Shown here piece by piece: positions 1 to 64,000 of a stretch of 64,000 nt of DNA (the stretch's first letter is position 1; each line of letters starts with the position of its first letter). The DNA lies in the NCBI GenBank assembly GCA_017506865.1, contig JAFCMP010000368.1, forward strand, positions 682,001 through 746,000, read 5' to 3'. The notes below the pieces were generated by a model, which had not been told where the DNA came from, searched no databases, and worked only from the letters and a program-made list of their open reading frames with translations. Made by a program: the position numbers and the translations under genes. Source of the DNA: Tribonema minus (Eukaryota > Sar > Xanthophyceae > Tribonematales > Tribonemataceae).

Positions 1-902
1 TTAGGGCTAGCGATTGGGGTGTATCAGCAGCGCGATGCGGGCCGTGGTGAGTGCGAGCTGCATCTACCCTCATTTTTGCCGGGTGCAGGATTGAAGTTGA
101 GGTGGAGGCTAGAATTGGAAGAAGAATTGTTGGGCATGTTGCAATCACAGAAGCGTGCGGTGGGGCAGCAAGCTCAATAGCGTCCGTGTTCGAAGTTATG
201 TGCGTCTGTACTCAAGTGCTCGCTGGCGGTCAGGGTTAGGGTTAGGGTTGGGATTAAAAAATCCTACTCCCCACAACACACCCCAGAAGGGCAAGCAAAT
301 TGAGATCTATTGCACTTGTCCGTCATCGCCCTGCAGTTTGCTCTGTAGAATCAAAAGCATCGTTCACATTGACATCTTCACAACCATCGCATTACAACGA
401 TTTGGTAGGTTCTGCTTGATACAAAACGATGCGAAACGTGCACATGAAACAGAACACAGAGACCTCTCAACCCCCCCCCCCCCGCCGTGATTCCCTGTTG
501 TCACTACAGCAGAATTTATAGCGCACGAAACGAATTGTAGTGGCTCATGCTCCCCCTCTCCCCCCCTCCCCTTTCCCCCAGATGCCCTAAGGACAAGTTC
601 GGCGCCGACAACAGCAGCTTCGTCTTCACCTCCACCGCAGATTGCAGTGTCTCACGCCCCACATCGTATACCCGCCCCCCCCTCTCCCCCCCACTGCATA
701 TAGCAGTGACTAATTGCCCCCCCCCCCCCGTTCTCCTCCCGTCCCCCCCCCCAAATCCCTCCATAATGACTTTGGCGTCGGCAACAGCAGCTACGTCCTT
801 CACCTCCACCGCACATTGCAATGTCCCATTCCTAGCCTCTTACCCCCCCCCCCCCCCCCCCCCCCTCCGCTCCCCGTGCCCCCCCCCCCAAATATTCCCC
901 CA
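1..902. other. 5' flank of the MYB gene with C-runs and two earlier copies of the exon 1 start
   Basis: No separate gene is recognised here. A short TTAGGG tract lies at 236-250 and long C-runs at about 471-482, 717-729 and 844-864. Two degenerate copies of the sequence that opens MYB exon 1 (motif GCGTCGGCAACAGCAGC) lie near 599-660 and 765-830. Each follows a C-rich tract like the one before position 903. These tracts resemble polypyrimidine tracts followed by AG, so exon 1 may be an internal exon whose true first exon lies off the left edge. Confidence 0.5.
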
Positions 903-904
903 GA

Positions 905-12535
<11,631 letters not shown>

Positions 12536-14960
12536 GCACTGCTGCCGCGCAGCGCACTTCAACTGGTGACACTCCGCCCCCCCGATTCCAGAGAGCGGGC
12601 TGCTGTACTGCCGCCAGCACTGCAGCAGGCGTGGATTGAAAGCGCTGCAACGACCATGAGCTGTCGTCCGATGCTGAGCACTGTTGCTGCTGCAGCATGC
12701 GTCAACCGCTGCTACGGCACCCAGCATGTGCAGCGAGGCGGCAGCCGCCGACCCTGTGCGCAGATACCGAAGTAAGGCTTTGGAGGCTGCGGCAGGCGCT
12801 GATGCCGCTAAGGTACCCCTGCAAAGAGCGCTGTCATGCGCGGCGTAGCTTGCATCAGGGCACCCGCCACAGAGCAGGCTATATGGGGAGCTCGACATAC
12901 CATACATACCCATGCCACATCACATCTCAGGGGGGGGCATTTTGCATGGCCTCAGTGATTTTAAGAGTTCATTGTCCCCTCGGGAGTGAGAGAGTTGGGC
13001 ACAGCTACTAGAATCGTGCAGCAGGGGGCATACAGACGGCGGCAGGGGCAACAATGGATGATATCAACACGTGTGTGTGTGTAGGGGCGGGGAGGGGGGC
13101 GGGGGGGGGGGGGGGGCGGAGATCGAGGAGGGGGACCGAAGTCACCACGGTAGCCAGTGAAGCGAAAGCAAAGTGAAAGATGCGCAGCGAAGGCCACGGC
13201 AACCACCCCGGCGTTGTGATGCGAGAGGCGCATGCGCAGCTGCACAAAGTGTAACACAACAATGAGGCGTGCGAGCGAAAGACTCCGCAATCAGCTCCCG
13301 GTGCGCATCGGTGGGGGGATGCAGCTGCTGCCGAATGGCCGGGCGCATTGAGACTTTCCGTCCATGCCGATTGAGAGTGTTGATGAATGATGTTGATGAT
13401 GGAAAATGAAGAGTTGCTCTTTTGAGCCCACTGGCACAACATTGTTGCTGCTACTGCTGCTGCTGCTGCTGCTGTGCGGAGCAAGCACAGACTCAATTCT
13501 ATCTCATCTTGAGTGTGCTCTGATCAGAAACCCCCCAAGAGCACTGAAGTCACCAGGATCTCAAGAGACCAAAAGCGCTGGCGATCAAGTGCATGACACT
13601 GCCGTAATTGCAAGCGAGTGAAGATGCAGGTGATGTAGACGTAAGCGTACAACGCCAGTGGCACGCGCATTTAGGTGCCGTCCTTGTGCGCCCCAAGCAA
13701 GATTGGGTGGTCTTTCTGATGAAGTACAAGAAGAAGCTTGGGAAGTTGACATTGGCGGAGGTACAACAGTCGCGGGATGTTGCGATTTTGACAGACATGG
13801 CAGCAGCTCGCAGTCGCTTGGATCAGCTGCCAAACTCATATAGCTATGCAATCACACCAACAACAGTTGCTTTGAGGTCAGCTGCCAAACTCAAGTAGCT
13901 GCACAATCACTCCAACATCAGTTCCTTTGGTGTAGCACTGAGGCGATGCTCCCATGTCATCACATGACAAAAGTAGTGAATGCAGCAGACGCGCGTGGCA
14001 AAAACGAGGATCGCCTGGAAGCGCACGTCAAGGCAGTGCTTCTCAGCAACATACTCAAAGGCTCGCAGGCAGCAAACAGACAAATCTCATGCCATTTACG
14101 CGAGAACTGTGGTTTCGCGGTGCTGCCCTCCCGTTTCTGTCTGCTCTGCAAACACCGTGACGGTGGCAAGCCACCAAAGGCACGTCACCTCCTTGCAGTT
14201 ACGCCCCTCTGCGTAACCTTGCTTGTGTTGCTGCACGTGAAGTTGCATAACTGGCACATCAGCAGGTGCGCCGCCGTGCCTTCCCCTATCAAGCTCACCA
14301 GACTGAGTACAGCAGAGACCACGCGGACTGTCACTTGTCCTTCAACAAAACACAGCGCCACGATCCGCTGTGCGCCAGCTCATGTCCCGTGAGTGTAGCG
14401 CCTGCCTACTTCAAAGCAGGAAGAAGTTGACGTGCCGGAGTTCAAGGATCTTGAAGTTTAAGCCCGCGTCTTCTGTTTGGCTCCCGCTGCGGCGTTTCCT
14501 GCTTTCCTCTTCCTGCCAGCTGCAACAGGAGCATCGCCACCTGTTGACAGCAAAGGATGAGAGCATGGCTGAGTGTTGTACCTGTTGACAGTAGCGTCAG
14601 GCCATCCCAATACTATTCACAATTTTTGTTTGTTTTGCTGGAGTACGTTCACGCTTGAGCCCCCGTGTACCCTAAGCCCTTGCCTTGACAGGGCCCTCCG
14701 CACCTGAATGAGTACACCCGCAGCACAAGCAGCACACTTGTGAGCGAGAGTCCATGCAAACTACAGACATTGCATCAGCCTAAGGTCCAACATGCGGTAT
14801 GTATGTAGCTTGCCAGACGTTGTCGTCTCCTCGTGAGGTGACTCACCAATCAAAAATGCACAAAACACCCACAGCGCAGTGTAGGCTTCCTCTCGGCCCA
14901 TCGTTCGGGGACCATGCGCACAACACACGGTTCATCAGATGACACAAGACCTCTGACTGT
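12536..14960. other. Convergent intergenic region between MYB and DIS3, no gene assigned
   Basis: Contents include a (GT)n run near 13070-13083, a G-run at 13096-13117 and a CTG run at 13443-13475. Several short frames are open; the longest plausible one is at 13608-13898 on the plus strand (RPKQDWVVFLMKYKKKLG, KLTLAEVQQSRDVAIL). It has protein-like composition but I do not recognise it and no exon borders are supported. The 3' ends of both flanking genes should lie here. Confidence 0.4.
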
Positions 14961-15170
14961 TGGCTCAGACTGACACCGAGCTGTACAAGTACCAAGCTTG
15001 TCGGAACATGACGCTGCAGTTGAAGGTGCAGGCCATCAGCATTGACCAGAGCACAGGTATTACAGTAAGATTGGCATGCTCTTCAGGCATGCAAATGCCT
15101 AACCTGTCTTCCCATCGCTGGCCTGTGCTTGGGTTCCAACACTTGAAGTAACACTTGAAGTAGCACATTA
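14960..15170. repeat. Copy of the DIS3 3' flank, holding the empty site of the MITE
   Basis: The stretch CAGGCCATCAGCATTGACCA and neighbours at 15029-15140 repeat 15955-16070 with changes. At about 14983-14999 the copy reads GTACAAGTACCAAGCTTG, whereas at the other locus GTACAAT and CGAGCTTG are separated by the MITE. Confidence 0.8.
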
Positions 15171-15352
15171 GTGCTGGCTCGTCAGAGCAGAAAGTTGGGG
15201 CACGCCGACATCACACGGAACCACCAGTTCTTAAAAGGCGATTCTCGCATGCAAACTGCCGCTCAGGAACTCACGTTCATCACCTGTCGCCCCATCACTG
15301 GCTTTTGCAAGGGTTCCGGGACTCGGCTGACACTGGCACAGACTGGTACAAT

Positions 15353-15929
15353 TACCGTAAATGCCCGAGTAAACGCCCCCCCCCCCCCCTGTACAGGCCC
15401 ATCCCCTTGCAAACGCCCACGGGCGTGCTTGCCAGGGCAAAGTGGGCAACAACGCCCCCCCCCCCCCCCTTGTAAACGCCCCCTAGCAGCCATAATGGCT
15501 GCTGGCTGGCACGGGCCTCGCAGAAACAGCCGGAAAAACGTTCAAGTAAGCCGAACTTCAACTCAGTATCGTTCTGAGGTGCTTCTCTACTGCCGACGGA
15601 TGGTCGCACAGACAACAATGCTCGCTTGGACAGGAGCTGTCGTAGCTGAAGCGGCTTCGCCAGCACAGCCATTGCCATTATCAGAGATGTCCGCTAACGC
15701 CACCCCAAAACTTCGTGCTCGCACCTTGTGAACGCCCCGGCCAGGCCCTAGTGAACGCCCCCTCCCCCTTGTAAGCGCCCCCTCTGCTAGCTGGCGGTTC
15801 GAAATGGAGCAGCTAAGCCACCCCCCCCTCCTTGTACAGCCCCCTCCCTCGTGTAAACGCCCATAGGCGTGCTGTGCAAAGGTCCAGATCTGCTAGCCCG
15901 GGGGGGCGTTTACTCGGGCATTTACGGTA
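15353..15929. mobile_element. MITE with 29 bp terminal inverted repeats and TA target site (Tc1/mariner type)
   Basis: TACCGTAAATGCCCGAGTAA at 15353 continues into CACGCCCCCC-like sequence, and the exact 29 bp inverse ends at 15929. If TA is the duplicated target, the element is 15355-15927 (573 bp). No transposase frame is present, so it is non-autonomous. Internal GTAAACGCCC/GCAAACGCCC units and C-runs repeat inside. The related stretch at 14983-14999 lacks the insertion and has a single TA at the matching point. Confidence 0.88.
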
Positions 15930-15985
15930 TCGAGCTTGCCAAGACAAGAAGTTGCAGGCCATCAGCATTGACAAGAACACAGGCA

Positions 15986-16140
15986 TTACCGCGAAGTTGG
16001 CATGCCCTTCAGCCACTCAAGTGCCTCACCTGTCGTCCCATCGCCGCCTGTCGCTTGGGTTCCGAAACTCGGTGTGACGAGCGTCATCGAAACTGCGCGC
16101 GGACTTTCGCCGTCGCTGTCCGCCCTGATGGCAACGCGCA
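15986..16140 (-). CDS. DIS3: DIS3 exon 33: C-terminus and stop
   Basis: CGGCAG acceptor; starts in phase 1 and ends TAA at 15986. Encodes VRVAIRADSDGESPRAVSM and TLVTPSF, the last S1 strands, then a Gly/Thr-rich tail ending LKGMPTSR. Confidence 0.9.
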
Positions 16141-19100
16141 CTGCCGAGAGGACATAGAGAAAAACCACAGTGCAACGTAAGCGACGTCAGAAGGAAGTGC
16201 GGCCATGCGTTTGAGGAGTTAGGGTGAGGGTTAGGAATAGGCGGGGGTGATGTTTTCCCAACACGCATGCCACGTGTTATTTTGCTGCTTTGTCCTTGTG
16301 TGTGTGTTTACCAGGTTGGCACTGTCACTGTCCGCCCTGATGGCAATTCGCACTGCCGAGAAGCAACAGAGAAAGAGCACAGTGCAACATAAACGAGGTC
16401 AAAGGACGAAGTGCGGCCATGCATTGGGGGGTTTAGAGTAAGGGTTGAAGATAAGAAACAGAGAACACAGTGCAACATAAGTGAGGTCGGAAGAGGAAGT
16501 GCGGCCATGATCTTCCCCCCAATGCACATGCCAAGTATCATTGCCGCCGCTGTGTCCTTCTGTGTGAGTTTACCAGAATGGCACCGCCACTGCCCGCCCT
16601 CACGGCAACTCGCGCTGCCGAAAAAATGAGCATGAAATGAGACATGGTGACAAGGAGAACGCGTCAGGGAAGAGCTCTGCGTCGCGCTGAAAATATCACA
16701 TGCAGCCCTGACACATTATGTGTGTGCATCTATGAGCACAAGGCATGCCTGATCACAGCCCGAGAGTGTCCGAGGCAAAGCCTGCACCTTATGGTAGTCA
16801 ATACAGCACTGAATACATATGCATGCATTCATACATCATACCAGCATGGTTATGGCATGGCAACGCGGGCCCAGCGCACAGAAGCATGCGACAATGGAAC
16901 TACCAGACCTAGGGCTGGGGTTAGGACTGGGGTTAGCTTTTGGTTAAGGGTAAACTCAGGATTGGGGCAGTTTGCCTATGCAGTGTTTGCAAGGGCAGTT
17001 GGTAGGCGCTTGTTCATGCACACAAGTCCCGGTCAACTCGCTTCTGGACCTCTTGAACTTCAAGTTGAACTTCTAGACCACAAGCTTCACCTCTGTCAAA
17101 CACTCGAACTGGCACGCCCGCGCACTATTCGAAACAGCAGGAAGTTTGTCGACGCTCGCTACATGCACACAGAAAAGGCTGGGCCTACTGTACTTCAAGT
17201 TGAAGTATATTGCAGTTCACCTTCGTCAAACACTCGAACTGACGAGCCCGCGCACTGTTCGCAACATCAATTCATTGACGCTTGCTACATGCACACAATA
17301 AAGAGCTGAGCGTATTGAACTTCAAGTTGCAGTATCTTGCAGTGTCACCTTTGTCAAACACTTGAACTGACGCTCCCGCACACGGCGACCCTGCCGGAGC
17401 GCTGACGCGCTGCGCGTCGGCGTCGTGAATGAGGGTATCCGGAGACGGTAGGTATATCTGCGCGCAAAGGTATGTTTGAAACCAGGAAGGTGAGCATAAT
17501 ACGCTCGGCGAGAGGTGGGCATCTATGTATTGTGGTGGTTGCAATGACATAAAGTGAGTGTACATGTCGAGAGACGTGGCCATGGTTGTGAATAAGGGCA
17601 TCCGGAAATGGTGGGTACATCTACGCGTGCAGGTGCGGATATTACAGCAATGTACAGAGAATGTGCATTCGGCAAGATATGTCCATGTAGAGTTAGGGTC
17701 AGAGTTGTGCGTCGGCATCATGGATCAGGGTAGGTATATCTGCGCGCAAAAGATTTGTCCCATTACCCCAGAACATAAAAAGTGAGTACATGCTCAGGGA
17801 GAGGTGGACATCTATGTGTCGTAGTGGTTGCAATGATATGAAGCGAATGTGCATTTCGAGAGATGAGGTCACCATTTCCTCGACATCGAGCCGCAGTGCC
17901 AATATTGTGAGCTCGCTGTGTGAAACCAGGGGCACACATCTGCCTCTGCCATGCCGTATACGCGACTGGTGTAGAGAGAAAACACATTGCGTTCAACTTC
18001 ATGCATGCGCACTTCAACCATGCGTACTACAGCTCACTGTTCCCTGTGTAATAGCGGTCGAGCTCCAACATGACTGATGTACACTCCGTGTACGTGACTG
18101 ATGTACAGCACATGCTGAAACTGTAATGTTGCGCTCAAACTCATGTTTGTGAACTTCTACTCACCATTCGCTAGATGCCAAAGCGCGGCACCAGAACTGT
18201 GAGCCTGCTCTGCGACAGTGTTACCCATAGAGCAGTCTCTTTCGTATGCTTTTTTGAGTTCAGCACACAGTGCAGTTGTCCTACAAGCTCCGTATGCTTT
18301 TTTGAGTTCAGCACACAGTGCAACTGTCCTACAAGCTCCGGGCCTGTGAACTCCAACTCAGTCTCAGTGCCAAAGCGCAATCAGGATGGTGAGCTTGGTC
18401 GGTGAAGATTGGAAAAATTGTGGCACAGTTCTTCATCTTACGTACTTCTATACGGTTGTGCCTGCCTGCACTGAAACAGCAACATCGCGCTCAAATTTAT
18501 GCATGCGAACTTCCACTCACCGTCCCGTCAATGCCGCGCTGCGTCACCAGAACCGTGAGCTTGCTGTGCAAAACCAGGGGCACACATCTTCCTCTGCCCT
18601 GCGGTGTACGTGACTGATGTACACTACATACTGAACCTGTTGCGCTCAAATTCAAGTTTGCGAAGTCCAACACACTGTTCCCTCAATGCCGAACCGCGGC
18701 ACCAGAACCGTAAGCTTGCTCTGCGACACTGACAGCACATAGGGCTCCTCCTCCGCGGCTATTGCGCTCAAATTCATGCATGCACTCTTGACCATGCGTA
18801 CTTCAAGCATGCAAACTCCAACTCACCGTTCCCTCGATGCCGAAGCGCGGCACCAGAACCGTGATCTTGCTCTGCGATACTGACAGCACGTAGGCCTCCT
18901 CCTCCGTAGGGTTGAGTTTGAAGTATAGGACTGTGTGCATGGCCACAGATGCCCTCCCTGAAGCAAAGCGAAACCAAGGCAAAAATGACGGTGGTGCTTG
19001 GTTAGAAATTGGGCTACCGCCAGCACAATAGCTTGCAGGGCGGCGATATCAGCCCACATGCGTCTCCTGATGCAAGGCGAAAAACGAAGGCAGATGGCGT

Positions 19101-22100
19101 TGTACTTGGCAGTTACAGTTGAAGTATATACGTAGGCCTCCTCCTCCGTAGGGTTGAGTTTGAAGTACAAAACCGAGTGCATCGCCACAGATGCCCTCCG
19201 TGAGGCACGGGGAAACCAAAAGGCACATGCATTGCGCTTGGAAGCCAGATTCAACTGTGAGGTTTCTCAAGCAACGACGGTAATCGATGTGGCCCTGACT
19301 CTAACCCTAACGCTAATGCAGATGCACGCGCTGATGCAACTTGAATGCAGAATACTGACGCATGACCATTACAATCGTGATGGCGAAGACGCAGCAACTG
19401 GCATTGTGCTTGGTGAGAGATTGGGCTCCTGTGAGCACAGTAGCTTTCAGCGTGGCGACACCAATCAACACGCTTGTCCTGATGCAAGATGAATAACTCA
19501 GGCAAATGGCGTTGCGCTTGAAAGCGACAGTCGAAGGCTGCCACTGCAGTCATCGATGTGGCTCTGGTGGCCCAGAGGCAACGCACTGGGTGAGAGGCCT
19601 GGCTCCCGCCAGCACAAGCACCTCTGGCAAGGCGTTCTTTGAAGCGTCTTGATGCAAGCCACGGGCATCACTTCACGTGCGCCGGTCACACAATTGAGGT
19701 TGAACTAGGGATGGGGTGAGAGTCGGGGTCTAGGGTTAGGAGAAAAAAAGGGATGAAATTAGGGTTAGGGTGAGGGCCGCTGGCGCGTTCCGCTGGTATA
19801 TGGCAAGGTCGGAGTAAGGTCACAGAAGTGGCTAACCCTAACCCTAGCCTAAACCCCGAGGCTGGCAACCCAGTTGCGCGATTCTGATTCTTATTCCTGG
19901 TGGACGAAACGCTGAGGATTACGAGGTGCTGTGGGTGACGTTAATACAGGGCTTGCAAGTGCTGCACAAGCTTTGTTGAAGTTCACACCTCTTCGCATCA
20001 GCATCAACCACTGCACGAACCTGCCCGTGTCAAACCTTGTACTGCTGTCAGTGGCCCTAGCCCCAACCGTGACCCTGAAATGCGCACCAATAGCTTCGCT
20101 GGCAAAAAACTCATTGCACCCCTTGCGCGACGCAGTTGAAGATGATACTTGAAGTTCTGTTGATCTCACCACCCTGACCTAACCCTCTGCCTGACAGCAA
20201 AATCAAAAAGGACATCACCCTGTGCAGCGCCTATGCCTGCAGCTCAGGCCGTGCGCTGCTGCAACGCGGTTCTAGATCTTCTGACAATTTTGCGCTCGGT
20301 GGTGACTTCTAACCCATACCCTAACTTCAACCGTAGCTTCAGATGAGAAACGCTTTAACTTGCCTGCAAGCTGCGCAGCTCTGTGCCTTTCAAGGTTTAT
20401 ATATGCGGTGGCGACTTCAGAGCCAGACCCTAACTTCAAATCTGGCAACACAATTTGAAGACTTGCCTGCGAGCTGCGCGGCTCTGTGCCTGCGATTGAG
20501 GTTGTCCATGAGGTCGTGGAGGTACCCCTGTGTGTGAACAACACATAACGCGAGTGATGTATGTAGGTGAGAATTAGGGTGAGGGTAAGTGAAATGACAT
20601 CCGTGCTTGAGTGGTCAGAGTTAGGGTGAGGGTCACGGTTAGACGACAATCGCAAGTCGCCGCTGATGGCTGCGCCGAACTGTCACAGCGCTCAGGCGTC
20701 AACTTGAAGGCTCAGGCGACTTTCCACAGGCGACTTGCCATGATCAGGCAGTCGGTGCTCTACATAGTGACAGTAGTGACAGCATTTGCAGCACGACGAT
20801 ATTGCAGCAGTGCTCACCTTGTCCATGAGCGCCAGCGGCAGCGAGCCGACGCCGGTGGCCGCGCGCCGAGCTGTCAGTGCTCAGGTAACAGTGCTTAGGC
20901 AGCCCTTTGTGATAATGCTGGTGATAAGTTGAGGTTCAACTGTCCGTGCTCGGGTGAAGTAACTTCAATGCCAGCAGGGCCTGCAGCAGCGCTCACCTTG
21001 CCCAGAAGCGTCACTTGGTGGCAGCAAGCCAAACCGTCAAAGCTCAGAAAACAGTGCTTAGGCAATCCTCTTGTGAAAACGCTGGGAATATGCTGAGGTT
21101 GAGCTTTCTGTGCTCGTGACAGTAATTTGATGTAACTTCAAGACAACACGGCTGCAGCAGTGCTCACCTTGTCCATGAGCGCCAGTGGCAGCGAGCCGAC
21201 GCCGATCGCCGCGCCTAGCAGGCGGTGCACGAGTACGTCCGCATAGCGCCGAATGGGGCTGCAGACAGTGGAGAAACAAGCGAATTTCAAGAGTGAGAGC
21301 ACATAATTATTTACTTCAACGCCGATCGTCGCGCCTAGCAGGCGGTGCATGACGACGTCCGCATAGCGCCGAATCGGGCTGCAAACAGTCCAGAAAAGTG
21401 ATCGAGCAAACTTCAACAGTGAGAGAACAGAAACACCAACTTCAAGTGAACGATGTAAGGCTGAATCAGTCCCAATGCTGACCGTCAACCTCTACAGCGT
21501 CGAATGGGGTTGTAAACAGTTTTGTAGAAACGGCCACAATTATGTCATGTCAAATAAATCACAATGTAAGAACAGTAAAATACTATGACTTGACACATAT
21601 CATATTTTGGTTGCAAAATACCGCAGCAGTGGACGAGGACGTCCGCATAGCACTGAATGGGGCTGCACACAATTAAGAAATAAGAGAAAACATACTTCAA
21701 GAAATAAGAACAAAAAGAATAACCAGCAAAACGTGACATGATGCTGAGCCTGATGTTACTTGTGCTACGAAAACATGGGCATTGCAAATATCTCATCGCA
21801 ATGAAAGTTTAACAGCGTGCGTATACTCCAAGTAGCAGAACTTCAAGTAAGTTTGCATACATGGTTAGCCTTTGAACATATGACATTGCTATTGTACTGC
21901 TTCACAGTAAGGAGCACCGCTGTCTACGTACTTAGCTATATACCTGTGTCCAAAGAAAATATGCAGATGCGCATACGCGAGGGGCAGCCCACCCGGTGAA
22001 ATGTGTATATATATGCCTACCCTAGTCTGTGCTTCCGGCCGCTGCCACGCCCACTTGTCCAGCGCATCGTGCTCCACTTCGACTTGGTCTGTCTGCTTCA

Positions 22101-25100
22101 CCTCTGCTGCTGTACTATACTATTCCACACTTTGTATCAACAAGTGCCGGCTCACTACATAGCTATGCACAACGTCCCAAAAAGACTGCAATCGCGCATA
22201 CGCGAGGGGGTACACACCTGGGGAAGGGCGTATACACACGCCTGTTTTATGTAGGTGCCCCGCCGGCTTAAATAGCGACGATGGTAATTCAATTGCGCAT
22301 ACGTGAGAGGCTGCGCACCTGGTGAAGTGCGTATATATACTACTCCACTATATGCAAGACAGCGTTGATTCACTACGTAACTATGCACGGTGTCCCAAAC
22401 AGAATATAATTGCGCATACGTGAGAGGCCACACACCTGGTGAAGTGCGTATACATACACCTGTTTTAACCTGGTGCGCCGCCGACTCTAGCGACGATGGT
22501 AATGAACTTGCGCATACATGAGAGGCTGCCCACCTTGTGAACTGCGTATATATACTACTCCACTATATGCAAGACAGAGTTGATTCACTACGTAACTACA
22601 CACAATGTCCCTAACAGGATGAAATTGCGCATACGTGAGAGGCTGCGCACCTGGTGAAGTGCGTGTATATGGGGGCGGCCAGGCCGTAGTGATGCCACTC
22701 CTCCTATTGCGTTGCAGCAGAGCACGATCACGATGAATGCAAGTATACTTGCGTGCAGCGTACGGAGTACTTCAAGGTCGCAGTTGCTTGCTGGGGGTGA
22801 TGTCACTCCTAACAGTGTGGCGCAGCACGATCAGGGGGGGGGCATATCCATGCAACGAGTATATGCTTGCATGCTTGTCGATGTAACGCTTGATGATACA
22901 TTCTGAAAAGCTACAACTTGTCACATTGCGTCACATGCAGGCGATGAGAACGTATGTAGTAGGGCTGCACAAAAGCATATGTTATATTTCATTGCTGAGT
23001 TCAAGTGTATCCCATTTGTGGTGGACTGCATGCTCGGAATCGAGCAGACTCACCACATGCCCCACAGATACGCCCTTTGCGGAGCATGTTAGCATGCTGA
23101 GGTTTGCTCAACACGTATTTCTGGCTGCCAGGTGCGCCCAAATACGCCGTATTTGTGTGGTAATATCCGTTTCGGGCAACCTTATATGTATGCACTTCAA
23201 GAGCAGGACCACAGGGGTATACATGCATGCGGTGAGGTTTTTGATTGCAGCGTGGAGCGTAGTCAAGTACGTCTTGAAGTTACCATTCGGTCGGCGGCGG
23301 AGCAACCAAACACACAGGTGCCACCAGACCCGCAAAGTGATCAGAGTAGTGCAACCGTACCCCCGCTGCTGTTCACACTAGCAGACCACACAGCGTTGCG
23401 TAAGCGGGTGCGATGCTGGCAGTGCAGGCATGTACATACATGGAGGGTGTATACTCTATATAAAGCATACATGCGCAGGCATGGCCCGATTGCCGCATGT
23501 GTCGTGACAGGCAGACTGCGTGTATACCATCTAAACCCGTGTTATTCACGTCCCCTTGATAGACTTCAAGTCGCAGTATGTCGCGACCCTGCACCTGGGG
23601 CTTCTGGCCGGAGCAGAAGTACTGCGCAGGCGTCATGTCTCCCATCTACACTCGCATTGTTACCATCCCTTGACAATCCTCATGTTGAAATATGTTACAA
23701 AAAGAGTACACGCACGCACGTGGGGCTTCTGTCTGGAGCAAGAGTGTACTGCGTGGGCGTCATGTCTACCATCTAGACTCGCATTATTAACATCCCTTGA
23801 CAATCCTCAAGGTAAAGTATGTGGGAAAAACGCGCACCTGGGGCTTCTGTCCGGAGCAGAAGTACTGCGCGGGCGTCATGCACCGCGTGGCGCAGATGCG
23901 CAGGATCTGCGCAGCAGCAGCGCCCAGCATCGTGGGGGACGACTTAGGGTTAGGAGAGGTTTAGGGTTTAGGTCGCAGGGAGACAACAACTTAGGGTATG
24001 GCTACGGTTGGGGTTAGGTCACAGCAGCAGCGCTCAGCAAAGGGAGGGGACGTCAGGCGCGGGGTAGCGCGCAGCTGGCAGCACGCACATGCGTGCACTG
24101 GAACGCAGCAGCAGGGCTCAGCAATGAGGGGGACATCTCTTAGGGTTGAATTGGGACAAGGGTAAGAGCACTGGAGAGAGCTGAGCACTGCCGCAGCATC
24201 AACAGCGCCGTGAACCGTACTCTCTTGAAGTACGTGCCCTGCAACAATGGAGCTAATGAAGCAATGACGCAGCGGTGAACCATGGAATTAGGGCACTGCC
24301 GGAGCGAGCTGAGTGTTGATGAAGAAAACGTGCTCGTATTTCAGCACTGGATACAGATCTCGGAGCATAGCTGCAGCGGCAAAACCGTGCCTCATTGCAG
24401 GAGCTTGAATGACAGTGAAGCGTACTTTGTTGAAGTTCCTTGTTGAAGTAGGGGTGTCGGGCGCACTCCTCTGTGCGGAGCACCGGAGCTGAGCTGAGCA
24501 CTGCTGCAGCGGTGATACCGCGCACCTCATTGCAGAAGAAGCACTGACAGCGACCTCGTTGAATCAAGCAAGCACTGAAATGTTTCTTGTTGTGATTCTC
24601 GCTCAGGACGCAAAAAGCCCAGATGATCGATATATCTAAGCTTATAGTACAGAATCAACATGTCTTGTGACAGTCGAAAAGTGTCTCAATGACAATCTCT
24701 TCTGCAAAGGGCATCTCCCCCCCACGACATCCTCGACTATCTGTCAGCCTCCTTTAAACTCTGCCATAGAAACGTGTTCTTGACCACGATGACAGTGGAG
24801 CGTACCTTGTTGAAGTAGGGATCGTCGGCGCGCTCCGCTCTGTCCAGGGAATCTGCGAGTTTCTTAGAGTCATCCACCTCCAAGTCGAAGCCCACCGCCT
24901 TGACGGACGCCAGAAAGCCATCGAACTGCAGCAAAGCGAGCAACGTTGTACATGGCGTGAATCAATCAGCAGCAAGCGCAGAGTGTGAAAGCCGGCGCGA
25001 AAAGGCGGCGGCGAGACGAGATGCCGACCATCACCCCGAGCCTGGCCTTATCAAGTATTGCTGACTCTGATGAAGATGCAACAGGGCTCAGGCCCGAGGG

Positions 25101-28100
25101 ACGCCAGAAAGCCGTCAAACTGCAGCAAAGTGCGCAGCAGTGTAAATCTTGATCATTGTTATTGGCGGCCACAGCTAGTTGTTGCATGCAAAAAAAGCCT
25201 GCTCCGCCAGAAAACCGTCAAACTGCCGCGAGGCCAGTCAGCAGCATTGGTCTCTCAAAGAAGCGTTGATCATTGCCCACGGCGTAAAAAAGCCCGACGT
25301 GCATGGTACTTCTAGATGATTACCACTGGTGACCACTGCTGGCTTTCGCATGCAACAAGTGCCTGTTCCGATGTGCGTCTTGAATATTATCACTTAGAGC
25401 GCCGCCAACTCAAAGCCTACCGCCTTGACGGACGCCAGAAAGCCGTTGAACTGCAGCGAAGCAAGAAGCATTGTAACTACCTATTCATTCAAGCTCAGGG
25501 CGCAAAAAAGCGCAGATGATGGGTGTCAAGCTTGCTACCAGAATGTACGTGTATCTTGTGACAAGTCGATGGTGTCCCAATGTGCAGTCATTATCAATTA
25601 TCAACGAACATCACCAATGGAACCCCCCCCCAAGCATTTATACATGATATGAATCAATCAGCAGCAACGGAAAGGTGTGAAAGCCGGCGTGAAAAGACGG
25701 GGGCAATGCTGACCGTCACCCCGAGCCTACTAGTTGCTGACTCTGATGAAGATGCAACAGCGCTCAGGTTTTTTTTTGCTTTTCTGCTAAATGGCAGTTT
25801 GCACATGCAATTTTACCATTGGCTGCTCGTAGAACTGCAAACTTCAACCGCACTTCACATAATGACGCATCTGCCTCATGTGCTGGTGTGAGAGCGTGGG
25901 ATGCCTCCGCAGCACTTGAAGTACAAAATGAAACTCAAAACTACGACAATACCCCACACTTCGACACAAGCAAATCAACTACACTGCACAACACACTATC
26001 TGCCTCACCTGCTGGCGCGATGGTGCGGGATGCCTCCGCAGCACAGACAGCGTAGGGAAGTGCCTGAGGCAGCGGTGCAACGCAGAGAGGATAATTAGAT
26101 TCAATCACAAGCATTAATTTGAACAATGATGAATTTCACAACACGTGAATTCACCCATGTAAATGGGTTCACAAAGTGCCTGCGGCAATGAGGACGCCCC
26201 TAAGGAACAGAGACAGGCCGAGTGCACCAGCCATTGATATCACAATGAATATTCACACAGAAGTCTTTTTGCCTACTGTGGATATGGTGGCACTGTTTGT
26301 CTCGTGGCCAATGACTGCAGCAGCGGCAACCACGTTTATTGGTGAAAGGCACTTGCGGCCGACCATCTCTTGTCACCTAGAGCTCTACGATCTTTGATTC
26401 GTTTTTCACTCACCACCGTCTTATCCTTCTTGATGCTGCTGGTGCTCGGCATGCAATGTTAAATGGCCACAGGATGCAGACGCGATGGTGAGGAGTATGA
26501 CAGTAGACTTGCAATAAGACACTTGCAGGAAGACACGGAGCACTGCTCCCCGGAGCGCTGCAATGGCAATAACCTCAGGTACAGCATAGCCCATCACCAC
26601 ATTGCGCAATACCACAAGTTCGCTCGTTGCACTGAGGACTTTTACTTGCACTGAGGACTATTTGCGCACAACACCTCCCCCCACCCCCTTACGTGCACTC
26701 CTAGCCCTACCCCTAACCCTAATCTCAACCGTAACTTTAACCCTAACCCCAACCGCACTTCATCATCACCAAGGTTGATATTGGCCAACAGTGGCAAGCG
26801 TTTCTGACCCCATGGCACACCCAACTCCTAACCCTACCCCCTAACCCTGATGAAAAGTGCCATCAACAGCGTCTCTCAAGCAGTACTCCAGTAACACTTG
26901 AAGGAAAGCGTCGCATAGGCAGCTGCCATGCTGGCCAACAGCAGTGAGCAGCTTAACTGACCCAACTGCAAGTCATGACATGTACTTCAAGCACCTCCAG
27001 TGGCGTTCTTGGGGAGCTACTCCGAACCTACGCACAGTGAAGTATGCATGAATGCTACTTCAACAACACTACCCACCATGGCATTCAGTGCCCTCACTGC
27101 AACACCCTGCCCCTACAAAGTGCTCTCATTTTCAAACGCTTTCAAATAATCGGAACTTGTATGGGAATGAGAGCACTGCTTACACAGCGCAAATGGTGAG
27201 AAAATGAGATCGCTCACCTCAAGATCTTTTTGCCGACGGTGATGTTGGCCAACAGCATGAACTCCTCCACTAGAGCGTTCGCCTGTCGCACAAAGACGCA
27301 TGTGTGAACACAAGGGGCAACTTCAGCTGCACCCATGCAGTGCTGTCATATGTATACGGTACTTCGAAGTATTTATTACTTCCAGTTAAGGGGCAGACAT
27401 CCTATGGAAGATGCAGGATTTGCTCTTGTGCTCCTCGTGTCAAGTGTGTGCTCACACGCATTGGTGAACGCAGCCGGACGCAATCACTACCAACACTGGT
27501 AGACTTCAGTCATGAACATTTAGGGGGAGCTCTGTTACAATATGGCGCTGTTGCACAATTAGGGTTACATACCCTAGTTCAGGTTTGCACTTAAGGTTGT
27601 AGTTGACGTGCAGTTTTGTTCGCGAGCTGCTCGAGATCAGCTCCAGATCATTGGTTTAGGTGACTCAGCAATCCTGAGCTGGCATGCCAGATTTGCTGCT
27701 GATAGTAATATCACTTTCTTCCTTCCTTCAGCTTCCTTTCACCGGCTTCCTTACCGGCAACAAGTTCAAGGATGGGGCAGGGCTGGAGGCACCAGGCGTT
27801 GTCACCTCTGGCCCTCTTTGGGGGTATTAGGCCACACTGGCCACCACCCCCTAGCCCAGAGCAAACTAAAGCACGCATTTGAGGGCACTATCAGCAACCT
27901 GCTGCGCACGCCCGCCACACTCATGGTGCAGTTCCCACCCCTGACGGGTCGCAATGACGGCAAAGACGAAGTCCGCTTCAAAGTTCCGGTGCAGCAGGCG
28001 ATCAGCAAGCGCGCCAGCGCGTGCGAGCATGCGTGCGTGCGGGCGGCAGGCGCCTAACCCTAACCCTAACCCTTACCCTAACCATAAGCATTGATGAGAG

Positions 28101-31100
28101 CTCCAACGCAGCAAAGCGTCGGCACAGCACGCTTGCTAATCGTGATGTGGATTTTTGAATCGCCGACATTGGGACCGATCAGAAGTCCCACCACAAAAGC
28201 GGCTCTCGTGCGTGGCACGCTTGCTAATAGCCTGCCCATGTGCGCTTGCTCGAACGCGTGGTGTGCGCGCTTGCTGATTGCCTGCCATGCCAGAGCTTTG
28301 AAAAATAAAATATGCTATTGCCGACATTGGGACCCGTCAGAGGTGGAAACCCCACCATGGGAGTGGCAGGCATGCGCATCGGGCTGGTGACATCTGCAAC
28401 AGATACTTGAAGTGCAGCACCACTACCAGAAGTTTCATCTCGTGCGGCGAGGCGTGCTGCGCTCACCTCTTTAAGCGCGTACATCTGCACGTCGGTGGGG
28501 TTCTGGCTCTCGCTGTCCAGCACAAAGCGCACCTGCAGTTGCGCAACAGACAAGGGAGGATTATAGTTACAGCTATGGCAAGAGTGGCCTATGAGGATTA
28601 AACCGCACCTGCAGTAGCGTGCATCAGGATAAGGTAGGATTGGAGGTACGGTTGGGGTAAAAAAGGTCAAAGAGAGGGCTGATGTTTGACTGTATTAGGC
28701 CTGCGCAGTGCACAAAAATCAAGGGATAGGTAGAATCAAATGGTAAATCAAGGGACAGGTAGGATCGAACAGTTTGTGAAAATACGGCAAGTATTACGTG
28801 AGGTCAGGGTGTCGCTGTCCAGCACAAAGCGCACTTGCAGTTGCGCGCATCAGGACAAGGCTTGGATTTTTGCAATCAGGGTTAGGCAGGGGCGACCAGG
28901 GCGCAGTGCGCCAGTGCCCAGCAGTATTGCGCAACAGGCAGGATTGGACGTATCGTTAGGAAGAGAATGGCCAAGGAGAGGGCTGACATTCGATTTGAGT
29001 TAGGCCTGCACAGTGCAAAACATCAAGGGGTACATAAGTTCAAATGGGTGGTGAGAATAGGGTAGGTATCAGGTGAGGTCTGGCTCTCGCTACTCACCCA
29101 CACGAACAAGCGAGTTGAGTGTCAGCGCTCCGGCGTCAAGATTGGAAATTTACCTACTCACTCATTCACTTACTCACTCACACAATTGACTCGAGGGTCA
29201 GCGCTCCGGCGCGCCTGCAGCGGATATTGGAAATCTACGTACTCACTTACTCGATCACTCACTTATTCATCTCCGGTGACGTGAGTATCAGCGCTCCGGC
29301 GTCGAGCCTGCAGATTGAAAGTTTACCTACTCACTCACTCACTCACCTCCGGTGACGCGAGTGTCAGCGCTCCGGCGTCAAGCCTGCGCTTCCGGAAAAT
29401 CTTGGCGAGCTTGTTCAGCTGCCTGACGCTCGTGGCCCTGTACAGCAGTGTGGAAAGAGGCGAACACAACAATGAGCGCTGTCTTCGCTCATGTATGCAC
29501 ACATAAGCATATAAATATGGTCGGCTGAACGAGGGATCATCACTGAGAGCACGCCTGAATATGTACACTGGCAATGTTGTTCTTGCAGGAGATGATCTTG
29601 TGAACTCTGCGCAATCTGTCTGAGCACTGTGGCAGCGTGTTGAGCACTGCCATGATGCGGTGCGTCACCGCTCACCAATCTGAGCCTTGGCGCGATGCAT
29701 CGTGACGGTACTGCCCCGCACGCATGAAGCATGAAGCAGGCTGCATACGAAGCGGACCACTGCGAAACAAACGTCTAACCCTAGCCCTAACCCTATCCCT
29801 AATCCTAACCCTAACCCTATGGGGGGCGCAGGCAGTGCTGCGCCTTCGGCAGCTTCACAGATTTTTTGGGGGAAGAAGAAGTCCTTTTGCCAGTTGAACT
29901 TCTTCTGCCAGTTTGAGCAGCTCAACCGGGATCTTCTCTACTACGCTTGTTGTGCGGTCAAGAGTGACGCGCACCTGTGAACACAGTCTCTACAGATGCG
30001 TCAAACCAGGCTACTTCAATGCATCCAATTCGTTAAAAATGCAGTGATTCGTCGTATTTCCTCATCTGACTGCGATGACACACAGCGGTTGCCAAATATC
30101 AACCTGAGCCTCGACATCATGAGCTGGGATGCGCTTAGGGTTAGAGTTACTTCCTCGACTTGCGCACCTGACATTGGTCATGTCGGGACATTCTTGACTA
30201 CACTGATTGTATCTGTGCCAGTGAACGCAGTCTCTGCTGATACGCCAACGCAGGCTCTTGTGACGCTTCCAGTTCATTTATACAGCAGGAATTTGTCAAA
30301 GTCCTCCTCACCTGACTGCCAAAACACACAGCGGTTGCAAACCATCACCCTTCTCCTCAACATCATGAGCTGCGTTGCGCCGAGGGTTACTGTTAGTTTC
30401 TCGAATCACGCACCTGACGTCAGTCATGTTAAGACATTCGTGACTTCGCTAATTGTATGGCCAGATGTGATGCATATCTGTGCCAGTGAACACAGTCTCT
30501 ACTGACGCGCCAAAGCGGGCTATTCCAATGCTTCCAATTCGTTGTCTACTATGCGGAATTGAAAAATGTCCTCACCTGACTGCGGAACAAAGGGCTCTGC
30601 CCTACGCACCTGACGTCAGTCATGTTGAAATTGGAACAGGCTGACTAGCCCTCGCACTCGCCAACTACTAACCTCAACTTCATGAGCTGGGTTGTGCTTA
30701 GGGTTAGGGTTGGTTGGTTCCCCGGATCACGCACCTGACATCAGTCATGTTGGGGTCATCAATCATCATCTGCGCCTCGTTGTACGTCAGGCTGGCGATG
30801 CTGTGGATGATACTCTTGAAGAAGTCGACCTGCGGCGGCGGCACTTACGACAGTTACGGCGGTTACGGAAGATACGTAACTGAAATTCACTGCCCTTCAG
30901 CATTTGAAGCGCTTGAGATGTGTCTCGCAAGCGGCAGTGCCGGACAGGAGTTGAAGAAGCAGTTGAAGATCGGGCAGGGGTTAGCGCAGCATTGCGCGGG
31001 CATGTGAAAGACACTGGCGGGCACTTGGGGCATGTGCGCTGATGTCGTGGGGACCGATAATGGGAGAAGGGTGCCGCCCGGTGCGCAGTGCGCTGCGTTC

Positions 31101-34100
31101 AAAGGTTTTGGGCTAGGGTTAGGATGAGGGCATGCATGTTTGGTGACAGGTTCACCCTGCGGCGTTTGCACGCAGCATTGCAGCACCGCTACCGTAACCT
31201 TAACCCTGACCCTAATGCTCACCCTAAACCTGACCCTAAACCTAACCCCCACCCAACCCTAACTGCGCGACTCACAGGCGCCGACGTCAACAATGACATG
31301 ACATTGCAAGGCGGACGACTGTCATGTCGATAAATTTCAACAAGTTCATAGTTGACGTTGGACACGGTGCATCCTAACACTAACCCTAACGCTAAGGCTG
31401 TGGCAGTCATCTTGCACACTGAACATTTGCAGCGCTACAGGGGGTACGTAGAGCGCCGTTTGCATACATACATACCTCATATAGACGTCGACATACATCT
31501 ACGATGTGGCACGACGTGCAGCTCGCCAGCACTGGCATCACAGGACGTTGCCAAGTTGAAGACTCATGAGAGTAAACTCTGCGTGCGCGGCTTGGAAACG
31601 ACAGACTCCAAATTTGTGGCAGGGCACGCTTTTGCACACACACACACCTCATAGACCACGGCAGTCATCGTACACATTGACTGTTGCCATTGCTGCAGTG
31701 CGCACGTATGTCGACGTGCCTGGTGTGATTTGGCACGCCGCTGAGCTCTTAGGGTTAGGGTTAGGGTTAGAGTTACCAACTCCAGCGTCACACGACGTTG
31801 CCACATTCAAGACTCGTAAGAACAAGTTGTGTGAGCGCGGTTCAAGAACAGCGCGTTCCACACTTGTGACAGTCGGCATTGCCTATTGAATTTCTGTTGA
31901 GGAGGGCAGGCACATTTTGCGTACATACATACCTCTACGATTTCGCCTTCTGGCGTGATCTCCCACAGCACTGTGAAGGCAAACCTGCAGAAGTATGAGC
32001 GAACGGAGAGTGTTGCCAGAGTTAAAGTTAGGGTTAGTTGTGCAGGGGTGGGGATTCAAAATGTAGGCTGTAGGGTTTGCTCTCGGGCTGAGGTGAAGCC
32101 CGGGTGCATTTGAGGTGGTTTGTGAGACAGCGATTGGTGGGAGTCGACAAACACCTAACCTAACTCTGACCCTAACCCAAACCCTAAGCAAAGATGCCTT
32201 CTGCTGAGCACTGTGAGACTATGGCAACCCTGACCTTAATGTCAAGGCGCAAGCGCTGCAGTTGCTCGGAAAAGCCATCCGGGCAGAGTTTGCTGCGCAT
32301 ACGCTGTGCCGATGATCCATCGTCGCCCTTATTAGTTGCTCTTGTTGAACCAGCACGTAGTACTGAGGCAAAGATGTACACAAACGCTGCAGAATCATGC
32401 ATGGGCGGTGCAGCTATGCTCAGCGCACCTGTCCTCGCCTACCTACCCACCCCTGACCTATCCCTAACCTTACTGCTAACTGTAACCCTAGCCTTAACCC
32501 TACACCTGCAACTAAGCAGCATTGACTCTGCAGGTCTTACTTGGCATCGCGTCTGACAGCTACTTAGGGTGCCATGAGAACTATGAACAGCGAGTGCCCT
32601 GAGGCAAAGGTCGGAGCAGCATTGCGGAATCTTCTTGATTCTCTCCAAGGGTTTTCTTTGTGTGTTTGGGGGCAAGTTTTATTGCATCAGCTTGTCCTGT
32701 TAAACCCTAACCCTTGACACAAGCAACTATAGTTCCTAGAGCAGTAATCGGAAGCCGGGGAAAAGTGCAGCAGAGAAACACTGCAGCGATGCTCAGCGCA
32801 CCTGTCCTCGCCGCCGCGCAGCGAGCACAGCGTCTCCGTCAGCAGACCTGCAGTCCAGTGGCGTGTAGCAGCAGGGGCAGGGGTGCAATGTCAAACTTCA
32901 AGTTGAAGAAGTGCAACGAGCAGAGCCATGCGTGCAGCCTTCTTTCAGACCAGCGAGAGTGGGACTTGCAAATGCCAGGAGGGCAGTACAGGCGGACGAG
33001 GGCAACAGTGTCATTTTCAAGGAGTGACACTCCATCGGCGTGCACCAGCAGGGGGCAGGAGTGCAGTGTCAAAGTACAGCAGCAGGTGCAGGGTGCAAGC
33101 AGTGGCCATTCTCCCGCACTGCAATGAAGCAATGGTGTTAAACCATCTTCAACGCCAATACTGCAAGGTGAGTGAAGACATGTACGTCACACGTCCAGCA
33201 CCGGCATCATTTCGCATTGCAGTAAAGCATTGATGCAGGTAGCCTGGCCTTGACACACAAACTCTGCAAAGTGAGGGGATACATACATACCTGGCAGCAC
33301 GTCCAGCGCCGGCATTTTACACATCGCAATGAAGCAGCGAAGACAGCCCGCGCTCGACAAACACAAACCGCAAAATGATGGTATACATACATACATATGG
33401 CAGCACTTCAGAACAAGACTGCAGAGTGAGGGGATACATACATACCTGGCAGCATGTCCAGGCGGCGCTCCACGAGGTACGTGGACGTGCTCCTGTTTGC
33501 CGCCTGCAGCAACGCTCAACCCACATATACGCTCGGGGTCAGAGTAGGCAATCCAAATGCGATCCGTACCGGCGTGAGTAAAATGGGGACACTCGGTGCG
33601 TCACGGTTGCTTAGGGTTAGGGTTAAGTAAACTGCGCTCGGCTGGCAGATAGCTGCAAGAAAAGGAACTGCAGAGCCCACCTGCGTCGCGAAGCCACACG
33701 GTTGAGGTTGCACAGCTTTGACCTAGAACTTCAAGAGACTGCACAGCGCTGGTCTATCATGGCCACCTCTATGAGCCTCGCCCTTATCCCAAAGCCCGGC
33801 GCTATTGCTAACCCCAACCCTGACCGCAACCCCAGTCCCTAACCCTAAGATGACCACGAGAGCGCTCATGTCAATGGGCATGGCACTGCCGGGCTGCACA
33901 CCGTGCTGATTTTCTCTTGCAGTCATGATCACGAATCCATTCATGATCATGATAATTGCTTTAATGGTGGTCGCGCATTTTGAGGTCCATGGCGCTGCCG
34001 GGGCTGCACAGAGCTTAGTTTCTGTTCTCTGCAATCATGATCACAAGCCGATTTCATACTCATGAACATCGTATTTATGGTGGCCACGCACCTCGAGGTC

Positions 34101-37100
34101 CATGGCACTGCCGGGCTTCACTTACTTCGCTGCAATCATGATCATGAATTGAATCATATTCATGAACACTGAGTTCATGATGGCCACGCACCTCAAGGTC
34201 CGTGGCGCACACCGGCTCATTTCTCTTTCATTCATGATCATGCTTCAAATCATATTCATGTATATTCACGAACACTGCATTCATGATGGCCGCGCACCTC
34301 GAGGTCCATGGCGCTGCCGGGCTGCACAAAGTGCGTGACGTCAGCAATGTGCACGCCGACCTGCAGCGTGCGCAGACGGCAGAATGTGATGATGCTCAGT
34401 AGCGTGTGGTGATGCTCAGCACAGATTGTGGCGATGCTCAACGTGTGACGCCTTAGGGTTAGGGTTAGGCGAAGTGCACACCCGACCTGCAGCGTGCAAA
34501 TTGTGGTGATGCTCAATGCGGAATGCGACGATTGCTCCGAGCACAATGTGGTGATGCTCAGCGCTTCACGTGAACTTTGACCTGCGGGGCGCGCAGAGAG
34601 CAGGTTGTGGTGATGCTCAGCGCAGAATGTGGTGATGCTCCGTGCAGAATGCAGTGATGCCCAAAGCATCAGAGTCGCAGGCAAGGCAGTCACCTACTTA
34701 GCAAGAACATGCGCTGCAGCCCAAGCGATATCAGCTGCGCTAGCCGGCACAAGCAGGACTAACAGTGATCGGGCCCCTTTCGTTGGCTGTAGCATTTCTG
34801 TAGCTCCCGCAAATACCCGCTGAAAAATGATGCACCAACAACTTTCCAATTCTATGCCGTTGCCTCGATATTGCTATTGGCTCCCGCGAATAACTGCTGG
34901 ACAACAATGCCCCATTAAACTTAAACTTTTGTGCCGTTGCCTCTATGTTGCCGTTGTACAGAAAAACGGCGCACTAGCACCCTTAAATTGTTGTGTAGAA
35001 AACGACGCACTATCAAACTTCAACCTATGTGCCGTTGCCTCAATGTTGCCGTTGGGCAGAGAAAACGACGCACTAGGAAACTTCAACTTTTGTACCAAAA
35101 ACGACGCCGATCAAACTTCACCTTTTGTGCCGTTACCTCAATGTTATCGTTGGGCAGAAAATGACGCACTATCAAACTTCAACTTTTGTGCCAAAGACAA
35201 CATATCATACTTCAACTTCTGTGCCATTAACTCAACGTTGCCGTCGGGCAATCAGCTCCTAACCCTAACCGTAACCCTAACCCTATCCCTAACCTTAACC
35301 CTAGCTGGCACAAGCAGGGCGACCGAAGACCAAGCCCCTTGCGTGCCCTGTCTCCGATCAATACTTCCCACAAAGCAAGCATTGCTAGACAACGCACCAG
35401 CAAACTTCAACTTCTGTGCCATTACCTCAATGTTGCCGTTGGGCAGCGGGCGCGCGTGCAGCGCGTCGTCGATGTCCTTGCAGCCCGGGGGGTCGATGCT
35501 GAGCGCTGGCACGTGGCGCATGTCCCTCCTTCCCACGGAATTTTCTGCCGTGATCTGCGCGCCAGGGGGGGGGGCGCAATGCATGGCATCGCTCAGAAAC
35601 GGCCGTGTCGCGCAGAGCGGCCCAGAAATTCAGTATTCAGTCAGGGTACGCATGGTATACCTGCCAATCCACAAAGTACTTGCCAGTCCACAGGAGGTGT
35701 CTCATGATGGACTCCACAGAGTACAGGGGTGCCGCAAGCATGTACTACAGAGTACAGTATTCAAGGGGTATGTATGCGAAGTACAGTATGCGAGGGGTGT
35801 GCATGGTATATCTGCCAGTCCAAAGGGGTAGGCATGGTATACCCGCCAGTCCACGGGGGTGTGCCCCAACCAGTCCACAGGGGGCGACTCATGATGGACT
35901 CCACATAATGCAGCCGCATGCATGTACTACAAAGTACAGTAGTCAGGGGGCACGCATGGTATCCATACCTGCCAGTCCACGGGGGTATACCTGCCAGATC
36001 ACAAGAAGTGAGTCGTGATGGACTCCACAGAGTACACGGTGTGCACGTACTACTTGAAGTACGAAGTTAGGGGGTATGTATGGTATACCTGCCAGTCCAC
36101 GGGGGGCAGGCACGCCAGCACCTTCCCGCTGAAGGCGTCGTGGGGAATGTCGTGCTCCAGCAGGATGACCTGACACGCGACGCGAAAACAAAAGAGCAGC
36201 ATCGCTCAGTGACTGCGCACCTCGTTCAGACAAGCCCTATGTGAAGGCTGTGGTGGCGAGGGTTAGGGTAACCTAGGGTACCCTAACCCTGACCGCCACG
36301 CCAACATTCTTCTTCGATCGCCTGTGTGCACTTCACTTTTTGAAGTGCCATCCGAGGGGAGAGGGACCTGCGCGTGATGAGACATGCAGCACCACTCAGC
36401 AGTGGCCGCCCAGGCGTTGTTCAAATGCAACGCGCCTCTGTACCTGCAGCTGCTGCTCAGGGCTAGGGTCAGGATTAGGTAAGGTGTAGGTTTAGGGTTA
36501 GGGTTAGGGTTACCTGTACAACAACTGTACAGCATGCGTTGTACAGGTACTAGGGTGCGTTGCATCGACGATGCCTGGGTCATACAGACTTAGGGTTAGC
36601 TAACCCTAACCCTAACCCTAAGATGCAGGTGCTGTCAATCCAGGAGGATGACCTGGAGCGTGACGAGAAAAGAAACACAGCAACGCTCAGCAGTGGCCGC
36701 TTGCATCGGTGCTCCCAATCAAGGTCGACGCCCGTCACAATAGCACGCTCTCCAAGGCCTGCAGCTGTTAATTGCTGCTATGCACGACGTGGCTGCTTCC
36801 GCAGCACGCAGCAAGTGTCGTACCCCCTCAGCAGGGCACGGCAGATGCCAGCCAATGACGAACAATTCAGCAAGATGAGGGTACGTAGGTACGATCGCCT
36901 CAATTGTCGTACCCGCAAAGCAGGGCTTGGCAGATGCCAGCCAAAGACAACGCCTTCAGCCCAAGGAAGTGCTTGCTGTGCAGCATCTCACGCGTCCTCA
37001 GCGCACATGCTGAAACATGAGGGCAGTATGCATTAGATGACGAGCAGGAGCATGCTGATACTTACGCCCCCCCATCTCAGTGACCTATACACACAATTAT

Positions 37101-40100
37101 ACATACCTCCGTCTCGGTGGACTTGTCGCCAGAGCTGCCAAGTATTCCCGGTGAGTGCTGAGTGAGCCGGGCGAAACATGAACCCATACATGCCTCACAG
37201 GCAGCACAGGGCCCGTCTGTGGACCCCTACTTCGCAGTGCCCGTGACTTGCATGAACCACCAGCTGGAGGTGCCGTACGGCAATGTCATTTATCGTGCCT
37301 GAGTACTTTGTAAGCAAGGGGGCCACACATATACCCTTACATACCTCCGTCTCGGTGGACTTGTCGCCGGAGCTGCCCAGGGTCCTCAGGTAGTGACCGA
37401 GCGGGAACCTGCGGTACAGGGCGGAACAGATACCGACTCAGACCTAGACTCAGAGACTCAGAGCTGAACTCTGAATACTTTATCATTATTGAAGTCGCAC
37501 TCAGGGCCTCAGACATGACAACACGCCGAATTTTAGAATCACAGATCAGTGAATGAGTGTGTGCTGACTGAACGAGTCTCGGCGGTCAATGCGGGCACTG
37601 CCTTCGGGTGGCAGGTGATGCACAGGCAGTTGGCGCCGTGCTGGAGGGCAATGATTAATGAATGAACAAATGAATGGATGTAATGGATGAGTGAATTCAA
37701 GCACTGCCTTCCGGGGCAAATGACATACGGGCAGTTGGTGGGCCACGAGTTAATGGACACGATGATGCGCTTGCCTCCAGTGCGGAGCGTTGCCTCGCCT
37801 TCATGAATGAATGGAAGCTGTATGAAATCAATGATTCTGATCAATCAGTTGGGGCACTGCCTTCCGACGGCAGCGGACGTGCCAGCTGCTGCGCCCTATA
37901 CTGTAGCGCTGAGCATTGCCCTGGCTTGGGTACAGCTTGATCAATGCATGCTGACTGAATGAAGACCATACAGAAATGATGAATTAATGGATGAATGAAT
38001 GAATGAACCGTAGCACTGCGGAGGACGCACTGGCAGTTGGCAGGCCACGAGTTGGTGGACACGATAATGCGCTCCGCGCTGGAGGGCAATCATTAATGCA
38101 TGAATGAATAAATGAATTGATGGATGAGTGAATTCGAGCACTGCCTTCCGGCGGAAGAAGACGTACCGGCAGTTGGCGGGCCATGAGTCTATGGACACGA
38201 TGATGCGCTTGCCCTCCAGCGCTGAGCGCTGCCGTGTCTGTATGCGAACCTTCGGAATCTGCACAAATGAGACAGCGACAACCGTTATTCATGCAAGCTG
38301 CAACATCTATATGTGCATGCATGCGCATCATGTATGCGAACCTTCAGGATCTGCATTGAATGAATGACCAAAATGCAAGCTTCAACATCTGTATGTGAAT
38401 TGTGAGATGTGCACGGGGGCATGCCAACAGCATCTGTGTGCGAGTCTTCGGAATCTGCTGCGCATGCGAATCTTCGAAAACTGCACAGGAGGGAGGCGTG
38501 GACCCAGTGACAACAGCAAAAATTGTTCATACAGTTTCAGTGCACGGAAACGCACAGGGGCATGCTGACGGCATCTGTGTGCAAACCTTCGGGATTTGCA
38601 CATGGCGAACAGACCGCATGACAGCAGCGACGATTGTGGGCAGCGCGTTCATGTAAACTTCAACATTTGTACGCAGATTGCTCAGATCTGCTCAGGCCCG
38701 GGTCAAACGGCAACAGTAAAGGTTGCGACCCGTGGTATCACGCAGCTTTCAACGTCAGTACGCACGGCATCGAGATGTATTCGGGCCAGATGCAACAGTG
38801 ACGGTTGTGGGCAGTGCACTCCTGCTATTTCCTGCAACTTTCAGGTACGTACGTTGCCGAACAGCATCTGTGAGGGAACTTTCGGGCTCTGCGCAAGCGT
38901 GGGTCGGACAGCAACAGCGGCGACCGCCAACCCTTACCCCAACCCTGCAACAATGGCAATGTGGTCCCCAGTGACACGCGCAATGAACTACGTCAAGTTC
39001 AAGGTTGAGCCTATCATCGACCTCAGACCGCCACGCTGTCTCTGACTCTAGCGTACTGTCTCAGTGCTCACCTTACTCTACCGCCGAGTCTGACTCTAAC
39101 TCCGACGCATGGCGACAGTGCCGCGCTTCTGCGCTCATTCAAGGGTAACCATCGAGGCTTTGATATCAGGGGCACGCTTCACCTGATCCTGCCGCTACGA
39201 GCAATCGCAACACCAGCCCCTTGCTCTAAACGCTGATTCTGACTCTGACTTTGACACACCGATTCTGAATCTGACTCTGGACCACTGATTCCGACTCTGA
39301 CTTTGACCCATGGCGGCAATGCTCACCTTCCTGTCCACAGGCACTAGCAGCGCGCTGCTTGTGCGCCCATTCGCCTGCACACGCGTACGGGGTAGGGTTA
39401 CGAACAGGGTTAAAGTTACACGAAGACACGAAACAAACAGCGAGCAGGAACGTGGGTTGCATCAGCAGATGGCTGAGAGACAGCGCAGCCCTCGTGAAAG
39501 TTTGATTTGAACCAAAAAGAAAGGGAATGAATACGTATACGAAGGCGGGAAAAGGAAAGAGTCTGGCTGCGGCGAATTGCCCATCTATAACGCTGCTTGT
39601 GCATGTGTGCGTCTCGGTCGATAACATTCTCGCACCTATTGTGGATGATAACTCGTCAACCTTGTGAGTACGGATGAAACGGACACCTGCTGCAGGTTTC
39701 CTGAACTGTCCACTTGAAAAGGTAGGCCTCTTGAAGTACACACTTGAAAGTAAACGCAGGCGTCTCATCGGCGGGCTGCTGAGTGCTCAATTGCCCAACT
39801 GTGGTCCCGCTTTCTGATGTAGCCTGGTGGATTCAACAGCTAAGCCAAGCAACCCAGCAAACTACGAGACCACCAATGAAACACCTATTTGTCGATGGTT
39901 GGGACATGCCCGTCTTCCAGGCGCCCCTGAGAGAGAGTGCGCCCTCAAAATTGGTCTCACCCTAACTCTGATGATAGTTGCAACTCTAAAGGGTTAGGGT
40001 TAGGGTTGGGGCGCACCCCACACCAAGCCCTAGTCCCTAGTTTCAACCCCAAAATGATTCCCTGGTTCACCTTACATTACACTAACCCTAACCCTAACCC

Positions 40101-43100
40101 TTACCCTAACCCTCAGGCGCACCCCACACCAAGCCCTAGTACCTAGTTTCAACTCCGAAATGATTCCCTGGTTCACCTTACATTGACCCTTGGCCTTATC
40201 TCAACCGTAGCTCTGGCCTTTTTTCTAATGACCGCCCTCTTCCTAGTCCTAGCCCTAGGCCTAGCCCTACCTTTAACCCTCAGACAACTCACCGCCTTTT
40301 CTGTTGCTCACATCACCTAAAGCGAGCCCTTATCCCAACCCTAGCCTAACCCATTTCTGATCCTGACCCTCGTCCCAGCCCTAACCCTAGTCTGAGCCTT
40401 AACTTCAATTCCGATACGGCTCGCCAAAATGCCCATCTGCCCGGGCGCAAGCACACTGACCCTAACCCTAACCCTAAGAGAGCGAGCTGTCATAATGCAA
40501 ACCCTGACGCTAAGGCAAGCCCTGAACCAGCCCTAGTTCCAACTCCAGGATAACTCACCATATCACTAACCCTAATGCTGATCTTAACCCGAGCCTTGAT
40601 CCTATCTCTGATTTGTACCCTTGTTCTAGTCCTAATTCTAGCCCTGACTTCAGCCCTAGTTCAACTCACCGTCTCTCTGTCGCCGTGCGCCTCCAGTGAG
40701 CCGCAGTACTGCCTCCAGTTGCGGCGGATGACGCCAACCACGCGGCCGCGGGGCCTTGCCTGCATTGCCGAGAAACATCAGGGGAGACGTTTTGGGGGGG
40801 GAGGGGGGGTGTTGAGGCCACCGGCAATGATTGCTTGCAGGTATGAGGTCCTACCAGGGGAGGAGAATCAGGGGTGAGGGGGGCGGGCTCGGAGGCCGTC
40901 AGCGACACATGTTCTTGGGGGTATAAAGGCCTCTACCACATGGCCTAGACCACATTGCCGAGAAACATCAGGGGCGACAATTGGGGTGGGGGACGGGGGG
41001 TGTTGAGGCCATCGGTGACAATAATCTTGGAGGTATGAGAACTGTTTTTTTGGGGGGGGAAGGGGGGCGGGGGGGAGAGGCCATCGTCGACAATATTTGT
41101 GGGCATGCAAGGCCAACACCGGGGGGAGTTTAAGGGGGGGGGGGGGGGGAGGGGGGCAGGAGGGGCCGAGGCCAGCGAAGACAATATGAAAACGAATCAA
41201 AAGATCGTAGAGCTCCAGGTGACAAGGCATGGTTAGCCGCAAGTGCCTTCCACCAATGACCGTGGTCGCCGCTGCTGCAGCAATTGGCCACGAGTCAAAC
41301 AGCACCACCATATCCAATATATTTGGTGGTCATGGGGCCCCTTCCTATTTATTTATAAGTGAGCATGGTGGTGGCAGCAGACGCGCTGGTGCACCCAATG
41401 ACAAGCATGGCGAGGCTGCTGATAGAAAATGCTGACAGCAACTGTTGGCGACCATGCAACTGCTAATGCCACGCGTGAAGCAACCCTGTCTTCTGTTTCG
41501 GCTGAGACACTCGCTGTGCCCTCCAGATATTCAACTGCATGCGGAGGCGTAACGACGGGCAGGAGACCACCTACCCCAAACCCTAATTCTTGTAGCCCTA
41601 GACCTGCCTCTCACACTGGCGCTGATGCCTACAACAAGCAGAAAGCTACATGAGAAGTAAATGCGAACGTACATTCACATTGGCTGACACTGTCACAGTG
41701 CCTCCGGGTCTTTGACTCCCTCCGATGCCATGAGGTTTTGGACAGGCTAACCCTACTTTTACCCCTAACCCTAACCCTAACCCTACCTCCAGCTCTAAAT
41801 CAAACAACAAGCAAAAACCTATAGTATCAGAGCAACGGCACATGCATCTCACATGGGCTGCCACCTTAGCGGTGCCTTTCAGATCTTCAAAAGCCTGCGC
41901 AGCGTTAAGGTCTGGAACGAGCTAATCCTAGCCCTGACTAAAGAAAGAAGCTCACACCCCCATCAAAGTAACTGCGCGAGTATCTTACATTGGCTGCCAC
42001 GTCAACAGTGCCTTCCAGATCTTCAACTGCCTGAGGAGCCGTGATGTCTGCTACAATATATTTTCTGTTCTACTGAGGTCTGGAACAAGCTAACCCTACC
42101 TTTCACTAAGAAACAAGCAGAAACACATGTCAAGATAACTGCAGATGTATCTCACATGGCTGCCACTTTAATGGTGCCTTCCAGAATTGCAACTGCCTGA
42201 GGAGCCGCGATGTCTGCTACGATATATTTGCTGTTCTATTGAGGTCTGGAACAAGCTAACCGTGCCTTTTACTAAAGAATCAAGCAGAAACACATGTCAA
42301 AGATAACTGCAGAGATGTATCTCACATTGGCTGCCACTTTAACGGTGCCTTCCAGATCCTCAACTGCCTGAGGAGCCGTGATGTCTGGAACAAGATTCTT
42401 CTGTTCTTCTGAATCCTCCTGCAAGAGCACGGTGCAAAGCAAGCACGGGCTGATGTCAGTCCTACCACGCCATGGTGCACATGAGGTGTTTGTTGCTCTT
42501 CATTGATGCTCTCTAAGATGAAGTGCTCATACTCTCCCAAGCGCCTGAACCAACGTCAAATCGAGTATGGTGTGGAGGCTTCGTCCTGCTCAAACTGTAC
42601 AACATCATAACCTGAGAGCGTAGAGCTCAACACCGTGCCAGAGACGGACAACCAAGGGACCCAAGCAGACACAAGACTCACGGCTAGTGCATGTGTTGCA
42701 ACAAGTAGTGGTGATTGAGAACCAGAGGCAAACATGAAGAGCCACGTCAGTGCCCAACAGGATCCAACCGCAACATGAGCTGTGCGCTGACGGCCAACCT
42801 CCTTCTTCTAACCAGAGACTGTGAGCACCACATGGCTCAGTGGCGGCTCACTTCAGAGCAGTGCTTAGGGGAGTCACCTGATCGGCCGGGGTCCCTGCCA
42901 GTGACGTGCCACTTTCTTGGGCGCGCTGCCCACCACATACTTTCAACATATCGGTGGCTTTTTTCCCCCACAGCAGTGTCTGGCACTGGCACCAATTACG
43001 CGGGGGCAACTGCCTTAGGGTTAGGGGGTAGGGTTAGAGCTAGTGTGCCAGTGCAATTTTCTGCGAAGAACATTCGCTGCCCTTGATCTCTGCTGTGCGG

Positions 43101-43421
43101 CACGGCAGCACTAAGACTTCACTGCGCGCAGGAGATGAATGTCGGCAGCCAGTGTTCGTTGAATTGCAAATACATAGCAGGGCATACACTTGTAGAGGTC
43201 GCTCAAGGATTTTCATGGGCAATGATGCAAAGATCTTGCCCGCTAATCACGAAGTGGCAGCCTCAAACCGTACCAGTGCTCATGGAATCACCTGATCGGC
43301 GGGGGTTGCTGCCGCTGACGTGCCATTTTCCTTGGCGCCCTGCTTGCCAGGACGGTCATCAGTCCACTCTGAGCGATATGGCGGCGGCAGTTGAGCATCA
43401 CCAATCATCATCAGCAGCAGC

Positions 43422-43461
<40 letters not shown>

Positions 43462-46400
43462 CGGTAGAGTTAAGGTTGGCAGGAAACGCCTCAACCCTCA
43501 TTCTGACCCCTGGGATGATGAGTCCGTCAGCAAATTATGTAGCACTGCTAGATGCACATATGTACCTTGTACTTCATGTCTATAGTATGTCTATAGGGTT
43601 ACCTAACCCTAAACACAGGGCTCTTGTCGACTTGTTCAGGTTGGCAGGAACGTACGTGATATCGCTGAGGTTATGAATGTGTTGGCAAACTATGCCGCTT
43701 CACTAGTTTTAGATGTGAGGGTACCCTGTATGCTGATCCCGTACCCTGCATGCTTGTACTCTGATAGTGCTGGCATAATCCTTTGTACATTTGACACGTG
43801 TACGTTGTACCTGACCCTGTACCTCCCAAATGTACTTATATTACTCCAGTGATACCTGAATAGTCATAGAAACACTTGCCGCCAAGTTGCCGGTCAGTCA
43901 TTGGTCCACTCTGACTGACACAGCGGCAACAGAATCACTGTCTTCAACGTTGTTAGAGTCACAACAGCGCAGCAGCAGAACAATTCGTAGGGTAAGGTTT
44001 TGGTGAGACTTAATCCGAACCCTCACCTATAACCTAGCCCTCAATCCTACCCCTACAAATGATGTTGACACGCTCTGCGCTGCGCATGTGTAGAACTTGA
44101 CCCTGACATCACTAACCCTAACCCTAATCCTGACGCTAAGCCTCGGCCTAACCCAAACCCTAAACCTAATAATGTCGCCACACGCAGGTGCACGCCTCTC
44201 AAGCAATTTGACGGCTGACCATACCTTGTCACCTAGAGCTCTACGATCTTTTGATTCGTTTCCATTCAAGAGATGAGATTGGGATTGAAACGAGCTGTAG
44301 GCATAACTCTAATCCTCAACCTGTTGCCTCAGCTTCAACATACCTTGCGGCGGCAGCATTCCACATCTCCGTCGACCGCACTGTCGACATACTCCAAGTC
44401 GTGCACACATTGAACGCCTAATGTTAAGATCGGAAAGATGAGATAAGGATTCACTTCAACTCGTCGGCCTAACTCTAGCCCTCAACATGTTGCCTCGACT
44501 TCAACGCACCTTGCGGCGGCAGCATTTCAATGGCCACAACATCCCCGTCCACTGCCCTGTTGACGTGCTCCGGGCCGCGCACGTATACTGCGATGCGCTC
44601 CTGTTCCTGCGCTTGGCAAACACAATAGCTATGACTTAGGACCATGCATCAGAACTAGAAACAGGTTAAAGGGTTGAGACTGAGGAATGGCAACATATGC
44701 GTAATATGCGGTGCTTACATGCATGTAGTATTCAGTGTACTTCAAGCGCTTGAAGTACATGTGTTCAGTGTACTTCAAGCACTGGAAGTACATGAATACT
44801 GCTATGGGCCACGTGCCGCGCACATATACCGCAATGCGCTCCTGCTCCTGCGCTCGAGGTAAGGGTCAGGGTACAGTGTTAGGGCCCTGTAGTACGATTG
44901 TCACAAGGCTAAGGGGTAGGAAGGACTGAGGAAAACATGTGTGCCTGCTTGGGGATGCTTCCACAGTACTGCACCTACTTCGAAGCAGAACAGCTATGAA
45001 TAGTGCTCCAGGCTGCGCACCTGTACCGCGATGCGCTCTTGCTCCTGCGCTTCGGGTAAACAATAGCTGCAGCTCAGGACCGTATGGGTGCGTTGCAGTG
45101 CTTACACCACACGTGTACACAACAATGCTAGCGCTTGCAGTAGAGAGGGCTGATGATACTTGCTGAATCAATACCGCTGACGCACTTGCAGGGTTGCAGG
45201 TTGCACAATGAATGATCATTTCGCACTACCTGCAGACCCTGCACAATCACGTAGCACTCCGTCCAGTTGGAGCGTTCCACGCGGAGAGTTCCCTGGAACA
45301 GTCTGTAGAAGATGGGGGAGGGGGGGGAGGAGGGGGGGGAGAGGGAGCTTGTGAGTGGCTGTCACATTGCCATTGCTTCAAGTTTGTGTTGAGGTTTAGG
45401 GTTGGGGTGAAGGCTAGGGGTAGGCTAATCACGTACGCTGCACTGCCCTGTGTACTGTCCAAGGATGATTCCTGTCATATTTGGCCACTCCTTGAGTTCA
45501 ACGCACGCCGCAGAGTGGCTGTCACATGAATATTCCCTCATGTTTATATTTATATTTAGTTAGAGTTGGGGTTTGGGTCAGGCTAATCACATACGCTGCA
45601 CTGCCCTGCGTACTGTCCAAGGATGATCCCTGTCATGTGTGGCGATGCCTCAAGTTCAGCATGCACACCGTAGCAGCGTACTTGATAATATTGACAAGAA
45701 TGCTTGTTGCACACGCAGATGAGCCTCTGGAGGACATGGAAAAGTGGGGAACCTCTTGAGCGGAAAAAAAGGTTGCGGCAGTGCGTCGTTTCTCACTGCG
45801 CCCAGTGGATATTGTGCGGCGCTGGGGTATCTATTCACACTGGCAACGCTACATACCTGCCGAACATGATGCCTATTGTGAGCAATAAAAAAAGGGTATG
45901 TAACCACGCCCTGCAGAGCTACATACCTGCCCGACTTGATGCCCGCCGTGAGCTCCGACATGGGCAGGTGCGGCGGGTACAGCGGTTTCGCCACAACATT
46001 CTTGCCTCTTCAAAGCAGCAAGTCTACTACAAGGGGTATGTATTCACATCCGGCATACATACCTGCCGGACTTGATGCCCGCCGTAAGCTCCGACATGGG
46101 CAGGTGCGGCGGGTACAGCGGTTTCGCCGCAACCCTCTCGCCGCCCTCCGTGACGTTCAGATCGTTGCCGCCGCCGCCTTCAACTTCAACATCAACGGCC
46201 TCCGCCGCAAGCAGGTCCTGATCACAAGGGAAGGCGGAGCAGCATGTCGCGACTTGTGAGCGGCGGTGTCATGTCACCAACTTCAATCACAACTTCGACA
46301 TTGTGACCCTCTCGCCACCCTCCGCGCCTTCAGATCGTTGCCGCTGCCGCCTTCAACTTCAACATCAACCGCCTCCGCCGCGAGCAGGTCCTGATCACAA

Positions 46401-49400
46401 GGGAAGACGGAGCAGCATGTCGCGACTTGTGAGCGGCGGTGTCATGTCACCAACTTCAATCACAACTTCAACATTGTGACCCTCTCGACACCCTCCGCGC
46501 ATTCAGATCGTTGCCGCCTTCAACTTCAGCGTCAACAGCCTCGGCCGCAAGCAGGTCCTGATCACAGGGGAAGGCAGATGGCATGTCACAACTTGAACTG
46601 GCGGTGTTAGTCACTACTTCACCTTCAACTTCAATATCCACGGCCTCCGCCGCAGCAGGTCCTGCCATCAAACAGATAGCATGTTGCGAGTTGTCACTGA
46701 TTTCTACGTCAAGTTTGACATCATAACTGCATCTGGCCACAAGAATCTGTCCTCATCACAGCGAGGACAGCATGCCCCAAGTTGCGCGAGCTTGCTGTGG
46801 CACCAACTTCAATCATGAACTCCAACATTGACAACATCTCCGCCGCTAAGCAGGTTTCGGTCGGGCAGAAGGCAGCACTTCGTGAGTTGAGCGAGCGCAG
46901 AAAAAGAAAAAAAAATGCCAAGCGCCGTCACATGTAGAGCATGCCTGCATGTGCCACAAATTTGCGATTGCAACCGCAACATAAGCGGCCCCACCCCATT
47001 CAATGCGGCTTCTTGCAGGAGGTACCTGCGTGCGCCCCCGCAATGCCTGTAAGCATGATGTTCACAGCCGCTCGGTAGACAGAGCATAGCTCAGCGCATG
47101 CTGGGTACTGCTGATGTGCCTGGCAGGAACACAGTTAGTTCTTGCTGGTCTTGCTTCACAATCGCCTGCTGTCAAAACATGCACTTGCCGCGAGTCTCTT
47201 GTCTGCTCGCGACCCACCATGCTGCGCATCGCCGGCACGGTGTAAGCTGTACGCTCTCACTGTGTAGTGGCCAAATACCCGCAGAAGGCGTACAGATCTG
47301 TGGGTGAGCGGAGATCTAACCCTAACCCTAACCCTTGCACACGCACTGCACAATGAATTAACGCGCCAACGTTGACAAATAAAATAGCGCAGGGACAAAT
47401 TTGAGAAAAACGTCAACGCTAGTAGATACGTACTTCAGAAACTGTTGATAGACACATACGATGCAAGCCCTAATTATTGTCAACAACTAGGGTTACACAC
47501 CTGCAGGTCCGGGTACTTGTCCGACACGTCCCGGATGAACTTGTGTATGCTCATGGCGGTGATGTCCGCGCCCAGCGCGATGCGCCTGAAGGGAGAGTCA
47601 CAGGGTGAAAGATGCACGGCAGAGGAAAGTCACTGAGTGAAAGTTGAAAGATGACATTGTTGCCAAAGCAGACACGAGCGGTGATGCTCAACCCTAGTAT
47701 TGACTTTGGGCCCTAACCCTGGTCTGAGCCCTGACTATGTCTGCGTGCCAGCGAGATGCGCTCGAGGGGGAGTCACAGGGTGGCAGAGTAACAGAAGAAG
47801 AGAGTCACTGAGTGAATGAGTCGCACACAGCAAGGTGGCGCTCAATGGCGGTGATGTCCGCGCCCAGCGCAACTGCGGGAGAGTCACAGGATGAGGTTCA
47901 AAGATGAAGAGAGTCATTGAATGGAAGAGAGTCGCACGCAAGGTGACGCTCATGGCGGTGATGTCCGCACCCAGCGCAATGCGCTCAAGGGAGAGTCACA
48001 GGATGAGAGAACTGCAGGATGAGCCTGCGTTGTCAAGCGGCGTCTGGGAGGGCTGAATGTCACAGGATGGCAAGCTCCAGGGGACAGTCAACCCAACTCT
48101 AACTCTAACCCTAACCCTAACCCTAACCCTAAACGGGAGAGTAGCACAGGCATGCACGCTCACAACAGACGCGCCGGAGCACAGCATAACCCAACCTTAG
48201 CCCTGACCTGAAAAACTCAGCCCTAATCTGAAGAAACTGCTTTTGGATTTGAAGGGGGCATTCTACCAGCACGAGGTGGAACAAGCAAAAAAGGAGCTTC
48301 ATTTGAGGTTAGTTGATCCCCTGTTGGCGTGGTGATTGACTTGACCGCTGCACCGAACCCTAGGGGTAGGGTTACCTCACCCTAACCCCTACTGTGTAGA
48401 ACCCTCACCCTAACCTTACTCCTAGCCTTAGCCCTTCAATCACCCCCAGCAAGAGCACGTGTGAGGAATAACTGTCGACAAACCTTGGGTTCACCTTTGC
48501 ATCGCACGTGAAAAGCTGAGCAGAGTGATAACACATATTTTGTGTTGTACTTCAAGTATTACTACAGCAGTCTTCCAGTTGGCCACGAAGCGTATGTTTG
48601 GTCTGGCCCAGTCTGTTTTGTTCGAAATGAATACTCACGTATTCATTTCGAATCAAGTATTGACTTGATTGAACTATTGCATCTTCTGAACGATGCTGAA
48701 TCACCTACAAGGGGTTACGGCATCACATATCTGTGCAGTCAATAATAATCAGGGCTGCGGGGCACTCGTCACCTACTAGGATTAGGGCATCACCTGTTTG
48801 CGCGATCGTTGGTGAGCAGCACCACCCCCACATCCCCCTCGCCGCCGTCGTCCACCTGCCGCTTGAGCCTGGCATGAACACACAGTGCACGCAGACATGG
48901 GCACCATTAGAGCAACAACAAGGCACCTCTTCCTAGTACGTATCGCGCAATCTCCTTCAAATTGGACTTTTGCTGCACGTAGGAAAGTGGTGTCAACCAG
49001 TTCCTGAGCAACATCAACACAACCTCCCCCTCGCCGCCGTCGTTGACCTGCCGCTTGAGCCCGGCGCACGAGTAAGACATTGCACATGACGACATGAGCA
49101 GACTCAGAACAGCGACAAAACAACCTTCGCGAGCATTCATTACGCTTGAGCCTGGCGCACACGAGGAGCGCGTTGCATTGCACACGACAACATGATGACG
49201 GTGAGAGCAACAATAAGGCACCTCTTGCTAGTACGTATTACGCATTTTACTTCGAATTGCACTTTGCTGCGCGTAGGAAAGGGGCATCGACCTCTTCCTG
49301 AGCATCATCACTCCCCCTCACCGCCGTCGTTAACCTGTCGCTTGAGCCTGGCGTGCACAAGCAACGCGTTGCGCATGAGGACAGTGCCGCAGACAGAGCA

Positions 49401-52400
49401 ACCAACAAGGCACCTTCTCTGCGCACGTATTGCGCGAGCACGTATTGCGCATTCAAACTGGAATTGTTGCTGCACGTCAGACAGGGGGGTCGAGCAATAT
49501 TCATGAGCATCATCACCGCCTGCACCCCCCCTCTCCGCCCCCGCCTGACCCTTGCACGAGCCTGGCTTTGTGCAACAGCTGCACATGCGGCTGCGAAGCT
49601 GAGCGCTGCTATGTGTTGCACCTCTGAGCTCGGGCTTTGCATGGCGGCTGTGTAGACATCTACGAAGCTGAGTGTTTAGGATGAGCGTAAGAGTTAGGCT
49701 TAGAATCATTGCAGCATTGCTCAGCTCAGCGTAATCCTCTTACATGCCGCCCCCTGGACTGCTTGGTGGCATTATCTTTGAGCTGCGCTCACACGCGTGA
49801 GGAACCACACACACTGCCGAATGTGGCCGACGCTCTAGGACTCCCCGGGTCTCCACATAGCGAGTTCACCAGTACACATGACAGTACAGGAGTGTACTGC
49901 TGCGCTCGCACTCGTCAACGACGACACCCTGAAGTTCATGAGTACACATGACAGGACAGGCGTAGGAGTGGCGTGTACTGCTGCGTGAACCGCTTCGCAA
50001 CGTGCGCTCGACAGCAGGCTTGCTGAGACTTTCGGTTTGATTTGTTGAACTTCACATGGGGGTTTGGGTACGCACCACTGCGCAGACACCCTGATGGCGC
50101 GGTCGTTCTTCTGTTTTGAGGAATCCCAGGGCACCCATGAATATGAGTTAACGAGTACACAGTACAGTACCGAGGCGTACTGCAGCGGCGCGCCGCTCTG
50201 TGAGACGAGCTCATGAGTGATGATTTCCTGCTCGAGCGTTCATGAATGCACATGACAGCACATACACTTGTTGCTGCGCGTGTACCGCTACTGCAACGCG
50301 CGCTCGTCAGTGCGCTTGCTCTGAACTTCACGCATTGAACTTGACATGTACACGTAACAGTACAGAGGTGTACTGCGCTGCGCCGCTCTGTGAGCCTTAC
50401 TCGTCAGTGATGATGCCCTGAACTTGTGCGTTCATGGATGCACATGACAGCACAGGCGTTTCCTGTTGCGTACACCGCTTCGCAATGCACAATCGTCAGT
50501 GGGCTTGCTCAGAACTTCAAACACAGACCTTTACAAAAAAATTTGGGTACGCACCACTGCGCAGACACCCTTATGGCTCGGTCGTTCCTGTCGTTGAGGG
50601 ACTCTCCAGGCACCAATGAATCTGAGTTCAAAAGTACACATAACAGTACAGAGGCGTACCGCAGCGGCGCGCCGCTCTGTGAGACTCGCTCGCCAGTAAT
50701 AATACCCTGAACTCATGCATTAATGAGTAATACGCGACAGCACAGGCATTCACTGCCGCGCGTATCGCATTGGAGTTTGCGCTCGATGGTGGACTTTATT
50801 TGAACTTCAAGATGAACTGCCGGGCACGCACCACTGCGCAGACACCCTGATGGCGCGGTCGTTCCTGTCGTTGGGGGACTCTCCGGGCCGGTGCTCCGTG
50901 TACGCCTGCAAGGACAGTTACGGCAGTTGCAATGTTCAGGGTCTGTGTGAGCTACACGACTAAGGACTCACACACAGACGTCGCACAGTAACTTCAACTT
51001 TCACCAAACTAGATGTAGTTCATGTGGCAGTGCTAGGTGTGCGCCGGCAAAGGACAGGTGCACACTCATGGCAGTTACGATGTCAGTTGCGGCAATCACT
51101 CGCATTCAAGTCGATGCGCGCTCTTGATGTGACTACATGGACTGGGGGTCCCCTTGCGCTGAACTTCAACTTCAACGTCAACTAATCAGCGCAGTGCACC
51201 GTGTACGCCTGCAAGAACAGTTACTGCAGCTGCGACATCCAGTACTGCAGGAACTTCACAAGTGACTCACCTCGTGCTGATGGCGAAGAAGATGACGCAT
51301 GACGCAACTCGTCCTGCTTGTCCATGCTTCAACTTCACGTCAGGTGACTCACCTCGCAGTGATGCTCGTTGGCGAGGACATAAACGCTCAAAACTCATCC
51401 ATCAGCAGCTGGGTTTTGAGCATCTACTTCATGATTTAATTCAATTCCGGGTGACTCACCTCACAGTGATACTCGTTGGCGAAGAAGATGAGTACTCTCA
51501 ACTTTATCCATCAGCATCCAAACCTCAACTTATAGATCAAGTACGTTCAGGTGACTCACGTCGCAGTGATGCTCGTTGGCGAAGAAGATGAACGCGCGCG
51601 ACTCGTCCATCAGCAGCTGAACATCAACTTTGTACTTCGAAAAAATCCGGTTGACTCACCTCGCAGTGATGCTCGTTGGCGAAGAAGATGAACACGCGCG
51701 ACTCGTCCATCAACAGCAAGGACTCTGAACATCGACTTTTTACTTCAACTTGAAGAAATTTAAGGTGACTCACCTCGCAGTGATGCTCGTTGGCGAAGAA
51801 GATGGACACGCGCGACTCGTCCATCAGCAAGGACTCTGAATATCAACTTCATACTTAAAAAATTTCAGGTGACTCACCTCGCAGTGATGCTCGTTGGCGA
51901 AGAAGATGAACACGCGCGACTCGTCCATCAGCAGCAAGGACTCTGAACATCAACTTTCTATTTCAACTTCAAGAAACCTCAAGGTGACGCACCTCGCAGT
52001 GATGCTCGTTGGCGAAGAAGATGAACACGCGCGATTCGTCCATCAGCAGCTGCCGGAGCCGCCGGTACAGCGCCAGGTTGTTGTGGCGCACCTGAAGGGG
52101 GGCGGTCAGGGGGCAGCGATGAGTCAGCGCTCCGCACTTTGTCAAATGCTTAGCGCAAGCAGCAAGGGGGATTGCTGCCCTGCACGTGGCGACAGGGGCA
52201 GTGCAATGTCTGCAATGTCAGCGCTGCGCACAGGCGCCAGGCTGACCCGCCGGTACAGCGCCAGGTTATTGTGGCGCACCCGCAGGGGGAGGGCAGGGGG
52301 ACGTGACGCGTCAGCGCTCCACACAGTTGTCAACGCTCCGCAGAAGCCGCCGGTGCAGCGCCAGGTTGTTGTGGCGCACCTGCAGGAAGGCGGTTGAGGT

Positions 52401-53488
52401 CCTCAGTGACCACCTGCAGCACCACCGCGCAGCGGGGCCGCTTCGCTCTAGAAGGTATGTACGTATACTATCCGATCATGTTCATGTAACAAACCATACC
52501 CACATGCTTCACAGTACACGCATGAAAACGTATTGATTCGGTGCACATAGGTACTTTGATTGATTCTCGCTCAGGGCGCGAAAAAGCCCAGATGATTGGC
52601 ATCTAGCTGTACGGAATCTACATGGTCGTATATGTACTACAAGTATATACTTGAGTATGTGCACTGCCTGTGCGTATGAAGACTGCATTGAAGCTTTACA
52701 TACCTCTTCAGCGACCGTCAGCATCACCACGGCGCACGACAGGGCGGGGCCGCCGCGCTGTAGCAGGTCCATCTGGCATGGCGTACACAAATTTAACAAC
52801 CAACAATAAACTTCAACATTGAAGTACCACATACCTCCTCAGCGACAGTCTGCAGCGCCACGACGCACGACAAAGCGGGGCCGCCGCGCTCCAGCACGTA
52901 CATCCACTATCCGGTATACATACATACCTACCATACATGAAAGCATACCGACACATATTACAGGTACATGTTCGAGTACGAGTTTGTATTAAGAGAGTAT
53001 CAGACTTGACTTGCCTCCTCAGCGACCGTCTGCAGCACCACGACGCACGACAGGGCGGGGCCGCCGCGCTCCAGCAGGTATGTACGTATACTACCCGATA
53101 TACAGCTATACATACCTGCATGCATGCTGCAAAGCATACTGACAGTATACGCAGTCTACCGCAGAAGTACTGAAAATACACACTTCTACTTGAGTATGTG
53201 TACGTGTAAGTATGAATACTTTATGAAGTACTTTTAAGTAATTCAAATGTCAATGGACTGAATTAGCATGTGTACGTGTATGTATGGAGACTTGATCGAT
53301 ACTGAAGACCATTCTTACAATGTCTTTTATAAGACTCTGCTCACCTCCTCAGCGACCGTCTGCAGCACCACGACGCATGACAGAGCAGGGCCGCCGCGAT
53401 CCAGCAGGTCCATCTGATTGAGCACCACGTTCGTGTCCAGCACCAGAAGCTGCTTCATAGCGGACTCCGACGCAAGCCGCGCCATGTC
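15986..53488 (-). CDS. DIS3: DIS3/RRP44 exosome exoribonuclease and endonuclease, 33 exons (5' end incomplete)
   Basis: Thirty-three exons join with consistent phases into 2,856 nt (951 residues plus TAA), close to the usual length of DIS3 without its extreme N-terminus. Order on the minus strand: PIN endonuclease domain (exons 1-5) with the expected acidic residues in VLDTNVVL, TVAEEV, NDRNDRAIR and LLTNDRAN; cold-shock domains (exons 6-13); RNB exonuclease domain (exons 14-30) with the catalytic motif DPPGCKDIDDALH intact and HFTSPIRRYADVLVHR; S1 domain (exons 31-33). The protein degrades RNA 3' to 5' as the catalytic subunit of the nuclear and cytoplasmic exosome. The N-terminal Cys-rich segment seen in other DIS3 proteins was not found, so upstream exons may exist above 53488. 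Introns average about 1.1 kb and carry echoes of adjacent exons. Confidence 0.96.
16310..16630 (-). repeat. Two echoes of DIS3 exon 33 acceptor and 5' part
   Basis: Copies at about 16318-16385 and 16572-16626 keep the T-rich tract, CGGCAG and GCCATCAGGGCGGACAGTG-like exon sequence. Each is followed by a GTAAAC not present in the real exon. Confidence 0.88.
17080..17270 (-). repeat. Two echoes of DIS3 exon 32 3' end
   Basis: CACCTTCGTCAAACACTCGA (17219) and CACCTCTGTCAAACACTCGA (17089) on the plus strand copy the FDK end of exon 32 and its donor. Confidence 0.9.
17349..17457 (-). CDS. DIS3: DIS3 exon 32: S1 domain
   Basis: GCGCAG acceptor, donor GTGACA; 109 bp, phase 0 to 1. Encodes IYLPSPDTLIHDADAQRV and VQVFDK. 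Confidence 0.92.
17558..17765 (-). repeat. Two echoes of DIS3 exon 32 acceptor and 5' part
   Basis: Copies near 17575-17640 and 17700-17762 contain the reverse complement of the acceptor and about 40 bases of exon (plus-strand words GGGTAGGTATATCTGCGCGC, GTGGGTACATCTACGCGTGC). Confidence 0.88.
18160..18750 (-). repeat. Four echoes of DIS3 exon 31 3' end with donors
   Basis: Copies near 18170-18222, 18345-18395, 18515-18560 and 18660-18750 match GATGCCGAAGCGCGGCACCA and CAGAACCGTGA on the plus strand. The longest and nearest (18660-18750) extends about 85 bp into the exon. Confidence 0.92.
18827..18957 (-). CDS. DIS3: DIS3 exon 31: RNB-S1 junction
   Basis: CTTCAG acceptor, donor GTGAGT; 131 bp, starts in phase 1, ends in phase 0. 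Encodes RASVAMHTVLYFKLNPTEEE and KITVLVPRFGIEGT, the conserved linker and first S1 strands. Confidence 0.95.
19050..19240 (-). repeat. Echo of DIS3 exon 31 5' half
   Basis: The plus-strand stretch 19130-19215 (AGGCCTCCTCCTCCGTAGGG, GATGCCCTCC) copies about 80 bases of exon 31 plus its acceptor at high identity. A weaker remnant lies near 19050-19100. Confidence 0.9.
19720..19850. repeat. TTAGGG/CCCTAA-type tracts in DIS3 intron 30
   Basis: TTAGGG-type units at 19728-19770 and CCCTAACCCTAGCC at 19832-19850 in opposite orientation. Confidence 0.85.
20345..20402 (-). repeat. Echo of DIS3 exon 30 3' end
   Basis: Plus-strand ACTTGCCTGCAAGCTGCGCA repeats the exon end and its GC donor, and continues into CTCTGTGCC. 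Confidence 0.9.
20467..20527 (-). CDS. DIS3: DIS3 exon 30: end of RNB domain, GC donor
   Basis: Encodes GYLHDLMDNLNRRHRAAQLA, matching the conserved NLNxRHRxAQ helix. Starts in phase 0, 61 bp, ends in phase 1. The donor is GCAAGT rather than GT. The phase 1 end joins exon 31 to restore GRASV, which supports a GC-AG intron. A copy near 20345-20400 has the same GC. Confidence 0.9.
20810..21036 (-). repeat. Two echoes of DIS3 exon 29 3' end
   Basis: 20815-20875 (TCACCTTGTCCATGAGCGCC) and 20992-21035 (a weaker version) copy the MDK end and donor of exon 29. Confidence 0.9.
21168..21258 (-). CDS. DIS3: DIS3 exon 29: RNB active-site region
   Basis: CTGCAG acceptor, donor GTGAGC; 91 bp, starts in phase 2, ends in phase 0. 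Encodes PIRRYADVLVHRLLGAAIG. The Arg-rich PIRRYAD motif is characteristic of RNB nucleases. Confidence 0.96.
21310..21685 (-). repeat. Three echoes of DIS3 exon 29 acceptor and 5' part
   Basis: 21318-21395 is the longest (CCTAGCAGGCGGTGCATGAC). 21485-21525 and 21625-21680 keep only GCGCCGAATGGGGCTGCA-like sequence. Preservation falls with distance from the exon. Confidence 0.92.
21960..22565 (-). repeat. Five echoes of DIS3 exon 28 3' end with donors
   Basis: Units near 21965-22015, 22190-22245, 22290-22345, 22410-22465 and 22508-22560 share GCGCATACGTGAGAGGCTGC, CACCTGGTGAAGTGCGTATA and flanks including ACTACGTAACTA. They copy the THFT end, the GTGCGC donor and about 80 bases of intron. Confidence 0.93.
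22651..22703 (-). CDS. DIS3: DIS3 exon 28: RNB domain
   Basis: AATAG acceptor, donor GTGCGC; 53 bp, starts in phase 0, ends in phase 2. Encodes EEWHHYGLAAPIYTHFT, and its last two bases form Ser with exon 29 (HFTSPIRR). Confidence 0.95.
23565..23780 (-). repeat. Two echoes of DIS3 exon 27 3' end
   Basis: Around 23590-23645 and 23722-23775 the plus strand reads GGAGCAGAAGTACTGCGCAG and GTACTGCGTGGGCGTCATGT. These copy the AQYFCSGQKP end with about 100 bp of intron (CCATCTACACTCGCATTGTT). Confidence 0.92.
23838..23906 (-). CDS. DIS3: DIS3 exon 27: RNB domain
   Basis: GCGCAG acceptor, donor GTGCGC; 69 bp, phase 0 to 0. Encodes ILRICATRCMTPAQYFCSGQ. Confidence 0.94.
24425..24485 (-). repeat. 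Echo of DIS3 exon 26 3' end
   Basis: Plus strand CTTGTTGAAGTAGGGGTGTC and GCGCACTCCTCTGT copy the DPYFNK end of exon 26. Confidence 0.85.
24806..24925 (-). CDS. DIS3: DIS3 exon 26: RNB domain
   Basis: CTGCAG acceptor, donor GTACGC; 120 bp, phase 0 to 0. Encodes FDGFLASVKAVGFDLEVDDS and LADSLDRAERADDPYFNK, the conserved stretch before the RNB core helices. Confidence 0.95.
25075..25480 (-). repeat. Three echoes of DIS3 exon 26 acceptor and 5' part
   Basis: Copies near 25095-25145, 25203-25240 and 25395-25475 share plus-strand GACGCCAGAAAGCCGTCAAA and CTGCAGCAAAG. Confidence 0.9.
25860..25922 (-). repeat. Echo of DIS3 exon 25 3' end
   Basis: Plus strand CTGCCTCATGTGCTGGTGTG and GGGATGCCTCCGCAGCAC copy the end and donor of exon 25. 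Confidence 0.9.
26009..26063 (-). CDS. DIS3: DIS3 exon 25: RNB domain
   Basis: CCTCAG acceptor, donor GTGAGG; 55 bp, starts in phase 2, ends in phase 0. Encodes HFPTLSVLRRHPAPSRQQ; LLRRHP is the family signature. Confidence 0.93.
26250..26408 (-). mobile_element. Dispersed element of about 160 bp, copy B
   Basis: Inverted relative to copy A. From the right it reads GAATCAAAGATCGTAGAGCTCTAGG... through CCATATCCACAGTAGG to AAGACTTCTGTG. Confidence 0.8.
26698..26860. repeat. CCCTAA-type tracts plus an exon 24 echo
   Basis: Degenerate CCCTAACCCTAATCTC units run from 26700 to 26755 and near 26825-26850. Between them, 26772-26805 (GGTTGATATTGGCCAACAG) resembles exon 24 sequence. A second exon 24 echo is at 26930-26955. 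Confidence 0.75.
27218..27282 (-). CDS. DIS3: DIS3 exon 24: RNB domain
   Basis: CGACAG acceptor, donor GTGAGC; 65 bp, starts in phase 0, ends in phase 2. Encodes ANALVEEFMLLANITVGKKI, the conserved LVEEFMLLAN motif. Confidence 0.96.
28467..28532 (-). CDS. DIS3: DIS3 exon 23: RNB domain
   Basis: CTGCAG acceptor, donor GTGAGC; 66 bp, phase 0 to 0. Encodes VRFVLDSESQNPTDVQMYAL. Confidence 0.94.
28600..28860 (-). repeat. Two echoes of DIS3 exon 23 acceptor and 5' part
   Basis: 28805-28855 (GTCCAGCACAAAGCGCACTT) is long. 28603-28635 keeps only CGCACCTGCAGT and the following intron bases. Confidence 0.9.
29105..29330 (-). repeat. Three echoes of DIS3 exon 22 3' end
   Basis: Near 29115-29142, 29193-29222 and 29270-29322 the plus strand repeats GTCAGCGCTCCGGCGTCAAG and CTCCGGTGACG, with TACTCACTCACTCA-type intron sequence between. 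Confidence 0.92.
29347..29437 (-). CDS. DIS3: DIS3 exon 22: RNB domain
   Basis: GTACAG acceptor, donor GTGAGT; 91 bp, starts in phase 2, ends in phase 0. Encodes VRQLNKLAKIFRKRRLDAG and ALTLASPE, a near-invariant DIS3 motif. Confidence 0.97.
29774..29820. repeat. CCCTAA-type tract
   Basis: CCCTAGCCCTAACCCTATCC and following units in DIS3 intron 21. Confidence 0.85.
30150..30645 (-). repeat. Three echoes of DIS3 exon 21 3' end
   Basis: Copies at 30160-30185, 30405-30432 and 30602-30632 read GCACCTGACGTCAGTCATGT or close variants on the plus strand, carrying the GTGCGT donor. Confidence 0.93.
30735..30829 (-). CDS. DIS3: DIS3 exon 21: RNB domain
   Basis: CCGCAG acceptor, donor GTGCGT; 95 bp, starts in phase 0, ends in phase 2. 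Encodes VDFFKSIIHSIASLTYNEAQ and MMIDDPNMTDV. Confidence 0.96.
31190..31265. repeat. CCCTAA-type tract
   Basis: Degenerate ACCCTGACCCTAATGCTCAC-like units in DIS3 intron 20. TTAGGG repeats in the opposite orientation lie at 31749-31770. Confidence 0.85.
31455..31665 (-). repeat. Two weak echoes of DIS3 exon 20 3' end
   Basis: CATACATACATACCTCATAT (31466) and CACACACACCTCATAGACC (31635) resemble the exon 20 end with its GTATGTATGT donor. A separate pair of related stretches (31540-31620, 31787-31870; GACGTTGCCA, AAGACTC) also repeats here. Confidence 0.65.
31933..31984 (-). CDS. DIS3: DIS3 exon 20: RNB domain
   Basis: CTGCAG acceptor, donor GTATGT; 52 bp, starts in phase 2, ends in phase 0. 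Encodes FAFTVLWEITPEGEIVE, the conserved (R)FAFSVxWE strand. Confidence 0.94.
32400..32450 (-). repeat. Echo of DIS3 exon 19 3' end
   Basis: Plus strand GCTCAGCGCACCTGTCCTCG at 32416 is identical to 32791-32810 at the exon end. Confidence 0.92.
32802..32847 (-). CDS. DIS3: DIS3 exon 19: RNB domain, 46 bp exon
   Basis: CTGCAG acceptor, donor GTGCGC; starts in phase 1, ends in phase 2. Encodes LLTETLCSLRGGED. Family consensus has Leu-Gly-Thr-Asp before LCSL, so LLTETLCSL is a mild variant. It is the smallest exon found. Confidence 0.93.
33180..33400 (-). repeat. Echoes of DIS3 exon 18 3' end
   Basis: Near 33275-33335 the plus strand reads GGGGATACATACATACCTGG with CAGCACGTCCAG. A weaker CGTCCAGCACCGGCATC lies at 33190. 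A variant GGTATACATACATACATATG is at 33380. Confidence 0.88.
33446..33503 (-). CDS. DIS3: DIS3 exon 18: RNB domain
   Basis: CTGCAG acceptor, donor GTATGT; 58 bp, starts in phase 0, ends in phase 1. Encodes AANRSTSTYLVERRLDMLP, matching RGTSVYLVDRRIDMLP of the family. Confidence 0.95.
33750..34265 (-). repeat. Four to five echoes of DIS3 exon 17 3' end with TCATGATCATGA palindromes
   Basis: Copies near 33870-33900, 33970-34015, 34082-34125 and 34180-34225 read GGTCCATGGCGCTGCCGGGC on the plus strand. Between them lies a repeated AT-rich stretch with TCATGATCATGAA-type palindromes (33925-33960, 34034-34050, 34135-34165, 34232-34262). Confidence 0.92.
34298..34360 (-). CDS. DIS3: DIS3 exon 17: RNB domain
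   Basis: CTGCAG acceptor, donor GTGCGC; 63 bp, phase 0 to 0. Encodes VGVHIADVTHFVQPGSAMD, the GVHIADVxHFV signature. Confidence 0.97.
34470..34665 (-). repeat. Echoes of the DIS3 exon 17 acceptor and upstream intron
   Basis: CCCGACCTGCAGCGTGC (34482) and TTTGACCTGCGGGGCGCGCA (34576) copy the exon start and acceptor. TGTGGTGATGCTCAGCGC repeats about seven times between 34385 and 34655. Confidence 0.88.
34820..35250 (-). repeat. Array of about seven to nine echoes of DIS3 exon 16 3' end
   Basis: The plus strand repeats CAACTTTTGTGCCGTTGCC and TCAATGTTGCCGTTGGGCAG at intervals of about 60-90 bp, matching the exon end, GTAATGGCAC donor region and TTGAAGT. The copies near 34917, 35025, 35130 and 35210 are clearest. 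Confidence 0.93.
35253..35306. repeat. CCCTAA-type tract
   Basis: TAACCCTAACCGTAACCCTA units in DIS3 intron 16, splitting the exon 16 echo array from the exon itself. Confidence 0.9.
35426..35554 (-). CDS. DIS3: DIS3 exon 16: RNB catalytic motif
   Basis: GCGCAG acceptor, donor GTAATG; 129 bp, phase 0 to 0. Encodes RRDMRHVPALSIDPPGCKDI then DDALHARPLPNGNIE. All four catalytic aspartates of the DPPGCxDIDDALH motif are present. Confidence 0.98.
35640..36010 (-). repeat. Five to six echoes of DIS3 exon 15 3' end
   Basis: Plus-strand words GGTATACCTGCCAATCCAC (35652), GTATATCTGCCAGTCCAAA (35806), GGTATACCCGCCAGTCCACG (35834) and ATACCTGCCAGTCCACGGGG (35965) copy PVDWQ with its GTATACC donor. ACTCATGATGGACTCCACAG repeats between them. 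Confidence 0.93.
36089..36169 (-). CDS. DIS3: DIS3 exon 15: region between cold-shock and RNB domains
   Basis: GTCAG acceptor, donor GTATAC; 81 bp, phase 0 to 0. Encodes VILLEHDIPHDAFSGKVLAC then LPPVDWQ, matching LLEHDVxxxxFSxxVLxCLP. Confidence 0.95.
37085..37155 (-). repeat. Echo of DIS3 exon 14 3' end
   Basis: Plus strand CATACCTCCGTCTCGGTGGA followed by CTTGTCGCCAGAGCTGCC repeats 37340-37378 almost exactly. Confidence 0.95.
37345..37408 (-). CDS. DIS3: DIS3 exon 14
   Basis: CGCAG acceptor, donor GTATGT; 64 bp, starts in phase 2, ends in phase 0. Encodes FPLGHYLRTLGSSGDKSTET, the conserved (R)YPxGHxVRxLG. Confidence 0.95.
37585..38090 (-). repeat. Four echoes of DIS3 exon 13 3' end and TGAATGAA microsatellite
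   Basis: Copies near 37590-37650, 37700-37790, 37853-37905 and 38015-38085 share CACGAGTTRRTGGACACGAT, CACTGCCTTCC and GGCAGTTGG. (TGAA)n/(GAATGAATG) sequence lies between them and continues to about 38130. Confidence 0.93.
38167..38258 (-). CDS. DIS3: DIS3 exon 13: second cold-shock domain
   Basis: GTGCAG acceptor, donor GTACGT; 92 bp, starts in phase 0, ends in phase 2. Encodes IPKVRIQTRQRSALEGKRII and VSIDSWPANC. Confidence 0.96.
38325..38900 (-). repeat. Four to five echoes of DIS3 exon 13 acceptor and 5' part
   Basis: Copies near 38330-38356, 38435-38462, 38466-38490, 38577-38602 and 38865-38895 read TATGCGAACCTTCAGGATCT, GCGAGTCTTCGGAATCTGC and similar on the plus strand. Confidence 0.9.
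39327..39374 (-). CDS. DIS3: DIS3 exon 12: cold-shock domain
   Basis: GTGCAG acceptor, donor GTGAGC; 48 bp, phase 0 to 0. Encodes ANGRTSSALLVPVDRK, matching the VxLFVPVDRRIPKIRI stretch when joined to exon 13. Confidence 0.92.
39960..40660. repeat. 700 bp of degenerate CCCTAA-derived sequence with one long tandem copy
   Basis: Most of this stretch is CCCTAA variants (CCCTAGCCCTAG, CCCTGACC, CTTAACCC). ACCCCACACCAAGCCCTAGT and ATGATTCCCTGGTTCACCTT occur twice, about 110 bp apart (40013-40075 and 40122-40185). Confidence 0.9.
40670..40759 (-). CDS. DIS3: DIS3 exon 11: cold-shock domain
   Basis: ATGCAG acceptor, donor GTGAGT; 90 bp, phase 0 to 0. Encodes RGRVVGVIRRNWRQYCGSL, matching GxVVGIIxRNWRxYxG of DIS3. 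Confidence 0.95.
40765..41185 (-). repeat. G-rich repeats and echoes of the exon 11 upstream intron
   Basis: CATTGCCGAGAAACATCAGG occurs at 40762 and 40953. GGAGGTATGAG-like words, GACAATAT words and G-runs at 40795-40810, 41048-41075 and 41134-41155 recur with about 70-190 bp spacing. Confidence 0.75.
41187..41320 (+). mobile_element. Dispersed element of about 160 bp, copy C
   Basis: GAAAACGAATCAAAAGATCG through GTGACAAGGCATGG, AAGTGCCTTCCACCAATGAC and GGCCACGAGTC to CACCATATCC. The right-hand ACTTCT end seen in copies A and G is absent. Confidence 0.8.
41645..42290 (-). repeat. Four to five echoes of DIS3 exon 10 3' end with donors
   Basis: Copies near 41672-41735, 41848-41905, 41985-42050 and 42150-42215 share CTCACATTGGCTGCCACTTT and GGTGCCTTCCAGATCTTCAA on the plus strand, plus about 100 bp of intron (GAGGTCTGGAACAAGCTAAC). 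Confidence 0.94.
42326..42418 (-). CDS. DIS3: DIS3 exon 10: acidic linker
   Basis: TTGCAG acceptor, donor GTGAGA; 93 bp, phase 0 to 0. Encodes EDSEEQKNLVPDITAPQAVE and VKVAAN. This is the variable linker between cold-shock segments. Confidence 0.88.
42865..42935 (-). repeat. Echo of DIS3 exon 9 3' end
   Basis: Plus strand GAGTCACCTGATCGGCCGGG and GTGACGTGCCACTTTCTTGG copy exon 9 and its donor. Confidence 0.92.
43292..43368 (-). CDS. DIS3: DIS3 exon 9
   Basis: GCTCAG acceptor, donor GTGATT; 77 bp, starts in phase 1, ends in phase 0. Encodes WTDDRPGKQGAKENGTSAAA, following LLPxxEW of the first cold-shock domain. Confidence 0.88.
43408..43465. repeat. (CAG)n microsatellite in DIS3 intron 8
   Basis: About 18 CAG units with one CGG interruption, 40 bp upstream of exon 9 in transcript order, where the RNA sense is (CUG)n. 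Confidence 0.95.
44215..44268 (-). mobile_element. Dispersed element of about 160 bp, copy D (truncated)
   Basis: Only one end is present: TTGTCACCTAGAGCTCTACG and ATCTTTTGATTCGTTTCCAT, inverted relative to copy A. Confidence 0.75.
44335..45055 (-). repeat. Echoes of DIS3 exon 8 on both sides
   Basis: Downstream in transcript order: ACCTTGCGGCGGCAGCATTC at 44342. Upstream: GCGCACATATACCGCAATGC with CTCCTGCTCCTGCGCTCG at 44818-44855, and ACCTGTACCGCGATGCGCTC at 45021-45055. AGTGTACTTCAAGC also occurs twice at 44730-44780. The real exon lies inside this span. Confidence 0.9.
44510..44606 (-). CDS. DIS3: DIS3 exon 8: first cold-shock domain
   Basis: GCGCAG acceptor, donor GTGCGT; 97 bp, starts in phase 0, ends in phase 1. 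Encodes EQERIAVYVRGPEHVNRAVD and GDVVAIEMLPPQ, the conserved (N)RAxxGDxVxxELLP. Confidence 0.94.
45230..45302 (-). CDS. DIS3: DIS3 exon 7: first cold-shock domain
   Basis: CTACAG acceptor, donor GTAGTG; 73 bp, starts in phase 2, ends in phase 0. Encodes LFQGTLRVERSNWTECYVIV, matching (Y)xQGxLRVxRxNxxEGxV. Confidence 0.95.
45850..45990 (-). repeat. Echoes of DIS3 exon 6 3' end
   Basis: 45919-45992 (ACATACCTGCCCGACTTGAT) repeats the exon end and donor over about 70 bp at high identity. A shorter one lies at 45850-45875. Confidence 0.93.
46063..46217 (-). CDS. DIS3: DIS3 exon 6: PIN-to-cold-shock junction
   Basis: GATCAG acceptor, donor GTATGT; 155 bp, starts in phase 0, ends in phase 2. Begins with a lineage-specific acidic/Gly stretch (DLLAAEAVDVEVEGGGG), then YPPHLPMSELTAGIKSGR, the conserved (F)xxHLxxxxxxxGIKSGxY motif. 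Confidence 0.95.
46310..46895 (-). repeat. Four echoes of DIS3 exon 6 5' half with upstream intron
   Basis: Copies near 46305-46430, 46480-46600, 46605-46700 and 46800-46895 share GCCGCCTTCAACTTCAACAT, CGAGCAGGTCCTGATCACAA and GGGAAG with AGCATGTCGCGACTTGTGAG. The first is nearly identical over 150 bp; the last is very decayed. Confidence 0.94.
47501..47585 (-). CDS. DIS3: DIS3 exon 5: end of PIN domain
   Basis: CTTCAG acceptor, donor GTGTGT; 85 bp, starts in phase 2, ends in phase 0. Encodes RIALGADITAMSIHKFIRDV then SDKYPDLQ. Confidence 0.93.
47740..48060 (-). repeat. Three to four echoes of DIS3 exon 5 acceptor and 5' part
   Basis: 47748-47778, 47842-47892 and 47950-48000 share GGCGGTGATGTCCGCGCCCA, GCGCAATGCGCTCAAGGGAG and AGTCACAGG on the plus strand. 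A remnant lies near 48040. CCCTAA units follow at 48093-48135. Confidence 0.93.
48794..48868 (-). CDS. DIS3: DIS3 exon 4: PIN domain, metal-binding Asp
   Basis: GCCAG acceptor, donor GTGATG; 75 bp, starts and ends in phase 2. Encodes LKRQVDDGGEGDVGVVLL then TNDRAN; the Asp in LLTND is a PIN active-site residue. Confidence 0.94.
49005..49365 (-). repeat. Three echoes of DIS3 exon 4 5' half with upstream intron
   Basis: Copies near 49012-49080, 49140-49190 and 49305-49365 share CCTCGCCGCCGTCGTTGACC, TGCCGCTTGAGCC and CAACAAGGCACCT. Shorter remnants continue to 49560. Confidence 0.92.
49820..50730 (-). repeat. Echoes of DIS3 exon 3 and a tandem intron unit
   Basis: Exon 3 copies lie near 49825-49865 (weak), 50055-50130 and 50543-50615 (GGTACGCACCACTGCGCAGA with CACCCTTATGGCTCGGTCG). 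Between them a unit of about 80 bp with ACATGACAGTACAG, GTACTGC and CGCTCGTCAGTG repeats about eight times. Confidence 0.93.
50832..50905 (-). CDS. DIS3: DIS3 exon 3: PIN domain NDRNDRAIR motif
   Basis: TTGCAG acceptor, donor GTGCGT; 74 bp, starts in phase 0, ends in phase 2. Encodes HRPGESPNDRNDRAIRVSAQ, the most conserved PIN segment of DIS3 with its catalytic Asp. Confidence 0.97.
51260..51955 (-). repeat. Array of seven echoes of DIS3 exon 2 3' end with donors
   Basis: Copies near 51267-51305, 51342-51402, 51449-51512, 51555-51620, 51650-51722, 51765-51835 and 51871-51945 repeat GTGACTCACCTCGCAGTGAT, GCTCGTTGGCGAAGAAGATG and CGCGCGACTCGTCCATCAGC. They repeat about every 75-115 bp with AACTTCAAC-type spacers. 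The furthest copies are shortest and most altered. Confidence 0.97.
51993..52091 (-). CDS. DIS3: DIS3 exon 2: PIN domain
   Basis: CTTCAG acceptor, donor GTGCGT; 99 bp, phase 0 to 0. Encodes VRHNNLALYRRLRQLLMDES then FIFFANEHHCE, matching FxVFxNExH of DIS3. Confidence 0.96.
52240..52390 (-). repeat. Two echoes of DIS3 exon 2 acceptor and 5' part
   Basis: 52249-52285 and 52345-52392 share CGCCGGTACAGCGCCAGGTT and GTTGTGGCGCACCTGCAGG. Confidence 0.94.
52400..53085 (-). repeat. Four echoes of DIS3 exon 1 3' part
   Basis: Copies near 52400-52445, 52703-52775, 52831-52905 and 53016-53080 share CCTCCTCAGCGACCGTCTGC, AGCACCACGACGCACGACAG and GGCGGGGCCGCCGCGCTCCA. ATGTACGTATACTA-like intron sequence lies between. 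Confidence 0.95.
53345..53488 (-). CDS. DIS3: DIS3 exon 1 as found: start of PIN domain
   Basis: GACAG acceptor at 53489-53493, donor GTGAGC; 144 bp, ends in phase 0. Encodes MARLASESAMKQLLVLDTNV then VLNQMDLLDRGGPALSCVVV and LQTVAEE, with the PIN Asp (LDTN) and Glu (AEEV across the junction). An in-frame ATG follows GAC. Other DIS3 proteins have 60-80 residues before this point, so an upstream exon is likely. Confidence 0.93.
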
Positions 53489-53624
53489 CTGTCAGTATTT
53501 ATGGTTAGGGTAAAGGTGAGGCATGTGCGCTTAGGATCAGGGATGGACAGCACAGACATCAAAGCTTATACCAACCCTAACGTATCGAAATAATAGCCTT
53601 TGATTTATAGGCCTCAACAGAGGG

Positions 53625-54097
53625 CTACCCTTCATGGCGGACTCCGACGCGAGCCGCGCCATGTTTTGGCAGTAAGTAGGGTTAGGGCAAGGGTATGGGT
53701 GAGGCGCGGGCACTTGAGGTTAGGGTTAGGCAGTGATGAGGCTTAGGGCAAGGGTGAGACAAGGGCGCTCAGGATCAGAGATGGGCACCAGGGAAAGACT
53801 GAAAGCCTGCATTTACCAACCAACTCTGGTGTTGATCCTAGCCTATGATTCATAGGCCTCAACAGAAGGCTATCTGTCATGGCGGACTCCGACGCCAGCC
53901 GCGCCATGTCCTGCCAGCAACTAGGGTTAGGGCAAGGGTGAGACGTGGGCGCAGGGATGGGCACCAAGGGTTGGGAATATGAGCCTAGCCTTAACCCTAA
54001 TCCCAATCTAACCCTAAGCTTAACTGGCTTTCGCCCAAACCCCAGCCCCTCACTCTACAATGGCGGACTCCACTGCGAGCCACGTCGTGCACTGCCT
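53625..54097 (-). repeat. Three echoes of DIS3 exon 1 acceptor and 5' part
   Basis: Copies at 53632-53672, 53877-53917 and 54059-54098 read TCATGGCGGACTCCGACGCG and AGCCGCGCCATG with a CTGNCAG-type acceptor in the first two. TTAGGG-type sequence lies between. Confidence 0.94.
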
Positions 54098-54099
54098 GC

Positions 54100-56990
54100 G
54101 CAGTGGTGGACTCAGCCTCCTCCGATGTTGAAACACGGGGCTTTTCGGCCCGCAAGAGGCCTGCTGCACCACCCCCTACAGGCCTAGTTCAACATGAAGT
54201 TGAAGTTGGGAAGGAGAAGTCAAGTAAGTCAGTGTCAGTTCGACTCCAAGTTGAAGTTCGTCATACAGTGCGTGCACCGCGCTCTCAAGGCGCTGCTGCA
54301 CAGTGCTGCACAGTCAACATCTGTGTGCTGTGCGAGCGCAGAGTCCAAGCAGCGCACGTAAGGAGAGGGTGTGTCTTGAACGTTTGTAGAAATGCAACAA
54401 CAAAAAAGCAATGAATACATTCACAACATTGCGTCATACAGTGAATCTCGAGGCGTCCGGCCCACAGGGGGCCAGGAGACGCCCCACCACCATGCAAGCG
54501 TGATCAAGTGTGATCGTTGTTAAAGTGCAGGCAAGGCAGGTGACAGTCCTACTTGTCAGTGCTCAGCGAGCCCTAAGCGCAGGTTACCACAACAGGCAGG
54601 TGGGACAAAGAAAAATACCGCCAACCCGAAAACCTTGTCTTGCACAGTGCGACTGACACAGGTCCAGGGCCGTCAGCATGAGGCTCAGCATAAGACCGTG
54701 AGCACGAGGCTCAGCATAAGACCACTGACTCCTCAGCGCTGAGAGCTCTCAACGACGCAGCATGATGTGTACCAGGCATCGGCATTGCTTCAGACTGGTG
54801 AAAAAACATACTGCGGGTGTTTGATTGGTTGCAAAGAAGTGTGGCAGAGCAAGACTGCAAGAAATCAGCCTGACTTGGTGTCATGGCAGGCGGTGGAGCT
54901 TTACAATCTGCATGTGATTCACCGCGGTCACTCACACGGGATGTCATTCATGTGAGCCATGACGTTTCAACATACCTACTTCGTGGAAACGATTCAAAGA
55001 TTGTAAAATTTGAAGTGAAATGGCGCGGTCAGCCGGCAGTGCCTTCCACCAAGAACCGTGGTTGTTCTGCTGCAGCAATATGCCACGAGTCAAACACCCA
55101 CTTCCTACTACTCCTTATTTGAACCCTAACCATGCCTTCAGGCTTGCCTCACGAGTATGGCACGCTGATGATCCATCGGCCAGATTCTACAATTCATGTA
55201 GTATAGCTGTGCGTCGCATCACTTCACAGCAATCAGCATTATGGGGTAGTCCGGCCTCTGTGCTCGCTGCGCGCATTAGTTATCAAGTACTTGAAGTTGT
55301 GGTGGATCTGAAATGTAACCTCAGCAGTTTTTTGCAGACACTGCCTGCTTGTGCGCCTTCAATCGTCGTGCCATTTCTTATTTGTTGGTCTTCAGCAATG
55401 TGTCAAGAGCTGCCGGGTTTAGAAAATGCCCTTCGCTGTTGCATAACTCCATGCACCGAATGCACAAAGCTCATGCTGGAATGACAAAAATACAAGGCCT
55501 AAACACCAATGAAACCTGCATACGCCATAGGTGGTTTGACGTTGACCGGCAAAATGATTCATTGCCTAGAAAGGGCCTTGACTTGATGAGTGGATGGCTA
55601 CAGTTGGACTGTAACAGTCCCCTCAGAGCATCATTCACCACATGACAGTGGCACTACTGCAATTGATGCCGCCTGGCTGTTTGCAAAATCAGGTATCGCT
55701 TGCACCAGCTCCACGTCAAAAGTACACATGTGTGCTAAAGATGTCACTCACTTGAGCAGTGAGCTCCTTTCCCGCCAGCGTGCCGCACGCGATATCGTCC
55801 CTGAGGTAGTGGTCATTGACGATGTGCAGCACTTTGCCCCGCCTGGTCCTCTTGAAGAATGCCTTGTTCCTGTGCATATTGCTCGCTGCTCCCTCGAAAC
55901 ACTAAAGTCAAGATGTGTTGCACCCGGCAAAGCTCCAGCAAGCCTCCTCTCTCCTGCGTCCTTCGTCGAGCACCGTGTATGTTTCGCAGGTGTTCCGGCC
56001 GCAGATTTGCTGTTGCTGACGCAACGGATTGGTCTAATCCCTGATCCTTGATGTATCCGCTCCGCTGCCTGTATCAGTAGATCGATGGTCTGGACCACGC
56101 AGCAAGGATTGATTATGGGGAACATCAAGTTTAACTTCAACTTCACTCCCAAACTTCAACTTCACCACGTTTGAGGGCACGCGCTTTTCATGTGACCTGG
56201 AGCTGAATTTTGCATGCTGCCGCTGCCATGGGTGCCTTTTGCTTGATGCGCAAGCTCAATTCTTTCGAGGGTACACAGTTTCACTGGCCGGTACTACCAT
56301 CGTAGTTTTTTGCAAGCTCTACGATTCTGTTGGACATTTAAATGAATGAGCTCCCTTCAAGTCAGACGTTCCTGCTTGCATGGGCATCGGTAGTTTCTAA
56401 GCCCCCGGCTGGAATGACAGCCTGCCACTTGAGACTGCCGACACCTGCAGCTATTAGCGCCTGCTTGCATCACCTCATCTACGATGCCAGCCTCCCTCGC
56501 CGCTCGTCAAAACTGCAGTGGTTGTCATTGGGACACACTTTCAGACTGTCACACGACATGTAGATTCCGTGCAGCACTGCAAGGTGAGATACCATTCATC
56601 TGGGCTTTTTCACGCTCTGAGCGAGAATCAATAAAAAGTACACTTTCAAGGTGTTTGTTTACGATATGTGTGTGTAGATTCTGGTTGCAAGTCCATGGAC
56701 ATCCAGATGGATGTCCATCATCTGGGCTGTTTCCCGCCTGACCGAGCACGAATAAGAAGCACATCAGATGAGTTGCGCGCACTGCAAGCCAGACATTGCA
56801 TCCCCGGAGCGGCTGCTCTGAGAAAGAAGCAGGTCCTCCAGAATCTCCCACAGTCGCTCGCGCGCTGTTGCTGTATTGCAAAGGTCAGTTCTACTTGGAG
56901 TGCAGACACACAGTCACTCACGACAGCTGTGTGCTGTACAGACGGAGGTTAAGGTATTGATCTGCTGTAGTCGCCGTTGGCAAGTTGTCA
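54100..56990. other. Repeat-poor interval without a recognised gene
   Basis: Apart from a decayed copy of the dispersed element at 54985-55095, this stretch lacks the echo and CCCTAA pattern of its surroundings. Open frames on the plus strand at 55020-55484 and 55590-56051 read like protein (VPEVVVIDDVQHFAPPGP, LSPASFVEHRVCFAGVPA). A frame at 56342-56563 (MNELPSSQTFLLAWASVV) is similar. I recognise no domain. They could be exons of an unknown gene or the remains of a transposon. Confidence 0.4.
54985..55097 (+). mobile_element. Dispersed element of about 160 bp, copy E (decayed)
   Basis: CGATTCAAAGATTGTAAAAT, CGGCAGTGCCTTCCACCAAG, AACCGTGGTTGTTCTGCTGC and GCCACGAGTCAAACA match copies A and C with many changes. 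Confidence 0.7.
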
Positions 56991-57059
56991 TGTGTACGTA
57001 TCAGAGGGTGCGCAGGGATGCGTGGCACAAATTATTATAAGATAAAAGGTCTTTTGACT

Positions 57060-57194
57060 GGTGGATACGGTGGTGCTGTTTGACTCGTGGCCACTTGCTG
57101 CAGCAGCGGCGACCACGGTTGTTGGTGGAAGGCACTTGCGGCTGACTATCCCTTGTCACCTAGAGCTCTACGATCTTCTGATTCGTTTTCATAA
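57060..57194 (-). mobile_element. Dispersed element of about 160 bp, copy F
   Basis: Inverted copy from GGATACGGTGGTGCTGTTTG through CTTGTCACCTAGAGCTCTAC to GATTCGTTTTCAT. Confidence 0.8.
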
Positions 57195-57510
57195 ATCATG
57201 TACATGCACTGTCGCAATGTCATACAGCCGCCGTAAACGATACCGCAGAAGTGATGGTGCACAAACGACGACACGAGCACGCGGCAACGACGGAAGAAGT
57301 AGGATTCGCACCGACACCGAAAGAATGTGTATTATGCTGACAAAGAGTTCTGAGTGCGCAAGTCTACACCACGATCAAAAGCACAAATGCTCACAGCGCC
57401 TATCGGGAGTGCTACAGTAGCTACTTCAAAGTATAGTCTAGCGTGCTCGCTTAGACCCGTGAGTGACTGGCTACGCTAACGTGTCTCGATAATTTTTTCT
57501 AATCGTCTAT

Positions 57511-58107
57511 TTAATTGTATAGGCCATCCTCTTGCGCCTTTTCCAGGGACACATGATATCCTACTCTGCAGCTCTCCTTCCGCCAATCCATACCGGTTTC
57601 GGCGCACGTGGATGTACTGCAGTAGACGCACTCTTTGCATCCGCGCACGTCATCCATGCAGTAACCGCACGTGTCACTGACAGCTCTGAAGCGGTGCTCT
57701 GTCCTGGAGCAGCTCGAGTTCAGGTTGCGGGTCATGTCGAACTGCTCCGAGCAATAAAAACAACGCGCCATCCGAAAAGGAATCGCACGAGTCACAGCTG
57801 CCTGCAAAGTGGCGTGGTCGACGTGGGAGAGCACATGGAGCAGCTGCTTTGTGCTCAAATGTGTGGGAGGAGGTAGCCTTTTTGGCAGAGCGATCGGAAT
57901 CAACGGCAGCGCAGCAACAGGCAGCGCTGCTGCGCTACGCTTTTCATTCCGATTTGGCGCCGGTGCTCTCTTTCGCAGAGTCTTTGCGCCGCCCTCCGCG
58001 TCATCCTCCTCATACATGTCTGCGTCCTCCGCGATGCCCCAGGGACCCTTCAAGTTTTTAGGTTTCACACGTTTCGCATAGTTCAAGTTGAAGTGCGATG
58101 ACTATGA
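57511..58107 (-). CDS. Cysteine-rich protein, probable last exon, function unknown
   Basis: A 576 bp frame runs from 58086 to TAA at 57511. It has no in-frame ATG near its 5' end: the next stop upstream is TAG, and that TAG sits in TTTTTTATCATAG, a good 3' splice site. The frame is therefore probably the last exon of a spliced gene, starting near 58107. It encodes KNLKGPWGIAEDADMYEEDD, a Pro/Ala linker, a helical STKQLLHVLSHVDHATLQAA, then a C-terminal zinc-binding-like module with CFYC, CGYC and CKECVYC spacing. No family was recognised. It shows no echoes and no CCCTAA sequence nearby. Confidence 0.6.
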
Positions 58108-59000
58108 TAAAAAACCAAGCCGTGATATCATCGATGGGGGGTGATGGGTTCGATGAGAGGGTGCACAAGCACATGGCTATGGCGCTTGAACTGGTGAGCC
58201 GCACACAGATGTGATGTAAAGGTTTCTGCTTTCAAGCCAACAACTCCGCCAAAAGTGTTTGCATCTGTTGTTCTATTGGCTCATTTGCAAAGTGGTCGCT
58301 TCAACAGCTCTGCCGTGTGTGCAAGCAAAAATAATGAAACTGCCCCCTGTAGCCGACACGAGGGAGCACACCATCTTTGTCAAGCCGGGTGAAGTTGGTG
58401 TCATGAAACGTACACTCGGCACTTGGCAGTGGATATTGTTAAGAACACTGTGCATCAGCAGGAATGCTCAACAGTAGCTTTGCGGAAGCACAGCCCCCCC
58501 CCACCCACACACACCCTGCACGGTGATTATTCAGAGCTGCAGCCGCCTGCACAAGTGCTCAGCGCTGCATCGTCTCTAGTAATGCCCCTCAGCGCTGCCG
58601 CAACACGCGCTCGTGAACTGTCGTCAGCACCAGTGTTCCATGTGTTCACATGCGCACGCAGCAAGCCTGCGCTGTCACGCCGATCCGCGCAACGCGTGAA
58701 CTCGTGTGCGCCTGACGCAGCGTGACACCTACATTCCCCACACTTTAAGTGCCGATGTACCGTACACAAGAGCAACTCCACAGTGGACAAACGTACGTCA
58801 ACATAGGGTATGTACAAACTTCCGTCGTCGCTAGTGTGTCAGTGCTCAATGTGCAGCACTGTACTCTCGCGGCCGGGGTGTGCACTGCGCCATGGGGCTG
58901 CTGTCAGTGCTACCGGTCTCCATTTGCCACCTGGCCTGGCTACTTTTTGACTTCAAGGTGTCAGTCATACGGCAGATGCCGGACTCAGTGAAAAGTGGCG

Positions 59001-59049
<49 letters not shown>

Positions 59050-59372
59050 GCAGCAGCAGCAGCAGCCGCAGCGGCGGCAGCAGCAGCAGCAGCACAGCAG
59101 CATATGAGTGGACTCTGGGATGCAACAGCATTGCTGCAGCAACCTATGTCCGTGCGCGTGCTGACGCACCGCAGCAGTGCCAAATAAAGGACCTGAAGAT
59201 TTTATGGGGGGGGGGGGGGTGAGCCCCTTTTCGGTGACAATACGGGGAATTTGAGGTTCCTGCAGCTAGCTGTACAATACGCTCAAGGGCACCAACCCCC
59301 TTGGCACCATATGTTGTGCCAACAATACGTGCTCAATGCTGCTGTTTTTGCTAATTCTAACCCTTCTTACAG
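58108..59372. other. Interval upstream of ADAT2 with a (CAG)n run, no gene assigned
   Basis: The first ADAT2 exon should lie here or just upstream but was not identified. A (CAG)n run lies at 59003-59097, a G-run at 59205-59218 and a C-run at 58493-58503. Short frames at 58259-58477 and 58423-58725 are not recognised. Confidence 0.4.
59003..59097 (+). repeat. (CAG)n microsatellite
   Basis: About 30 CAG units with CGG interruptions. It lies in a frame that would read poly-Gln, but no supporting exon was found. Confidence 0.95.
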
Positions 59373-59466
59373 GCGGAGGCGGCGCTGCAAGCAGGAGAGG
59401 TGCCGGTGGGGTGCGTGATAGTGCGGTCTGCGGGGGAGGATGCGCATACATCACCGGACCACAGAG
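59373..59466 (+). CDS. ADAT2: ADAT2 exon: EVPVGCVIV core strand
   Basis: TTACAG acceptor, donor GTGAGA; 94 bp, starts in phase 0, ends in phase 1. Its 3' third (GEDAHTSPDHR) is not in other ADAT2 proteins. Confidence 0.9.
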
Positions 59467-62400
59467 GTGAGATTAGCGGTACATAAGGTGGTATCGTAGC
59501 CAAAGTAAAGGCTGATGAAAGCTACTAAAGGGGTGTTAGGGGTAGTGCTAGGATGCGCGTACATGACCGCAGCGAGCAGAGGTACGTGGTAGGATGGTAT
59601 CGTAGCCAGAGGGTAGGGTTTGGCAACATCAACCATCATAATGCCATAGCGCGGTTGGCGGGGGAGGATGCGCATACATCACCAGACCAAAATGGTGAGA
59701 GCGGAGGTGCATTGTAAGCAAAGATGGTGGCGTACCCAGATTAAGAGATGAGTCAATGCTACACAAGGGGTGTTGGGGGTATTGTTAAAGGTTAGGCAAC
59801 AGCAATTCATTCAATGCGTCATAGTGCGGGCGGCGGGGGGCATCCACCGACAACAAATGTGAGAGCAGAGGTACGTGGTAGGATGGTATCGTAGCCAGAG
59901 GGTAGGGTTTGGCAACATCAACCATCATAATGCCATAGTGCGGTCGGCGGGGGAGGATGCGTATACATCACCAGAGCACAGAGGTGAGAGCAGATGTGCA
60001 TGTAGCAGTGATCGGCAATACGCATTGAGACACTTTCAAGGCGTTCAAAAGACACAGGTAGATTCTAATTGCAAGCTGGACGTCCACCATATGGGAAGTA
60101 CATGGTAGTAAAGATGGTGTCGTAGCCAAAACAAGAGCTGAATGAATGGCTACTAGTGGGGTGTTGGGGGTATCGTTAGGATGCGCATGCATCAACGGAC
60201 CACAGAGGTGAGAGCAGCGGCCCATGGTAACAAGTTCGTGTTGTAGCTTAAGCAACAGCCGAGTAAAGTGTTAGAGGGTGATAGGGGTATTGTCAGGGTT
60301 AGGCACCAGCAATCCCTTCAATGGTAATGAGGTCAGTTGTCATTGTGGGGGGGGTGCGCATACATCACCGGATCGCAGAGGTGAGAGCAGTAATAAATAT
60401 GGCATCGTATCTCTAGGTATGAGTTGAGTAAATGCCACCAAAGGGGTGTTAGGACTAGCTTTAGGATGCTCATACATCATCGAACCACAGAGTTGAGAGC
60501 AGAGGTACATGTAGCACAGATGGTGTCGTATTGGAAGTGAGAGTCGAGTGAAATGCTGACTCCTTGAGGGGTTTCAGGGGCATCGTTAGGACAGCAGATG
60601 TGAGCAGCAGAGGTTCATTGGTAGCGAAGATGGTGCTGAACAGTCATAGCAATGCCTGTGCTCGGACCGGAGTGCTATTGTGCTGTTCTGATGCAACAGC
60701 CATAACTTCAACAATACCCCAATGGTCCGCAACTGTACGCAGACATTGCCAGACCACTGCGGTGAGAATGAAAGTCCTTGTAAGTTGTTGGTGCCACACT
60801 TCAACATCAGCTTGCGCTCGCTTGAAGTGCGTCCTTGCCGATCTGGCTGTTGCAGCAGCCTCACCTCCATAAACACATTGGGCAACCACCCCCCATCAGA
60901 GCTTTGCGGATGGCCTGACTGCTACCTCTGCAATCTCTACAATACATGCAGTGCCATCGCTCAGTGGAGGCTGCCTCAATGTGACCCCAACCCTTCACTT
61001 TTTACGCCAACACGCGACATCGTTTTGGGGTTGGGATTGGATTAGGGCTGAAGTTAGGGTTGCAGTTGGGCTAGGGTTAGGGTCACGCAGCCCACGGGTG
61101 ACGGATCGACAGCACTGGCCCACAAAAACACTGTTCCCCTAAGTCATGACACGCACGCAGCACGATCGCCCTTGCCCTGGTGCCACGCCTTCACCTCAAC
61201 AGACACGTTGGGCACCCCCCCCGCACAATTTGTTAGCGAAATGGCTGATAGAAGCATGTATGCATGTTGTTCCGCACGCAGCGGAAGCGCCTCGAGGCGA
61301 GAAGGCAGCGGTTCACCTAACCCTAACCCTTAACTCCTGGCCCTAACCCTGTTTCTCGCGCAGCAGAAGCCCACAGCGATGAGGCGGTAGCGGTGGCTGC
61401 TGCCTTTGATTGGTGCCACAACTTCACCTCAATAGACACATCGGGCAACCCCCCACACAATGTTAGCGAAATGGCTGATAGAAGCATGTACGCTCGGGAC
61501 GAGGCGGCAGCGACGGCTTGACCCTCACCTAACCCTAACCCTAACTCCTGGCCCTAACCCTGTTACTCGCGCAGCAGCAGCGCTCGGCGATGAGGTGGTA
61601 GCGGCGATAGGCTATTTGATACTTCGAAGTACGTGCTTCAAGGTCCTTCCAGGTGTATCATATTCCCTAGCCTAGCCTGCTCCAGCGTGGCGAGCAAGTG
61701 AGCGGCCTACCAATGCAATCTTACGTGACATTTTGGCTGAAAACATAGAACAGATCACTTGCAGGTTAATCTAGCTTCATGTAACATGCCGCAATAACTG
61801 ACAGGGTATGTATGCATCCGCACGCAGCAGCAGCGCTCGGCGATCAGGTGGTAGCGGTGGGCCACAACGAGACCAACATGACGTGCAACGTGAGTGTGCA
61901 TCTGCTGAGCACTGCCTGCAATGTAGCCCTAACCCCAATTCTACCCCTGATTTTAGCCCTGCAACCAACATGAAGTGCAACGGCAGCGCGAACCGCTGAG
62001 CACGGCCTGCCGTTATGGTGTAGAAGCAATGAGAGCGATACGCCGTGCAGTTGCGAGTACTGACTTTGGATGACAGTACGTTATGCTGGTACGGTGTGCT
62101 GAGCGCTGTAACTTCATGTGTGACACTCCTGCAGGCGAATGAATGCGTTAATGAATGAATGAATGAATGAATGAGTGAATCAGTCGATTTCTTTTCTGAC
62201 GCGGCGCACATGCTGACACCTGTTGCCGTGACGCAGTCGTGAGGGCGCGAATGAACCATTGAATGAATAATTATATGGAAACGACTCAAAAGATTGTAGT
62301 AGTATATAACTTCAATTGACCTCTGACACTGGTGCGTATGTCAATGCCTTGGTACCGTGACGGCAGGCGACGCGGCACGCAGAGCTCGTGGCGATCGACC

Positions 62401-64000
62401 GCGCTCTCGCAGAAGGGAGGAGCGTCACAGGCTGTGAACTGTAAGTTGAAGTGTCACAGGCTGCCACTGTAAGCCGTTTGCTATCACGCGGGCAGGAGGA
62501 GTTAGGTTTGGGGTGGGTTGAGTGTGATGGTCAGGCATTGATCATTGCTTGCGTTTCTTGCAGTCACACAATTCTGTGATGCGCAAGGGTTGGGTTTGGG
62601 TTAGGATTAGGGTTGGTGTCAAGGGCAGGCATTGACCAGCCCAGCACTGCCTGTGACTGCGCTGCTATTTCTTGCTGCATACAACACAACTTTGTGATAC
62701 GCAAGGATTAGGGTTAGGTGCATGTGTATGGTAAGTGGCACTGACCATTGATGACGCTGTCTTTGACTCAAGTGCTATCCTCCCTGTATCACTACTGGTA
62801 GCCTGCGGCGCACCAATAGAGTTAGGGTTAGGGTTAGAGTTAGGCATTAGGGTCAGGCGTTGGCCACGCTCACCGGTGCCTTTGACTCCACTGTCACCCA
62901 CGAGTTTATGGGAAACGACTCAAAAGATCGTAGAGCTCCAGGTGACAAGGTGTGCTTAGCGGCCAGTGCCTTCCACCAATAATAATAACCGTGGTCGCTG
63001 CTGCAGCAGCAATTGGCCACGTGTCAAACAGTGCCACCATATCCGCAGGAGCCAAAATACTTCTGTGTGCGAGTGGTAATACTTTCAAGTACAACATAAG
63101 CATTCCTTGTTGCATGTATGTTGCCTCTGAGTCAATTGCGATCGCCCCCCGCGCGCCGCAGGTTTGTGACGTGTGAGCCGTTCATCCCTGAATCACATCA
63201 GATAATGGCAGTATAACATAAAGTTATAATACACAAGTACTTTGCTCCTGAGCGCTGCCTGTAACTTAATAGCGATTGCTCCCGTGCCGCAGGTTTGTGA
63301 CGTGTGAGCCGTGCATCATGTGCGCCGCGGCTCTCTCGCAGATGGGCATAGGTATGTATGTATGTATGCGTAGGGCATAGGTATGGAACAAAATGCGTTA
63401 TTGTATTTGTAGGGCATAGCTACGTAATTTTATCTGTGATGGCCGTGCTTGCAGATGCAATTTGGCTCAGTGAGGGGGATATTTGCGTTCAGATGCGTAA
63501 TGTGCGCCGCCGCTCTCTCGCAGATGGGCATTGATATGAAAAACGAATCAAAAGAAGTTGAGCTCTAGGTGACAAGGGATGGTTAGCCGCAAGTGCCTTC
63601 CACCAATAACCGTGGTCGCCGCTGCGGCAGTCATGGCTGCAGTCGTTGATATATAATCACGTACGGGTAGTGATTGGGCTAGCAGAAAGTGCAAACATTT
63701 ATGTTTGGCTTGAATGAGGGGAAAATTTACGGTCAGATGCATTGTTGCATTGCCAGTCTCTCACAAACTTTAATGGGCGAATGTAGGTACGCACTTCAAA
63801 AGTATATAATTGTAGGTTTAGGGTTTGAGTTAGCTAACCGTAACTCTAACCCTCATTCAACCCCGCTTATCTGCACTGCCACTTGCATCAACTTCTGGCA
63901 CATGCGTATAGCAGCGTGTAACCCTCGCCTCAAGGCCGTCTCTTGTAGCAATCAGAAGGGCCTGAATGAAGTAAAGTGCCTCTGCATTTTCCAGGCCAGC
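59373..64000 (+). CDS. ADAT2: ADAT2/TAD2 tRNA adenosine-34 deaminase catalytic subunit (partial, four exons)
   Basis: Four exons join in phase: 59373-59466, 61828-61889, 62367-62440 and 63293-63351. They encode AEAALQAGEVPVGCVIV, VVAVGHNETNMTCN, ATRHAELVAIDRALAEG and FVTCEPCIMCAAALSQMGI. HAE carries the catalytic Glu and zinc-binding His, and PCxxC binds the same zinc. NATRHAE and the EPCIMCAAAL context are typical of ADAT2, which with ADAT3 converts adenosine to inosine at the wobble position of tRNAs. The first exon and the last part (GxxN..FGGCG) are missing; the latter lies beyond the right edge. A TTTTCCAG acceptor at 63987-63994 may open the next exon. About 20 extra residues lie between VIV and VVAVGHN compared with the family. 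Confidence 0.92.
59560..60505 (+). repeat. Six echoes of the ADAT2 exon 3' end with donors
   Basis: Copies near 59568-59588, 59668-59705, 59945-59990, 60178-60215, 60350-60390 and 60467-60502 repeat GGATGCGCATACATCACCGG and ACCACAGAGGTGAGAGC. The intervening intron (GGGGTGTTAGGG, TGGTATCGTAGCC) repeats too. 59577-59650 and 59868-59945 are nearly identical over 75 bp. Confidence 0.95.
61265..61615 (+). repeat. Four echoes of the next ADAT2 exon's acceptor and 5' part
   Basis: Copies near 61276-61310, 61358-61400, 61488-61520 and 61570-61610 share CGCGCAGCAGCAGCGCTCGG and GATGAGGTGGTAGCGG, with CCCTAACCCTAACTCCTGGC before two of them. AAATGGCTGATAGAAGCATG occurs at 61239 and 61469. Confidence 0.94.
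61828..61889 (+). CDS. ADAT2: ADAT2 exon: GHNETN segment
   Basis: ACGCAG acceptor, donor GTGAGT; 62 bp, starts in phase 1, ends in phase 0. Encodes AALGDQVVAVGHNETNMTCN after the split Ala codon. Confidence 0.9.
62140..62180 (+). repeat. (GAAT)n microsatellite
   Basis: Ten GAAT units in the intron between the second and third ADAT2 exons. Confidence 0.95.
62367..62440 (+). CDS. ADAT2: ADAT2 exon: HAE catalytic motif
   Basis: CGGCAG acceptor, donor GTAAGT; 74 bp, starts in phase 0, ends in phase 2. Encodes ATRHAELVAIDRALAEGRSV then TGCE. The donor is immediately followed by TGAAGT. Confidence 0.93.
62446..62476 (+). repeat. Echo of the HAE exon 3' end with donor
   Basis: GTGTCACAGGCTGCCACTGT followed by AAGCCG copies the exon end and GTAAG donor 30 bp downstream, the shortest echo interval seen. 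Confidence 0.8.
62908..63075 (+). mobile_element. Dispersed element of about 160 bp, copy G
   Basis: Full-length: GGAAACGACTCAAAAGATCG through GTGACAAGG, AGTGCCTTCCACCAATAATA and GTGCCACCATATCCGCAGGA to ATACTTCTGTGTGCGAG. Confidence 0.85.
63158..63196 (+). repeat. Echo of the ADAT2 PCxxC exon acceptor and 5' part
   Basis: GCCGCAGGTTTGTGACGTGT and GAGCCGTTCATC repeat the real exon start at 63293 almost exactly, but the second Cys/Ile region is altered. Confidence 0.95.
63293..63351 (+). CDS. ADAT2: ADAT2 exon: PCxxC zinc motif
   Basis: GCCGCAG acceptor, donor GTATGT; 59 bp, starts in phase 2, ends in phase 1. Encodes FVTCEPCIMCAAALSQMGI. Confidence 0.96.
63500..63540 (+). repeat. Echo of the ADAT2 PCxxC exon 3' end
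   Basis: ATGTGCGCCGCCGCTCTCTC and GCAGATGGGCATTGATATG copy the exon end with a changed donor. Confidence 0.93.
63541..63640 (+). mobile_element. Dispersed element of about 160 bp, copy H (truncated)
   Basis: AAACGAATCAAAAGAAGTTG through GCAAGTGCCTTCCACCAATA and CCGTGGTCGCCGCTGCGGCA. It begins exactly at the end of the exon echo. Confidence 0.8.

Follow-up and report, generated by a model that had tools for sequence, protein, structure and literature searches.

The question raised by this locus is whether introns can grow by duplication of the borders of their own exons. The original prediction for the window (the whole stretch of 64,000 nt that was analyzed) was that introns hold partial copies, here called echoes, of the adjacent exon borders, with exon heads copied upstream and exon tails copied downstream. 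The central gene of the window, on the minus strand, encodes the exosome 3′-5′ exonuclease DIS3/RRP44 (16312-55877, approximately 40 kb, 33 exons mapped). A spliced alignment of the human DIS3 protein with the minus strand defined its exons and gave 51 pieces; 33 were kept as exons and 18 (1-42 nt) were dropped, some of the latter being echoes used by the aligner (e.g., 25421-25450). Exon lengths were 28-144 nt and intron lengths 534-2263 nt, in a map that is provisional at both end exons and in the 40.8-39.3 kb stretch. The assembled product matched Pfam RNB, OB_Dis3, and PIN_4, and the RRP44/DIS3 chains of PDB. No tRNA or Rfam match was found in the window at the gathering cut-off. A border re-check corrected the acceptor of exon 24806-24898 to 24925 (a shift of 27 nt): an acceptor/head copy approximately 525 bp upstream (exon and copy, 24806-25475, minus strand) had initially been taken as exon by the spliced aligner, and the echo at 25421-25450 had misled the border. 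Most DIS3 echo counts given here use the uncorrected border, and the correction adds one head-upstream match.

Each exon head and tail, as a 36-nt probe, was searched for in the adjacent introns over a distance of up to 1 kb (score of at least 30). For 21 of 32 DIS3 exons the downstream intron held a copy of the tail, and for 11 of 32 (12 of 32 with the corrected border) the upstream intron held a copy of the head, which bears out the prediction that introns hold copies of adjacent exon borders. Wrong-way copies made up 4 of 36 matches and were found downstream for 3/32 heads and upstream for 1/32 tails. In all four exons concerned (at 46063, 42326, 26009, and 16312), head and tail matched on the same side; two of these exons, of 38 and 41 nt, have largely overlapping probes, so that the same-side match is weak there. 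The same probes gave 0 matches in 1984 comparisons with non-adjacent DIS3 introns, and polarity was absent from pseudo-exons placed within DIS3 introns (0.24, 0.19, 0.21, and 0.18; n = 452). At least one copy accompanied 25 of the 33 exons (count from the head/tail table), and 47.9% of DIS3 exonic nucleotides had an intronic copy at 80% identity or more. The earlier estimate of about 30 of 46 exons fits these counts, although the total of 46 exons was not reproduced; the statement that nearly every intron carries echoes was too strong, here and in the wider sample described below. Copies crossing the border with at least 8 nt on each side numbered 59 on 23 of 32 donors and 32 on 18 of 32 acceptors. 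Because these copies carry intron on the far side of the border, they originated from DNA and not from mRNA.

Many echoes were organized in arrays. Downstream of exon 51993-52091, the tail and donor were repeated seven times in units of approximately 100-115 bp (51244-52091, minus strand; border-copy table and tandem repeat finder), with nearer copies generally less decayed, and head copies lay directly upstream of the same exon, reaching 52394. The same two sources, on the same strand, placed approximately four whole-exon echoes (period approximately 166 bp) downstream of the short exon 42326-42363 with its acceptor and donor (41635-42412), and five tail and donor copies in compound units (98, 117, and 215 bp) downstream of exon 22651-22703 (21961-22703). 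Four further minus-strand cases came from the border-copy table: exon 35426-35554, with five downstream copies of its last approximately 21 nt, donor, and intron start (34832-35554); exon 34298-34360, with two upstream head copies and three downstream tail-plus-donor copies (33923-34640); exon 29347-29437, whose downstream intron contains a head-to-tail series of tail and donor copies (29122-29437); and exon 21168-21258, which bears the RNB motif and is flanked by copies of its head and acceptor upstream and of its tail and donor downstream (20803-21688). On the plus strand, the MYB-like exon 4837-4993 (Pfam Myb_DNA-binding) was preceded by decayed acceptor and head copies in steps of approximately 130-140 bp (4297-4993). 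Nine low-score plus-strand exon calls were made at 1-15 kb; five had no match, and four had a match of at least 30 (the head of 4837-4993, upstream; the tail of 8713-8816, downstream; both ends of 1670-1701, downstream; and one call inside a GGC run). Exon 59373-59466, a low-score call with approximately six downstream tail and donor copies (59373-60530, plus strand), probably begins a tRNA-adenosine-deaminase-like gene, an assignment that we presume from a motif, the Pfam match lying only in the peptide of exon 63293-63351. The latter exon (plus strand; Pfam dCMP_cyt_deam_1) carries a zinc-binding deaminase motif and has head copies upstream and tail copies downstream.

The wider sample comprised 250 kb from 25 other loci with 73 predicted exons. 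Heads were copied 11 times upstream and never downstream, and tails 2 times upstream and 17 times downstream; thus, copies adjoined their own exon and were polarized in this sample also, as the original prediction required. Echoes were present in 10 of the 22 loci with tested exons and absent from the other 12, where some of the exon predictions are wrong and some loci offered just one exon for testing. Probes matched pieces of other loci in 4 of 1220 comparisons. In 20 random loci, border-crossing copies were found on the right side of 25% of 63 donors and 19% of 62 acceptors, and on the wrong side of 1/60 donors and 0/59 acceptors. The phenomenon therefore recurs in other loci and is not universal. 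Local direct duplications covered 13.8% of the sequence within 600 nt of a predicted exon vs. 8.3% away from any, which indicates that local duplication is not exon-specific.

The polarity was reproduced by a neutral simulation of random tandem duplication, with selection to keep the spliced exon unchanged and no border preference (a crude model, with no gene conversion and with whole-exon copies rejected). Polarity is thus the automatic outcome of selection-filtered random duplication and does not constitute evidence of a special system, so that the uniform polarity put forward as the distinguishing mark of the echoes loses that role. This null model of uniform duplication was retained for polarity and rejected for the excess of copies at exon borders: seven simulated settings gave donor-to-interior ratios of 0.27-1.05, compared with approximately 3 observed.

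Copies per site in DIS3 were 1.45 at donors and 1.00 at acceptors, vs. 0.47 and 0.41 at pseudo-borders in the intron interior; the corresponding values in the 20 random loci were 0.476 and 0.258 vs. 0.144 and 0.141. Overall, the excess was approximately 3-times at donors and 1.8-times to 2.5-times at acceptors. Young copies (less than 10% intron-side divergence) were found at 9/31 DIS3 donors and 3/31 acceptors vs. 23/478 and 20/480 pseudo-borders. Compared with shifted exon borders, DIS3 donors showed an excess (49 vs. 18.5), whereas acceptors did not differ significantly (22 vs. 18.7), and the shift test in the random loci was modest (43 pairs vs. 21.9; SD 6.5; maximum of shifts 50). Echoes also showed a hub pattern: intron-side divergence was 0.167 from the functional border vs. 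0.246 between echoes (25 of 28 borders), and the DIS3 gap of 0.080 exceeded that of 0.019 at pseudo-borders (P = 0.007, an optimistic value because pseudo-borders overlap along the sequence). High GC content was rejected as the cause, since non-exon 60-mers were copied at 0.071, 0.068, and 0.082 at GC 0.6 (the level of exons), 0.5, and 0.4, respectively, and the rate rises only from GC 0.7 up. The over-representation of exon edges exceeds the null model.

Divergence between copy and source was 0.110 and 0.120 on the exon side and 0.172 and 0.179 on the intron side, a ratio of approximately 1.5, compared with 2 expected if one copy alone were constrained. Splice dinucleotides were kept in 48/59 (GT) and 23/32 (AG) copies, near the prediction from divergence, and the echoes decay without sign of selection. 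Decoy splice sites were left behind, as had been proposed: 27 of the 48 GT-bearing echo donors equaled or exceeded the real donor in score. A stratigraphy in which the nearest copy is the youngest was rejected because the order of distance and age was weak and confined to donors (donors, P approximately 0.01-0.02; acceptors, none), the nearest copy being younger than the farthest at 16/26 donors and 6/15 acceptors. The one-sided distance profile showed an approximately twofold gradient, borders having copies on one side only.

Among the alternatives, uniform local tandem duplication with deletion and purifying selection might explain all observations if the border excess reflected the better visibility of exon-anchored pairs. 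Duplications do occur away from predicted exons, polarity does follow from selection, and conserved exons keep old pairs visible. However, visibility would need an excess that rises with age, and none was observed: the excess was approximately 6-times at less than 10% divergence and approximately 3-times at 10-30% for donors, and approximately 2.3-times and 2.5-times for acceptors. Furthermore, 15% mutation of the exon side barely lowered it (the fraction of donors with a copy fell from 0.71 to 0.68 and that of acceptors from 0.58 to 0.51; interior, 0.29 and 0.26), and the simulated settings that fell short of the observed ratio included constraint. We regard this explanation as somewhat unlikely. 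Templated insertion during double-strand break repair (repair-mediated proximal duplication) appears less likely again as a replacement for tandem duplication. The spacing of the pairs speaks for it: pairs of at least 90% identity were more than 60 bp apart in 25 of 28 cases in the window and 24 of 27 in the random loci, and their size and distance resemble those described in the accessible text for a human class (Pace et al. 2009, PMC2671141). Among 30 pairs of at least 92% identity, 17 contained shorter-offset repeats and were non-neighboring array members; of the 13 without inner repeats, 3 were adjacent and 7 lay more than 60 bp apart with mostly unrelated flanks. Simple tandem duplication is therefore not a full account unless copies were later lost or some pairs are templated insertions. 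Such insertion should place tails in upstream introns too, whereas downstream and upstream tails stood at 21:1 and 17:2; orientation was approximately 13 direct to 1 inverted (225 vs. 17 pairs within 1.5 kb in the 25 other loci; 173 vs. 2 in the window); and clear head-to-tail arrays were present.

That echoes are functional, kept by selection as decoys or alternative exon ends, is very improbable. Their strong predicted donors and some whole-exon copies that look spliceable from their sequence would suit this reading, but the exon side decays as an unconstrained echo would, the loss of GT and AG proceeds at an approximately neutral rate, and more than half of the loci with tested exons (12/22) have none. 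Mis-assembly can duplicate repeats, yet an artefact is hardly credible given mean divergences from the source of approximately 11-12% (exon side) and 17-18% (intron side) and the presence of echoes on other contigs. Introners or transposon-like elements carrying splice sites are the least probable source. Although the copies hold splice sites and occur in many introns, each border was copied beside itself, with the near absence of matches elsewhere already given, and no sequence was dispersed across the introns of many genes; this reading is refuted for the echoes examined.

The best explanation, which we consider probable, is recurrent local direct duplication with a polarity set by selection and with extra duplication or preservation at borders. 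It rests on the locality, direct orientation, polarity, neutral-looking decay, and border excess observed, and it agrees with the original prediction of repeated local duplication across exon-intron borders that leaves the intact exon in place. As to how the DNA is duplicated and why borders carry an excess, we infer the following. Short direct duplications, with offsets mostly of 100-600 bp, would recur and accumulate in introns, arising in tandem through replication slippage, microhomology-mediated repair, or unequal exchange. An event spanning a border would be tolerated only where it does not separate the body of the exon from its own acceptor and donor, a rule that leaves a spare tail and donor downstream and a spare acceptor and head upstream; the spare copies would then decay as ordinary intron sequence. 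Borders, donors above all, would be duplicated or preserved more than the intron interior, most likely for one of two reasons: the functional border may act as a fixed source, through repeated duplication or through gene conversion outward that selection makes one-way, or the intron flanking the border may be constrained enough to keep old pairs visible. Intron growth by border duplication is plausible. More tentatively, functional borders might be active sources, preferentially duplicated or overwriting their echoes by one-way gene conversion, so that copies accrete outward from splice sites, donors foremost. If true, introns would grow by a route anchored at their borders, separate from transposons, introners, and uniform duplication.

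Related events are known. Partial, "inter-boundary," or intronic exon duplications have been described, in which an exon is homologous to its own introns, some of the matches being partial and some exons degenerate (Exonize, PMC12343006; Ivanov and Pervouchine, PMC9013439), as found here. In the accessible parts of those papers, homologues at 80% identity or more exist for approximately 2% of exonic nucleotides in human and 0.08% in fly, vs. the DIS3 percentage given above (one gene, another aligner), and polarized multi-copy arrays like those observed here are not among the cases described. Repair-mediated proximal duplications, as far as the available text of Pace et al. (2009, PMC2671141) goes, are short copies (mean 162 bp) within 5 kb that include intron splice sites; 824 events were reported in the human genome, with only 4 donors that were partial exon/intron, pairs within 50 bp excluded, and at least one exon copy inverted. 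In contrast, the echoes number dozens per gene, are direct, and are often arrayed. Partial exon duplication with one copy turning intronic (2010, PMC2891723; potato RdRp case, PMC4974935) makes a new intron in the portions of these reports consulted, whereas the fragments described here sit within existing introns. In their direct orientation and closeness to the source, the echoes conform to intragenic tandem (partial exon) duplication, and they represent a known kind of event at extreme density. No genome with a comparable density of polarized echoes was found in a search of the open-access literature, which cannot prove that none has been published.

Transposons are the usual explanation for intron length in large genomes. 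In the present case, a good part of the sequence of genes and introns visibly comes from short local duplication. Because exons are conserved, they date and orient each duplication event, and intron turnover becomes measurable per gene. The strong predicted decoy donors that load the transcripts would offer a natural test of how the spliceosome chooses the correct donor.

The DIS3/RRP44 gene (~55.9 to 16.3 kb, minus strand) was recognized by spliced alignment, Pfam, and PDB in a window comprising bases 682001-746000 of contig 368 (G+C about 53%) from a eukaryotic assembly of 158 Mb and 554 contigs. Its exons were set by a purpose-written spliced aligner with the human DIS3 protein as template; of 51 aligned pieces, 33 were retained and 18 (1-42 nt) were discarded, some being echoes (decayed partial copies of an exon edge inside the adjoining intron) misread as exon. 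Splice sites followed CAG/GTGAG (donor) and GCAG/G (acceptor), and the assembled protein matched RNB (E 6e-103), OB_Dis3, and PIN_4 in Pfam and RRP44 chains in PDB (best E 2e-255). Both terminal exons are provisional. The frame is broken between exons 40670-40759 and 39327-39354 once the discarded pieces are left out, reflecting either a wrong border between them or a real 8-nt exon; the candidate micro-exon (40293-40300, minus strand) would preserve the frame and may be an alignment artefact. The plus strand carries a MYB-like exon (4837-4993, Pfam match) and a probable deaminase-like gene (exons 59373-59466 and 63293-63351, the Pfam match lying only in the latter). Between the DIS3 and deaminase-like genes is a 196-codon open frame with Cys- and His-rich stretches (57514-58101, minus strand).

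When 36-nt exon ends were compared with up to 1 kb of adjoining introns (score at least 30), DIS3 tails (3′ ends) were repeated downstream in 21 of 32 exons and heads (5′ ends) upstream in 11 of 32, or 12 of 32 once the correct acceptor position of exon 24806-24898 (24925) was used. The echoes are real and dense in this gene, with the polarity originally noted. Wrong-way matches involved three heads and one tail, and in all of them the other exon end matched on that side too. DIS3 probes gave no match to other introns in 1984 comparisons, and polarity was absent from pseudo-exons inside introns. Copies crossing the border numbered 59 at 23/32 donors and 32 at 18/32 acceptors, with 14 more on each side stopping short of it; the tails of exons 51993-52091 and 35426-35554 had seven and five copies downstream, respectively. 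An intronic homologue at ≥80% identity was found for 47.9% of DIS3 exonic bases, compared with about 2% in human and 0.08% in fly according to published survey figures (PMC12343006; PMC9013439), a comparison of unlike methods that holds only to an order of magnitude. Echoes were patchier in the other genes (5/9 plus-strand exon calls at 1-15 kb had no match of at least 30), and the original wording that nearly every intron carries them is an overstatement.

If the protein must stay unchanged, a tandem copy of tail plus donor can be surplus only downstream, and one of acceptor plus head only upstream. Simulations of uniform duplication, deletion, and mutation under this rule, with border preference absent, had right-way matches outnumbering wrong-way ones by about 3-8 to 1; the observed ratios were 32:4 in DIS3 and 28:2 in the genome sample. 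Polarity arises in such a model from random tandem duplication under selection, border preference being unneeded, and is no longer the distinguishing mark it was taken for. It does oppose dispersed insertion of exon-edge copies into introns, which would place tails upstream as well.

Identical 500-nt searches yielded 1.45 copies per donor and 1.00 per acceptor, compared with 0.47 and 0.41 at intron-interior pseudo-borders. When the exon side was mutated by 15%, the share of sites with a copy went from 71% to 68% for donors and from 58% to 51% for acceptors (interior, 29% and 26%). The excess was already there in the youngest class by intron-side divergence (9/31 donors and 3/31 acceptors vs. 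23/478 and 20/480 pseudo-borders) and recurred in 20 random loci (donors, about 3.3-times; acceptors, about 1.8-times). Pure-intron probes showed an approximately twofold gradient from border to interior, and the simulated donor-to-interior ratio was 0.27-1.05 (seven settings). GC content failed to account for the excess. The shift test was weak outside DIS3, and by the same test the acceptor excess alone was not significant in DIS3. On the intron side, echoes at 25 of 28 borders were closer to the functional border than to one another, a comparison biased by the detection of echoes through similarity to the border; the gap was smaller at pseudo-borders (mean 0.019 vs. 0.080; medians 0.035 vs. 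0.076; P = 0.007; n = 131 and 17, non-independent). This leaves two readings, re-seeding of the echoes by their borders or constraint on the adjoining intron sequence.

Exon-side divergence was 0.110 for donor and 0.120 for acceptor copies, and intron-side divergence was 0.172 and 0.179. The ratio of about 1.5, set against one approaching 2 if the real exon alone were constrained, gives no sign of constraint on echoes. GT was retained in 48/59 donor copies and AG in 23/32 acceptor copies; 27 of the 48 GT echoes, spread over 14 exons, scored at least as high as the real donor, in agreement with the predicted flood of decoy splice sites, here decoys by score.

In twenty-five 10-kb regions picked by position alone, direct local pairs outnumbered inverted ones 225 to 17 (coverage, 10%). 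Coverage was 35% in the window, but among the initial 20 random regions two reached 35% and 39%; the window is thus high, not unique. Exon prediction with a DIS3-trained score of splice sites and codons gave 80 calls in the sample and 24 on reversed-sequence decoys, and as many as roughly one-third of the former may therefore be false. Among 73 testable exons, heads matched upstream in 11 and downstream in 0, and tails in 2 and 17; one upstream tail (L028) was a whole-exon copy and the other (L033, 391 nt) matched on both sides and is doubtful. Copies of exon ends beside their own exon were polarized in this 250-kb sample and were present in 24/73 exons and 10/22 loci. The 21 testable decoy exons gave 3 head-up, 2 head-down, 0 tail-up, and 3 tail-down matches; duplication is common enough to produce some matches, which made the pseudo-border controls necessary.

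Other repeats were also observed. A dispersed ~130-bp repeat, which looks like a small non-autonomous element, occurred on both strands at eight places (9010-9140, 26279-26404, 41186-41313, 44209-44265, 54984-55092, 57062-57192, 62911-63042, and 63541-63630; 80-93% identity to the 9010 copy) and matched 6/25 random loci. Degenerate CCCTAA/TTAGGG telomere-like runs were strewn over introns and intergenic DNA (for example, 7955-8051, 10265-10334, 31191-31263, 35258-35303, 40082-40113, and 48090-48132). A 412-bp GGC run (1051-1462; 95% matches, several frames open) resembled tracts on many other contigs. A 330-bp unit duplicated head-to-tail (5617-6265; 96% identity), away from recognized exon borders, was among the youngest tandem duplications of the window.

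Most high-identity pairs were spaced rather than adjacent (25/28 in the window and 24/27 in 20 random loci), which array membership explained only in part, and distance from the border showed no convincing order with echo age. The spacing slightly lowers our confidence in repeated local direct duplication under selection with an added border excess, which we still regard as probable. In its basic mechanism this is a familiar kind of event, partial duplication within genes; the novelty would lie in its scale and, should RNA-supported exons bear it out, in the border bias.
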